Origin: a virus
Reading direction: 5' to 3' (one strand)
IMG/VR virus record: IMGVR_UViG_3300042544_003877
Location: 1-43,280 of that record
Length of the DNA stretch: 43,280 nucleotides
Of the stretch, positions 1 through 43,280 are shown piece after piece. A program made the position numbers and the translations under genes. Positions within the stretch are counted from its first letter, which is position 1, and each line of letters starts with the position of its first letter. The notes under the pieces were generated by a model. It was not told the origin of the DNA, searched no databases, and saw only the letters and a program-made list of their open reading frames with translations.

Positions 1-8
1 ATACATTC

Positions 9-407
9 ATGGAATCACAAGATCTTTTCCATCTTGGAAAGTTGGCGATATCAGTTTTAGATGTTGATTGGGAGAACCTTCCATCGAAAAGAAAAGCAGA
101 AGAGAAAGAATATCTTTGGACAGAATATCCACAATGGAACCAACATGGATATTCAAAAAAGAAAAGAAATAGAAGATCACATTCTAAAGGAAGATATGAA
201 CACCCAAGGGTTTTCTATGATAATTTTGGACAACTCGAAGAAATAAAAACAAAAAATAATCGAGGTATTTACGATCCACTTAAAGATCGATTTTTAACTA
301 CTGATTTATCGAAGAGAGAACTTGACATTATAAAATACCAATCAATGGATATAGGGAATATGTCTGATAGAAAAATATATGACTCACTTTATGAACTTTT
401 GGAATAA
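9..407 (+). CDS. Unknown protein, possibly 5'-truncated by the window edge
   Basis: A 132-residue frame opens with ATG eight bases into the window. The frame is also open upstream of that ATG, so the gene may start outside. The protein is hydrophilic and has a basic stretch (SKKKRNRRSHSKGR, about residues 49-62) followed by an acidic C-terminal half ending IYDSLYELLE. I see no catalytic motif, signal peptide or membrane segment, and I do not recognise the family. Its 3' end overlaps the 3' end of the convergent small gene at 389-604 by 19 bases, which is normal for tightly packed phage genes. Real gene likely; function unknown. Confidence 0.6.
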   Translation: MESQDLFHLGKLAISVLDVDWENLPSKRKAEEKEYLWTEYPQWNQHGYSKKKRNRRSHSKGRYEHPRVFYDNFGQLEEIKTKNNRGIYDPLKDRFLTTDLSKRELDIIKYQSMDIGNMSDRKIYDSLYELLE

Positions 408-604
408 TCTATTATATCATTTTTTGAAATTAACTCATCTGGAGCATTCTTTATTTTTGATTCACTTATACTATGAGAGATAAGATATTTTCTACCTATT
501 TTTTCTTTTATTATACAAGGCGTTATCATACCATTATACCAGTACTCAATTAAAATTTTGTCACCTACTTTATAAAAATCTTTAAACTCCAATAAAAAAT
601 TCAT
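389..604 (-). CDS. Small unknown protein with an SH3/KOW-like N-terminal half
   Basis: This 71-residue protein begins MNFLLEFKDFYKVGDKILI. The segment VGDKILIEYWYNGMITP (about residues 13-29) has the beta-strand, glycine-turn pattern of small SH3-like or KOW-like barrels. The C-terminus (APDELISKNDIIDY) is acidic. The first ten residues (MNFLLEFKDF) resemble the N-terminal tag shared by many proteins here, so virion packaging is possible but weakly supported. It is divergent from the gene at 617, with only 12 bases between the two start codons. Function is not assignable; the fold is inferred from the residue pattern only. Confidence 0.6.
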   Translation of the reverse strand: MNFLLEFKDFYKVGDKILIEYWYNGMITPCIIKEKIGRKYLISHSISESKIKNAPDELISKNDIIDYSKSS

Positions 605-616
605 ATACTATATATT
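605..616. promoter_or_regulatory. 12-bp divergent start region containing TATATATT
   Basis: The two divergent start codons (604 on minus, 617 on plus) are separated only by ATACTATATATT. The TATATATT part matches the AT-alternating box seen just upstream of many starts in this window. If it is a -10 element, the transcript of at least one gene would be essentially leaderless. Inference from position and motif only. Confidence 0.4.
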
Positions 617-1561
617 ATGAGAAATTTTTCAAATTTAGACACTGAAATTATAAAATTCCTTGATGAAACATCAGATTTATCAAGAATTGCTAATATTTTG
701 AATTTCGCACATGAACGAAATTTTAACAAAATAGGAAACTTCTTTAAAAAAGAAGACATGAACTATATATCTTTTATTCCAGCAAGTAAAATAGATTCAA
801 ATCATGATGGATTTGAAGAAACCAAAAAAAGACAAAAAATAAGGATAGGAAGATTTGTTAAAAAAATAATTACTGAAAATTGCATATCAGATTTTTTTAT
901 ATCAAATAATGATATTGAAATATTTGTAAATTTTTATAAAAGTTATTTTGATAGAGATATCACAAGACTAAAAATAGTTGAGGGTAATGATATACTTAAA
1001 TATTATCAAGAGGATAGCTATTTTGAACCATTTGGTGAGAGGATTGGACAACTTTGGAAATCCTGTATGAGGTATAAAGAAAAAAATCATTATATGGAAA
1101 TCTACTCCGCTAATCCAGATTCTATTAAAATGCTTGTGTTATTGAACGAGGATGGTAAAGTAAAAACAAGAGCGCTACTTTGGCAAAAGACCATCACCCC
1201 ATTGGGAAAAGAATATAAAGTAATGGATAGAATATACTCTGTTTATGATCATGATGTAGTTTTCTTTAAAAAATGGGCACTTGAAAATGGATATATCCAC
1301 AAATTCGATCAATCAAATAAAACAGAAAATATTTTTTTAACAAAAGATGGCTTAGAAAAAATTAACCTTATAGTACCAATTGAAAAACATAAATTGGATT
1401 TTTATCCATATATAGATTCATTTAAATGGTATTGCAAATCAGGGTATCTTTGCAATACACCAAATATAAGACACCAATATAAACTCGTACAAAATGACGG
1501 TTCTCTATTTAGAAAAGAAGAAGATGAATTTTTGTTGGATGAAATAATGGATGAATTTTAA
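617..1561 (+). CDS. SCM/RALLW/MDRIY phage paralog family, copy 1
   Basis: The 314-residue protein is one of four paralogs in this window. Shared landmarks in order are IRIGRFVKKII (about 76-86), a DIEIFVNFYKS helix (about 99-109), KIVEGNDI (about 119-126), SCMR (149-152), a Y-x-x-NPD-x-x-x-LVLL segment (163-176), RALLW (185-189) and MDRIY (203-207). These are followed by an FFKKWALENG helix and FYPYIDSF. Copies 2, 3 and 4 are at 4829-6082, 6927-7895 and 14857-16632. Unlike them, this copy lacks a clear capsid-targeting-like N-terminus (it begins MRNFSNLDTEIIKFL). Cys, Arg, Asp and Tyr conserved in the core could form an active site, but no known enzyme family is recognised. Confidence 0.75.
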   Translation: MRNFSNLDTEIIKFLDETSDLSRIANILNFAHERNFNKIGNFFKKEDMNYISFIPASKIDSNHDGFEETKKRQKIRIGRFVKKIITENCISDFFISNNDIEIFVNFYKSYFDRDITRLKIVEGNDILKYYQEDSYFEPFGERIGQLWKSCMRYKEKNHYMEIYSANPDSIKMLVLLNEDGKVKTRALLWQKTITPLGKEYKVMDRIYSVYDHDVVFFKKWALENGYIHKFDQSNKTENIFLTKDGLEKINLIVPIEKHKLDFYPYIDSFKWYCKSGYLCNTPNIRHQYKLVQNDGSLFRKEEDEFLLDEIMDEF

Positions 1562-1649
1562 CTGACATTTTAAACTTTGGTACCAATTTTAAAATCTGAT
1601 CCTTTACATCATTCCATCTAATAAGATCGCCTTTTTTGACCGACCCCAT
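1509..1649 (-). CDS. Doubtful small ORF or gene remnant (46 aa)
   Basis: A minus-strand frame begins MGSVKKGDLIRWNDVKDQI and ends inside the 3' part of the gene at 617-1561. The V-K-K-G-D-L-I-R-W start looks like the first strand of an SH3-like or KOW-like domain, and it fills an otherwise empty intergenic stretch. The second half is less protein-like and is antisense to a real gene. It may be the surviving 5' end of a decayed gene. Low confidence. Confidence 0.25.
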   Translation of the reverse strand: MGSVKKGDLIRWNDVKDQILKLVPKFKMSVKIHPLFHPTKIHLLLF

Positions 1650-1666
1650 TTTGAGCTGAAGAAATA

Positions 1667-1756
1667 ATGACAAGCGAAGATAATAAAAGCGTAAGTTTAG
1701 TATTGCTAATACTTATTGCGTTAACTATTTGGATAACTTATTTGAACTTACGATAG
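1667..1756 (+). CDS. Putative 29-aa single-pass membrane peptide
   Basis: ATG at 1667 opens a 29-codon frame encoding a charged N-terminus (MTSEDNKSV) followed by about 18 hydrophobic residues (SLVLLILIALTIWITYL), ending N-L-R and TAG. The composition is that of a single transmembrane helix with the N-terminus outside the bilayer core. It lies between the paralog at 617 and the GIY-YIG gene, where nothing else is coded on the plus strand. Small membrane peptides are common phage accessory products, but expression is unproven. Confidence 0.45.
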   Translation: MTSEDNKSVSLVLLILIALTIWITYLNLR

Positions 1757-1773
1757 AATTTGTTGTAAAAAAA

Positions 1774-2607
1774 CTAGATTTTATATTTCCATATAAACCC
1801 AGCATAAGTTTCCTTATCACCTTTACAACATTTTGCAATTTGACTTCTACTCATTGTAGTATCAATCCTTTCAATCTCTCTTAAACTTTTCCATTCTTTA
1901 ACTAAATTCATATCTAAATCATATTGTAGGATCTCACTTCGTTTTATCTTAGTTCCCTTTATACTATTTCTCAATTTCTCCTTTTGTTCTTCTGTTTTAG
2001 GTTTTCGATTACCAACATTTTTAGGATTATTTAGTTTAGCCAATCTTAACTTCTCATTATGTTCGTCTGTCATTTTCAATCCATATGCCCAGTGATTTTC
2101 TTTATCCTCAAAATACTCTTTAAGAGTGTTACTTATCTTCTCTCTAACCAAAGGATCACTATTTTTATTAGGATTATTTAATTTGATTCTTTCAGAATAA
2201 TACTCCTTCAACTCTATTGATTTTTCTAAGCCAACAATTTCCTCAAGAGTCTTACCTTTTCTAGCATTTGACATTTTTTCTCTTGTGTCCAATGAAAATT
2301 CAGTAACATCACTAATATATGAATTAGTCAATTTATATCCTTCATTTGTCAACTTTTCTATATAATACCTTTCTCTTATATTAGATTGTTCTAAACTATT
2401 ACACTCTTCGACCACTTCAATAATTGGAAATAAATTATTATTGACTACTTTTCTTACCCATGAGGATTTATGTGTATTGTATGAACTTGAATTTTTATTC
2501 AATGATGACGAAATATGATCGTTATATCTTCTTTTAATATTATCAGTTTGTCCAATATACCTTATTTGATTAGTTGTTGGGTCAATAAGTTGGTAAATAT
2601 ATCTCAT
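1774..2607 (-). CDS. GIY-YIG homing endonuclease with NUMOD domains
   Basis: This 277-residue protein carries an N-terminal GIY-YIG nuclease domain: YIYQLIDP (3-10, the GIY strand equivalent), then RYIGQTDNIKRRYNDH (16-31) with the Y-I-G and the catalytic Arg. A conserved Glu is likely in the IRERYYIEKL helix. About residues 105-220 contain repeated S-N-A-R-K-G-K / L-R-x-A-K-L-N-N-P-type motifs typical of NUMOD3 DNA-binding modules. The end (ILQYDLDMNLVKEWKSL ... GFIWKY) is a NUMOD1 domain. Such proteins are free-standing mobile genes in T4-like phages (Seg type). It lies between conserved genes and not inside an intron, so it is a free-standing homing endonuclease. Confidence 0.9.
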   Translation of the reverse strand: MRYIYQLIDPTTNQIRYIGQTDNIKRRYNDHISSSLNKNSSSYNTHKSSWVRKVVNNNLFPIIEVVEECNSLEQSNIRERYYIEKLTNEGYKLTNSYISDVTEFSLDTREKMSNARKGKTLEEIVGLEKSIELKEYYSERIKLNNPNKNSDPLVREKISNTLKEYFEDKENHWAYGLKMTDEHNEKLRLAKLNNPKNVGNRKPKTEEQKEKLRNSIKGTKIKRSEILQYDLDMNLVKEWKSLREIERIDTTMSRSQIAKCCKGDKETYAGFIWKYKI

Positions 2608-2705
2608 AAAAATTTTATTTTCTTTTATATATTAAATTTTATATGGTTCCTTAGTCAATACCATAAACTTTTTTAAAATAAAATATATAATAATAGAATA
2701 GTTGA

Positions 2706-2726
2706 TATATGACAATATGTCATATA
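2706..2726. promoter_or_regulatory. Perfect inverted repeat upstream of dnaK
   Basis: Arms TATATGACA and TGTCATATA are exact reverse complements separated by ATA. The element lies about 100 bp upstream of the dnaK start, in the divergent region between the GIY-YIG gene and dnaK. It could be a repressor operator or an RNA hairpin. It does not resemble the CIRCE heat-shock element. Confidence 0.5.
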
Positions 2727-2749
2727 AAAATTAAAATAAATTTCAAACT

Positions 2750-2797
2750 ATGACAGAAGATGTAAATTTAAACTTTGGCACAGAAATTGAATATTAA
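2750..2797 (+). CDS. Possible 15-codon leader peptide before dnaK
   Basis: ATG at 2750 opens a 15-residue frame, MTEDVNLNFGTEIEY, ending in TAA 25 bases before the dnaK start. It follows the inverted repeat at 2706-2726. It could be a translated leader or a chance frame. Coding cannot be shown at this length. Confidence 0.2.
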   Translation: MTEDVNLNFGTEIEY

Positions 2798-2822
2798 TAA
2801 TCACAAAAAATAAATTAAAATT

Positions 2823-4700
2823 ATGAACAAAAGAGATATAATAGTGGGAATTGATCTTGGTACAACTACAAGTTGCATTGCCATCATAGAAAATGGTGAA
2901 CCAGTTATAATACCAAATTCAGAAGGAAAAAGAACAACTCCTTCAGTTGTGGCATTCACAGAAACAGAAAGAAAAGTAGGAGATTCTGCTAAAAGACAAG
3001 CTGTTGTGAATCCAACAAATACAATTTATTCAATTAAAAGATTCATAGGGAAAGACTTTACTAACTGTATATCAGAGATTGATAGAGTTCCCTATAAAGT
3101 AGAATCTACTGGAAATAATGTACCTGGAGTAGTTATTGGTGACAGAAAATACACACCTCAAGAAATATCAGCAATGATACTTCAAAAAATGAAAAAAACT
3201 GCAGAAGACTATTTAGGATTTGAAGTAACAAGAGCTGTTATCACAGTACCTGCTTATTTCGGTGACGCAGAAAGAAACGCAACAATTGAAGCAGGTGAGA
3301 TTGCAGGACTTAAAGTTGAAAGAATCATCAATGAACCAACTGCAGCAGCTCTTGCATATGGATTAGATAAAAAATCTCAAGATGCTAAAATATTAGTACT
3401 AGATACAGGAGGAGGTACTACGGATATTTCAATTCTTGAAATTGGTGATGGTGTTTTTGAAGTTAAATCTACTGATGGTGATGTACACCTTGGTGGAGAT
3501 GATTTCGATAACGCAATTATAGATTGGATGGTTGACGAATTCAAATCAGAACATTCAATGGATCTAACAAAAGATCCAATGTCATATCAGAGATTAAAGG
3601 ATTCTGCAGAAAAGGCAAAAATAGAATTATCATCTTCTACCGATACAGAAATAAACCTTCCTTATATAACTGCAAAAGATGGAATTCCACTACACTTTGT
3701 TAAAAAATTGAACAGAAGCAAGTTCAATCAATTAACAGATTCTTTGGTAAAGAGAACAATGGTTTGTGCTTGGAATGCCTTGAAAAAATCTAAATTGAAA
3801 AAAGAAGATATTGATGAAATAATCTTGGTTGGAGGTACTAGTAGAATTCCAGCAATTCAAGAAACAGTTGAAAGAGAATTCGGGAAAACACCAAACAAAT
3901 CAGTTAATCCAGATGAAGTTGTTGCTCTTGGCGCGGCAATACAAGGAGGAGTTCTTACAAAAGATATAACAGACGTACTTCTACTTGATGTTACTCCACT
4001 ATCTTTAGGAATAGAAACGATGGGAGGAGTATTTACAAAATTGATCGAATCAAATACAACCATTCCTACAAAAAGATCGGAAACTTTTAGTACGAGTTCA
4101 GATAACCAACCTTCTGTTGAACTTCATGTTCTTCAAGGTGAGAGATCAATGGCAAAAGATAATAGAACTTTGGGTAAATTTAATCTAGATGGTATAATGC
4201 CCGCACCAAGAGGAATACCACAAATATCCGTAACTTTTGACATAGATTCAAATGGCATACTTTCAGTTTCTGCTAAAGACAACGCTACGGGTAAACAAAA
4301 CTCGATAAGAGTTGAAGGTGGATCTCAACTTTCCAAAGAAGAGATTGAAAGGATGAGATCAGAGGCCGAGGCAAATGCTGAATCTGATCGTGTTGAACGA
4401 GAAAGAATTGATAAGTTGAATGCTGCTGATTCAATGATTTTCCAGACTGAAAAACAGATTAAAGAGTTCTCAGAAAAACTTGAAGAATCTGATAAGAGTG
4501 AATTAGAAAGTTCTTTGAATGAATTAAAAGAATCACACAAATCTGGAGATGTGGATAGAATTGATGTATCAATGGCAAAGATGAATGAAACTTGGAACAG
4601 AGTTTCAACCAAAATGTATTCAAACATGAATGATGAAAATAATACATCAGGTAGTAGTGAGCCAGAATCACAGGATGTTGAATTTGAAGAAGTCAAGTAA
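2823..4700 (+). CDS. dnaK: Hsp70 chaperone DnaK
   Basis: A full-length 625-residue Hsp70 (bacterial DnaK is about 600-640). The ATPase domain shows phosphate-1 motif GIDLGTTTS (about 9-17), [15 protein letters not shown], phosphate-2 [14 protein letters not shown] and the adenosine motif [11 protein letters not shown]. The interdomain linker [15 protein letters not shown] is near 384-398. A complete substrate-binding domain ([18 protein letters not shown]) and helical lid follow. The C-terminus ends VEFEEVK, like bacterial DnaK tails. It is monocistronic, flanked by a divergent regulatory region and its own hairpin terminator. It probably aids folding of virion or replication proteins, or remodels host proteins. 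A phage-encoded complete DnaK is rare. No DnaJ or GrpE gene is visible here, so it presumably uses host co-chaperones. Confidence 0.97.
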
Positions 4701-4718
4701 TCAAATTTAAACAAATTT

Positions 4719-4757
4719 AAAAACCCTAACTTAAAATATTTTAAGTTAGGGTTTTTT
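4719..4757. terminator. Bidirectional rho-independent terminator after dnaK
   Basis: AAACCCTAACTTAAAATA pairs perfectly with TATTTTAAGTTAGGGTTT, centred near 4737. A T-run follows on the plus strand and an A-run precedes it, so it can terminate in both directions. It sits between dnaK (plus) and the convergent gene ending at 4829 (minus). Confidence 0.9.
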
Positions 4758-4828
4758 CTTTTTAACATTATCTGTTAATTTTTTATCCTAATGCCGGGAT
4801 CGACAAAAAGCAATAAACGAAATATTCA

Positions 4829-6082
4829 TTAGCTATCATCTTCTTGATAATCCTCGTCATAGTGGCTCCAAGTTTCTTGAATTTCTTTTGTATAATTATC
4901 GTCTCCATTTGATATAACTCCGCTACGTTCATTAAAATAAATTAGAGAGTCCATATAAGGAAATCCCCAATCCCATTCTCTGAGTGTAACTGTATATGTT
5001 ACTCTACTTTTTATTTCTTCTCCTTTTACTACATCAAGATCACAATTACCATTATTTTCTCTTTTTGACCACCATCCTTGAGACTCAGCAAATTTCTTAA
5101 ACAATTCTTTTTGACTATCAACTACATAATAGATTTTATCCATAAAAGTATCACCTTCATTTGTTTTCCAAAGTAAAGCTCTTCCTTGTATCCTATTTGA
5201 CTTGTATTTGCCATTTAGAATGGTTCCGTTATCATCGTATAATATCACCATACTTACAACATCTGGGTTTTCGGTATAAATATAGTGACAATCGGTTGGC
5301 TTATCTATCATACAAGAATTACCAAGTGTTCCCTCCATAACTGTATTTTTACTTTTATACCAATAATGTATGTCATCTCCTTTTACAACATCAAATTTCA
5401 AAAAAGCATTATTCATTATATCAATTGATGATTTCCAATCATTTACAAACTTTTCTATATCTGATGATGAAAATGATTTACCGGTTATTTGTAGAAGTTT
5501 TCTTACTATTCTACCAACTCCTATTGTATTTCTGCTACTTTGTGTCCATAAAGTTTGATAGTCTGGACTTTTATGTGTTAAACCTTCTTTATTTATCACC
5601 ATCTTCTTTGTGGGTTCTGATAAAGTCTCTACATAACAGTATGTTCTTCCGGTTGATTCTGATATAATCTCTCTTATTAGTTTAACATCTGTTCTATTTT
5701 CCAACTTTACAACATCTGACATATCTACTCCAATAAGATCATAAATTTTCTTATTTTGGTCCATTGAGGAGTCTGATGAGAATGAATCAAATTTAAGAAC
5801 TTTTACATTATTTGTTATTAACCATATGTCTTTATATTGATCAAGTATCCTTTGTGCTCTATTATCTTGTAAGAATGTTACAGAATCGGGTTCATTTAGA
5901 TTTGCATCAAGATAATTTTGGGTAACATTCTTATCTTCACCTTGTAGTTTTAGTATCTCATCTGATATTGGAGATTTAATGGATTTTAGGACATTTATGA
6001 AATTTTTTGAAAATTCAATCTTACTCTCAAGAATGAGTTCATATAATTTTTTTTCTAAAATGTATTCTTCATATTTTAACAT
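4829..6082 (-). CDS. SCM/RALLW/MDRIY phage paralog family, copy 2, with capsid-targeting-like N-terminus
   Basis: This 417-residue family member begins MLKYEEYILEKKLYELILES, which resembles the shared T4-like capsid-targeting N-terminus. The family core follows: GVGRIVRKLL, SSSDIEKFVNDWKSS, FDVVKGDDIHYWY, NSCM, YIYTENPDVVSMVIL, GRALLWK, FMDKIYYVVDSQKELFKKFA, and PYMDSLIYF near the end. Between the N-terminal tag and the core lies an extra region (about 60-170) not obviously present in copy 1. The acidic tail ends HYDEDYQEDDS. It is followed by the 48-kb-wide pattern of packed minus-strand genes 6095-6916 and 6927-7895, forming a minus-strand block of three with 10-13 base gaps. No catalytic family is recognised. 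Virion packaging is an inference from the N-terminus. Confidence 0.8.
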   Translation of the reverse strand: MLKYEEYILEKKLYELILESKIEFSKNFINVLKSIKSPISDEILKLQGEDKNVTQNYLDANLNEPDSVTFLQDNRAQRILDQYKDIWLITNNVKVLKFDSFSSDSSMDQNKKIYDLIGVDMSDVVKLENRTDVKLIREIISESTGRTYCYVETLSEPTKKMVINKEGLTHKSPDYQTLWTQSSRNTIGVGRIVRKLLQITGKSFSSSDIEKFVNDWKSSIDIMNNAFLKFDVVKGDDIHYWYKSKNTVMEGTLGNSCMIDKPTDCHYIYTENPDVVSMVILYDDNGTILNGKYKSNRIQGRALLWKTNEGDTFMDKIYYVVDSQKELFKKFAESQGWWSKRENNGNCDLDVVKGEEIKSRVTYTVTLREWDWGFPYMDSLIYFNERSGVISNGDDNYTKEIQETWSHYDEDYQEDDS

Positions 6083-6094
6083 TATCTATATATT

Positions 6095-6916
6095 TTATTT
6101 TAAACTAGGTTTTTTCTCTTTTATTAAATTTTCAACACCATCTTCGCTTGAATCTATGATTTGATAAGGATTGATAATTGTTTCATGGTCTTTATCGGGA
6201 ATTTCAATATCTTTGGTTTTTAGAACATCTTTTAGTTTTGACATCAGCCAACTTATGCCTTGTTTTGAAATAAGTGCCGTTCCTGCGGCACCAACGGATA
6301 AAAGATTAGAAGCAATATTATCAAGTGTCATATCATATTTCCCTATAAATAACAACATAGCATTCATGCAAGGCATCATAATTGAAGTATAAGCGAACAT
6401 ATCAAACAATCCATCAATAATATAGGGAGTTCCTTTTAATATCATTTTAAAGAAGTTTTTTATTGAAATAAAAACATTTACGAATTTTTTTACAATTCCA
6501 TTTCCAATTCCTCTCATTTTAAGTTCTGATAACATTGTTTGGGCATCTCTTCTAGTGACTATACTTTTTTCACCATCACTATTTATTTCCTCTCCTGTAT
6601 TATTTTTTGTTTCCTCAAGATATGATATGGAAATTATTGTTATACAAAGAAGTATTATATTTTCTTCATTTAATTCGATGGATAGTTTTGAATTTTCTAT
6701 TAGATTTTTAACAATTGGTATCATAAATCCTATACCAGTTCCGAAAGTTCCAACTAATTTAATGTTAAATTTTATATCAGAACTTAATTTTCTTAGTATT
6801 TTTTGAATTAATTTATTATCCATTAAGTTCTCATTTATCATTGGATTTGAGATATTTTCTATAATTTCAAAAAATTGTTCTCTATTATCAAAGTCTTTGA
6901 ATTTTAATATTTTCAT
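6095..6916 (-). CDS. Membrane-associated protein with capsid-targeting-like N-terminus
   Basis: This 273-residue protein starts MKILKFKDFDNREQFFE, matching the shared N-terminal tag. It contains several hydrophobic stretches: a Gly-rich one near 53-72 (VGTFGTGIGFMIPIV), one near 86-99 (IILLCITIISISYL), one near 165-195 (including FDMFAYTSIMMPCMNAMLLF) and a Gly/Ala-rich one (LLSVGAAGTALI). A charged linker and hydrophilic tail separate and follow them. It lies between two SCM/MDRIY paralogs in the same orientation. If the tag is real, a membrane-active protein would be carried in the head, suggesting a role in genome delivery at the host membrane. That role is inference; the family is not recognised. 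Confidence 0.75.
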   Translation of the reverse strand: MKILKFKDFDNREQFFEIIENISNPMINENLMDNKLIQKILRKLSSDIKFNIKLVGTFGTGIGFMIPIVKNLIENSKLSIELNEENIILLCITIISISYLEETKNNTGEEINSDGEKSIVTRRDAQTMLSELKMRGIGNGIVKKFVNVFISIKNFFKMILKGTPYIIDGLFDMFAYTSIMMPCMNAMLLFIGKYDMTLDNIASNLLSVGAAGTALISKQGISWLMSKLKDVLKTKDIEIPDKDHETIINPYQIIDSSEDGVENLIKEKKPSLK

Positions 6917-6926
6917 AAACTATATA

Positions 6927-7895
6927 TTATTTTCTAAATTCCAATACTTCTCCTTTTGTACCAATGAGTTCATAATAATGTCCACTTTCTGGCTCATAAT
7001 TCATAAGTGTATTATTCTGCATAAAACAGAAAGTATCTAAATAGGGAACACCCCATTCTTTATGATCTTCAAAATTATATTTCAATGGTATCTCTATTTT
7101 TATCCATCCTTTTTCTTTACCATTGGTCATATTATAATATGATCCACTTCTATTCTCTGATTTCCACCACCATCCATTTTCTTTTGCATAATTCTGGAAT
7201 TTGAATAGAATCTCACCTTTTACTGCATATATTCTATCCATATAAAAAACATCTTCTTTTATTTCCCAGATAAGAGATCTGCCCCATAAGTACCCATTTT
7301 GGTCTTCTAAAATAAGTAACTTTACTGGACAAGAGTAATAAAAATCGATAAGTGTTAATTGATCATTCATACATGAATTTATCAATTCATTCGGTGAAGA
7401 ATTCTCAAATGAGTAGTTATTCGAATTATATCCATTTTTAATATCCGATCCTTCTAGAATTTTGAATTGGAGTTTCTTAAAATCAAATTGTGATTTATAT
7501 TGATTGACAAATTTTTCTATTTCTTTGTCACTGAATGTATCAAGTAATATTCTTTTTATGAATCTTCCAATTTTTATCTCGGATCTATTCTTATTGTAAA
7601 TTTGAGCATCTGGATCAGTTAATGGCCCAAAATATAAATTCCCAAATTTCTTACTTATCTCATTTTCAAAAAAAATATCATATATTTTTGAAGATTCCGT
7701 GAAAGTTATCATATCATTTCTTTCAGATACATTTATAAGAGACATATCAGAATCGATCATTTTAAGTTCCAATAAAGCATCTTTTATAGGAGAATCAATT
7801 TTATTCAACACTTGGTCGAATTTCTTCGACCATTGAAGCGGAACCTTTTTCGAAATTTTCTCAAGTAAAAACTCACTAAATTTTAATAATTTCAT
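6927..7895 (-). CDS. SCM/RALLW/MDRIY phage paralog family, copy 3, with capsid-targeting-like N-terminus
   Basis: The 322-residue protein begins MKLLKFSEFLLEKISKK, the clearest match in this family to the T4 internal-protein leader MKTYQEFIAEA. The core contains IKIGRFIKRILL, SDKEIEKFVNQYKSQF, FKILEGSDI, NSCMNDQ, FYYSCPVKLLILEDQNG, GRSLIWEI (RALLW variant) and FYMDRIY, followed by FKFQNYAKENGWWWKSENR and VPYLDTF. The box TTAATATATA sits 6 bases upstream of its ATG, on the minus strand. It is the promoter-proximal gene of a minus-strand block with 6095-6916 and 4829-6082. Biochemical role unknown. Confidence 0.8.
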   Translation of the reverse strand: MKLLKFSEFLLEKISKKVPLQWSKKFDQVLNKIDSPIKDALLELKMIDSDMSLINVSERNDMITFTESSKIYDIFFENEISKKFGNLYFGPLTDPDAQIYNKNRSEIKIGRFIKRILLDTFSDKEIEKFVNQYKSQFDFKKLQFKILEGSDIKNGYNSNNYSFENSSPNELINSCMNDQLTLIDFYYSCPVKLLILEDQNGYLWGRSLIWEIKEDVFYMDRIYAVKGEILFKFQNYAKENGWWWKSENRSGSYYNMTNGKEKGWIKIEIPLKYNFEDHKEWGVPYLDTFCFMQNNTLMNYEPESGHYYELIGTKGEVLEFRK

Positions 7896-7900
7896 AAAAT

Positions 7901-7910
7901 TATATATTAA
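7901..7910 (-). promoter_or_regulatory. TTAATATATA box before the 6927-7895 gene
   Basis: On the minus strand TTAATATATA ends 5 bases before the ATG at 7895. The same decamer occurs at similar positions before several other genes here. It is a candidate phage late -10 element (compare T4 TATAAATA). Confidence 0.55.
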
Positions 7911-7979
7911 AACCGAATTTCATATTACTTTCTAAACAAATATTAAAAAATGTGATATAAAAAATAAAAATATTTTTAT

Positions 7980-9176
7980 ATGGCGGTAAAGCTTATTCTA
8001 ACACAAATAATGAAAAATGAGACGCATGTGGCTCATAGAATGCTTAACTCAATTAAACCAATAGTCGATGGTATAGTTGTTATAGATACTGGATCAACAG
8101 ATGATTCAATAGAAAAAGTAATAAAATGGGGAGAAGATAATGGAATCGAAACTTATGTATTTCAAAGATCATTTGATAACTTTGAAAACTCAAGAAATGA
8201 ATCTTTTAAAAAAGCAAGAGAAATATTTCTATCCAAAAATGATGGACATACATATTATAACTTCTGGTTAGACTTTGATGAGCAAATTGAACTAGATTCT
8301 AAGTTCAATAAACAATCTTTAAATAAAGATTTATATATGTTTAATACTTATATAAATCAAATGAGATATACTCGAAATGAATTATGTCGTTTAGACAAAG
8401 AATTTAGATTCTATGGTGTTGTTCATGAATTTATAGTACCACCAAATGGTTCAGATGGCAATCCAGATAGAACAATAACATCTGGACTATTGGATGGATT
8501 AACGGTTAGAGTTAAAATGGATGGTGGAAGTTGGAACTCAAACATTCCAGCAAAATATCAAAGTCACGCTCATATTTTAGAGAAGTATATTGATTCCGAT
8601 AGGAGCGATCCTCGGTGGATTTTTTATACTGCACAAAGTTATCATGATTCAGCTTGTTTCCCAGATAATAAAGAAGAAAATGAAGAAAGACTTAGAAGGA
8701 GTTTAAAGTATTACAGGGAAAGAGTTTCTAGACCCGATGGATACCCTGAGGAGGTATTTTATTCACAATATCGTATTGGAACTATAATGAGAGCAATTGA
8801 AGATCCTTGGAATTTAACTTTAACTGAATTATTAAAATCATATACTATTGATCCACTAAGAGGAGAGCCTATAAAGGCCATAATCGACTACTATATTGCG
8901 GTTGGTGATTGGCACAATGCTTATTTATTCACATCATTTGCAAAGAAGGTATTTCACAACAATTCTCCTTATCCAAAAAGACTATTGTTTGTTGATGAGA
9001 CACTTTATATTTGGAAGTTTTTAGAGGCTCATAGTGCTACTTGCTTTTATACTCAGCGAATGGATGAAGCAAAGCAGACTTACTTAGAAATGTTAAAGAT
9101 ATCAAAGGAAAGGCCGGAATATTTTACACCAGAGGATCTTCAAAAAATAAATGCGAATTCTCAATTTTTCAAATGA
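7980..9176 (+). CDS. Family 2-like glycosyltransferase with helical (TPR-like) C-terminal part
   Basis: This 398-residue protein has a GT-A fold start: VKLILTQIMKNETHVAHRML followed by IVVIDTGSTDDSIEKV (about 35-50), the nucleotide-sugar binding segment of GT2 enzymes. The metal-binding D-x-D equivalent is WLDFDEQIELD (about 97-107). The second half (about 200-398) is rich in helices with repeated WIFYTAQSYHDS and VFYSQYRIGTI segments like the TPR-like extensions of GT2 proteins. It overlaps the next gene by 4 bases (ATGA), so the two are coupled. Possible roles are glucosylation of modified phage DNA, decoration of virion proteins or alteration of host surface sugars. The target cannot be read from sequence. 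Confidence 0.85.
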   Translation: MAVKLILTQIMKNETHVAHRMLNSIKPIVDGIVVIDTGSTDDSIEKVIKWGEDNGIETYVFQRSFDNFENSRNESFKKAREIFLSKNDGHTYYNFWLDFDEQIELDSKFNKQSLNKDLYMFNTYINQMRYTRNELCRLDKEFRFYGVVHEFIVPPNGSDGNPDRTITSGLLDGLTVRVKMDGGSWNSNIPAKYQSHAHILEKYIDSDRSDPRWIFYTAQSYHDSACFPDNKEENEERLRRSLKYYRERVSRPDGYPEEVFYSQYRIGTIMRAIEDPWNLTLTELLKSYTIDPLRGEPIKAIIDYYIAVGDWHNAYLFTSFAKKVFHNNSPYPKRLLFVDETLYIWKFLEAHSATCFYTQRMDEAKQTYLEMLKISKERPEYFTPEDLQKINANSQFFK

Positions 9177-9610
9177 ACTGGTTAAAAAAATATAGACTTG
9201 GACCTGAATATTTCAACTCTAGCGATGAGTTAAAAGAAATATTCAGGTTCATTCAAAATCATGATGTAGAAGAAAAACGTGTAAAAAGAGACGCAAAAAT
9301 ATCTCAAATTTTAAATGAGAGTTATATTGATTCTCTTGATTACTTAAATGATTTTATTGATATATTGCATGGTAAGATATTTAGATCCATGCAAATGTCA
9401 AATGAAATTATTACCTATATGGATACATTAACATCAACATTATCTCAAAAAAATATAATTGCTGAAACTTTATCAGTTAAAGACATAAATGATTTTAAAG
9501 GTATTATTGATGACAATTTTAATAAAGGGAAAAAAATAATTCCTTATAAAATAGTAATTGATGTGAATAATCAAACAATTCTATTTAGAGGAGCAATGAT
9601 ATATTTATGA
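9173..9610 (+). CDS. Unknown protein translationally coupled to the glycosyltransferase
   Basis: A 145-residue, mainly helical protein (MNWLKKYRLGPEYFNSSDEL...). Its ATG overlaps the stop of the preceding glycosyltransferase (ATGA), implying co-expression. The charged N-terminal half contains a KRVKRDAK segment. The C-terminus (KIVIDVNNQTILFRGAMIYL) looks like a small beta-hairpin. No known motif is recognised. Coupling suggests a partner or accessory of the transferase, which is inference only. Confidence 0.7.
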   Translation: MNWLKKYRLGPEYFNSSDELKEIFRFIQNHDVEEKRVKRDAKISQILNESYIDSLDYLNDFIDILHGKIFRSMQMSNEIITYMDTLTSTLSQKNIIAETLSVKDINDFKGIIDDNFNKGKKIIPYKIVIDVNNQTILFRGAMIYL

Positions 9611-9647
9611 AATTAAACGATATTACTAAAATATCAATTCTTTAATT

Positions 9648-10628
9648 TCAGATTGCATTCAACTCGTTGATAGATTCCCTTTTATTGAGTGCTTTAATTG
9701 ATTTGGCAATCAATCTCGCGCAAGATACATATTCTACTTTATCATATCCATACAATTCAACAAATCCATATTGTTTATTAGGTTTTTGCACAATAGAATC
9801 CGATGTTAAGAATTTAGTGATATTTGATTGACTCAGATTCAAAAAAGCTTTCCCACTAAAAACTCCGTGAGTTGCAGCCGCCATAACGGTCGCAGCGCCA
9901 TTCTCAAAAAGAAGTTCAGATGCTTTTCTCATTGTTCCTAGTGTATCTGCGATGTCATCTACTATAAGAACATTTTTTCCAGAAACATCACCTACAAGTT
10001 CCATTGAGTGTATTTCATTTGGTTTTATTCTTTTCTTATTTATCATAGCAAATGTTGCTTCAGGAAATGCCTTACAGAAATCAGATGCTCTTTTTACCGC
10101 ACCTTGATCTGGTGCAACAATACAAAGATTCTCAATATTCATGGTTTTAATATGATCAATGAATATCTTATTACCATTTAGATGAATCACTGGAATATTA
10201 TAGAAGCCTTGTATAGATGGTGCGTGCATATCAATTGTGATAAGATCGATTTTCATTCCATTTTGCCCAAAAGATTCTATAAGGTTTGCAAGCATTTTAG
10301 CTCCTATTGAACTTCTTAGATGATCTGTCTTATCCTGTCTTGAGTATCCCATAAATGGAGAAACAAGTGTAAATTTCTTACACCCAGCTCTCATTGCAGC
10401 ATCCATCACTAAGAATGTCTCCAATATCTCATCAGAACTTGAGGTTGAATTTACAAAATAAATATGTTTATTTCTAACCGATTCTCTGAATAGAGGTAGA
10501 ATTTCACCATCAGAGAATTTATCTATTTGTAGATTTCCTTTTTCTACGTTTAAGTCAAAATCATAATTTAGATGGTTGCAAATTTCATCTGTAAGTGATT
10601 GATAGTTTCTTCCTGAGAATATTTTCAT
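9648..10628 (-). CDS. prs: Ribose-phosphate pyrophosphokinase (PRPP synthetase)
   Basis: The 326-residue protein matches the length and architecture of Prs. It has the conserved start KIFSGRNYQ, FSDGEILPLF (about 38-47), the ATP-site flexible-loop region SPFMGYSRQDKTD (90-102), the Mg-binding DMHAPSIQGFY (133-143), VAPDQGAVKRA (171-181) and the PRPP loop VLIVDDIADTLGTM (220-233). It makes PRPP from ribose 5-phosphate and ATP for nucleotide or NAD synthesis. Large phages often carry it, sometimes beside NAD-salvage genes; none is visible here. It lies 8 bases downstream of 10637-10930 on the same strand, so the two form an operon probably driven by the TATATTTG box at 10935-10942. Confidence 0.95.
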   Translation of the reverse strand: MKIFSGRNYQSLTDEICNHLNYDFDLNVEKGNLQIDKFSDGEILPLFRESVRNKHIYFVNSTSSSDEILETFLVMDAAMRAGCKKFTLVSPFMGYSRQDKTDHLRSSIGAKMLANLIESFGQNGMKIDLITIDMHAPSIQGFYNIPVIHLNGNKIFIDHIKTMNIENLCIVAPDQGAVKRASDFCKAFPEATFAMINKKRIKPNEIHSMELVGDVSGKNVLIVDDIADTLGTMRKASELLFENGAATVMAAATHGVFSGKAFLNLSQSNITKFLTSDSIVQKPNKQYGFVELYGYDKVEYVSCARLIAKSIKALNKRESINELNAI

Positions 10629-10636
10629 GTTCTGTG

Positions 10637-10930
10637 TTATTTTTTATCTGTAAGTAGTTTTTCTATAGCAGCCTCTCGTATTTTAATTTTTGGGATAAAG
10701 AAATATTTAGATTCTCGCATATTAAAAAGAAACTTGTTCAGAGAAAATGATTTATTAGATTCTTCTAATACTTTTTTCTTATTAAGATATTCTTTATATA
10801 GAATTTTTTTCCTATTTTCATTGAGACATTCAAACCAATATGAGTGCTTTCCAGACTCAATTTTTCTTGAAAATCTTAAAAATTGATTATCATTCTTTGA
10901 TTGGATGTTTGGTACTGATTTATTTTCCAT
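10637..10930 (-). CDS. Small basic unknown protein, first gene of the prs operon
   Basis: I choose the ATG at 10930 (MENKSVPNIQSKNDNQFLRF, 97 residues). A start at 10945 is possible, but it would overlap the promoter-like TATATTTG box. The protein is Lys/Asn-rich and helical, with no recognised domain. It precedes prs by 8 bases in the same orientation, so co-transcription is likely and a link to nucleotide metabolism is conceivable. Confidence 0.65.
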   Translation of the reverse strand: MENKSVPNIQSKNDNQFLRFSRKIESGKHSYWFECLNENRKKILYKEYLNKKKVLEESNKSFSLNKFLFNMRESKYFFIPKIKIREAAIEKLLTDKK

Positions 10931-10934
10931 ATTA

Positions 10935-10942
10935 CAAATATA
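10935..10942 (-). promoter_or_regulatory. Bacteroidota-type -7 box TATATTTG
   Basis: Read on the minus strand, TATATTTG ends four bases before the ATG at 10930. It matches the TAnnTTTG primary-sigma consensus of Bacteroidota. A TTG lies about 14 bases further upstream, shorter than the usual spacing. The same octamer precedes the genes at 16670 and 36164. Confidence 0.55.
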
Positions 10943-10976
10943 CAAAAATTTTTAATCAACGTATATGTTTTTTACA

Positions 10977-11546
10977 TCAATTTTTATCACCAGTATTTGT
11001 ATCAAATCCTTCTAAGATACTTCTCTCTAAATCGAGATTTCTGTTTATTGCCTTTTCAGAAGAGAACTTCCCACCATATCTTGCTCTCAATTTTGAAATA
11101 TTTATATCAAATGTTTCTTCTATGTTTATAGAGTATTGATTTGCATAGTCGGATAAATTAAGAAGTACCTCATAGAAGTTTGTTTTGAATTTTGACTCAT
11201 CAATTGGTTTATTATAATAAAGTTTCTTTTTTATCATATCGAGTAGTGAGCAAGTATGTTTTACTATTCTTATGAGTGTTTCCATTGGATTATTACTCTT
11301 TCTAGATATTTGTGAGAAATCTATATTATACTCTCTTGAGATAATAGCACAATACCAAAAAGCATCCGCAAGTTCCTCACTTCGATTTATTTCATCCGAA
11401 CTATCTCCTATATGATTATCTAATAATTCTTCTATCTCGGTCAGTATTCCAATTACGGCATGTAGGATCCTTTGTTCTTTTTCATCACAATGAAACTCAA
11501 ATGACATTGTTTTTTCAGATTGTTCTAAATATTCTTTCCAGTTCAT
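10977..11546 (-). CDS. MazG-like nucleoside triphosphate pyrophosphohydrolase
   Basis: With the start at 11546 (MNWKEYLEQSEKTMSFEF) the protein has 189 residues. An upstream ATG at 11582 would add MFYILYKKNKLK, which looks like leader rather than protein. The all-alpha MazG/dUTPase-like core shows HAVIGILTEIEELLDNH (ExxE metal ligands) and EELADAFWYCAII (ELxD ligands). It ends with SKLRARYGGKFSSEKAINR, a signature of phage MazG-like proteins. It would hydrolyse nucleotide triphosphates or alarmone-type nucleotides, cleaning or shifting the pool during infection. It adjoins the prs operon on the same strand, consistent with a nucleotide-metabolism neighbourhood. Confidence 0.85.
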   Translation of the reverse strand: MNWKEYLEQSEKTMSFEFHCDEKEQRILHAVIGILTEIEELLDNHIGDSSDEINRSEELADAFWYCAIISREYNIDFSQISRKSNNPMETLIRIVKHTCSLLDMIKKKLYYNKPIDESKFKTNFYEVLLNLSDYANQYSINIEETFDINISKLRARYGGKFSSEKAINRNLDLERSILEGFDTNTGDKN

Positions 11547-11646
11547 TTTTAATTTATTTTTTTTATATAAAATATAAAACAAGTCCTTAGATTGTTTGAC
11601 AAAGGATATATTAAATTTTAAATAAAAAGTTTATAAATAGTGAGAG

Positions 11647-11683
11647 ATTAAAGGATATAAAATCCATTTTTAATATATAAATA
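11647..11683 (+). repeat. Left copy of a 37-bp direct repeat flanking the repeat-protein gene
   Basis: The segment starting ATTAAAGGATATAAAAT and ending TTAATATATAAATA recurs at 12309-12345 with only three mismatches. This copy lies immediately upstream of the ATG at 11685 and includes the TTAATATATA box (11670-11679). Confidence 0.85.
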
Positions 11684-11684
11684 A

Positions 11685-12335
11685 ATGAAATTATTCCGTT
11701 ATAAAAATTTTATTAAAGAATCCAAAGAGGATATCGACTCCATATGTAAAAAATTTGGTATAAAGAATTATACTATTAACGAAGACTCAACTATTGATGT
11801 TGATGGAAATGTTAATTTATATAGAAAAGGATTAACTAAACTTCCCTTAAAATTTGGAAAGGTAAGTGGTGATTTTTCTTGTTATAATAATCAATTAATA
11901 AGTTTAGAAGGTTCTCCCCTTTCAGTTGGTGGTAATTTTTCTTGTGGTTATAATCAATTAAAGAGTTTATCAGGCGCTCCCCTTTCAGTTGGTGGTGATT
12001 TTTCTTGTTATAGTAATGAATTAAAGAGTTTAGATGGAATTTCTGGAAGGATTTCCGGTGGAATTTATTGTTATAGTAATCAATTAAGAGATGTCAAAGG
12101 AGTTAAAGATGGTTGGTTAGGAGAATTTAGTGTATATCGAAATCCAGTTCATGAAATATTTAAATTATTTCCTTATGAAAAATGGGATGAAGTTATTGAA
12201 ATCTTAAATGAGTATGAAGTGATCCGTGATAATGGTAATTTAATTATTTTACAAAGACTTGAACAAGTTTTTCTGGATCTAGGTTTAGAAGTTCCAGAAA
12301 TTGAAGAAATTAAAGGATATAAAATTCGGTTTTAA
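11685..12335 (+). CDS. Leucine-rich-like repeat protein with capsid-targeting-like N-terminus
   Basis: This 216-residue protein begins MKLFRYKNFIKESKEDI, matching the shared N-terminal tag. Residues about 62-142 hold three to four copies of a 20-22-residue repeat of the form G-D-F-S-C-Y-x-N-x-L-x-S-L-x-G-x-P-L-S-V-G. Its strand-turn spacing resembles the LRR-like solenoid repeats common in large phage genomes. The repeats are also visible in the DNA (63-bp unit). A helical, acidic C-terminal domain follows (LFPYEKWDEVIEILNEY...). Regular solenoids usually bind proteins. The gene is framed by 37-bp direct repeats, suggesting cassette-like duplication or exchange. Function unknown. Confidence 0.8.
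   Translation: MKLFRYKNFIKESKEDIDSICKKFGIKNYTINEDSTIDVDGNVNLYRKGLTKLPLKFGKVSGDFSCYNNQLISLEGSPLSVGGNFSCGYNQLKSLSGAPLSVGGDFSCYSNELKSLDGISGRISGGIYCYSNQLRDVKGVKDGWLGEFSVYRNPVHEIFKLFPYEKWDEVIEILNEYEVIRDNGNLIILQRLEQVFLDLGLEVPEIEEIKGYKIRF
11868..12110 (+). repeat. Intragenic 63-bp tandem repeats encoding the solenoid
   Basis: Units of 63 bp, marked by GGTGATTTTTCTTG and CTCCCCTTTCAGTTGGTGG, repeat in frame about three times before diverging. This is evidence of recent unit duplication within the gene. Confidence 0.8.
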
Positions 12336-12345
12336 TATATAAATA
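12309..12345 (+). repeat. Right copy of the 37-bp direct repeat
   Basis: This near copy of 11647-11683 contains the last codons and stop of the repeat-protein gene (K-G-Y-K-I-R-F) and a TTAATATATA box at 12332-12341. The box may serve the gene at 12368. Confidence 0.85.
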
Positions 12346-12367
12346 TATATAAAAAAAAATAAAAAAG

Positions 12368-12766
12368 ATGAGAAATTTAAAAAGATTTGAAAATTACATA
12401 AAAGAGAATTTAGAACTTGAAACAAAAGATGATGAGATAAACCCAGAAGGTTTAGTATCCGATAACTCTTTTGAAGAAGACGATCAGGTTCCAGAAGAAG
12501 AAGAATATGACTATGTTGGAAATAAACTTATGAACGATCTAGCAAAAAAACTAGGAACAAAAGTAGCCAATAATGAGATAAACTATAACGGCGAAAAAAT
12601 AAACTTTTACTCAGAAACAGAGAAATTTCATATTGGTAAAAGAAAATTCGATACACTTGAAGATGTTTTAAAATATCTAAAGACTGAAGTTGAGCCAGAA
12701 TTAGAGGAAATGCCAATGGAAAGTTTAAGATATAGAAGAACTATGAGAAATAAAAGAACTAAATAA
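12368..12766 (+). CDS. Acidic unknown protein with capsid-targeting-like N-terminus
   Basis: The 132-residue protein starts MRNLKRFENYIKENLELE, fitting the shared tag (basic, F-x-x-[FY]-I-x-E). A very acidic segment follows (about 20-56, including QVPEEEEYDY), then a small alpha/beta domain (NKLMNDLAKKLG ... FHIGKRKFDTLEDVLKYLK). The tail is basic (YRRTMRNKRTK). Tag plus acidic linker plus compact domain resembles T4 internal-head or core proteins in layout only. It shares the promoter box inside the right repeat at 12309-12345. Confidence 0.7.
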   Translation: MRNLKRFENYIKENLELETKDDEINPEGLVSDNSFEEDDQVPEEEEYDYVGNKLMNDLAKKLGTKVANNEINYNGEKINFYSETEKFHIGKRKFDTLEDVLKYLKTEVEPELEEMPMESLRYRRTMRNKRTK

Positions 12767-12817
12767 CTTTTAATATCTATAATAGAGAGAAGAAGATAAC
12801 CAAAAAGTTATCAATAG

Positions 12818-13291
12818 ATGGGGTTATTTAAATTAATAAATTTTTTAAGGAAGGCTGAACATCAGCATTTCATATCAGTTTCAAAAGAAGATTGGTCAAG
12901 ATGGAAATATGTAATAAAGTTTTTTGTTTGGCAAAATCCTGATTATATTTCTTGTACAATATTCAGGAAAAAATATAAACAACTTACTGATTTTGTAGTT
13001 GTTGGATTAAAATGGAATGGAAAGAACGTTAAAAGAAGAACATCAGGATTTGCAAAAGAGTTCCTATCAAATAATAGTAATTTAAAATGTATTTATTGTG
13101 AGTGTAAACTAAATGAAGGCAATGCCACAACTGATCATATCATACCAATATCAGAAGGTGGAAATAACTCAAAAATAAATTTAATGGTTTGTTGTTTCAA
13201 TTGTAATAATGAACGGGGTAATACTGATTTCGTAGAATATTTAAAACAAAAGAATCCTAAATATAAATCAGAAAAGATACCTTTTGTTTAA
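12818..13291 (+). CDS. HNH endonuclease
   Basis: In this 157-residue protein the HNH module is C-terminal. CIYCECKL (zinc Cys pair) is followed by TTDHIIPISEGGNNSKINLM (the D-H of the first H strand and the Asn of the N position) and CCFNCNNERGN (second Cys pair and final motif). The N-terminal 90 residues contain basic segments suited to DNA contacts. It lies between the 12368 gene and the convergent primase, with stop codons abutting. It is most likely a free-standing homing or mobile nuclease; a packaging role is less likely because terminase genes are not adjacent. Confidence 0.88.
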   Translation: MGLFKLINFLRKAEHQHFISVSKEDWSRWKYVIKFFVWQNPDYISCTIFRKKYKQLTDFVVVGLKWNGKNVKRRTSGFAKEFLSNNSNLKCIYCECKLNEGNATTDHIIPISEGGNNSKINLMVCCFNCNNERGNTDFVEYLKQKNPKYKSEKIPFV

Positions 13292-14476
13292 TCACCAATC
13301 TTTGTGTTTGAATTCTTTATCATAATCTTTTTCATCAACTATTTTAACTTTATTTCTTTTTGGTATCCATCTCATATCCATTACATCTTCTGAGAATAAC
13401 TCATTTAGTTTAAATTTCATATAAGGATTTGGAGAAATTTCTGCCAATTTATTAAGATCTTTTACCTTTGATATTCTCCACAACACTTTATATGGATCGA
13501 TATTTTTCCTACCTTCTACTATTTTATTGAAAAACTTTTTCCAAAGAAAAACCGATTTTCCTTCTTTTATTTTCTGCGTTGCTTTTTTAAATCCGGTTTC
13601 GTCATTATCATAAAAATATTGTATGTCCAAATTATTTGATTTCAAAATATTATCATCGGTATTTGCACCAACCATTCCAACTGAATTAGGATAAAATAAA
13701 GAATCAATAAATCCTTCAAAAAGAGTTACCTTTTTCTCGAAATCAATATTCATTATATTGAAGAAATATGATAATTTATTATAAAGAATTGTTTTATTCA
13801 TATCTAAATCACAATCCTCTCCATTTACCCATCTCCATAAATGCTCCCAATTATAAATAACAAAGAATCTCCTTTTACCTGATTTTAAGTTTCTCACTTG
13901 AAGACCAAGCACTTTATTTTTTTTTCGGTTCAAAAGAACAATCACATGTTCATATCCTTGATCTCCTTTTGAGTATTTAGCTTGATAAATGTCTTTATGA
14001 ATCTCAGGTGGAATACCACGACCTACTAAATATTTATAAACACCACCATTTATCTGAATAGGTTTGAAATCAAAAATAGGAGATATTTTTTTAACATTGA
14101 AAACTTCTTCTAAATCTTTAATATCAATGAGATCTTCCATGCTGGTCTCTACCAAATCATTCTCATAATCAGAATAATCTATATTAGAGTTCAAGTGTTC
14201 AATTATCTCTAACTTTTTTTCTGGATCTATTTGCTCATTGAAGTCTTTACAGAGTCTATCAAAGGTTGTTCTCTTATCACAGTTAAAACAAATATAAATA
14301 AGTCGATTGAAATATAAATTTCCTCTCTTAGCATGTTTATTCTTATGTGAGTCACCGCAACAAGGTGCACAAAAGTTTAGCCTATCATTATAAACAACTA
14401 TCTTTCTTCTAGAATCATCTATAAATTCTTTATTTATAATTTTTTGTATTATGTTTTCTATATAAACTTTATCCAT
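13292..14476 (-). CDS. DNA primase, zinc-finger plus TOPRIM (T4 gp61-like)
   Basis: I choose the ATG at 14476 (MDKVYIENIIQKIINKEF, 394 residues). The upstream ATG at 14521 adds a run (MIYINLYVLSVKK) that overlaps the AT-rich promoter zone. Cysteine pairs C36/C39-C40 (NFCAPCCGDSH) and C63/C66 (YICFNCDKRT) form the zinc-binding domain. The TOPRIM core is VTLFEGFIDSLFYP (Glu and Asp-x-Asp-type region), then YFYDNDETGFKKA (D-x-D metal ligands). It synthesises RNA primers on the lagging strand with the replicative helicase, which is not in this window. Confidence 0.85.
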   Translation of the reverse strand: MDKVYIENIIQKIINKEFIDDSRRKIVVYNDRLNFCAPCCGDSHKNKHAKRGNLYFNRLIYICFNCDKRTTFDRLCKDFNEQIDPEKKLEIIEHLNSNIDYSDYENDLVETSMEDLIDIKDLEEVFNVKKISPIFDFKPIQINGGVYKYLVGRGIPPEIHKDIYQAKYSKGDQGYEHVIVLLNRKKNKVLGLQVRNLKSGKRRFFVIYNWEHLWRWVNGEDCDLDMNKTILYNKLSYFFNIMNIDFEKKVTLFEGFIDSLFYPNSVGMVGANTDDNILKSNNLDIQYFYDNDETGFKKATQKIKEGKSVFLWKKFFNKIVEGRKNIDPYKVLWRISKVKDLNKLAEISPNPYMKFKLNELFSEDVMDMRWIPKRNKVKIVDEKDYDKEFKHKDW

Positions 14477-14521
14477 TTTTAACTTTTTTACAGAAAGGAC
14501 ATATAAATTAATATATATCAT

Positions 14522-14854
14522 ATGAATTATTACACATACAATGAGTCTAAAGAATATTTAAAGACATTTAATATAAAATCATCCTTTCAATTTTATACTA
14601 TGGTAAAAGAAGGAAGTTTTAATGGCTTCCTAAATAAAAGACCTTATGAATATTTTAGAGCAAAAAAAAGAAATGATTGGATATCCTGGGAGGATTTTTT
14701 ATCATTCTCTATAGATTTTGAAAAAGAAAATAAATATTTAAAATTCAATGAGGCTAGAGATTATGTTAGAAAACTAGGTATAAATTCACAAAAAGAATGG
14801 GTTATATGGTGCAAAGGTAGAGATATATCAGTACTAAATAATGAGCTACTATGA
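14522..14854 (+). CDS. Small protein with two phage-integrase-type repeat units
   Basis: In this 110-residue protein, two copies of the repeat known from phage and giant-virus proteins can be aligned. The first is YNESKEYLKTFNIKSSFQFY ... WISWEDFLSF (about 4-64). The second is FNEARDYVRKLGINSQKEWV followed by IWCKGRDIS (about 73-104), which lacks the usual W-x-x-W end. The repeat is thought to bind DNA. The gene starts one base after a minus-strand frame and sits under TTAATATATA. Role unknown; possibly a DNA-binding accessory protein. Confidence 0.65.
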   Translation: MNYYTYNESKEYLKTFNIKSSFQFYTMVKEGSFNGFLNKRPYEYFRAKKRNDWISWEDFLSFSIDFEKENKYLKFNEARDYVRKLGINSQKEWVIWCKGRDISVLNNELL

Positions 14855-14856
14855 CA

Positions 14857-16632
14857 TTAAGTTGTTCTTTCCAAATAATGTTTCAACATTTTAGGATCTT
14901 TTATTATATGAGTGACTAAGCTTCGGGTAACCGTCCACATTTTAGTACAAAATTTTGAACCAAACGCACTTTCTTTAACATGTTCTTTGAGGTTGTCGTA
15001 TAAATTATTTTTAGTTATAGAAAGTCTTATCGATGTTAGACCATCCCTTTTAATTTTTTCTGATTCTAATATTAAGATTTTAATCAAATCATAAAAATCT
15101 GATAAAGGATATCCCATGTAGTATAAATCATATTTAGACAATATAATTCTATTTTTATCAATATCAATTCTAAGATTCAAAATATATTCTTCAAAATCTT
15201 TTTCACTTACTTCTTCAATTTTTTCATTTTTTATTAAATCAATATATTCATCTCTAAATATATTCTCTCCTTTCCAATTTATTATTTTTTCTGATGGAAC
15301 TTTATAGGATTCGCCCTCTATTTCAATATTAATAAGAGTTTTTTCAAAATCTTTATGTATGTAATCATCATCTAACCTCCTATTTATTACTATTGAGATC
15401 GCATCATCAAATAAGATATCACTACCTAATATATTTGAATGTACAACGTCTTGGGAATAATAATTATCTCCGTTATATTTTGAATATGATATCTCATCAT
15501 TTGGATGTGCCCATTCATCAACATATTCTAAGTAAGTGGCATCACTACGATAGACCCATTCTTCTCTTCTCTCACAAAAAGCAGCATCCTCTCTCAATAT
15601 CCAATCACCATTATATTCTGACCATACCACATCTGCTCTCGTATATGAACCTAAGGTTGAATCCAATTTTATATATCCTTCTCCTGGCCAAAGATCCTCA
15701 TTAGCTGATAGTATTTTTTCATCTACATTCAAACAAATAAAAGTATCTAAATATGGATAATAATCAAATTTAGCTTCTTCTAATTTGACTTCAAGATTTC
15801 TTAATTTTAAATAATTAATTTCTGATTTAGTTAGTATTCCATTTTTTTCACCAAATTCTTCAAATAATATCATATCAGAATCTTTGTTAGTGTATATCCT
15901 ATCCATGAAAGTTTCACCAGTTTTTAATTTCCAAATTAAAGCTCGTCCAGTTATACGCGAACCATCCTCACTTTTTAAAATAAGTAATGAAACAACTTCT
16001 GGATTTTCAACATATATACCGAAATAATTTTGACATGAGAGATTCCTCATACAAGAAGATCCTAACTGACCAGACTGAGTTTCATAATTATCCTTTAAAT
16101 ACCATTTTTTAATTTCCTCTCCTTTAACAATTTCAAACATTGAAAATTTACTATTGAATTTATCATAAGTTGATTTATAAAGGTTAACGAATTTTTCAAG
16201 ATCAGAAGAACTTATTGATGATTTGGATTTTTCATAAACTCTATTTACAAATCTACCCACAAAAACTTCTGTTCTCTGATCTACCCAGACTTTCTTTTTA
16301 ATATCTATTCCAGATTCTTGATCATACCACATTCTTTGAGACCAATCTTTAAAACCCATACCAGGATTTTCTTCACCCTTATCCCAGAATCTCTTAACTC
16401 TATTCATAGAAATAAAAGAAAGTTTATCATTTGTTTTTGTAATATCTATGTAATTCGCATCATCTTCGTGATCCTCACTTAAATGTTTTTTTAAAAGAAA
16501 TTCAGCAACCTCATATCCTTCTTTTTTAGAACTAATAATATCTTTAAGTACCTTTCTCAATTCAAATGAGAAGTAAAGTGGAATTTTATCCTCAATATTT
16601 TCAAATAAATATTCTATATAACTTAATATCAT
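14857..16632 (-). CDS. SCM/RALLW/MDRIY phage paralog family, copy 4, with repeat extension
   Basis: The start is taken at ATG 16632 (MILSYIEYLFENIEDKIPLY, 591 residues), one codon inside a TTG. The N-terminus resembles the capsid-targeting tag. The family core is present: VFVGRFVNRVYE, SSSDLEKFVNLYKSTYD, FEIVKGEEIKKWYL, SSCMRNL, GIYVENPEVVSLLILKSEDG, GRALIWKL, FMDRIYTNKDSDMILFEEF, YYPYLDTF. It is about twice the length of the other copies. After the core come four to five tandem units of about 15-16 residues (VVWSEYNGDWILREDA, AFCERREEWVYRSDA, TYLEYVDEWAHPNDE, ISYSKYNGDNYYSQDV). A helical C-terminal domain of about 170 residues follows. The repeats look like a beta-rich binding stalk. Family function unknown. 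Confidence 0.82.
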   Translation of the reverse strand: MILSYIEYLFENIEDKIPLYFSFELRKVLKDIISSKKEGYEVAEFLLKKHLSEDHEDDANYIDITKTNDKLSFISMNRVKRFWDKGEENPGMGFKDWSQRMWYDQESGIDIKKKVWVDQRTEVFVGRFVNRVYEKSKSSISSSDLEKFVNLYKSTYDKFNSKFSMFEIVKGEEIKKWYLKDNYETQSGQLGSSCMRNLSCQNYFGIYVENPEVVSLLILKSEDGSRITGRALIWKLKTGETFMDRIYTNKDSDMILFEEFGEKNGILTKSEINYLKLRNLEVKLEEAKFDYYPYLDTFICLNVDEKILSANEDLWPGEGYIKLDSTLGSYTRADVVWSEYNGDWILREDAAFCERREEWVYRSDATYLEYVDEWAHPNDEISYSKYNGDNYYSQDVVHSNILGSDILFDDAISIVINRRLDDDYIHKDFEKTLINIEIEGESYKVPSEKIINWKGENIFRDEYIDLIKNEKIEEVSEKDFEEYILNLRIDIDKNRIILSKYDLYYMGYPLSDFYDLIKILILESEKIKRDGLTSIRLSITKNNLYDNLKEHVKESAFGSKFCTKMWTVTRSLVTHIIKDPKMLKHYLERTT

Positions 16633-16636
16633 CAAT

Positions 16637-16646
16637 TATATATTAA
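16637..16646 (-). promoter_or_regulatory. TTAATATATA box before the 14857-16632 gene
   Basis: TTAATATATA on the minus strand ends 4 bases before the ATG at 16632. It is the same candidate late element as at 7901-7910. It lies only 11 bases from the oppositely oriented TATATTTG box, so two promoter classes sit back to back. Confidence 0.55.
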
Positions 16647-16657
16647 AAAAAAATTCT

Positions 16658-16665
16658 TATATTTG
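16658..16665 (+). promoter_or_regulatory. Bacteroidota-type -7 box TATATTTG
   Basis: TATATTTG ends four bases before the ATG at 16670, the same spacing as at 10935-10942. It matches the host-type TAnnTTTG consensus and implies early, host-polymerase transcription of the phosphoesterase. Confidence 0.55.
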
Positions 16666-16669
16666 TATT

Positions 16670-17452
16670 ATGAAAAATCTATTCTTTCTTGGTGACTTGC
16701 ACGGCAATTTCAATTACATACTCTGGCAATTAAAACAGGGAATAATAAAGGACGCACACCTTATTCAAGTAGGTGATTTCGGATTAGGATTTATCGATTA
16801 TGAAAAAGATATTCATAATATGACAGAAATCAATAAATCTCTTATAAAGAATAATGTACATCTCTGGGCAATTCGCGGAAATCATGACAATCCACTTTTT
16901 TGGAATGGTCATGTAGATGAAAAATGGGAGAACTTACATCTTGTCAAAGATTATACCGTCCAAAACCTTAGTGGATATAATGTCTTGTTTGTGGGCGGTG
17001 CATTGTCAATTGATCGCAAAGATCGTTTAAATGATATGCAACAATATGCAAGCAAAGGTGTTAAAAAAGAACTTTATTGGTTTGATGAGAATTTTAACTT
17101 GGATACTGATAAGTTGAAAGAACTTAAAGAAATTGATATTGTTGTAACACACACTGCTCCAGATTTCTGTTATCCCAATAACAAGTTTGGATTTTCTCCA
17201 ATTGTTGATAGTTTTGCAAAATATGATCCAGAACTTAAAGCGGAACTTATCGAAGAGCGAGATCTAATCACTGATATGTATAATGTCATAATGGAAAATA
17301 ACAATCCACGAATGTGGTTTTACGGACATTTTCACACTAGCAAAATTGACAACTTCAATGGAGTAGAATTTCGTCTCTTGGATATAAATGAAGTATTTAT
17401 GTATCGAGATAAAGATTACGAAGATGAGTTGAATCAACTATATGGAAATTAA
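16670..17452 (+). CDS. Calcineurin-like metallophosphoesterase
   Basis: This 260-residue protein has all motifs of the family: FLGDLHGNF (G-D-x-H), VGDFGLG (G-D), AIRGNHDNP (G-N-H-D/E), VVTHTAPDF and WFYGHFHTS (G-H-x-H). These bind a di-metal centre for phosphoester hydrolysis. Candidate activities include protein phosphatase, nucleotide or Ap4A hydrolase, or end-processing of nucleic acids; the substrate cannot be read. It stands alone under a host-like promoter and ends inside a strong palindromic terminator. Confidence 0.9.
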   Translation: MKNLFFLGDLHGNFNYILWQLKQGIIKDAHLIQVGDFGLGFIDYEKDIHNMTEINKSLIKNNVHLWAIRGNHDNPLFWNGHVDEKWENLHLVKDYTVQNLSGYNVLFVGGALSIDRKDRLNDMQQYASKGVKKELYWFDENFNLDTDKLKELKEIDIVVTHTAPDFCYPNNKFGFSPIVDSFAKYDPELKAELIEERDLITDMYNVIMENNNPRMWFYGHFHTSKIDNFNGVEFRLLDINEVFMYRDKDYEDELNQLYGN

Positions 17453-17487
17453 AAACCCACTTTAAAGTGGGTTTTTAATTTCCATAT
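17440..17487. terminator. Perfect 48-bp palindrome, bidirectional terminator
   Basis: Arms 17440-17463 and 17464-17487 are exact reverse complements. The core AAAAACCCACTTT/AAAGTGGGTTTTT gives a stem flanked by A- and T-runs on both strands. It overlaps the last codons and stop of the phosphoesterase gene and serves the convergent gene ending at 17510 as well. Confidence 0.9.
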
Positions 17488-17509
17488 TAGTCTTTATCTA
17501 ATGTGTAGT

Positions 17510-18025
17510 TCATTGGAAATCTTCAAATCCCTTTACGTTGGAATGAAAACCTGGATCTTCTTCATGCAATTCTTCTTCCTCAGAATGTGAGTTTAACCAA
17601 TCGTGAACGTGTTCTATTGACTCTTTAGCTGCAGATATGTGATCAGCTGCCCAATCATGTCCTTCTGTTAACATTTGATCAATCTCTTCTTTATCCATTT
17701 CTAAAATATCAGTGACCATGCTACATATATTTTCTAGATTTGCAAAAAACATATAATTATCAGTTTCTGAATGAGATTCTTTTAAACCTTTCAATGTTTT
17801 TGCAAGATTCAATTTTTTGAATTTTTTAAGATCAGATTTAGATAATCCTTGAACACCTTTCTTATCAGGATCCTTATCTTTTTTCTTTAAATCAGATAAC
17901 TCTGACTCAATTTCCGATTTTGAAATTTTCTCACCTTCTTTTTTCTTCATCGATTTTCTCAGTGAACCAGGAGATTTTTCTTCTTTTTTCTCTGTTAGAG
18001 AATCAAACTTTCTTAAGTGTTTCAT
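17510..18025 (-). CDS. Charged helical protein with capsid-targeting-like N-terminus
   Basis: This 171-residue protein begins MKHLRKFDSLTEKKEEKSPG, a shared-tag variant. It is Lys/Glu-rich up to about residue 85 (KSMKKKEGEKISKSEIESEL, KSDLKKFKKLNLAKTL). A helical domain follows (YMFFANLENICSMVTDILEM, HDWAADHISAAKESIEHVHDW). The His/Glu-rich C-terminus ends VKGFEDFQ, echoing IKGFEDFS in the acidic protein at 19110-19505. Its start overlaps the end of the HAD-like gene by 4 bases. Neighbours and composition suggest a prohead-core or internal-head protein, which is inference. Confidence 0.7.
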   Translation of the reverse strand: MKHLRKFDSLTEKKEEKSPGSLRKSMKKKEGEKISKSEIESELSDLKKKDKDPDKKGVQGLSKSDLKKFKKLNLAKTLKGLKESHSETDNYMFFANLENICSMVTDILEMDKEEIDQMLTEGHDWAADHISAAKESIEHVHDWLNSHSEEEELHEEDPGFHSNVKGFEDFQ

Positions 18026-19110
18026 TTTTTAATTTTTTTTTTTAATCTTTTAGGTCTGATATATTCCTTTGACATTTTTGCCAATTGCTTAGTTCCTAAT
18101 TCAGAAGATTTATCATATTCATTCGGATCAGTAAACATTCTGTCTTTCATGTTGTTGAATTGTGAGAATGCCATAACAGAAGATGCCATTCCTGGAGCAA
18201 TAGATGATCCAGAAGATTCCATCATCGAAAACTTGGTTCTTTCACCTCCTTTTAATTCTCTATCTGTTGTCTTATATAAATTCAATTTTACTTTATGTGG
18301 CATAAGTTCATTCTGAAGTGCAGAGTGTTCTTTGAAATAAGTTCTTACATGCTCAACATTTTTTGGATCATCATCAGAGAATCCAACTGAAACAGATTTA
18401 GCACCTACTTTCTTTCCAAAATTATTACATTTATCTATGAATTTTTCTAATGCCATTTCTTTTGCCTTCTCTGGATTTGAAGCACTTGATTGTCCAAATT
18501 CAGATGAAAAACTATCAGAGGATACTCCATAATAATCACAGGAATCCAAATAAAGTTTGATAAGAGGATTAATAGATAACTGACCTCTTGGTATTCTTTC
18601 AAACTCTTCTTGACTTCCAAAAATATAAGAGAATTTAAGACAATTTGAATAAAGAAGAAATCTTTCCTCTTCAGTTAAAACATTATCAATTATGTATTCA
18701 ATAGCTTTCCTAATTGTATTTGGTTCATGACCACGTGCCGTTATAATAGAGAATACTGCACCTTCTGATAGACACTTAATAAAAGCGTCCCAAGAAGGCC
18801 CAAATAGACCCTCATTGAGAGCTTTCTTAACATCCAATAAGAAAGCAGATTCTCCTCTTGGTCCAGAATCTCTGAACTCAGAAAATGCAAAAGAAGAATC
18901 ATCACTCCTTAATCTATAATTTTCTTTGTCATTTCTGACCTTTGCAAAATCGGATGTTGAAACATCAACTGGAATCCAATTTGAACCTTCTTTTATATCC
19001 ATATGTATAACTGTTGGCATGTGTAATATATTATCATCCCAATCAAAACTGTAGAAATGAAGTTCTAATGAATTAGATTCAAAAATAAATTCTGAAAATT
19101 TTTTTATCAT
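18022..19110 (-). CDS. HAD-superfamily-like protein with capsid-targeting-like N-terminus
   Basis: The 362-residue protein begins MIKKFSEFIFESNSLEL, a near-perfect match to the shared tag. HAD motif I is YSFDWDDNILHMPT (nucleophile and acid Asp about 23/25). Motif II is FSIITARGHEPNTI, and motif III/IV is SVGFSDDDPKNVEHV with acidic metal ligands. The cap region is large, and a Ser/Met-rich tail (SMMESSGSSIAPGMASSVMA) ends basic (RPKRLKKKIKK). HAD enzymes are phosphatases or phosphotransferases; here all key Asp positions appear intact. A phosphatase carried in the head could act in assembly or after injection (inference). It overlaps both neighbours by 1-4 bases. Confidence 0.82.
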   Translation of the reverse strand: MIKKFSEFIFESNSLELHFYSFDWDDNILHMPTVIHMDIKEGSNWIPVDVSTSDFAKVRNDKENYRLRSDDSSFAFSEFRDSGPRGESAFLLDVKKALNEGLFGPSWDAFIKCLSEGAVFSIITARGHEPNTIRKAIEYIIDNVLTEEERFLLYSNCLKFSYIFGSQEEFERIPRGQLSINPLIKLYLDSCDYYGVSSDSFSSEFGQSSASNPEKAKEMALEKFIDKCNNFGKKVGAKSVSVGFSDDDPKNVEHVRTYFKEHSALQNELMPHKVKLNLYKTTDRELKGGERTKFSMMESSGSSIAPGMASSVMAFSQFNNMKDRMFTDPNEYDKSSELGTKQLAKMSKEYIRPKRLKKKIKK

Positions 19111-19505
19111 TAATATTTTCTTCTTTTTGTCTTCAACATTTTAGATTTATTAATAAAAGATTGAAAAGATTCTAATGCTCCTTCTTCCTCGTCATCATCA
19201 TCATCTTCCTCATCTTGCATCTCATCTTGCATCTCATCTTGCATCTCATCCTGCATCTCATCCTGCATCTCATCTTGCATCTCATCCTGTGGCATTTCAT
19301 CCTCAAAGTCCTCTTCTTCTGAAAAGTCTTCAAATCCTTTTATCTCATTACCTTCTTTGCTATCAGACTCCTCTGTTGAACCAGGAGCAGCTTCTAGTGT
19401 GAATTCTTCAACAACCTCTTCATCTAATAAAGCAGAAACTTGTACAGCTCCTTCCATTTCTTCGATTAAGATCGTATATCCGTTTACTTCAATTGTAGTT
19501 TTCAT
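19110..19505 (-). CDS. Very acidic protein with QDEM tandem repeats
   Basis: In this 131-residue protein an N-terminal beta-hairpin-like domain (MKTTIEVNGYTILIEEMEGA) is followed by an acidic region. That region includes IKGFEDFSEEEDFEDE, six Q-D-E-M units plus Q-D-E-E, and a D/E run. The C-terminus is GALESFQSFINKSKMLKTKRRKY, with a tag-like LESFQSFI and a basic end. Acidic low-complexity proteins next to tag-bearing proteins recall T4 prohead core components (gp67/gp68), but homology is not claimed. It has the 30-nt leader shared with the gene at 22703-23074, so high expression is likely. It is first gene of a minus-strand block running to 17510. Confidence 0.75.
   Translation of the reverse strand: MKTTIEVNGYTILIEEMEGAVQVSALLDEEVVEEFTLEAAPGSTEESDSKEGNEIKGFEDFSEEEDFEDEMPQDEMQDEMQDEMQDEMQDEMQDEMQDEEDDDDDEEEGALESFQSFINKSKMLKTKRRKY
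19206..19289 (-). repeat. 12-bp coding tandem repeat (QDEM units)
   Basis: The unit CATCTCATCTTG/CATCTCATCCTG (plus-strand reading) repeats about seven times with a single C/T alternation. It encodes Q-D-E-M. Prone to slippage, so copy number may vary between isolates. Confidence 0.9.
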
Positions 19506-19507
19506 AT

Positions 19508-19537
19508 TTTTAAATTATTTTTTAGTATATATATTAA
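19508..19537 (-). promoter_or_regulatory. 30-nt promoter/leader block, copy A
   Basis: On the minus strand the block begins TTAATATATATACTAAAA and ends TTTAAAA two bases before the ATG at 19505. It is identical over 30 nt to 23077-23106, at the same distance from the start codon. This gives a TTAATATATA element followed by a leader of about 20 nt. Confidence 0.75.
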
Positions 19538-19545
19538 ATAAAAAC

Positions 19546-20493
19546 TCACTTTTTATTCAATTTAATTTTTTTGACTTTTCCCCTTTTCAGTTTCCAAATT
19601 CTATCTGGTCCTTTTTTTGAGTGTTCAAATCCTTCTTCCCACCATTTATTCATAAGTTCAGAATCAAAAATATATGGATTATTTGTTATCTTTTTTGGAA
19701 GAAAATAAACTTCAAGTATAACCTCCGTTCCTTTCTCAACTGATTTTGAAAGACTCATTAGATCAATATCATCTTTCTTACCTCTTATAAAAAACATTTT
19801 TATCATTTTTGATATTAAATGTAGAACATTTCTTACTTTCTCAATTCTAATTTTCTCGTTTTCTTCCATAAGTACTATGACATCAATATGAGTAGATCCA
19901 GACTCAATAGCCTCAATTATTGGAACAAATCTTAAAATACCACCATCCGCATACTCAAATCCATTTTTTTCCATTAAACTCATAAATGGAGTAGCTGATG
20001 CTGACGCAACTATCCAATCAATAAAATCAGAATATGTCTCTTCTTTAGATTTCTTTATCTCAAGAGTCTCTGTGCTTAAATTACACACAGTAACACATAT
20101 ATTTTTATCCAATTGTTTTATAATTCTATAATCCGATTCAGATAGAAACTTTCCTACTGTTTTTTTAAGATTTGATGAATCTCCTAAAGTTCTTGTTCCA
20201 TTTTTTATGAAGTTTTTGATAATGTTAAAATGATCTAGTTTGAATTTAAAATCACCTCCTATTTTTCTTTGTATTTTAAATGGATTATAAAGAAATATAT
20301 CATCTGGTGAAATTTTTGTATATGCTTCTTTCAATCTGGATATCTCATCTATTGATATAAGCGGTATCATTAAGCTTCCGGTTGATGTTCCAAAATATCC
20401 ATCCCATCTTATGCCTGAACTATGCAAGTTTTCTACTATTCCTCCTGCCCAGGATCCCATAGAACCACCACCACTTATACAAAGAGACCTCAT
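19546..20493 (-). CDS. Patatin-like phospholipase
   Basis: The 315-residue protein begins MRSLCISGGGSMGSWAGGIV, the Gly-rich oxyanion loop. The nucleophile elbow GTSTG (residues 35-39, Ser37) and the D-G-G dyad motif (EYADGGILRF, Asp183) complete the Ser-Asp catalytic dyad of patatins. These enzymes hydrolyse membrane lipids as phospholipase A. In a phage it could help disrupt membranes at lysis or entry, or counter host defence; patatin effectors also exist in anti-phage systems. It ends with a basic tail (WKLKRGKVKKIKLNKK). It is monocistronic, divergent from clpP with 58 bp between the starts. Confidence 0.9.
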   Translation of the reverse strand: MRSLCISGGGSMGSWAGGIVENLHSSGIRWDGYFGTSTGSLMIPLISIDEISRLKEAYTKISPDDIFLYNPFKIQRKIGGDFKFKLDHFNIIKNFIKNGTRTLGDSSNLKKTVGKFLSESDYRIIKQLDKNICVTVCNLSTETLEIKKSKEETYSDFIDWIVASASATPFMSLMEKNGFEYADGGILRFVPIIEAIESGSTHIDVIVLMEENEKIRIEKVRNVLHLISKMIKMFFIRGKKDDIDLMSLSKSVEKGTEVILEVYFLPKKITNNPYIFDSELMNKWWEEGFEHSKKGPDRIWKLKRGKVKKIKLNKK

Positions 20494-20551
20494 CGCTTAA
20501 ATTAAAATTAATAAACTATATATAAAAATCTTTATATAAAAAATAAAAAAA

Positions 20552-21208
20552 ATGAATCTAAACAACGATTTTCAAAAATATCTGAAATCCAAGAAAATCA
20601 ATTCGGAAATTATATCTATTTATAATAAAAACAATTCACAGTTCCTTGATGATGGTCTTATGTTCCCACATGATGTTTTTAACAGACTCTTAAAAGAGAG
20701 GATAATAATTTTAAGTGGTGAAATTGATACACATTTATGTGAACTCGTAAAAGCCAATTTATTATATCTAGAATCAATTGATGATAAAGAGGATATAACA
20801 ATTTATGTAAATTCACCAGGTGGTTCTGTATATGATGGATTAGGATTATTAGATATAATGGAATATGTTAAACCTGATATATGTACCATAAATACAGGAT
20901 TAGCAGCATCAATGGGTGCAATAATTCTTTGTTCTGGAACAAAGGGTAAAAGGAAATCTCTAAAAAGAAGTAGAGTAATGATACACCAACCTCTGAGTTT
21001 TGGATCATGGATGCAACAAGCTTCTGATATGGAGATAGAAGCAAAAGAAATAAATCATCTTAAAAAGGAACTTTATGAAATAATATCAGAGAACAGTGGT
21101 CAAAATTATGATAAAGTTCAAAAAGATGGGGATAGAGATTACTGGATGTCGGCAACAGAAGCAAAAAGTTATGGAATGATAGATAAGATTCTTACGAAAA
21201 GAAAATAA
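20552..21208 (+). CDS. clpP: ClpP-family serine protease
   Basis: This 218-residue protein is somewhat longer than ClpP (about 195-210) because of an N-terminal extension of about 35 residues. The catalytic triad is in place: Ser120 in GLAASMGA, His145 in MIHQPL and Asp196 in GDRDYWMSATEAKSYGMID. The upstream strand YVNSPGGSVYDGLGLLD is typical. Alternatives are a ClpP-type prohead protease or a partner for a host Clp ATPase; no Clp ATPase gene is seen here. It is first in a plus-strand operon with 21216-21833 and 21830-22570. Confidence 0.92.
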   Translation: MNLNNDFQKYLKSKKINSEIISIYNKNNSQFLDDGLMFPHDVFNRLLKERIIILSGEIDTHLCELVKANLLYLESIDDKEDITIYVNSPGGSVYDGLGLLDIMEYVKPDICTINTGLAASMGAIILCSGTKGKRKSLKRSRVMIHQPLSFGSWMQQASDMEIEAKEINHLKKELYEIISENSGQNYDKVQKDGDRDYWMSATEAKSYGMIDKILTKRK

Positions 21209-21215
21209 ATTTAAA

Positions 21216-21833
21216 ATGCAATTATTCATACCAGATATAGGAACCTTAGTAAAATTAGAACAAGATTGGCAATTCACACTTTATGATGAGTATAAAAATA
21301 TTTCATTATTTCAAAAATTAAATAAAAAAAGAGAAAATCAAATAATAGAATTGCCAAAAGATCTTGTTCTTAAAATAGATAGAATCTATATAAAAAAAGG
21401 ATTATCACAATTCAGTTCTATTACATTCAGAATACCAAAACCAAAAAATAAAAGAGAAGAAGAGGAAATGCCACTAAATAAAATTTATTCAGGAGTTATG
21501 TTCTGGGTTAAATTACATGAAATAAATGGTACTGAATTTTCAATGGTCTTGAAAAACGAAGAAACTAAAAAATTTTTTGAAAAATTTTACTTTGAGATGG
21601 AAAGAGATGTCATCGAAAAGTTCGGTCTTCAGAAATGTACCAAATTGATGGCTCAAATAAACTTTTTATTGGGATCTGGTGTGAATATAAATAACCTTTC
21701 AACACATGAAAACTATGACCAATTTCTAGATAAATTATTGAAAAGAATCAAAGAAAATGATTTTATGTCAGAGTATATTCACACATCAATAAAAAAAGAA
21801 ATAAGAGATTATAAAATATCAAAATTAATATGA
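21216..21833 (+). CDS. Unknown T4-type phage protein in the clpP-methyltransferase operon
   Basis: In this 205-residue protein the N-terminal half is beta-rich (PDIGTLVKLEQDWQFTLYDE, LKIDRIYIKKG, SSITFRIPKP). The C-terminal half is helical (FFEKFYFEMERDVIEKFG, DFMSEYIHTSIKKEIRDY). The VLKIDRIYIxKG-SSITFRI pattern is one I associate with conserved T4-like phage proteins of unknown function, without being able to name it. It begins 7 bases after clpP and overlaps the methyltransferase start by ATGA, so the three are co-translated. Confidence 0.75.
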   Translation: MQLFIPDIGTLVKLEQDWQFTLYDEYKNISLFQKLNKKRENQIIELPKDLVLKIDRIYIKKGLSQFSSITFRIPKPKNKREEEEMPLNKIYSGVMFWVKLHEINGTEFSMVLKNEETKKFFEKFYFEMERDVIEKFGLQKCTKLMAQINFLLGSGVNINNLSTHENYDQFLDKLLKRIKENDFMSEYIHTSIKKEIRDYKISKLI

Positions 21834-22570
21834 ATATTAATAAAATCTATAATGAAGATAATAAAATTACCATGTCAAAAATGCAGGATAAATTCTTATC
21901 TGGTATTATTTGCTCACCACCTTATAATTTAACAACCAAAAGAAAAGATTGTTATTACAATAATGGATATCAAGATAAAGATAATCTATCAGAAGAAGAA
22001 TATATTAAAACTAGATTACTAGAATTCAAAGAATTTGAAAGAATTTTAAAAGATGATGGTGTTATTTGTTACAATATTTCATATCATAATGAAAATCCAA
22101 TTCTACCAACATTACTCATATCAGAAATTCATAAAGAAACTGGACTTACAGTTGCTGATATAATAACTTGGAAAAAGCGATCCGCTATTCCATTTCAAAC
22201 CTCTTCCACAAAATTATCCAGAATATGCGAATTAGTATATGTGATAGTTAAAAAAGAAAGATTGCATGATTTTAAGACAAATAAAAAAGTATCTAAAATA
22301 AACGAAAAAACAAATCAGAAATTCTATAAGAACTATACAAATTTTATTGAAGCAGAAAATAATGATAAAATAAAATCTAAACTAAAAGCTGCATATTCAG
22401 AAGACCTCGTTTATAAATTATTTAATATCTACTTTCCAATAGATTCTTTGATATATGATCCATTTTCTGGATTAGGAACAACTGCACGAGCTTGTAAAAA
22501 ATCTGGAAGAGATTTCATTGGATCCGAAATAGATGAGGAACTTTGGAAAATATCAAACTCACTTCTTTAA
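21830..22570 (+). CDS. DNA methyltransferase, beta-type (SPPY, probably N4-cytosine)
   Basis: In this 246-residue protein the catalytic motif IV is SPPY (residues 29-32, IICSPPYNLTT). It precedes the AdoMet-binding motif I, DPFSGLGTTARACKKSGRDF (about 217-236), the order of beta-class enzymes. S-P-P-Y is typical of N4-cytosine enzymes, whereas N6-adenine enzymes usually have D/N-P-P-Y. No restriction endonuclease lies beside it, so it probably protects phage DNA from host restriction. Overlaps the preceding gene by ATGA. Confidence 0.9.
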   Translation: MNINKIYNEDNKITMSKMQDKFLSGIICSPPYNLTTKRKDCYYNNGYQDKDNLSEEEYIKTRLLEFKEFERILKDDGVICYNISYHNENPILPTLLISEIHKETGLTVADIITWKKRSAIPFQTSSTKLSRICELVYVIVKKERLHDFKTNKKVSKINEKTNQKFYKNYTNFIEAENNDKIKSKLKAAYSEDLVYKLFNIYFPIDSLIYDPFSGLGTTARACKKSGRDFIGSEIDEELWKISNSLL

Positions 22571-22576
22571 AAAGGA

Positions 22577-22605
22577 AAACCACTGAGTAGCGAATTCAGT
22601 GGTTT
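22577..22605 (-). terminator. Hairpin terminator for the minus-strand gene 22703-23074
   Basis: AAACCACTGA and TCAGTGGTTT pair across a 9-base loop. On the minus strand the stem is followed by TTCCTTTTT, a terminator pattern. On the plus strand (after the methyltransferase) the tail is only weakly T-rich. Confidence 0.7.
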
Positions 22606-22622
22606 ATATAGCCGAAACTATA

Positions 22623-22658
22623 ACGGTCCCAAATGTGACAGTTTTTCAGTCACTCCGT
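22623..22658 (+). ncRNA. Structured intergenic element, possible small RNA or second terminator
   Basis: ACGG (22623-22626) pairs with CCGT (22655-22658) and, inside it, GTGAC (22635-22639) pairs with GTCAC (22649-22653). A T-rich tract follows (TTTTATATTTTTC). The stretch is richer in G and C than the flanks and has no ORF. It could be a terminator of the methyltransferase operon or a small structured RNA. Confidence 0.35.
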
Positions 22659-22702
22659 TTTATATTTTTCTCTTGACAAAATTCTCGTCCCAAAGAAAAT
22701 GA

Positions 22703-23074
22703 TTATTTCTTTTTTCTGTTATATGTTTTCTTTTTAGGTTCTGGAGAATCTTCAGAGTCAACAGGAGTTTCTTTCTTAGTTCTTTTTGCACTTGATTTTA
22801 TCTCAGCAACAGTTTTCTTTTTTTCAACAACCTTTTCTTCAGCTGGTTCTTCTACCTTGGTAACAACTTCTTCAACCAAATCCTGAACAACAGAAAGCAA
22901 TTCCGATTCTGAAATTATTTGAACAACTTGCTCAACCTTTTCAAGCTCTTTTTCAACTTCTTGTTTAACCTCTTCAACAACAGGCTGAACAAAGTCTTCA
23001 ACTTTAACTTCCTCAACTTTCTTTGTTTCATTCAAATTGAATAAACTCTTAAACCACAATACTAATTTTTCCAT
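22703..23074 (-). CDS. Lys/Glu/Val-rich protein with amphipathic N-terminus
   Basis: The 123-residue protein begins MEKLVLWFKSLFNL, an amphipathic helix able to sit on a membrane. A long E/K/V heptad-like region follows (KVEEVKVEDFVQPVVEEVKQ and onward), suggesting coiled coil. The tail is basic (KRTKKET ... KKKTYNRKKK). No enzyme motif. Its upstream 30-nt leader is identical to that of the acidic gene at 19110-19505, so the two are probably coordinately and strongly expressed. Structural or nucleoid-organising roles are conceivable; no family is recognised. Confidence 0.75.
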   Translation of the reverse strand: MEKLVLWFKSLFNLNETKKVEEVKVEDFVQPVVEEVKQEVEKELEKVEQVVQIISESELLSVVQDLVEEVVTKVEEPAEEKVVEKKKTVAEIKSSAKRTKKETPVDSEDSPEPKKKTYNRKKK

Positions 23075-23076
23075 TA

Positions 23077-23106
23077 TTTTAAATTATTTTTTAGTATATA
23101 TATTAA
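23077..23106 (-). promoter_or_regulatory. 30-nt promoter/leader block, copy B
   Basis: Identical over 30 nt to 19508-19537 and placed at exactly the same distance from the start codon (ATG at 23074). The flanking bases differ, so selection or recent copying of precisely this segment is implied. Confidence 0.75.
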
Positions 23107-23176
23107 CATACTTTCTCCCTTTGTAAAAAACCAAAAAAAATCAACATAATAACTATTTATTTATATATATTATATA

Positions 23177-24688
23177 ATGAAGTTTAGATATGATGCTAAA
23201 AATGAAGAACTTGTAATATCAGAATCAACAAGGATTGAATATAATCAATTAAAGATATGGCTTACTAGAAAAGTAAAAGGATATCGATATATGCAACCAT
23301 TCAAAATGGGAATATGGAGTGGTGATCAATCATATTTTAGAGACGGTAAAATAAATCTTGGACTTTGGAGAGAATGTTTCATGGGATGCAAAGAAATAGA
23401 AGTCCCCTTTATTATACAAAATAAAGAAGATTTTCCTATAAATAGAGATGTTACTTTAGAAAGTGTTAAAGATTTCTGCGATAGTTTTTTTTCAGAACAC
23501 AAGATAAAAGATAAAGATGGGAATTGGATTCATTTTAACCCATATGATCATCAAATAGAATCAGCTTATAAGATACTTAAAAATAGATTCTGCATGGCAG
23601 AAGTTGCTACATCCGGGGGAAAATCATTGATTATATCAATAGTTATTTTCTATACGTTGAAAAACATCGATCCTGATGCAAAATTTTTACTTATCGTGCC
23701 TTCAATAAATCTGGTAACACAGTTCTATGAAAATATTTTTGAATATAATTTTGGATTTAACTTCTTAGATAAAATGGATTTAAAAGATCTAACAGAAACA
23801 GTTAGAGATAAAAAGATAGAATCTATTATTGAAGGAAGTAACTATGACCCTTGTTTTCTCAAAATTGAAGAGATCATGTCCGATCGTCCGAGAAAATATT
23901 CTGATAAAGAAGAGCCAAATATTTATATTGGAACTTATCAATCGCTTGAAAAATATCCTAAAGAATTTTTTAAACAATTTCATACAGTTGCTTGTGATGA
24001 AGCACATGGTGCAAAATCTAAAACTATCTTATCTATACTTAAAAAAACTTTTGGATATGCTTATTCGAGATTCGGAGTATCTGGTACTTTTCCACCAGAT
24101 GATTCTTGCGAAATACTTACAGTACAATCAGTACTAGGTCCTAAAATAACCGAGGTTACAGCAAATCAACTAAAAGAAAAGGGAATAATAACTCCTATGG
24201 AAATAAAAGCAATAATAATGAATCATAATGATTCGGATTATGAAGAAAGATTATTATACATAAGAAAATCTGGATTAGGTAAAGAAGCATTAGAACTTGA
24301 AAAAGATTTCATACATAATTCAGATAAAAGAATTGATGTCATAAAAAAATTAATAGATAAATGTGATAAAAACACACTACTATTATTTCACTCTATAGAA
24401 TATGGGCAAAAAATATTAAATAAACTTCAAAATGAAATAACCGATAAAGAGTTCTATTATATTGATGGTGGAGTTAAAAATAAAAAAAGAGAAGAAATAA
24501 AGAAAATATTAGAGGAAATAAATGAGAAAATAGAATATACAATTTTGAATTTTGGTGATTATGAAATTGAATTTGAATCAAATTTTGATATACTATTAAG
24601 TAATGGCAATTGGAAACCTTCAAAAGATATAACACCAGAAGATGATATAGATGATAAATTCATAGAGAAATTTAAAAAACAAAAATAA
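23177..24688 (+). CDS. uvsW: UvsW-like superfamily 2 DNA helicase, N-terminal part (interrupted)
   Basis: In 503 residues there is an N-terminal UvsW-type domain (about 1-110), then FNPYDHQIESAY (Q-like motif), Walker A VATSGGKS, VPSINLVTQF (Ia), CDEAHGAKS (DEAH, motif II) and GVSGTFPP (III). The second RecA domain starts with KNTLLLFHSIEYGQKIL and YYIDGGVKNKKREEIKK. The frame then leaves homology: from about residue 455 it reads NFGDYEIEFESNFDILLSNG and onward to TAA. The motif IV-VI end of the helicase lies downstream at 24753-25031 in another frame. UvsW unwinds branched DNA and R-loops in T4 replication and repair. Either the gene is broken or its halves are joined by splicing or recoding. 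Confidence 0.85.
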   Translation: MKFRYDAKNEELVISESTRIEYNQLKIWLTRKVKGYRYMQPFKMGIWSGDQSYFRDGKINLGLWRECFMGCKEIEVPFIIQNKEDFPINRDVTLESVKDFCDSFFSEHKIKDKDGNWIHFNPYDHQIESAYKILKNRFCMAEVATSGGKSLIISIVIFYTLKNIDPDAKFLLIVPSINLVTQFYENIFEYNFGFNFLDKMDLKDLTETVRDKKIESIIEGSNYDPCFLKIEEIMSDRPRKYSDKEEPNIYIGTYQSLEKYPKEFFKQFHTVACDEAHGAKSKTILSILKKTFGYAYSRFGVSGTFPPDDSCEILTVQSVLGPKITEVTANQLKEKGIITPMEIKAIIMNHNDSDYEERLLYIRKSGLGKEALELEKDFIHNSDKRIDVIKKLIDKCDKNTLLLFHSIEYGQKILNKLQNEITDKEFYYIDGGVKNKKREEIKKILEEINEKIEYTILNFGDYEIEFESNFDILLSNGNWKPSKDITPEDDIDDKFIEKFKKQK

Positions 24689-24767
24689 TTTATGGCTAAA
24701 ATTATAGACAAAAGAAAAGAAATTAGAGAAAGGAAGGCGACTAAAGTTTTAGTCGCCTCCTACTGAG
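24689..24767 (+). other. Interruption zone between the helicase halves
   Basis: After the TAA at 24686-24688 the same frame continues, via ATG at 24692, as MAKIIDKRKEIRERKATK and then V-L-V-A-S-Y, meeting TGA at 24764. V-L-V-A-S-Y is the expected UvsW sequence just before G-T-L-S-T-G, which resumes at 24771 in the +1 frame. So genuine helicase coding lies on both sides of a short insertion (TGAG plus a duplicated TAC). GC-rich codons (GTC GCC TCC) are unusual for this genome. Confidence 0.6.
24736..24757 (+). other. Perfect stem-loop just before the TAC-TGAG-TAC junction
   Basis: GGCGACTAAA (24736-24745) is the exact reverse complement of TTTAGTCGCC (24748-24757). It is followed three bases later by TAC-TGA-G-TAC. 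No T-run follows, so it is not a standard terminator. A hairpin next to matching codons around a stop is a hallmark of translational bypass sites such as T4 gene 60. Confidence 0.55.
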
Positions 24768-25031
24768 TACGGCACACTAAGCACAGGAATTTCAATTAAG
24801 AACCTACACTTTCTTATATTGGCAGATTCCTTTAAGTCAGAAACAATAATCATTCAATCTATTGGTCGCTTATTAAGATTGTTTGATGGGAAAGCAAAAG
24901 CAGTGATATTCGATTTAGTGGATATATTCAGCATGAAAAAAAGCAATACTCTTTATAAACATTTCTTAGAAAGAGTAAAAATGTATGAAAAAAGAAAATA
25001 TCCTTATATAGAAAAGATTATAAAGATTTAA
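24753..25031 (+). CDS. uvsW: UvsW-like helicase, C-terminal segment (out of frame)
   Basis: Open from a TAG at 24750 to the stop at 25031, with clear helicase sequence from 24768: YGTLSTGISIKNLHFLILAD (motif V region), IIQSIGRLLRLFDGKAKAVI (motif VI with its Q-x-x-G-R-x-x-R arginine fingers), and the C-terminal helix LYKHFLERVKMYEKRKYPY. There is no ATG start; the first possible initiator is TTG at 24819, inside motif V, which would give a useless fragment alone. It therefore needs joining to the upstream part to act. Confidence 0.7.
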   Translation, partial: SPPTEYGTLSTGISIKNLHFLILADSFKSETIIIQSIGRLLRLFDGKAKAVIFDLVDIFSMKKSNTLYKHFLERVKMYEKRKYPYIEKIIKI

Positions 25032-25046
25032 TTAAAAATTGATTTT

Positions 25047-25124
25047 ATGTCCTTTGATTTCTTCGATCTCTGGAAATTGCCATCACGCATCACTTCATAT
25101 ATTTCACCGAAGGTTAATATTTAA
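25047..25124 (+). CDS. Possible 25-aa peptide after the helicase
   Basis: ATG at 25047 opens MSFDFFDLWKLPSRITSYIS and continues to TAA at 25124, overlapping the end of the convergent gene by 4 bases. It has an amphipathic, aromatic start but no known relatives that I can name. In T4 a small gene (uvsW.1) follows uvsW; similarity is only positional. Low confidence. Confidence 0.25.
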   Translation: MSFDFFDLWKLPSRITSYISPKVNI

Positions 25125-27139
25125 AAATCTGAATTTATTGAAATACTTTTAGCTCCCTCACCAGCCTTCAATGTTGGTAATAAAAATTTGAAATCATTTT
25201 GTTTTTTCAACATAGCATTTTTTAGTGAGTTTAGTTCTCTAAGAAAAGTTTCTTTATGTTCTTTTGTCAGTTTAGTCAAAGGTAGTTTATTGAACCAGAA
25301 TTGTTTAACAGACATGCTCTTAATACCCAACAACTCTTGTAATCTAACAAAAGCACCATCCTCATCATCACCAAAATTGCTCTTGAAATCTCCAAATAGT
25401 GGCTTATAATTACTAGTAAAATTTTTATCTTTAAGTCTATAAATTAATTCTATTGTTTTTACTATGTTTTGATACTCTTTATAAGAAGCTTCTTCAGGAC
25501 TATTCGATTGTACTGCATTTGCGGAGGTTGATGGTGTTGATTGATTTGTACTTAAATTCGAAGATTGTGCATCGGGAGTATAAGTAAAACTATCAAACTC
25601 TGATCTTTTTATCAGAGTATAAGTAAAAGTTTCTTTACCTGATTTTTTCACTTGATTATCACATAGATTCATAAATTGTTGCCAAGCTGAGTATAATTTG
25701 AAAACTTGGCAACCTTCTGAGTAATTGAACACTGAATTTCCACTTGGATTTCCAGATTTGTGTATGTTTATTCCAAAACTTCCAAGTTGAGTTTTGGATT
25801 TGTAGTTATACTTATTTGTTAGATCATTTCTATGAACTGATGTTGTTGCAAATTTTAAACACTTATGGTCGGATTTTTCTTGATGAAATCCTATTTTATA
25901 CTGATCAATATACTGCCCTAATTGAAGTATAGCTCTGTCCAATGTGTGTGGTTTTTTGCCGGTTCCACGAGAGATTATATTGGTTCCTTTATCAAATCCT
26001 GGAACAACAGTCATATCATATTTAACTAACATAAAATTACCTTTATCGTTCTTAAAAAATACATACATCTTATCATCGAATTTATTAGTGATGGTACCAT
26101 CATCTTTAACAGGATTTCTCATTCCTACTATATTGAGTAGACCAACATCTTCATAGACAACATAATTTTTACTTTTTAAGAATCTTATTAACTTTTCTAC
26201 TTCTTTATTTGATGTTGGTTCTTGAACTATTTCATTATCTACAACAAAATCTGGAGATCCATCAGTTGGTGGCGCTTTATAATTCGGATCATCAGGTAAG
26301 GTATCATCAATTATTTTATCAGTAGGTTCAAAATTTGAACCTTGTTCAGTGTTTGAACTTTGTTCAAATCCTGATAAGTTATTTTCAGATTTTGTTGATC
26401 TCCAATCATCTCCAAATTGAGAACTATTTTCTCTTTCTGACATCCTAACTGTTTGAACTGAATTATTATCTACTATATTAACATGTTTTGATAGAAAAAC
26501 TGGATCCCTTAATTTTTTATATGATTGAAGAACAGCAACAAATGATGGATTAGGAGTAATTTGATATCCTTGACTTCCAAAATAGGGACCTCCTTGAGCA
26601 CCAAGTAAATTATCAACAAAAAGATCAAACCAATCCATCCAATGATTTCCTAATATAGCTTGCTGATTTGCAGTTTCATCACCTAAATTAAGAAGAGCTG
26701 TATTATCTTTTAAATTTAAATTTATTGTTTTTTCTTTTATATTCAAGTTATTGAATTTATGATCAATTTTAAGTCCTTCTGAATCATTTACATATATTTG
26801 AGTCTTATGATCAAAAATAACAGACTTCATTGATTTATAATCTCCTTCTGATAATTTACTTAACTTACTTTCTAAATTTGCATTATAATGTTCAGAATAA
26901 ATAAATTCTGGTTTATAGATATTTCCACTATCAAATATAACAGTAACAACTTTGCCTTTTTCTGGTAAATTAAATGAATTTCCATTCAAGTCCTTCCAGG
27001 GAGTTGCCCAAGGTATATCCTCTAATGGTATATCATCAAAAACATCAATGACCCTTATTCGACATCTTCCAAGTTTTTTTGGATCTATATTTTCCTCTAC
27101 AATTCCAACATAAGTTAAATTAGGATTAGGATTTATCAT
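25121..27139 (-). CDS. Baseplate hub/spike protein, gp5-like OB-fold N-terminus, with putative cell-wall domain
   Basis: The 672-residue protein opens with a gp5/VgrG-type OB-fold: YVGIVEENIDPKKLGRCRIR, DIPWATPWKDLNG and GKVVTVIFDSGNIYKPEFIY (about 8-85). A low-complexity linker follows (about 230-300). The C-terminal half contains LGSFGINIHKSGNPSGNS and SEGCQVFKLYSAWQQF. The H-x(n)-S-x-G-C pattern resembles L,D-transpeptidase-like (YkuD) or related phage wall-active domains, with Cys as nucleophile. T4 gp5 joins an OB-fold to lysozyme; here the lysozyme seems replaced by another cell-wall domain (inference). It lies 15 bases after 27155-29224 on the same strand. Confidence 0.8.
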   Translation of the reverse strand: MINPNPNLTYVGIVEENIDPKKLGRCRIRVIDVFDDIPLEDIPWATPWKDLNGNSFNLPEKGKVVTVIFDSGNIYKPEFIYSEHYNANLESKLSKLSEGDYKSMKSVIFDHKTQIYVNDSEGLKIDHKFNNLNIKEKTINLNLKDNTALLNLGDETANQQAILGNHWMDWFDLFVDNLLGAQGGPYFGSQGYQITPNPSFVAVLQSYKKLRDPVFLSKHVNIVDNNSVQTVRMSERENSSQFGDDWRSTKSENNLSGFEQSSNTEQGSNFEPTDKIIDDTLPDDPNYKAPPTDGSPDFVVDNEIVQEPTSNKEVEKLIRFLKSKNYVVYEDVGLLNIVGMRNPVKDDGTITNKFDDKMYVFFKNDKGNFMLVKYDMTVVPGFDKGTNIISRGTGKKPHTLDRAILQLGQYIDQYKIGFHQEKSDHKCLKFATTSVHRNDLTNKYNYKSKTQLGSFGINIHKSGNPSGNSVFNYSEGCQVFKLYSAWQQFMNLCDNQVKKSGKETFTYTLIKRSEFDSFTYTPDAQSSNLSTNQSTPSTSANAVQSNSPEEASYKEYQNIVKTIELIYRLKDKNFTSNYKPLFGDFKSNFGDDEDGAFVRLQELLGIKSMSVKQFWFNKLPLTKLTKEHKETFLRELNSLKNAMLKKQNDFKFLLPTLKAGEGAKSISINSDF

Positions 27140-27154
27140 ATATTATATATTTAC

Positions 27155-29224
27155 TTAACCACCTCCTATGAGTCCAGTAAGAACATCTCCCCCAAAATTT
27201 CTAAGAGCATTTTGTACATCAAAGAAAACATTACTCTGACCATAAGCTCCAGAATTTTGTTGGGGAAAATAAACATTTGTTGGAGGTGGCATTCTACCAA
27301 TTCCAAATTGATTTCTTATATTATCAATAGAATCATTCAATACTCTGAATCTTATATTTAATTGTCTTTGTGCTTCATTTAATCCAGCTGTTTTAATATT
27401 CTCCAATAACTGTTCAGAAGCTCTTCCGAATATATCATTTGATCCGCCTGGTCTTACTGGATCAACAATAATAAGTTGATTCTGATAAATATCCTGAGAT
27501 CCACCTAGTCTTACTGGATCAACAATAATAAGACGATTCTGATAAATATCCTGAGATGTGGCACTACCTGACTGAGGAATATCTTTTTGTGATAATTGAT
27601 AAATGTTTAAATCAGATTTATTCTTTTCAGATGTTATAAAATCCGTTGAATCATTTTCTTCATTTAAATTTAAAGTTGAATTCACATCAATTGAACTTTG
27701 TGGAAATGATGATGAGTTGTAAAATGAAATCTGATTTATCTCAGTATCATTCTGACTTGGTTGATTCTTTATCAGAGGTATTTCTTTTGCATCATTCAAA
27801 GATATCCACTCACCAGATCCAGATTCAAAAACTGGATTCCATCTTTCAAAATTCATATTACTATACTTGAAATTGAATGTGACATCATATTTTTCAACTT
27901 GAGCTGGAGGAGTACCCATATCAATTGAATCAGGGTGAGTCATTTTATCAAAAAAGAATTGACATTCATAAACAGAATAAACATATCTTGATAAGTTTGA
28001 TTTCACAATTTCCATGAAATCGTTAGATTTTCTAATCTGTGCCATGTTTCTAAGCTCAGATACAATTATCTGACAATCAAATCTCAAAAGGTTTTCTGGG
28101 ATAAGTGATTTTCCTCTTAATTTAGACCAATAAAGACTTTTATATAAAGTAGCTAATGTTCCTAAATTTAATGAAGTGTCTTCAAGAAAAGAAAGAGTTA
28201 TTTTTGTTTTTGGATAATCTATAAAAGATTTTGTTGCCTCAGGAGTATTACTTTCAACTAGTGCAGATATGCCAAGAATTGACCTAACATAATACCTTCT
28301 TGGAATATCAGAAGTTTTTATAAAAATACTTGGATCATCAATTTGTTGTTCTACTGAGTTATTAATATCGACATTAAATCTAAAATATCTTCTTAATTCT
28401 TTTTTAAATTGTTCGTAGATTTCTAATCTACCCTGCAATTCAGGTATATCATTACTAAATTTAGTAATAAATTCCTTTACTTGACCATTGAGCAATGGTG
28501 AATTATTGACATCGATTATAATCTCAAATCCAAAATAAACAGGATCCTCTTTATCATGATAATTTACTAAACTTTGATAATCCCTTATAAATTCAGATAT
28601 TTTTGTTTGTTTTTGATTTGATCCATCGGTAGGATTAAGATCATTTAACTTTGAATTAAACTTAACATAATCATCATAAGAGAATCTAAAACTACCCATT
28701 CTCTTATCACCAATAGGTGAATCAAATGCCTCTTTTAAATATTGTGATCTCTCTTCAGTTGTGAAAAAGTTTTCTGGAGTCTTTATTTTGAACTCACCAC
28801 TCTCAGACTTGAAATAATTCAAGGGAGTGAATCCAGGCCTCTGAAGACTAATACTACCATCTCTTTTAGTTTCTTCTAGCTGTATTGGACCATTTCCATC
28901 TGTTCTATTAACTCCTTGAGGTATTATTCCAACACTCAAAGGATCCAAAGGTTTGAATCCACCCCGCGATTGTGGAGCAGAATTAGAATCAAGTGTCGTA
29001 TATACCACACTCAAAGGATTATCCAAAGGTTTGAATCCTCCTTGTGATTGTGGAGCAGAATCTCCTACCACATATACCGTACTCAGAAGATCGATTGGTT
29101 GTAGAAAAGGAGTTCTCTGAAGACCAGGTGCAACTTCTGGCCTTTTTTGTGCCACGGGATTTCCTATAGCAGATCCAAGTCTGCCACTAAAAGATTGAAA
29201 GAAATTATTTAAACCATCTGCCAT
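27155..29224 (-). CDS. Baseplate/tail-tube-related structural protein with internal repeats
   Basis: In this 689-residue protein the N-terminus (MADGLNNFFQSFSGRLGSAI) and Pro/Gly-rich head contain two copies of SAPQSxGGFKPLD. The middle (about 330-480) has a tail-tube-like pattern: FIDYPKTKITLSFLEDTSLN, YVYSVYECQFFFDKM, then YDVTFNFKYSNMNFERW, as in tube and tube-initiator proteins of T4-like phages. Near the C-terminus a 19-residue unit (QDIYQNRLIIVDPVRLGG type) is duplicated. The end is Gly/Pro-rich. It is transcribed with the gp5-like gene at 25121. Role as a hub or tube-initiator subunit is inferred from pattern and neighbours. Confidence 0.65.
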   Translation of the reverse strand: MADGLNNFFQSFSGRLGSAIGNPVAQKRPEVAPGLQRTPFLQPIDLLSTVYVVGDSAPQSQGGFKPLDNPLSVVYTTLDSNSAPQSRGGFKPLDPLSVGIIPQGVNRTDGNGPIQLEETKRDGSISLQRPGFTPLNYFKSESGEFKIKTPENFFTTEERSQYLKEAFDSPIGDKRMGSFRFSYDDYVKFNSKLNDLNPTDGSNQKQTKISEFIRDYQSLVNYHDKEDPVYFGFEIIIDVNNSPLLNGQVKEFITKFSNDIPELQGRLEIYEQFKKELRRYFRFNVDINNSVEQQIDDPSIFIKTSDIPRRYYVRSILGISALVESNTPEATKSFIDYPKTKITLSFLEDTSLNLGTLATLYKSLYWSKLRGKSLIPENLLRFDCQIIVSELRNMAQIRKSNDFMEIVKSNLSRYVYSVYECQFFFDKMTHPDSIDMGTPPAQVEKYDVTFNFKYSNMNFERWNPVFESGSGEWISLNDAKEIPLIKNQPSQNDTEINQISFYNSSSFPQSSIDVNSTLNLNEENDSTDFITSEKNKSDLNIYQLSQKDIPQSGSATSQDIYQNRLIIVDPVRLGGSQDIYQNQLIIVDPVRPGGSNDIFGRASEQLLENIKTAGLNEAQRQLNIRFRVLNDSIDNIRNQFGIGRMPPPTNVYFPQQNSGAYGQSNVFFDVQNALRNFGGDVLTGLIGGG
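27441..27554 (-). repeat. Two tandem 57-bp units
   Basis: Units 27441-27497 and 27498-27554 differ at only a few positions and encode 19 residues each within the structural protein. This indicates a recent in-frame duplication. Confidence 0.9.
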
Positions 29225-29239
29225 TCAATATATATTGAA
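29224..29239. promoter_or_regulatory. Palindrome TTCAATATATATTGAA at divergent starts
   Basis: A perfect 16-bp palindrome abuts the ATG of the minus-strand gene at 29224. It contains the AT-alternating box and could act as promoter or operator. The plus-strand gene at 29279 has its own TTAATATATA box at 29265-29274. Confidence 0.45.
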
Positions 29240-29264
29240 AAAGAATAATACCAATTAAAATAAA

Positions 29265-29281
29265 TTAATATATAAGATATG
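29265..29281 (+). promoter_or_regulatory. TTAATATATA box and AATATATAAGATATG start module
   Basis: The 15-mer AATATATAAGATATG (29267-29281, including the start codon) is identical at 35003-35017 and 39903-39917, each ending in the ATG of a gene. It is a conserved -10-like box fixed 4 bases from the start codon, implying nearly leaderless mRNA. Confidence 0.65.
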
Positions 29282-30673
29282 TTTATAAGAAACTGGAAAA
29301 TGTTCAAAGAGAATTTGAACGAAAATATCTATAATTCAAAAAATCTTATCACTGAAATATGTGTAAGTATGATTTTGATCAATAATGAATTCTTAGATAA
29401 TATATTAGATCGTGGATTAAAATCAAGGTATAGTGAAGATTCTTCTGTTTTTTTAAATGATCTGAAGAATTTAGTAAATTCAAAGAATAGACTAAAGTTG
29501 GGAAAATGGGACGGTGAGAAATTCACATCTGATGATGATTTAGGAAAAATAAACGGAGTTTTTGGATCAATAGGATTTGATATCGAAAAAGATTGGAATG
29601 TTTTGGTGAATTCTAGAATAACTGCAAGAAATATAATTGATAAGCTATTATCAGATCAAAAATTAACAGAAGATTTGATATCATCTGTTTATTGGTTAGG
29701 TCCAAATAAAAACGAGGACTTTGATGAAGATATTGTTATTGAAACAAAAGATGGAAAACAATTTTCTATTTTTTTGAATAAAAATCTTTCTCTTCAAAAA
29801 ACCTCATCATTCAACACATTCGCAGATGATCTTATTCCAAATGGAATAGAAAGAATTTATGATGAAGAGAATATTAAAAAATGGGATAAACTAACTCAAG
29901 AATTTGTAAGAATAACTTACGAATGTGCAAATAAATCAATTCAATCCGAAATAGAAAAATTTATTGACACAAATAGAATAGAATCAATAACGTTTTTCAA
30001 CTACTTTGATATAAAACACCGCGATCCAAGGTTTAAAGTATTGGGTGAGTATATAAAACCATTTGAAAAAAATATTCTGAAATTCTCAGATCTATTGAAT
30101 GAGATATGGAAGAAAAAAGAAATACATCTTTCATCATTAGAAAGGGCAGAAAAAGAATGGACAGAATCAAAAATAGTTATACTTAATTCAAGAATACTTG
30201 AGAATATCTTAACAACTTCATTAAAGACTGATAATCCAGATGATATAGTAAAATTAGAGGATGGATTTAAAAAAGCTTCTGGTACAGTTAAGATGAAATT
30301 AATAAAAACTTTTGTAGATAAATTAGGATGTACTGAAAGAGAAGTCTTTTATCTTTCTAAAAATGGAAATAACTTTTATCAAATACCAAGTAGAGGATTC
30401 TTCAGGGAAAATTATGAAAATTTAGATGTACACTTCGATTATCATCAAAGATTTAAAATTAAAGAAGATGATGAAGATGAGGATATAAATAATTTTAATT
30501 TCAAAATAAAAGTCATACATGAAGAGAAAGAACTTATCTCTTTTGATATTGTGGTTTTATTTAAAGGAGAATTCTCAAATAAACTTTCTGCTAAATACAA
30601 ATTCAACATACCTGAGAATTTCAATTTTCAATTGAATAAAATTAAATCAGAGGAAGAGACAGATTTTCAATAA
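29279..30673 (+). CDS. Unknown protein, tag-like N-terminus, possible PD-(D/E)XK-like motif
   Basis: The 464-residue protein begins MFIRNWKMFKENLNENI, a variant of the shared tag. It contains YWLGPNKNEDFDEDIVIETK and GKQFSIFLNKNLSL (about 140-172). The D-I-x-I-x-x-x-D-G-x-x-x-S-I-x-L-x-K spacing resembles the core of PD-(D/E)XK nucleases, with Asn where the catalytic Lys is expected. The rest is helical, with an acidic stretch (KEDDEDEDINNF). It lies among tail genes, 7 bases before 30681. Virion-associated protein likely; nuclease activity is speculative. Confidence 0.65.
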   Translation: MFIRNWKMFKENLNENIYNSKNLITEICVSMILINNEFLDNILDRGLKSRYSEDSSVFLNDLKNLVNSKNRLKLGKWDGEKFTSDDDLGKINGVFGSIGFDIEKDWNVLVNSRITARNIIDKLLSDQKLTEDLISSVYWLGPNKNEDFDEDIVIETKDGKQFSIFLNKNLSLQKTSSFNTFADDLIPNGIERIYDEENIKKWDKLTQEFVRITYECANKSIQSEIEKFIDTNRIESITFFNYFDIKHRDPRFKVLGEYIKPFEKNILKFSDLLNEIWKKKEIHLSSLERAEKEWTESKIVILNSRILENILTTSLKTDNPDDIVKLEDGFKKASGTVKMKLIKTFVDKLGCTEREVFYLSKNGNNFYQIPSRGFFRENYENLDVHFDYHQRFKIKEDDEDEDINNFNFKIKVIHEEKELISFDIVVLFKGEFSNKLSAKYKFNIPENFNFQLNKIKSEEETDFQ

Positions 30674-30680
30674 ATAATCT

Positions 30681-32006
30681 ATGTCAATTGCAAAAAAAGT
30701 TGAAGAATTAAAATCCACATTAGCTTCAAGTAGTCCTCTTACTGGATTGCTCAATCAATCATTCTTACCAGAAAATGAAATAGCTAAGAAAATACTATTA
30801 AATAGAAATCCAAATCTATCCAAATCTGATGCAGATCTAATGATTGATGGATCAAGATCAAATCCTATACCAACTGGACTTACAGGCCCTGGAGCAATTG
30901 GAGCCGCTGGGTCGGTAGGTCTAACAGAATTGCCTACATCTACAGGCGCAATTGGAGCCGCTGGTAATGTTGCCTCAATTATACAACAGTTAAAAAATGT
31001 TCCTGGTCCAGCAACAATTTATTCTGCGCAGAACAAGTCAGATTCGGCTGGAACAAATTTTCCTTTACCACAGACATCTCCTTATTTAATAGAGGCGAAG
31101 AATATGAAAGGTAGAATAACAGTGTGTGTTACAATGTTATCATCTATGCAGATATCTTTACTACAAGAGCTTATAAGAGTTGCAATTCAAATAGGTACTT
31201 CAATTGCAGGCATTGCAATAATGGTTGCTCCTATGTCTTTTAATGTCCCAGGTGCGATATCACATCTTTTACTTATTGTTGATCAATTATCAAATATATG
31301 TAAAACAATTTTATCATGTATGCCTTTTTTAGATTGTCTTTCTCTATTGGATTTTGTGATAGATAATGTTCCTTCAAATCCAGTTGTTGTTGGATTAGAG
31401 GTGGTTATAACATTTTTGTTAAGTATTTATAAACTTTGTAGCATTTTAAAAGAATTTATTGATAAGTTATTTGGATCTTTAAATAAAAAAATAAATTGCG
31501 AAAAAGAAAAAAGAAAATATAATAGAAAAAAAAGAAAGTTGATAAAAGAAATAAGAGAGTTACTAAAAGATGAAGGATTCGGTGGAACTCCTTATTCCTT
31601 AATACCTTCTGAAAAGGATGAGAACTATTTTACACAATTAGAAGATAAACTTAGATTGCTTTTGAAAGATGGTGAAATATCAGAGGATGGTGCAGATGAT
31701 GCAAGAGATATACAAGATGAAATAAAATCATTTGATGACAGAATAAAAATAATATGTGATTTTACAATACCAGAAACACAGAACGGTGAAATAGATCTTG
31801 ATAAGGTAGATCTTGATAACGAAGTTTTTCAAAGCATAAGGAACATAAAGGGTGTTACAGATGCAATTGCAGTTGGTAGAGAAAAATATGTTTATGATGC
31901 TGAACTACCAGATGGTACAGTATTAAAAGATCTTACTTTAGAAGAAATAAAAGAACTTCAAGAAAAATTTGATATTATATTCAAAACAAATGAGAATTTA
32001 AACTAA
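30681..32006 (+). CDS. Virion-type protein with central hydrophobic helices
   Basis: In this 441-residue protein the N-terminal third is Gly/Ala/Pro-rich with a repeated T-G-x-G-A-I-G-A-A-G motif (about 73-97). Residues about 150-260 form long hydrophobic helices (LIRVAIQIGTSIAGIAIMVA, LEVVITFLLSIYKLCSILKE). A charged coiled-coil region (EKEKRKYNRKKRKLIKEIRE) and an acidic tail follow. Hydrophobic helices flanked by coiled coil occur in tape-measure and membrane-penetrating virion proteins, although 441 residues is short for a tape measure of a long tail. It is in an operon with 29279 and 32049. Function is inferred from context only. Confidence 0.65.
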   Translation: MSIAKKVEELKSTLASSSPLTGLLNQSFLPENEIAKKILLNRNPNLSKSDADLMIDGSRSNPIPTGLTGPGAIGAAGSVGLTELPTSTGAIGAAGNVASIIQQLKNVPGPATIYSAQNKSDSAGTNFPLPQTSPYLIEAKNMKGRITVCVTMLSSMQISLLQELIRVAIQIGTSIAGIAIMVAPMSFNVPGAISHLLLIVDQLSNICKTILSCMPFLDCLSLLDFVIDNVPSNPVVVGLEVVITFLLSIYKLCSILKEFIDKLFGSLNKKINCEKEKRKYNRKKRKLIKEIRELLKDEGFGGTPYSLIPSEKDENYFTQLEDKLRLLLKDGEISEDGADDARDIQDEIKSFDDRIKIICDFTIPETQNGEIDLDKVDLDNEVFQSIRNIKGVTDAIAVGREKYVYDAELPDGTVLKDLTLEEIKELQEKFDIIFKTNENLN

Positions 32007-32048
32007 AGGGAAAATTTTTAATAGAATATTTAAATTAAAATTATTGTT

Positions 32049-32282
32049 ATGCCAAAATCAAAACACAGGAAAAACCACAAACAAAAAGTTTCAGCTAGAA
32101 ATCAAAGAATTCAAAATGAAAAAAGAAGCATTGAGAAGAAACAAAGAGATTTTATAATGCAACTTATAGAACAGGAAAAATCAAGAGGACTATTTGATTC
32201 AAATAATCAATTAACTCCCGATTTTAAATTACCTGATTCAATAAATAATGATTCACCACTTATGAGTGGCCCGATCATCTAA
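32049..32282 (+). CDS. Small basic protein in the tail gene cluster
   Basis: This 77-residue protein begins MPKSKHRKNHKQKVSARNQR, strongly basic, followed by a helix (QRDFIMQLIEQEKSRGLF) and a short polar tail. It may bind nucleic acid or an acidic partner. It follows 30681-32006 by 42 bases on the same strand. No family recognised. Confidence 0.65.
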   Translation: MPKSKHRKNHKQKVSARNQRIQNEKRSIEKKQRDFIMQLIEQEKSRGLFDSNNQLTPDFKLPDSINNDSPLMSGPII

Positions 32283-32475
32283 ATATTAAGAAAGGTAATA
32301 GTGTAAGGTGAGATAAAAATTCAAATTTATTGTCATTTTTCCTATTCAAGATATTTGATATTCTAGTTGTTAAATACCTCTGAGCAATTTTAGATATTCT
32401 TGACTCAGGTTTGTTTAATTTACAACAAGTTAAATATCTGTTAATAAGAAGAATCGATTCTATATCTTTTGGCAT
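32275..32475 (-). CDS. Small basic unknown protein
   Basis: This 66-residue frame (MPKDIESILLINRYLTCCKL ... FLSHLTLLPFLIFR) is the only coding candidate in 32283-32522. It has protein-like composition with hydrophobic and basic alternation, overlaps the convergent gene by 8 bases, and is divergent from the AAA ATPase gene. The rest of the intergenic stretch to 32522 shows only AT-rich promoter-like sequence. Confidence 0.5.
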   Translation of the reverse strand: MPKDIESILLINRYLTCCKLNKPESRISKIAQRYLTTRISNILNRKNDNKFEFLSHLTLLPFLIFR

Positions 32476-32522
32476 TTATTTATTTACTTTTCACATATAT
32501 ATAAACATAAAAAAATCAAAAA

Positions 32523-33566
32523 ATGAAAATAAATTATACATCTGATTCCAAAGAAACAAACTGGTTCCTATTCTGCTTAGATAAGTTCGGCAAATTACCA
32601 AACACATTCATATTACATGATATGTTTGTTGGTGTGGATTTTATCCAATCAATGAAATCGGAAGAAGTTAATTCTGTGATAGAACTTTTAGATTCTGAGG
32701 AAAAAATAATAAATCAAAAATCACTTCACAAAATATCAGATTCTATTTATATCTCATTTATTGAATTAGAAAAAAATACAGATGAATTTTTTGTAACAGA
32801 AGTTGTATTTTACTACTCTGAAAAATCAGATCTTGAAAAAATAAATTCTCTGATAGATACATTAAATAGTGTTAAGATAGAAGAAGACTTTTTTGAAGAA
32901 CCAAAAAAATCCAAATTGAATATTATTTCTGTTTCACCTGATAAACTCTTTTTACAACCTATAGATTTAAATATAGAAGATAAAGTAAGTCCAGAGGAAA
33001 AATATTCACAAGAGGTTATAAAAAATGTTAAAAAATTAAAAAAGAAAATAAAAAATTCCAAAAAAGGACTTTCCATTTTCTACGGAGAAAGAGGGTTAGG
33101 AAAAACAGAAATGGTAAAACATCTGATATCCGAATTAGATAAAACATCTATATTCATACCTTCTAACTCATTAGACCTTACTATAAATAATCCAGATTTT
33201 AAAAAACTCATCAATAAGGATACTCTATTAATAATAGATGATTGTGAGTTCTTTTCAAATGTGCAAATATCTAAAATGAACTTCATAACAAATAACATAC
33301 TACAATTAGTTGATGGAATATTATCAGATATTCTTGACTTACATATTATTCTTATTTTCAATGAAGAATCACTGGATGAAATAGATGAAAATATATTAGA
33401 TTGTAATAACTTAATAGAAGTTATTGAATTCAAAGAACTAGATGTAGATTTGTCAAATGAATTGAGCAAAACCTTTGGATTTAATAAAAAATATAAAACT
33501 CCACAGAGACTAGTTGATGTTGCAAATAGGAGATCTTGTGGTTCAAAAATAAAAATGGGTATATGA
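32523..33566 (+). CDS. AAA-type P-loop ATPase with novel N-terminal domain
   Basis: The 347-residue protein has an N-terminal alpha/beta domain (about 1-125) of unknown type and a Lys-rich linker. The ATPase domain follows, with Walker A GERGLGKT (188-195), Walker B LLIIDD (235-240) and a sensor-1-like LHIILIFNEESLDE segment. The C-terminus (TPQRLVDVANRRSCGSKIKM) has arginines suited to sensor-2 contact. It could be a clamp-loader-like or remodelling ATPase, but no specific family is assigned. Its stop overlaps the next start (ATGA), followed by a Dam-type methyltransferase, so an ATPase, a coiled-coil protein and a methyltransferase form one operon. Confidence 0.8.
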   Translation: MKINYTSDSKETNWFLFCLDKFGKLPNTFILHDMFVGVDFIQSMKSEEVNSVIELLDSEEKIINQKSLHKISDSIYISFIELEKNTDEFFVTEVVFYYSEKSDLEKINSLIDTLNSVKIEEDFFEEPKKSKLNIISVSPDKLFLQPIDLNIEDKVSPEEKYSQEVIKNVKKLKKKIKNSKKGLSIFYGERGLGKTEMVKHLISELDKTSIFIPSNSLDLTINNPDFKKLINKDTLLIIDDCEFFSNVQISKMNFITNNILQLVDGILSDILDLHIILIFNEESLDEIDENILDCNNLIEVIEFKELDVDLSNELSKTFGFNKKYKTPQRLVDVANRRSCGSKIKMGI

Positions 33567-33916
33567 AAGAGTTAAATGATGAGAGTCTATTTGAATATCT
33601 TATGACAGCAGATTTCATAGAAAACTATAGACCAGATGAATGGAAATTTCTATTATTAAAATTCAGGTCCTTTTATAAGGTTCTAAGAGGAAATAAAGAA
33701 AGAATAGAAAATGAAAAAGATTATCAGATAAAGATTCTACAAAATCAATTAGAAAGTCTTACCATAAATTTAGAAAAACAACAAATAATTAGTTCAAATC
33801 TTCAAAATAAAATCGATTTTTCTGAGAGAAAAAGAAAACTAACTTGGAAAGAAAGGTTTAAAGGAGAAATAGAAAGATTCAGTAAAAATGATACAAATGA
33901 TACAACCACCACTTAA
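33563..33916 (+). CDS. Coiled-coil protein coupled to the AAA ATPase
   Basis: The start at 33563 (ATGA overlap with the ATPase stop) gives 117 residues beginning MKELNDESLFEYLMTADFIE. An upstream ATG at 33536 would overlap by 31 bases. The N-terminal half has a compact YRPDEWKFLLLKFRSFYKVL segment. The second half is coiled coil (YQIKILQNQLESLTINLEKQ). The tail is N/D/T-rich. It overlaps the next gene by 17-29 bases. Probable partner of the ATPase, from coupling. Confidence 0.7.
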   Translation: MKELNDESLFEYLMTADFIENYRPDEWKFLLLKFRSFYKVLRGNKERIENEKDYQIKILQNQLESLTINLEKQQIISSNLQNKIDFSERKRKLTWKERFKGEIERFSKNDTNDTTTT

Positions 33917-34742
33917 TTATACGGGAAGCAAGTTTAAGTTACTAAATCAAATTCTACCAGAATTAAACTACAAAAAAGAAAAGTTTGTTGATTTATTTGC
34001 AGGTGGTGGTTCGGTATATGCCAATGTTTTAGATAAATATGAAAAAATAATAGTAAATGATATTATAAAAGATCTAGTAAATATCCACAAAGGAATATTA
34101 GAATCAGATGAAATAATAGAACTAACTAAATTAAACTGCAAAGATTTAAAAATAAATAAAGAATTATATGATAGATTAAGAGATTCATATAATGAGACAC
34201 CTTCTGCTGATAAATTATGGGCACTTATATTGAGTTGCAATTCGAACTTAATAAGATTCAATCAAAAGGGTGAATTTAACCAAACTTGGGGAAAAAGATC
34301 TTGGAATCCAAGTACAGATAAAAAATTAGATACTTATAGATCACATATAAGAAAGTTTAAAGAAAAAATAAAATTTGAATCAAAATCATTTGAAATGATA
34401 GAAATTGATGAGAATATGATGATCTATATCGATCCTCCTTATGGATATGTAAAAGATAAATCTGGTGAAATTGGAAATAAACAAATAAGTGAAGCAGGAT
34501 ACAACAATTTCTATCACCAAAAAGATGATTTAAATTTATACCAGTTTTGTCATAAAATAAATGAAATCGGATCGAGTTTTATGATATCGGGTGTTTTAGA
34601 GCACGGTGGACAAACAACTTGGATTTTAGATAAATTAATATCTGATGGATTCAATTTTAAAGAGTTGAATTGTAACTATGAAAAAATAAATAAAAGTGGC
34701 AATGATAAAAACACTATAGAAATAATAGTTAAGAACTACTAG
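33888..34742 (+). CDS. dam: Dam-type (D12 class) N6-adenine DNA methyltransferase
   Basis: 284 residues from 33888; the ATG at 33900 (MIQPPLNYTGSKFKLL) is equally likely. Motif X/I: PLNYTGSKFKLLNQILPEL and FVDLFAGGGSVYANV (AdoMet binding). An acidic loop VNDI follows, and the catalytic motif IV is YIDPPYGY. The layout matches T4 Dam and E. coli Dam, which methylate adenine in GATC. No endonuclease partner is seen. Likely functions are protection from host restriction or marking of DNA for replication or packaging. It is the last gene of an operon with the AAA ATPase. Confidence 0.93.
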   Translation: MIQMIQPPLNYTGSKFKLLNQILPELNYKKEKFVDLFAGGGSVYANVLDKYEKIIVNDIIKDLVNIHKGILESDEIIELTKLNCKDLKINKELYDRLRDSYNETPSADKLWALILSCNSNLIRFNQKGEFNQTWGKRSWNPSTDKKLDTYRSHIRKFKEKIKFESKSFEMIEIDENMMIYIDPPYGYVKDKSGEIGNKQISEAGYNNFYHQKDDLNLYQFCHKINEIGSSFMISGVLEHGGQTTWILDKLISDGFNFKELNCNYEKINKSGNDKNTIEIIVKNY

Positions 34743-34776
34743 TTTTACAATATATAAAAAAAACATATTTTGTAAA

Positions 34777-35004
34777 ATGAAAGAAATAGATAAATATCAA
34801 GAACTTCTTAACTTAATAACAGAGGAAGTAACACTTACAATAAACGGAAAAGAAAAAAAATATCTTTTAAAAGAAGAATTTGAAGCATTCTTCATAAAAA
34901 AGAATAAAAGCGCTGGTCCTAGAATAAGAAAGATAATGCAGCTGATCAAATCCACATCATCAGATATAAGAGAAAATGTGCAAAATTTCAAATCTGATAT
35001 ATAA
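34777..35004 (+). CDS. Small basic helical protein
   Basis: The 75-residue protein MKEIDKYQELLNLITEEVTL ends in a conserved-looking basic helix (SAGPRIRKIMQLIKSTSSDI). It resembles small DNA-binding or internal proteins by composition only. It is closely followed by 35015. A real gene by position; function unknown. Confidence 0.65.
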   Translation: MKEIDKYQELLNLITEEVTLTINGKEKKYLLKEEFEAFFIKKNKSAGPRIRKIMQLIKSTSSDIRENVQNFKSDI

Positions 35005-35017
35005 TATATAAGATATG
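35003..35017 (+). promoter_or_regulatory. AATATATAAGATATG start module
   Basis: Identical 15-mer to those at 29267-29281 and 39903-39917, ending in the ATG of the 35015 gene. It overlaps the stop of the preceding gene. Confidence 0.6.
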
Positions 35018-35560
35018 AAAAAGTTCTCAAAGATAACAGGCGAAAAAGTAAATGAGCAAATCCCAGTAGAAGTCAAAACTACTGATGTTGATCTTATGAA
35101 ATCAGGAGTGATGAATCTTTTAGATTCATATATTGGGGTGAGAATGTATGGTCCAGTAACTAGACATGAAAGAGCAGGTTCTGTTAAAATAATAGGAAAA
35201 GAAGTATTCGTAGAAGCACTTATGGATTTCTTAGAAGATTTCACATCAAAGGATAAAGTAAAATTACTTGAAAATCTTAAATCAGAATCAAAAGATTGGC
35301 AACTTATTGATGCAAAAATCGATCAGATAAAATCATCACAAGAAGAAATATCTGAATCAAAATTAATTGCACATAAAGAAAAAATATCATCAATGATTAA
35401 AAGATATCCTTCTAAAGAATCACTCAATGATTATATCGATTCAACAATTATGAAGATTGATGAAGAAACAAAAGTACTTAGAAGTATTGCAGCAAAAAGA
35501 ATGAATAATTCAAATAATGAATTACTCAACTTAATAGAGGAAAAGTACAGATCTATTTAA
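35015..35560 (+). CDS. Helical unknown protein, probably structural
   Basis: The 181-residue protein begins MKKFSKITGEKVNEQIPVEV; only the first five residues recall the shared tag. A short ordered segment (VMNLLDSYIGVRMYGPVTRH) precedes long helices (FVEALMDFLEDFTSKDKVKL, KLIAHKEKISSMIKRYPSKE). It starts under the AATATATAAGATATG module also found before the 29279 and 39915 genes of the tail region. No family recognised. Confidence 0.65.
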   Translation: MKKFSKITGEKVNEQIPVEVKTTDVDLMKSGVMNLLDSYIGVRMYGPVTRHERAGSVKIIGKEVFVEALMDFLEDFTSKDKVKLLENLKSESKDWQLIDAKIDQIKSSQEEISESKLIAHKEKISSMIKRYPSKESLNDYIDSTIMKIDEETKVLRSIAAKRMNNSNNELLNLIEEKYRSI

Positions 35561-36164
35561 TAGTACAATTTCTAAAATCACTCATTATTGAATTTCTAAA
35601 TTCACGGAATTCAGAATAAAGTTCTTCCCAAGTCCAATCTTTCTTTGAGTTTATTTTATTCCAAATATCATTTGCACAAGAAAAATCATATATTTCGCCG
35701 GTTTTTGCAATTTGTTGACCAAAAAGTGGAATTCTAAGTGAATGAAAAATCGATTTCACTCCTATGTGATATTCATTTTGATACAATTTCTTTTTGCACT
35801 TTACCCAAGAATTCGAAGAAGTATGTGAGAAATTATGTCTAAGTCTTGGAATAATAAGATCAAATTTAAAATCGATGGTATCTAATATTTTAAACTCATC
35901 TGGTGCAAAGTAACATTCTAAAGCACCTGGATGATGTTCATTCAGAAGATTTTGAAATTGCACAGGAGTTTGAATGTGAATATTAAAATCTCCACTTTTT
36001 ATTTCCTGATTAGTATTTGGAGTATTTGCAATAACTCTAAAATCCCAATCAGAACTATTATCATAGGTTCCATACACTCTTGATCCAAATACGAAAATCG
36101 ATTTAACACGAGTTGGATGAAGTTTAGATCTTTTTATAACTTCATCAGCAGTTGGTATCTTCAT
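35553..36164 (-). CDS. Nucleotidyltransferase (Pol beta-like/MNT fold)
   Basis: The 203-residue protein has the catalytic core IFVFGSRVYGTYDNSSDWDF (about 23-42), G-S-x(n)-D-x-D, with both metal-binding Asp residues present. The C-terminal half is helical and ends in RNCTIK. Related phage enzymes transfer nucleotides to RNA, protein or small molecules. The substrate is unknown; no toxin-antitoxin partner is adjacent, so the MNT antitoxin type is unlikely. It is transcribed alone under a TATATTTG box at 36178-36185, suggesting early expression. Confidence 0.85.
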   Translation of the reverse strand: MKIPTADEVIKRSKLHPTRVKSIFVFGSRVYGTYDNSSDWDFRVIANTPNTNQEIKSGDFNIHIQTPVQFQNLLNEHHPGALECYFAPDEFKILDTIDFKFDLIIPRLRHNFSHTSSNSWVKCKKKLYQNEYHIGVKSIFHSLRIPLFGQQIAKTGEIYDFSCANDIWNKINSKKDWTWEELYSEFREFRNSIMSDFRNCTIK

Positions 36165-36177
36165 TTTAAAATTTTTA

Positions 36178-36185
36178 CAAATATA
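36178..36185 (-). promoter_or_regulatory. Bacteroidota-type -7 box TATATTTG
   Basis: On the minus strand TATATTTG ends 13 bases before the ATG at 36164. This is the third such octamer at the start of a metabolic-type gene here. Confidence 0.55.
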
Positions 36186-36194
36186 GTAAAAAAA

Positions 36195-37649
36195 TTATTT
36201 TTTTATCTCTCCTGTTGGACTCATTTTAGTTACTTTTTCTGTTGGAATAACTTTGTAGTCTAATTCGGGATCAGTAGAACTATACTCTGATGGTTCAGAC
36301 CAAACCAATTTTAAATTGAATGGTACTCCCGAAAGATCATTTATTATCTTATTCTTGAACATATCAATGAATCTAATTCCTTCATAAGGAGGAACTTTAC
36401 ATGCTGAGATGATATTACTAACTGAACCAATTCCACCATGTCCTCCAGCGACTGTTATCTCATCTTGTCCGATTGATGTATTTGCATCATAATATCCTAG
36501 ATGTTTCTGAAAGTTGGTCAAAAGATTTTTCATATATTCACCAAGATCAGTTACTTCTTCTCCTGATTTCAATTTAGGAAGATTCTCAGTTTCACTTATC
36601 TTTTTATAAGCACAAACCTGTAAGGTAGATCCATACTGAAGTAAAATGAATTTAGGTTCAACTGGAATTTTACCATCAATAAAATCTTTCTCAACAATAA
36701 CTCTTGCTCTAAGAGCATTTGCCCAAACACCAGTTGGAATAAAAACAAGATCTCCTATGATCTGATATCCATCAGGGGATATTCCAATTCCTTTCTTCCA
36801 ATCTGAGACAAACTCTGATTGTGATGTATATACTTTTTTCTCTTTTGAGAATTTTCCTCTTGTTCTTGCTTGCATCTCACCCATTCTCCATAGAGAATCC
36901 GCCATGAATTCTTTTTTCTGTCCTTTTTTAAATCCACTTTTTATAACATTGTGATGTGGATAAACCGCTTTCATAACATTGAATATTGAATATATTGAAG
37001 CATCATTGCAATTATGAATAACAGAAACTAAAGTCTCTGTATCACCTCTTTTTATGAATTGGTTAAAAGCAGCTGCAAACTCAAGTCTTTTTTTATCTGA
37101 TTTTTTTATTTCGGATAAATCAAAATCTAAAAGTCTTTGCCAAGAAACTCCATAATCAGAATATTTTGCCGCATCTACCATATCAATCACTGATACCGTT
37201 AATTCATCCTGAGGTATTCCTAATGTCTGACAAAGAGCTTCATAAGCAGAAGCAGTTTGCTTTTTCTGAACCGGAGACCTCTTATACTTTTCCATTTCTT
37301 CTGGCGAGAATGATCCATGATGATCTAAATAAAAATCAATATGTTGATCTCTTTCATCTCCTGGCATGCTTGCAAAATCTAAAACAACATTTATTAATTT
37401 TGGATCTATTGAAGTGTATTTCCAACCATCGGTATAGTTAATCATTCCATATTTTACTATCTCAAACCCTTTGTTTAAAAGCCAACTTTTAGCTGCAATG
37501 GCACAGAATAATCCATCTAAGTCATCGTGTGTATAGAGAGCCACCTTCTTGCCGATCTTTCCTTTTTTCAACCAATATTCCTCTCTAACAGGAAGTCTCG
37601 GAGATGATTCTTCTTTTATTATATTAAATTCTTGCCATTTCTTAATCAT
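36195..37649 (-). CDS. DHH-family phosphoesterase with capsid-targeting-like N-terminus
   Basis: The 484-residue protein begins MIKKWQEFNIIKEESSPRLP, a shared-tag variant. DHH-family motifs: YTHDDLDGLFCA (about 39-50, metal ligands), LNVVLDFA region, FYLDHHGSF (about 107-114, D-H-H) and VIDMVDAAKYSD. The C-terminal DHHA1-like domain contains TVAGGHGGIGSVSNII, the substrate-binding Gly-His-Gly motif. The family includes RecJ nucleases, oligonucleases and cyclic-dinucleotide phosphodiesterases. Without a RecJ OB domain and at this length, a nano-RNase or cyclic-nucleotide role (which could counter nucleotide-based host defence) is possible but unproven. The tag suggests the enzyme could enter the head. 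Confidence 0.87.
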   Translation of the reverse strand: MIKKWQEFNIIKEESSPRLPVREEYWLKKGKIGKKVALYTHDDLDGLFCAIAAKSWLLNKGFEIVKYGMINYTDGWKYTSIDPKLINVVLDFASMPGDERDQHIDFYLDHHGSFSPEEMEKYKRSPVQKKQTASAYEALCQTLGIPQDELTVSVIDMVDAAKYSDYGVSWQRLLDFDLSEIKKSDKKRLEFAAAFNQFIKRGDTETLVSVIHNCNDASIYSIFNVMKAVYPHHNVIKSGFKKGQKKEFMADSLWRMGEMQARTRGKFSKEKKVYTSQSEFVSDWKKGIGISPDGYQIIGDLVFIPTGVWANALRARVIVEKDFIDGKIPVEPKFILLQYGSTLQVCAYKKISETENLPKLKSGEEVTDLGEYMKNLLTNFQKHLGYYDANTSIGQDEITVAGGHGGIGSVSNIISACKVPPYEGIRFIDMFKNKIINDLSGVPFNLKLVWSEPSEYSSTDPELDYKVIPTEKVTKMSPTGEIKK

Positions 37650-37664
37650 AGATTTTGATTATTT

Positions 37665-38036
37665 TTAAATGTATATATAAAATAAAAAACTTTTACTTTT
37701 TATTGAAATATCAATCAAACATCCACGTTTTTCTAAAATATCAATAACCCCATCAAAAAGATCTTGGTGTTTTTCTTTTATTGATTGCATTCTTAATATC
37801 TGAACTCCTGATAATGAGAAATCAACCTCTGGTGTAACTTCCACAAGAACAACCTCATTCACATCAAAATGTAAATCATCTCCAATGAGAACAGGATCAT
37901 TCACTCTTTTTATTGGTGATGTTTTAACTTCAAATGTTAGTTTTGGTATATCATAAAAGTAACTTTTAAATATCTCATCAATCTCTTTCTCAGTGAATGG
38001 TAGATCAAAATCTTCAAATAATTTTATTCTTTTCAT
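37665..38036 (-). CDS. Small unknown protein with capsid-targeting-like N-terminus
   Basis: The 123-residue protein begins MKRIKLFEDFDLPFTEKEID, matching the tag up to the acid residues. A mixed alpha/beta body follows (ISIKSKSFLFYIYI at the end). Its start overlaps the end of the 38033 gene by 4 bases. No family recognised. Confidence 0.65.
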   Translation of the reverse strand: MKRIKLFEDFDLPFTEKEIDEIFKSYFYDIPKLTFEVKTSPIKRVNDPVLIGDDLHFDVNEVVLVEVTPEVDFSLSGVQILRMQSIKEKHQDLFDGVIDILEKRGCLIDISIKSKSFLFYIYI

Positions 38037-39421
38037 TTTTTAAAATCTTTTATATCAATTATTCCCTTTTTATCACCTTTATCGCCCTCTGAATCAAATT
38101 TAGTATCGAAGAAACCATCATAAACATCTACGATTTTTGTCTCAGGTGAGATTGTAGCATAGGGACCAAGTTCTCCACTTCTAAAAATACCTTTTTCCAT
38201 ATGAGAATTCAAGAACCCATTCATAAAGAAACAATCATATAGATTGCTACGTTCTACCCTACAAGAAAGAACTTTAGAATTTTTTAATTCAGAATCATCA
38301 ATCTTAGATTTAGATACTTCCGCATTATTTATTTCACATGCCATAAATTGGCAATCTTCAAATATTCCTTCGAGTACAACACAATTTATAAATTCAAAGT
38401 TTTTAAGAGTCAGTGAGGATTTTATTTGAGCATCAACAATTTCCATAGTTTGTGTTGATGTTACAAAATTCACTATACAGTCCTTTAAATCCTCAGTTGA
38501 TTCTATTAAATCATGTAGTTTAGTATAAAGTCTTGTAAAATAAGAATTTATTAGATCATAATTGAAATTTTGATCTATCTGAAGTTGTATAGAAGGAAAC
38601 TGAACAATAAAATTATCATACTTTGAGAAACTACGCCATTTATCTATATTCTCTTCAAGGTATTCTTGAAGAATATCTGCATCAGATTGTGTGAAATTCG
38701 CATCTAGTGATCCCCATAGGTCCAATATGAATCTATCGAGAAAATAAGTTATATTACCTATATTCATCTCATAATCTTTTCCGCCAATATATCTATATTC
38801 TATTCTTTGTGATGACTTCTCATTATTCATATTTAAGAAGTTTATGCCAAAATATTTATCATTAGAAATCCTAAGTGAATTAGCAACAGATTGTATAGGT
38901 ATATTAAAGAAATCATATTGTTTATAAGGAACTATCTTCTTAACAGATTTCGCATATATATTTCCTTTTCTTGAGGGAAAATATCTATAAATTTCATCTT
39001 CATTTGTGTTTAAAATCAATTTAAGTATGTTTAGATCTCTTAGATCATTTTCATCGCCAGAAAAAGATATATTAAAGTGTATAGAACATTTCTCATTCGT
39101 GTATCCATAGTTCTGTATGAACTTTAATATTTTTATCATATAATATTTTGCATCATTATATTCCATTGGTCCAGTAATCAACTCAACCATGCTTGAACCA
39201 CCTGATAAATCAGGTTCAATTTTAAAATTCTTTGCATCTGGTTTGAAATTTGAATGATATGTTCTAAATCCATGTACTTTTACAGGAGATAGTTCTTTGT
39301 TCATCAACTCAAGTGTTTTATAAAAAGAAAGATCCTTCATATAGAATTCAAATTCTAATCCAACTTTTGCTAGTTTTAACTTAGAATATTCGTGTATGAA
39401 TTTTTCTGAATATTTTTTCAT
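38033..39421 (-). CDS. Amidoligase-like (ATP-grasp/GS-fold) protein fused to pentapeptide-like repeats
   Basis: In this 462-residue protein the N-terminal domain has VGLEFEFYMKD (about 19-29, G-x-E-x-E), IEPDLSGGSSMVELITGPME (about 67-86) and CSIHFNISF (about 113-121). This ordering of acidic, E-x-x-S/T-P-like and H motifs matches putative amidoligases of the glutamine-synthetase superfamily, which form peptide-like amide bonds. The C-terminal third (about 340-440) is a solenoid of ELKNSKVLSCRVERSNLYDC type pentapeptide-like repeats. The start MKKYSEKFIHEYSK recalls the shared tag. The acceptor is unknown. It is first gene of a two-gene minus-strand operon. Confidence 0.72.
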   Translation of the reverse strand: MKKYSEKFIHEYSKLKLAKVGLEFEFYMKDLSFYKTLELMNKELSPVKVHGFRTYHSNFKPDAKNFKIEPDLSGGSSMVELITGPMEYNDAKYYMIKILKFIQNYGYTNEKCSIHFNISFSGDENDLRDLNILKLILNTNEDEIYRYFPSRKGNIYAKSVKKIVPYKQYDFFNIPIQSVANSLRISNDKYFGINFLNMNNEKSSQRIEYRYIGGKDYEMNIGNITYFLDRFILDLWGSLDANFTQSDADILQEYLEENIDKWRSFSKYDNFIVQFPSIQLQIDQNFNYDLINSYFTRLYTKLHDLIESTEDLKDCIVNFVTSTQTMEIVDAQIKSSLTLKNFEFINCVVLEGIFEDCQFMACEINNAEVSKSKIDDSELKNSKVLSCRVERSNLYDCFFMNGFLNSHMEKGIFRSGELGPYATISPETKIVDVYDGFFDTKFDSEGDKGDKKGIIDIKDFKK

Positions 39422-39426
39422 AAGAG

Positions 39427-39436
39427 TATATATTAA
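39427..39436 (-). promoter_or_regulatory. TTAATATATA box before the 38033-39421 gene
   Basis: TTAATATATA on the minus strand ends 5 bases before the ATG at 39421, the same spacing as at 7901-7910. Confidence 0.55.
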
Positions 39437-39488
39437 ATAAATATCTTCTAAAATAGAGAGAGGAAAGAATTGTAGAATATATATTATA

Positions 39489-39896
39489 ATGGAAAATAAT
39501 AATGTAACAAATTTCTTTTGTGTCTATTGTAAAAATCGAAAAAAATTCGATAAATATGTAAAAACAAATAGAATAAGAAATAAATATATCATAGATATTA
39601 AAAGAATATGTGAAGAAGAAGAAATAGATTTCGAAGAAGATAAGACATATATTAAAATATTAATATTTAATAAGATACAACAAGCAGTGGATAGAAAAAA
39701 AGATATTTATTACATCCCAGACTTTGATCACGAATTCTCCATAGACAAATTACTTAACTTGAAAAAAATATTAGGAAATAATAATTTCAATGTTCTTATT
39801 TTTTTCAACGAATTCAAAAAAGACTTTCAAATAATAGAAGATGTTCTAGGCAACCTTTCAAAATTTTCAAACTCGCAAATAATAAGGGATTATTGA
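39489..39896 (+). CDS. Unknown protein with a Cys pair and a NTPase-like beta core
   Basis: The 135-residue protein begins MENNNVTNFFCVYCKNRKKF, with C-V-Y-C as a possible half zinc site. Later hydrophobic strands (TYIKILIFNKIQ, NVLIFFNEFKK) alternate with charged helices in a way that recalls P-loop or Rossmann cores, but no Walker motif is present. It is preceded by GAATATATATTATA and lies directly before the tail tube-like gene. Confidence 0.6.
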   Translation: MENNNVTNFFCVYCKNRKKFDKYVKTNRIRNKYIIDIKRICEEEEIDFEEDKTYIKILIFNKIQQAVDRKKDIYYIPDFDHEFSIDKLLNLKKILGNNNFNVLIFFNEFKKDFQIIEDVLGNLSKFSNSQIIRDY

Positions 39897-39902
39897 TTAT
39901 TG

Positions 39903-39917
39903 AATATATAAGATATG
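39903..39917 (+). promoter_or_regulatory. AATATATAAGATATG start module
   Basis: Third identical copy of the 15-mer ending at a start codon (39915); the other two precede the 29279 and 35015 genes. Confidence 0.65.
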
Positions 39918-41969
39918 TCAAGATATACTGCATCACCATTAGGATTAATTGCTGAGGAAAATGCGTTTTCTTATAAAGAAGAAAATGGAAAGATAGAAAC
40001 TCTTTTTAGTGCAAATAAAAATGAGAATGAAAAACATTTTTTAAGGCAATCAAATAAATCTGGCAAAATAGTAAGTAGTGAAACAGAAAGGCACAAAGAC
40101 GTTTATGATATAAGTACTCAGAATATAATAACAAAACTTAAAGATATTGGAGATCGTGTTGAAATTAATTACGCGGATTTTGCTTATAACTCAGAATTCG
40201 GAGTTTATCCAAATAATCGTCTTATAATATGTAGAAGATTTCCAATAGGAGTTGTTGATGATCTCTATGCAGAGACAGAGGCCACATATAAACCTCTTTC
40301 TACTGTAATAGGATATATAAAAGAATCAGAAGATTTTTTAAAATTTAAAGTAAATGAAGAATGGTCTGCTGCTGAGGTATCGTTCACTAAGTTGTTAAAT
40401 GAACTAGGAAATGATTTTAAAAAAGGATTTCAATTAGGTGATATTTTAGAAGGTGGTGTAAATGCAGTTCCCCTACCAGGAGCTTCACTATTATTACAAA
40501 GACAAATAATGGCATCATTGGGTTTGTTCGGAGAGGGAGTTAAATTTGATGGTGATAACTTTGTAAATAGTAGTGGTGAAGTTGTTAAGGTATCTCCTAT
40601 ACCACAAGGTGATCCAAATCTCATAAAAGAAGGAAGAGTTCGTAAATTAATAGACGAAAATGAAACTGGTGCTGGAGTTAGTTGCAAAGTTTCTGTGAGT
40701 TTTACAGTAAGATATGAACAGAAATTTATAAATGGAGTTGATCCAACAATTGTTTATGCTGATATAATACACAATTTATTGAATATGGGTACATCAAGAT
40801 CTTCTTTTTATTTAGGAAAGCAAACAGATGCAGATGATAATGTAGCTAAACTATTAAGAAAAATATCAAACGATCCATGGGGAGCAATCGAGGATTTTTT
40901 AAATGCAATTCTTGGATCACTTGAATCTTCTGTAGAGACACTTAAAAAGGCGGCTAGTGAAGACAGTAAAAAATCAGAAGATAAAGAAGAAGGTGACAAT
41001 GGTTCCAAAATGCTTGATGATTCCTTAAGTATTCTCAAAGGTGCTTTATCCAACATACCACCATATGTTAAGAATTTCATAAAAGCAAAATATAGAATTA
41101 AATTTTTTGCAATAATAAATGCACTTGCTGGAGGACCCTCAACTCCTTGGCATGTTACCATAGGAAATCCACTAAGGCCTATTTTCTGTTCAGGTGATAT
41201 GGAGTGTACAGGAGTAGATATAAAATTAGGTCCACAACTTTCTTTTAATGATCTGCCTACTTATATAGAAGCAACTATATCTTTAGCAAGTGCGAGGAAT
41301 TTAGGACTGCAGGAAATATTTGCAAAATTGAATACTGGAGGAATTAGAGTTGTTGGAAAATCAACAACAGAAGATAATGATTATATTGCTTCTACATCAG
41401 ATGATTTCTGGAATGATGGATATAAGTTAGGAGGAACTCCAAGTAATACACAAACTAATCCATCTAACGCCGATTCAACCACTGATGAAAGCGACAGCCA
41501 GAATAATGATAAAAAGGATCCTGTAACCAAAGTTTCAGAATCTCCTAATCAATTGACTGGTACTACAATAGCAGTAACATCCATTCCAACAGATACACAA
41601 GTCAGTTCAGATCCTTTATCAGAAACACCAATAGTTGAATCTGGTCAGAATTTTGATTCAGAAACATTAAGAACAAATGAAACACAAGAAATGACTGGAA
41701 GTACTGAAGGATCTTCAGATCAAATTGTGCAACCAACAAATGAATCGAATTCAGGAGCTGAATCTACTGTACCAAATGAAAATACCAATAGTATGACACT
41801 AACAGTAATATCTGAAGAAGTTGATATTATTCCGAGCGCTCCACCCATATTCACCATCACTGGTACCTATGAATCAAATGGTAAACAAATAATCGCTAAA
41901 GGATCAGGGAACTCTGAACAATCCGCGAAATTAAAAGCTAAATCAAACGCAGAAAAAATGATAAAATAA
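39915..41969 (+). CDS. Baseplate tube-initiator-like structural protein (gp48/gp54-type) with dsRBD-like tail
   Basis: In this 684-residue protein the region around 400-480 has GGPSTPWHVTIGNPLRPIFC, SGDMECTGVDIKLG and SFNDLPTYIEATISLASARN followed by L-Q-E-I, the tail-tube/baseplate-tube fold signature seen in T4 gp48 and gp54. The N-terminal 150 residues are polar, and a helical insert (about 330-395) interrupts the core. After a Ser/Thr/Gln-rich linker of about 150 residues the protein ends ITGTYESNGKQIIAKGSGNS and SAKLKAKSNAEKMIK, closely resembling the C-terminal half of a double-stranded RNA-binding domain. Probably a baseplate tube adaptor; nucleic-acid binding is speculative. Confidence 0.72.
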   Translation: MSRYTASPLGLIAEENAFSYKEENGKIETLFSANKNENEKHFLRQSNKSGKIVSSETERHKDVYDISTQNIITKLKDIGDRVEINYADFAYNSEFGVYPNNRLIICRRFPIGVVDDLYAETEATYKPLSTVIGYIKESEDFLKFKVNEEWSAAEVSFTKLLNELGNDFKKGFQLGDILEGGVNAVPLPGASLLLQRQIMASLGLFGEGVKFDGDNFVNSSGEVVKVSPIPQGDPNLIKEGRVRKLIDENETGAGVSCKVSVSFTVRYEQKFINGVDPTIVYADIIHNLLNMGTSRSSFYLGKQTDADDNVAKLLRKISNDPWGAIEDFLNAILGSLESSVETLKKAASEDSKKSEDKEEGDNGSKMLDDSLSILKGALSNIPPYVKNFIKAKYRIKFFAIINALAGGPSTPWHVTIGNPLRPIFCSGDMECTGVDIKLGPQLSFNDLPTYIEATISLASARNLGLQEIFAKLNTGGIRVVGKSTTEDNDYIASTSDDFWNDGYKLGGTPSNTQTNPSNADSTTDESDSQNNDKKDPVTKVSESPNQLTGTTIAVTSIPTDTQVSSDPLSETPIVESGQNFDSETLRTNETQEMTGSTEGSSDQIVQPTNESNSGAESTVPNENTNSMTLTVISEEVDIIPSAPPIFTITGTYESNGKQIIAKGSGNSEQSAKLKAKSNAEKMIK

Positions 41970-41970
41970 T

Positions 41971-42429
41971 ATGAAAGTATATGATATAGATAACATAAAT
42001 AAAGTTGATGGGGTTTATGATCTAACTCAATTAACATTTCGGTATAACCTTGATCAAGGATTCAGGGAATATGTTGTACAAAGAGGTGAGGAAATGAGAA
42101 TAGACCTTGTTTGTAAAAGTATTTATAATAATACTAACTATGTTGATATAATATGTAATATAAACAATATTGATAATCCACTTAATATAAAAGTAGATCA
42201 AGTAATATTATACCCAATTGCTAATTTTGAAATATACAGATATTCAGAAAAGAACAATGAAGAAAATTTGGTAAAATTAAGTAATCCAAATAAGTCAACA
42301 AGGAAGGATGAATCAAGAAAAAATTATGTTGAGAAGAATCAATCTTTACCACCTACGATTCTAAGTAAGAAAGTAAATCAATTAAATATAGATACTGAAA
42401 ATATTATACTGGGGCAAGGATTATTTTAA
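41971..42429 (+). CDS. Baseplate wedge protein, gp53-like
   Basis: This 152-residue protein starts one base after the preceding stop. The central segment FREYVVQRGEEMRIDLVCKS followed by NYVDIICNINNIDNPLNIK and VILYPIANF has the LysM-like layout seen in T4-like gp53 wedge proteins. The order gp53-like then lysozyme-type gene recalls T4 (53 then 5). Moderately confident by pattern and position. Confidence 0.75.
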   Translation: MKVYDIDNINKVDGVYDLTQLTFRYNLDQGFREYVVQRGEEMRIDLVCKSIYNNTNYVDIICNINNIDNPLNIKVDQVILYPIANFEIYRYSEKNNEENLVKLSNPNKSTRKDESRKNYVEKNQSLPPTILSKKVNQLNIDTENIILGQGLF

Positions 42430-42439
42430 TAAATAATTC

Positions 42440-43280
42440 ATGTCAAAAAATGAACTAGAGAAATATTTTGGTAAAAATTATAAAAAAGATCCTTCTGAAT
42501 TAAGGGGATTAGATGCTCAACAAAAAGCAAATCTTTATGCAATAGTTAAAAAGTCAAGAGATCTTGGATTCACAAATGATTTTGCTATTGCAGCGTTGCT
42601 CAGTATTGTATCAAAAGAATCTGCATTCAAAACAACAACAGAAGGTTCTTACAAAAGTACTAATCCAGAAAGAATAAGAAAGGTATTTGGATCTCAAAGA
42701 ACATCTAAATATAAAGATGGAGAAATAAATAAATTTAAATCAAAAGACCAAGATTTTTTTGATTTTGTTTATGGTTGGATAGCAAAAGGAAATGGATTTG
42801 CTACCTACGGAAATGATAATCCAGGAGATGGATACAGATACAGAGGAAGAGGATTCAATCAATTAACATTTAAAAACATTTACAAAGAAAGAGGCCAAGC
42901 AGTAGGGTTAGATCTTGTTTCAAAACCAGAACTTTTAGATTTGCCAGAAAATGCGGCAGCAGTTCTAATAGAATATTACTTAAGCTCATTTAAAGGATTG
43001 AGCAATGATGTTGCAAATTCAGCAGGAGTTAAAAAACAATCTTCATCACTACTTACAATAAACTCATTATCAAACCTTGAGGTCGCTGTAGATATGTTCT
43101 ATCTTGCTACCTTGGGCAATATGGTAGAATCAAATTACAACAACAAAGTTTTACCGAAAAAAAGAGGAGTTGTCAATAATTCTGATGGAACTCTTACATT
43201 TCCAAATGATGATCTTGGTGGATATACAAAAGCAAGAAATAGAGCTCCTTACTTTTTCCTTTTAATATCAGGAAAACCTT
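42440..43280 (+). CDS. GH19-like lysozyme/chitinase-family enzyme, 3' end cut by window
   Basis: ATG at 42440 opens a frame that stays open to the window end (280 codons). IAALLSIVSKESAFK (about 50-64) carries a putative catalytic Glu60. GYRYRGRGFNQLTFKNIY (about 131-148) is the GH19 core motif (G-R-G-x-x-Q-[IL]-[ST]). Such domains cleave peptidoglycan or chitin-like glycan chains. Located directly after gp53-like, it is probably the baseplate-linked tail lysozyme used at infection rather than the endolysin. It starts 10 bases after the previous stop. Confidence 0.87.
   Translation, partial: MSKNELEKYFGKNYKKDPSELRGLDAQQKANLYAIVKKSRDLGFTNDFAIAALLSIVSKESAFKTTTEGSYKSTNPERIRKVFGSQRTSKYKDGEINKFKSKDQDFFDFVYGWIAKGNGFATYGNDNPGDGYRYRGRGFNQLTFKNIYKERGQAVGLDLVSKPELLDLPENAAAVLIEYYLSSFKGLSNDVANSAGVKKQSSSLLTINSLSNLEVAVDMFYLATLGNMVESNYNNKVLPKKRGVVNNSDGTLTFPNDDLGGYTKARNRAPYFFLLISGKP

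What the first reader, a model, noticed from the sequence alone, without database searches (positions are those of the whole stretch)
4829..39421. A T4-like capsid-targeting N-terminus shared by about a dozen unrelated proteins
Proteins with different folds begin with the same short pattern, roughly M-[KRI]-x-[LF]-x-x-[FWY]-x-x-[FYIL]-[IL]-x-E. Examples are MKLLKFSEFLLEK (7895), MIKKFSEFIFES (19110), MKLFRYKNFIKES (11685), MRNLKRFENYIKEN (12368), MKILKFKDFDNREQ (6916), MLKYEEYILEKK (6082), MILSYIEYLFEN (16632), MKHLRKFDSLTEK (18025), MIKKWQEFNIIKEE (37649), MKRIKLFEDFD (38036) and MFIRNWKMFKEN (29279). T4 internal head proteins begin MKTYQEFIAEA, a capsid-targeting sequence cleaved by the prohead protease. 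By analogy these would be packaged in the head and possibly injected. The set includes a HAD-like protein, a DHH phosphoesterase, a membrane protein, an LRR-like protein and three SCM/MDRIY paralogs: a candidate injected effector arsenal.
Basis: partly seen in the sequence, partly recalled or inferred. Interest (0 to 1): 0.9.

Follow-up and report, generated by a model that had tools for sequence, protein, structure and literature searches.

The report
Capsid-packaging tags on huge-phage proteins
A short start sequence shared by dozens of otherwise unrelated proteins in the largest known phages matches phage T4's head-packaging signal, and the same seven-residue core is repeated about ten times in the phages' own head scaffold, so these phages probably load, and may inject, a large set of ready-made enzymes.

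Summary
A profile built without the window finds the N-terminal motif at 9 of 45 window gene starts and at 0 of 225 internal methionines. In complete relatives it marks 53 of 919 genes (634-kb phage LR745206) and 66 of 1000 genes (735-kb LR756501), in 137 unrelated families over six sequences. Four phages without this system have none (0 of 659 genes). The same profile recovers T4 IPII and IPIII. Its strongest positions equal T4 capsid-targeting residues 4, 7, 8 and 10, which mutants showed to control targeting and cleavage.

The relatives carry a T4-type head module: a gp21-like protease fused to a scaffold, then a gp23-type capsid protein. In all five clusters read, the scaffold contains 10-11 tandem 14-residue repeats whose core (YSEYIAEN) is the tag core. 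Tagged genes are enriched 4.5-fold for a T4-like late promoter.

Best reading: prohead targeting propeptides cut after [IL]-x-E. Packaging is well supported but not shown. Injection is inferred. The "effector arsenal" is a fair hypothesis: tagged proteins include RNA ligase, a CCA-type nucleotidyltransferase, 2H phosphoesterase, NUDIX and possible GNAT enzymes. Matching of the tag to the scaffold repeat appears undescribed.

The parts
6053..6082 (-). Tag MLKYEEYILE on MDRIY-family protein (gene 4829-6082); second possible site LILES follows
   Evidence: 16.3 bits with a profile trained without the window; AATATATA just upstream
6878..6916 (-). Tag-like MKILKFKDFDNRE on predicted membrane protein (gene 6095-6916)
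   Evidence: 5.2 bits; homologue W02_685640 carries MKKYNEYLLEE, 19.9 bits; AATATATA upstream
7860..7895 (-). Tag MKLLKFSEFLLE on MDRIY-family protein (gene 6927-7895)
   Evidence: 17.1 bits; AATATATA upstream
11685..11720 (+). Tag MKLFRYKNFIKE on LRR-like repeat protein (gene 11685-12335)
   Evidence: 13.2 bits; paralogues in G005 carry MKYLKLFENF; AATATATA upstream
12368..12406 (+). Tag MRNLKRFENYIKE on acidic protein (gene 12368-12766)
   Evidence: 21.2 bits; W01 and G002 homologues tagged MIKKYNQFV
16600..16632 (-). Tag MILSYIEYLFE on MDRIY-family protein (gene 14857-16632)
   Evidence: 14.2 bits; AATATATA upstream
17990..18025 (-). Tag-like MKHLRKFDSLTE on Lys/Glu-rich protein (gene 17510-18025)
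   Evidence: weak alone; homologue G002_52187 scores 10.1 bits
19078..19110 (-). Tag MIKKFSEFIFE on DWDDN-motif protein (gene 18022-19110)
   Evidence: 21.7 bits; residues 1-12 below pLDDT 50, confident fold starts right after; near relatives keep the tag, distant ones have other N-termini, most ending in [LI]xE before the domain
29279..29311 (+). Tag MFIRNWKMFKE (gene 29279-30673)
   Evidence: 10.1 bits; orthologue MKLVKSYNLFLEA; AATATATA upstream
37611..37649 (-). Variant tag MIKKWQEFNIIKE on DHH-type phosphoesterase (gene 36195-37649)
   Evidence: 5.9 bits; [FWY]xx[FW]..I[KN]E kept in orthologues at 62-71% identity
38007..38036 (-). Possible tag MKRIKLFEDF (gene 37665-38036)
   Evidence: 3.6 bits only; no homologue; uncertain
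617..1561 (+). Fourth MDRIY-family paralogue, without a tag
   Evidence: 0.9 bits; 30% identical to 6927-

Best explanation
The shared N-terminus is a prohead-targeting propeptide that works like T4's capsid-targeting sequence, in a lineage of huge phages related to the 634-735 kb genomes of the Mahaphage clade. In outline: late in infection the tagged proteins are made; the tag's two aromatic residues bind them to the head scaffold, which carries about ten tandem copies of the same core (YSEYIAEN); the shell assembles around them; the gp21-type protease cuts after the Glu of [IL]-x-E in scaffold, capsid protein and tags, so the mature proteins stay in the head with the DNA and may enter the next host with it. 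Shown here: motif, statistics, protease-scaffold-capsid genes, scaffold repeats, late-promoter link, modular presence on homologues. Inferred: binding, cleavage, packaging, injection.
For: Held-out profile tests; recovery of T4 IPIII and IPII among the top five of 255 T4 genes, and none of 659 genes in four gp21-less phages at 6 bits or more. Highest-information positions (aromatic, aromatic, I/L, E) equal T4 CTS residues 4, 7 (targeting) and 8, 10 (processing) as reported in PMC9026906. gp21-like protease fused to scaffold next to gp23-type capsid protein in five relatives. The scaffold is the only clear outlier for internal tag cores in W01, G002 and W02. Late-promoter enrichment, Mantel-Haenszel OR 4.5, p=1e-16. 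Same enzyme families with and without tag; Rnl1, CCA, NUDIX and 2H domain matches start after the tag. Codon usage in the tag for F, Y and E equals the genome's, so the constraint is on protein. MIKK[FY]xQFI 33 hits in IMG/VR against 3 for a permuted pattern. Tail and baseplate genes of the window, several with the same promoter, have no tag.
Against: No proteomics. The 43-kb window has no head genes; the protease and scaffold are in relatives, and Peptidase_S77 scores there (17-25 bits) lie below Pfam's 27-bit cut-off, though gene order next to gp23 and the conserved GE..HP and SSR motifs support it. Some tagged families have untagged orthologues. Relatives share homologues, so the genome tests are not fully independent; the final profile was iterated on W01, G002 and the window.
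Confidence: 0.85

Rival explanations
1. The tag brings proteins into the prohead only as building blocks of a very large core (structural filler or core proteins); they are not injected and are not effectors.
For: Some tagged genes lie beside the capsid gene (W01 202508, 204294) and several are small acidic or low-complexity proteins such as 12368 and 17510, as core proteins are.
Against: At least a dozen tagged proteins are recognisable enzymes: Rnl1, nucleotidyltransferase, 2H, NUDIX, methyltransferase, radical SAM, DeoC. T4 proteins with this signal are injected and IPI/IPIII act against host defences (PMC9391042).
Confidence: 0.3
2. The motif is a targeting signal for something other than the head, such as the membrane, a phage nucleus-like compartment or a chaperone.
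For: A short amphipathic N-terminus with Lys and aromatic residues could serve such roles; a small helix was modelled.
Against: It does not explain the identical core repeated in the protease-linked scaffold, the match to the four functional T4 CTS positions, or recovery of T4 internal proteins.
Confidence: 0.07
3. Nucleotide-level effect: near-leaderless late mRNAs need certain codons after ATG, giving similar N-termini without protein function.
For: The late-promoter-like box starts 12-13 nt before ATG in many genes.
Against: Codon choice for F, Y and E equals the genome average, W replaces F/Y, spacing from Met varies by 2-8 residues, and late tail genes lack the motif.
Confidence: 0.02
4. 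Common ancestry: the proteins share an N-terminus because they are distant paralogues.
For: Some are paralogues (MDRIY family, 33 members; LRR-like family).
Against: 182 tagged proteins fall into 137 families with unrelated domains; an alignment of 97 representatives keeps only KK...FI.E.
Confidence: 0.01

Closest known systems
T4 capsid-targeting sequence of internal proteins IPI, IPII, IPIII (MKTYQEFIAE|A)
   Same: About 10-13 N-terminal residues on unrelated proteins; aromatic at T4 positions 4 and 7, I/L at 8, E at 10; phage with gp21-type protease and gp23-type capsid protein.
   Different: Some 50-70 proteins per genome instead of a handful; cargo includes large recognisable enzymes; second form MK[HY]LKK[FY]NE; the scaffold carries tandem copies of the core, which T4 gp22 lacks.
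Propeptides of ejection proteins in phiKZ-type giants (SPN3US, 201phi2-1)
   Same: Many head proteins processed after Glu by a gp21-related protease and ejected into the host (PMC5694885, PMC9026906).
   Different: Those propeptides are mostly long and use S/A-x-E in phiKZ; no short shared tag; phiKZ has no profile hit here.
T4 gp21 protease and gp22 scaffold
   Same: Protease and scaffold functions beside gp23.
   Different: Here both are in one reading frame (about 700-810 aa), with 14-residue repeats in the scaffold part.

Membership tests
T4-type capsid-targeting sequence (CTS) | Short N-terminal sequence shared by unrelated proteins | tested here: met
   137 families; N-terminal against internal Met enrichment in every genome
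T4-type capsid-targeting sequence (CTS) | Functional positions: aromatic 4 and 7 (targeting), I/L 8 and E 10 (processing) | tested here: met
   Profile information peaks at exactly these positions against the mutant data in PMC9026906
T4-type capsid-targeting sequence (CTS) | Phage encodes a gp21-type prohead protease | tested here: met
   Met in relatives W01, W02, G002, LR756502, LR756504, below Pfam cut-off but next to gp23-type capsid gene; not present in the 43-kb window
T4-type capsid-targeting sequence (CTS) | Capsid protein and scaffold carry L/I-x-E sites | tested here: met
   Scaffold [LIV]xE density 4.1-5.9 per 100 aa against 1.6-1.8 elsewhere; candidate capsid-protein site ..SINE|NAYA, aligned by eye with T4 FLTE|AEIGG
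T4-type capsid-targeting sequence (CTS) | Late expression | tested here: met
   T4-late-like box AATATATA at the start, MH OR 4.5; promoter activity itself not tested
T4-type capsid-targeting sequence (CTS) | Protein in virion with mature N-terminus after Glu | not testable with these tools
   needs virion N-terminal proteomics
T4-type capsid-targeting sequence (CTS) | Tag alone sends a reporter into the head; cargo injected | not testable with these tools
   needs experiments
GNAT acyltransferase (for MDRIY paralogues) | GNAT fold | tested here: inconclusive
   Model of low confidence (pLDDT 48); top PDB matches nearly all GNAT but best E 5e-3, TM-score about 0.4 or less
HAD phosphatase (18022-) | HAD fold | tested here: inconclusive
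   DWDDN motif invariant but no PDB fold match and no Pfam hit

The most novel reading that the evidence does not exclude
The tag is a copy of the scaffold's own 14-residue repeat core. Tagged proteins are taken into the prohead by imitating a scaffold segment, and are freed when the protease cuts tag and scaffold at the same site. Capsid-protein sites lack the aromatic pair that tags and scaffold repeats share, so that pair is not explained by cleavage alone. Each T4-like lineage may have its own tag, and in the largest phages this acts as an open packaging code that has recruited over a hundred protein families, including RNA repair and nucleotide-signal enzymes delivered ready-made.
Probability: 0.45. 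Interest if true: 0.87.

Novelty: new variant of a known kind. Interest (0 to 1): 0.76.

Why it matters
What the largest phages carry in their heads is unknown, and most of their genes have no function. A sequence-readable packaging tag predicts, gene by gene, which of about a thousand proteins travel in the virion, turning 50-70 unknown genes per genome into candidates for first-minute takeover or counter-defence (RNA ligase, nucleotidyltransferase, 2H phosphoesterase related to Acb1, NUDIX). The scaffold repeats also give a direct, testable answer to what the T4 CTS has long been said only to have 'affinity' for: the core itself.

Tried and rejected
Gp23 search in the window alone: nothing, because the fragment has no head genes. 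PHROGs and Pfam on the window's tagged proteins: almost nothing. ClpP (20552), MazG-like (10977), HNH (12818) and primase-type hits: orthologues do not keep the motif, counted as chance. 38033: MKKYSxxF[IL] is conserved but orthologues lack the Glu, so not counted. Distant T4-like lineages (G009, G012): they do not use this tag but have their own shared N-termini with [LI]xE, enriched at residues 5-20 (p about 1e-8), not so in gp21-less phages; taken as support for lineage-specific tags, not as members. MDRIY relatives in IMG/VR: none found, alignment too diverse. Fold searches of MDRIY and DWDDN models: weak or nothing. Literature for CTS in Mahaphages or jumbo phages: none found in the library held, which lacks most subscription journals.
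Full report
What is there. The window is a 43,280-base linear IMG/VR virus fragment of 28.8% GC. I aligned them on the core [FYW]-x-x-[FY]-[IL]-x-E, found 2-8 residues after Met.

Is it more than chance? A first profile from seven window tags, applied to the complete 634,780-base relative LR745206.1 (W01), gave at least 10 bits at 17 of 919 N-termini and 1 of 3025 internal Met sites (iteration 0). After iteration on W01, G002 and the window it was applied to sequences not used for training: 735,411-base LR756501.1 (W02) 66/1000 against 10/3808 at 8 bits or more (p=2e-35), G001 18/217 against 5/876, G005 21/248 against 2/772. Turned round, a profile trained only on W02, G001 and G005 finds 9 of 45 window proteins at 6 bits or more, with 0 of 225 internal sites and 0.53 expected by shuffling. 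Four phages without a detectable gp21 family (crAss001, Cellulophaga phi38:1, 200 kb each of phage G and phiKZ) have 0 of 659 genes at 6 bits or more. IMG/VR as a whole has 33 stretches coding M-I-K-K-[FY]-x-Q-F-I and 3 coding the same with Q and F exchanged. The genomes share homologues and my gene calls are mechanical, so the p-values are indicative.

It acts at protein level. Codon use for F, Y and E in the tag equals the genome average, and Trp replaces Phe/Tyr. The 182 tagged proteins fall into 137 families, including a few chance members such as ClpP; 97 representatives share only KK...FI.E. The tag is modular. RNA ligase Rnl1 carries it in W01, G001 and G005, while the W02 homologue and T4 RnlA start at the domain; an alpha/beta hydrolase is tagged in W02 and bare in relatives. 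Pfam matches begin after the tag. In the model of the 18022- protein residues 1-12 are below pLDDT 50 and the confident fold starts directly after.

Link to T4 head assembly. T4 was never used in training, yet the profile puts IPIII (9.7 bits) and IPII (8.3) among the top five of 255 T4 genes; the best is gp61.1, MKTFKEFIKED. For IPIII (MKTYQEFIAE) residues 4 and 7 govern targeting and 8 and 10 govern processing; gp21 cuts after L/I-X-E (PMC9026906). The information peaks of the huge-phage tag are at these four positions; flanking Lys and Ile/Leu upstream of the core also carry information.

Relatives carry the machinery. W01, W02, G002, LR756502 and LR756504 have a Peptidase_S77 match (17-25 bits, below the 27-bit cut-off) at the start of a 700-810 residue reading frame directly before a major capsid gene; in W01, W02 and G002 that gene matches Gp23 above cut-off. 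The GE..HP and SSR motifs are shared with distant T4-like phages whose protease scores 83-89 bits. The rest of that frame looks like the scaffold: in all five it holds 10-11 tandem 14-residue repeats such as YSEYIAENLDKNIA. Its core is the tag core, and within W01, G002 and W02 this protein has more internal tag cores (9, 4, 6) than any other protein (at most 2). The capsid protein has SINE|NAYA where T4 gp23 is cut at FLTE|AEIGG (T4 site from memory); this site has I-x-E but not the aromatic pair, so the pair shared by tags and scaffold repeats is not explained by cleavage alone. T4 gp22 lacks the aromatic core.

Timing. Many genes have AATATATA beginning 12-13 bases before ATG, close to the T4 late promoter TATAAATA (from memory) and implying nearly leaderless messages. 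Tagged genes have it 48 times against 17 expected (Mantel-Haenszel OR 4.5, p=1e-16). Tail and baseplate genes of the window (25121, 27155, 39915) have the box but no tag, so the tag is not just a mark of late genes.

Other T4-like lineages. Distant homologues of the 18022- protein have different N-termini, but most end in [LI]-x-E right before the domain (MKRRLLYE|ITMRAYSFDWDDN, VLNE|TKLR). Two such phages with clear gp21 genes have other shared N-termini with [LI]xE (G009 p=2e-9, G012 p=1e-8), not seen in gp21-less phages. I read this as lineage-specific targeting signals.

What would be carried. Tagged families include T4-type RNA ligase, poly(A)-polymerase head/CCA-type nucleotidyltransferase, a 2H phosphoesterase with RNase T domain (weak Acb1 match), SMODS-associated NUDIX, NUDIX, NFACT-R, methyltransferases, radical SAM, DeoC, GH108. 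The largest, the MDRIY family (33 members, four in the window), gives a poor model whose top matches are GNAT acetyltransferases, a lead only. T4 internal proteins are injected and act on first-response defences (PMC9391042), so an RNA-repair and counter-defence load is reasonable, but injection is untested here.

Known or new. The working principle is T4's. New, as far as the held literature shows, are its scale in the Mahaphage-like lineage (hosts predicted Bacteroidetes, PMC7162821), the enzyme cargo, the protease-scaffold fusion and the tandem tag cores in the scaffold. That the window's phage belongs to this clade is inferred from close homologues (DnaK 74%, DHH 62-71%), not from a tree.

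Noticed in passing
LR756501.1 (L062-L098), e.g. record position 11314-, 44452+, 154863: Protein-level motif DPYGEE[x]W occurs 100 times in 86 of 1000 predicted proteins, often at the C-terminus, with 79 DNA spellings; none in 1,584 proteins of the other five sequences. Purpose unknown; not the tag studied here.
   Followed up: partly
window, upstream of 4829-, 6095-, 6927-, 11685+, 14857-, 25121-, 27155-, 29279+, 38033-, 39489+, 39915+; also all relatives: T4-late-like box AATATATA starting 12-13 nt before ATG, suggesting nearly leaderless late mRNAs; other window genes (e.g. 16670+, 10637-, 35553-) have TATATTTG-like boxes resembling Bacteroidetes promoters.
   Followed up: partly
L118 (T4 AF158101) 18966-19130, gp61.1: T4 hypothetical gp61.1 begins MKTFKEFIKED and is the best T4 match to the profile, so it may be an unnoticed internal protein.
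   Followed up: no
W01 198546-200669 (+), W02 73913-76336 (+), G002 109274-111370 (+): Prohead protease and repeat scaffold in one reading frame, unlike separate T4 genes 21 and 22.
   Followed up: partly
window 17510- C-terminus and 19110-; G002 120710-, 75298+: Internal or terminal K[GK]FEDF motif resembling the tag core in several proteins.
   Followed up: no
G005 (L109-L117): Large family of LRR-like repeat proteins, many tagged MKYLKLFENFNKSE, as window 11685+.
   Followed up: no

What the first reader, a model, noticed from the sequence alone, without database searches (positions are those of the whole stretch)
23177..25031. UvsW-like helicase interrupted by an insertion with a stop-bridging hairpin junction
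Motifs I-III lie in one frame and motifs V-VI (G-T-L-S-T-G, Q-S-I-G-R-L-L-R) in another. V-L-V-A-S-Y in the first frame is immediately followed by TAC-TGA-G-TAC and then G-T-L-S-T-G in the new frame. This places matching TAC codons around a stop, right after a perfect stem (24736-24757). This is the layout of the T4 gene 60 bypass site. About 200 nt of extra sequence also sits upstream, with one UAA, perhaps an intein, mobile-element or homing scar.
Basis: partly seen in the sequence, partly recalled or inferred. Interest (0 to 1): 0.85.

Follow-up and report, generated by a model that had tools for sequence, protein, structure and literature searches.

The report
Helicase gene split by bypass cassette
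In a group of uncultivated phages, a selfish DNA cassette has cut a DNA-repair helicase gene in two, and ribosomes very probably hop over a short stop-containing gap, next to an RNA hairpin, to make the second half; this is an arrangement otherwise known in phages mainly from T4 gene 60.

Summary
At 23177-25031 a UvsW-like helicase is split: an N-part with a foreign ~55-aa tail (to TAA 24688), a 24-codon ORF (24692-24763, MAKIIDKRKEIRERKATKVLVASY), a strong hairpin abutting TAC-TGA-G-TAC, then motifs V-VI in the +1 frame.

It is not a one-off pseudogene or a sequencing error. Ten distinct gapped alleles from different IMG/VR contigs share the arrangement; some still carry an HNH homing endonuclease between tail and ORF2. 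The hairpin core is paired in all ten, with compensatory changes. The spacer varies, placing the second half in frame +1 (7 alleles), +2 (2) or 0 (1). In three alleles the codon just before the resume codon is itself a stop, so +1 frameshifting cannot serve them. An eleventh allele lacks the gap and encodes ...VLVASY-GTLSTG... as one clean 111-aa ORF, exactly the predicted bypass product; its hairpin has weakened.

Best reading: an independent, mobile counterpart of T4's mobA/gene-60 cassette, with a much shorter gap (1-14 nt). The tail resembles the second half of a split-intein N-fragment without catalytic residues, so it is perhaps a docking piece. Bypass itself is inferred and has not been shown experimentally.

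The parts
23177..24517 (+). N-part of UvsW-like SF2 helicase (motifs I-IV), native portion
   Evidence: Pfam ResIII/DEAD, PHROG DNA helicase E 1.7e-49, 57-70% identity to relatives
24518..24688 (+). Cassette: half-intein-like tail fused to the N-part (INEKIEYTILNFGDYEIEFESNFDILLS...), ends at TAA 24686-24688
   Evidence: Absent from intact relatives; nine tails align; hhalign to true N-inteins prob 83, E 9e-6; model pLDDT 86, best Foldseek match an intein, weak E
24692..24766 (+). Cassette: ORF2, 24 codons plus TGA; start of the separate C-part (MAKIIDKRKEIRERKATKVLVASY*)
   Evidence: Conserved in ten gapped alleles and fused in frame to GTLSTG in L059
24731..24761 (+). Hairpin, core 24736-24757, 3' side reaching the take-off codon
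   Evidence: Fold -19.5 kcal/mol; all core pairs kept in ten gapped alleles with compensatory changes
24761..24763 (+). Proposed take-off codon UAC (Tyr)
   Evidence: UAY, or UUC in L053, in all gapped alleles
24764..24767 (+). Bypassed spacer UGAG with stop
   Evidence: A stop follows the take-off codon in all ten gapped alleles; spacer 1-14 nt
24768..24770 (+). Proposed landing triplet UAC, not decoded
   Evidence: GAC, AAC, UAG or UAA in relatives, so it cannot always be decoded
24771..25031 (+). C-part of the helicase, motifs V-VI, resume codon GGC to stop
   Evidence: Helicase_C match, 58-75% identity to relatives, purifying selection

Best explanation
A mobile homing-endonuclease cassette has split a phage UvsW helicase gene into two translated pieces. 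The N-part (helicase plus a ~55-aa half-intein-like tail) ends at TAA 24686-24688. The C-part restarts three bases later at ATG 24692. Ribosomes translate 24 codons to Tyr UAC (24761-24763), meet UGA, lose codon pairing, slide over UGAG while the hairpin refolds behind them, re-pair at or near UAC 24768-24770 and resume at GGC 24771. The product ...KVLVASY-GTLSTG... restores native motif V in a ~111-aa C-part. The halves then associate, perhaps helped by the tail. As in T4, the gap probably protects the cassette from its own endonuclease; this window has since lost the endonuclease. Shown by sequence: split, tail, ORF2, hairpin, conserved stop gap, mobility. Inferred: bypass, docking, immunity.
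For: Ten distinct gapped alleles with the same anatomy. Gapless allele L059 encodes the exact predicted product as one ORF, with a weakened hairpin. Gap length and frame vary (+1, +2, 0) while the joined product keeps native length; three alleles have a stop right before the resume codon (L062, L035, L073). Hairpin covariation, 0/500 shuffles. ORF2 is unusually conserved at 4-fold sites (0.69 against 0.42 tail, 0.41 C-part). The C-part is under purifying selection with no stops. Intact HNH endonuclease in L008, L039, L053. No start codon between the last upstream stop and GTLSTG.
Against: No expression data. Landing triplets often match the take-off codon at only two of three bases, whereas T4 uses matched GGA/GGA. 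L053 would resume at ACC, replacing native Gly by Thr. L062 has GTLGTG instead of GTLSTG. Because the cassette is mobile, part of the selection on the C-part may predate insertion. The docking and immunity roles are inferred.
Confidence: 0.73

Rival explanations
1. Programmed +1 frameshifting at UAC UGA G (prfB-like), giving VLVASY-E-Y-GTLSTG.
For: In the window and five other distinct alleles the C-part is in the +1 frame with no stop after the shift. UGA is a known +1 shift context (PMC5009743).
Against: L062 has UAG in the +1 frame; L035 and L053 are +2, and L035 also has UAA before GGU; L073 is in frame 0 behind UAG-UAA. It would add one or two residues inside motif V, never seen in intact genes or in gapless L059. 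UAC to ACU re-pairing is poor (general knowledge).
Confidence: 0.12
2. Pseudogene in every allele: the helicase is inactivated by cassettes and the C-part is untranslated.
For: Stops and frame changes; the cassette is mobile, so insertions could be recent.
Against: C-part intact in all alleles with dN/dS about 0.05-0.09 where computable; tail and ORF2 conserved as coding sequence while the endonuclease decays; compensatory hairpin changes; L059 keeps a clean two-gene form.
Confidence: 0.1
3. C-part translated from an unrecognised non-AUG start, with ORF2 as a separate leader peptide; the hairpin brings a purine-rich sequence close to it.
For: Purine-rich GAAGAAGGGG precedes the hairpin in most alleles.
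Against: No conserved start-like codon in the GTLSTG frame; the product would lack the VLVASY strand of motif V; L059 fuses the two.
Confidence: 0.04
4. Protein or RNA splicing: an active split intein or an intron joins the halves.
For: The tail is intein-like, and true split inteins interrupt this gene at another site.
Against: No Cys1 and no C-terminal His-Asn at this site; no Rfam intron; the gap is far too short for an intron; the N-part lacks VLVASY, so joining it directly to GTLSTG would delete half of motif V.
Confidence: 0.01

Closest known systems
T4 gene 39 - mobA - gene 60 homing/bypass cassette (PMC5009743, PMC2988022, PMC11194080)
   Same: HNH endonuclease splits a DNA-metabolism gene; the C-part restarts with its own ATG; stop right after the take-off codon; RNA hairpin at or upstream of take-off; out-of-frame resumption
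   Different: Helicase instead of topoisomerase; gap 1-14 nt instead of 50; one hairpin abutting the take-off codon; Tyr/Phe instead of Gly; landing triplet only partly matched; ORF2 24 codons instead of 46; half-intein tail on the N-part; found in many alleles
Fractured genes with split inteins and endonucleases (Dassa et al. 2009, from memory; cited in the intein literature found)
   Same: Gene broken by an endonuclease between two halves; intein-like sequence on the N-part; true examples at another site of this same gene
   Different: Here the intein-like tail lacks Cys1 and there is no C-intein with His-Asn, so no splicing
Aeh1 split nrdA/mobE genes-in-pieces (PMC2988022)
   Same: Endonuclease insertion leaves two polypeptides that reassemble
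   Different: No recoding there as described in the review
Magnusiomyces mitochondrial byps and Weiss 1987 synthetic stop-hops (PMC5009743)
   Same: Bypassed inserts or short hops over a stop; take-off and landing codons not always perfectly matched
   Different: Organellar and mostly context-independent, or synthetic; here one phage site with a conserved hairpin
prfB +1 frameshift (PMC5009743)
   Same: UGA in the A site at the shift
   Different: No conserved slippery CUU or SD 3 nt upstream; the frame is not constant across alleles

Membership tests
T4 gene 60-type homing/bypass cassette | Gene split in two with a homing endonuclease between the halves | tested here: met
   Intact HNH ORF in L008, L039, L053; lost in the window
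T4 gene 60-type homing/bypass cassette | C-part is a separate gene whose first ORF ends in a stop directly after the take-off codon | tested here: met
[quoted passage not shown]
   Folding and covariation
[quoted passage not shown]
   Matched in the window and L002; two of three bases in the other alleles
T4 gene 60-type homing/bypass cassette | Stimulatory nascent peptide | not testable with these tools
   ORF2 peptide is basic and conserved, but its effect needs experiment
T4 gene 60-type homing/bypass cassette | Homology to gene 60/mobA | tested here: not met
   The host gene is a helicase; analogous arrangement, not a family member by descent
T4 gene 60-type homing/bypass cassette | Bypass product demonstrated | not testable with these tools
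   Needs reporter or mass spectrometry
Split intein (trans-splicing) | Cys/Ser at N-intein position 1 and TxxH motif | tested here: not met
   Tails A1 lack both; true N-inteins A2 have them
Split intein (trans-splicing) | C-intein ending His-Asn before Cys/Ser/Thr | tested here: not met
   ORF2 sequences
prfB-type +1 frameshift | C-part always in the +1 frame and open after the shift | tested here: not met
   L035, L053, L062 and L073 violate it
Group I/II intron | Match to a known intron covariance model | tested here: not met
   No Rfam match in the window

The most novel reading that the evidence does not exclude
A distinct class of mobile phage element that combines a frame-agnostic, hairpin-driven short ribosome hop with a splicing-dead half-intein used as a docking clamp, so that a selfish endonuclease can split an important gene and keep it working.
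Probability: 0.4. Interest if true: 0.93.

Novelty: new variant of a known kind. Interest (0 to 1): 0.85.

Why it matters
T4 gene 60 has long been the main efficient natural bypass studied in bacteria and phages, so it is hard to say which of its parts are essential. A second system in another gene, with ten natural variants that change gap length, frame and landing codon plus a gapless one, would allow a direct test of what hairpin refolding, stop identity and landing-codon match each contribute. It would also support the view that bypass arises as self-immunity of homing endonucleases. The half-intein tails suggest a route from protein splicing to simple docking.

Tried and rejected
Rfam scan: no intron or known RNA. 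tRNA scan: none. UGA reassignment: not indicated, 13 of 44 main ORFs end in TGA. 'Ancient vertical cassette' argument for selection on the C-part: dropped, because cassette alleles are scattered among intact ones and tail divergence does not follow the helicase (r = -0.35). Codon models in iqtree2: no omega was printed and branch lengths were saturated, so position-wise identity and pairwise NG86 were used. Matching TAC/TAC as the key signal: rejected as not conserved. The hairpin is not wildly improbable from the peptide alone: ATKVLVA with window codon usage gives 9/9 pairing in 4.5% of draws, so the weight rests on covariation and on its weakening in L059. Pattern scan of bacterial and archaeal genomes for the hairpin: none. 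PDB sequence search with the tail: none; Foldseek E-values are weak because the tail is short. L046 ends before its C-part. One pattern search over fetched loci was badly built and matched nothing; L054-L057 were chance matches.

Full report
What is there. The window is a 43,280-base IMG/VR virus record. ORF 23177-24688 encodes a UvsW-like helicase N-part; the last 56 residues (from 24518) are not helicase. Three bases after its TAA, ORF2 (24692-24763) encodes MAKIIDKRKEIRERKATKVLVASY and ends in TGA. From 24771 the sequence continues GTLSTG...QSIGRLLR... to 25031 in the +1 frame, with no start codon between the last upstream stop and GTLSTG. Intact relatives read ...MEETDGKVRVLVASYGTLSTG..., with SY/SF always directly followed by G; the closest named records are uncultured phage genomes of 462-735 kb.

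The same thing elsewhere. Searching viral contigs with the protein, the tail and degenerate DNA patterns gave ten distinct gapped alleles: window, L001, L002 (identical in five contigs), L008, L035, L039, L044, L053, L062 (identical in two) and L073. Every allele whose upstream part is available has the tail (L044 starts inside the endonuclease). All ten have an ATG-ORF2 ending ATK(V/I)LVAS(Y/F)-stop (VTK in L062) and an intact C-part. L008, L039 and L053 have an intact HNH endonuclease between tail and ORF2; L044 begins inside one; L002, L062 and L073 keep only fragments; window, L001 and L035 have none. Cassette alleles are scattered among intact ones on the helicase tree, as expected of a mobile element. 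In L008, L039, L047 and L053 a decayed copy of the native TLSTGVSIN sequence sits just before the endonuclease gene, so the target is duplicated around it.

The junction (take-off | gap | triplet before resume | resume). Window UAC|UGAG|UAC|GGC; L002 UAU|UGAG|UAC|GGG; L001 and L039 UAC|UGAG|GAC|GGU; L044 UAC|UGAG|AAC|GGU; L062 UAC|UGAG|UAG|GGU; L008 UAU|U|GAC|GGU; L073 UAU|UAG|UAA|GGA; L035 UAC|UGAGCCCCAGGGAG|UAA|GGU; L053 UUC|UGACAAAG|CUC|ACC. The second half is in frame +1 in seven, +2 in two and 0 in one. Three alleles have a stop as the triplet before the resume codon. One fixed frameshift cannot explain this; re-entry at the resume codon gives VLVASY-X-T(L/F)STG at native length in every case (X is Gly, but Thr in L053).

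A natural gapless control. L059 (same contig as L047) keeps tail and ORF2, has its endonuclease broken by unrelated ORFs, and encodes the C-part as one 111-aa ORF: MARIVDKRKEIREEGTTKVLVASYGTLSTGVSIN.... This is what bypass should make in the others. Its hairpin is weaker, -8.5 kcal/mol against -16 to -27 in gapped alleles. I read this as: once the gap is gone, the hairpin is no longer needed. It is one allele, so this is suggestive.

The hairpin. The stem has a 9-bp core, up to 15 bp in all, ends close to or in the take-off codon, and keeps all core pairs in the ten gapped alleles. Across the 11 sequences 96% of cells pair, four pairs show changes on both sides, and 0/500 shuffles reach the covariation score; related sequences can inflate that control, but sliding the partner by 1-3 columns drops pairing to 35-58%. 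It is built from codons rare in this 29%-GC genome (GCG 10%, GCC 4.5%, GTC 5.6%). ORF2 4-fold sites are better kept than those of the tail or the C-part (0.69 against 0.42 and 0.41), while the third base of Ser23 varies freely.

Is the C-part used? Between cassette alleles pS is 0.73 or more and pN 0.13-0.24; dN/dS, where it can be computed for pairs with a cassette allele, is about 0.05-0.09, within the range between intact genes (0.02-0.12). Because the cassette is mobile, part of this may predate insertion. The stronger point is differential survival: the endonuclease is lost or broken in most alleles, whereas tail, ORF2 and C-part are intact wherever they can be read.

The tail. It aligns to the second half of true N-inteins from the same gene (hhalign prob 83, single-comparison E 9e-6), is modelled with pLDDT 86 as strands plus a helix, and its best Foldseek match is the VidaL intein (TM 0.64, prob 0.90, but E 1.3). 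It has no Cys1, and the C-part has no His-Asn, so it should not splice. Two other contig groups split the gene elsewhere with a similar tail and a clean restart (hhalign prob 95). A docking role is inference.

Mechanism and comparison. In T4, an endonuclease split gene 39; the C-part, gene 60, holds a 50-nt gap after a GGA-UAG take-off, with a 5' stem-loop thought to refold behind the ribosome and move it forward, and the gap may have protected against the endonuclease (PMC5009743; PMC11194080; PMC2988022). Synthetic constructs also showed stop-hops over one stop codon (PMC5009743). The present system has the same layout in another gene, with a much shorter gap and one hairpin. With UAC in the P site the right arm of the hairpin is inside the ribosome and the left arm roughly at the exit (inference from footprint size), so refolding could pull only a short stretch of mRNA, in line with a 1-14 nt gap. 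I found no paper describing this element in the held library; subscription papers are mostly not covered.

Verdict. Translation by bypass remains to be shown at the bench.

Noticed in passing
L024:4798-6028, L025:4801-6038, L032:2111-3539, L035:4373-5606: A second, independent mobile element in the same helicase gene at the DE|C site of motif II: a canonical fractured gene with a true split intein (TIGR01445 E 1e-9) around an endonuclease-like ORF.
   Followed up: partly
L028:2566-4001 (also L029), L033:2602-4001: A third split of the same gene near aa 190-228: half-intein-like tail, endonuclease-like ORF, then a clean ATG restart MKIKRISKIKI... with no stop or hairpin; possible docking-only version of a split intein.
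   Followed up: partly
L008, L039, L047, L053: between tail stop and endonuclease ATG: A decayed copy of the native TLSTGVSIN target sequence is kept just upstream of the endonuclease gene; its role is unexplained.
   Followed up: no
L059:5247-6329: Two unrelated ORFs (210 and 74 aa) sit inside the broken endonuclease, so the helicase halves are separated by other phage genes.
   Followed up: partly
L046: Tail-bearing N-part followed by an unrelated ORF; the contig ends before any C-part and no C-part lies elsewhere on it.
   Followed up: partly
window 1774-2607 (-), 2823-4700 (+), 19546-20493 (-), 21830-22570 (+), 33888-34742 (+): GIY-YIG nuclease, phage-encoded Hsp70, patatin-like phospholipase and two DNA methyltransferases.
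   Followed up: no
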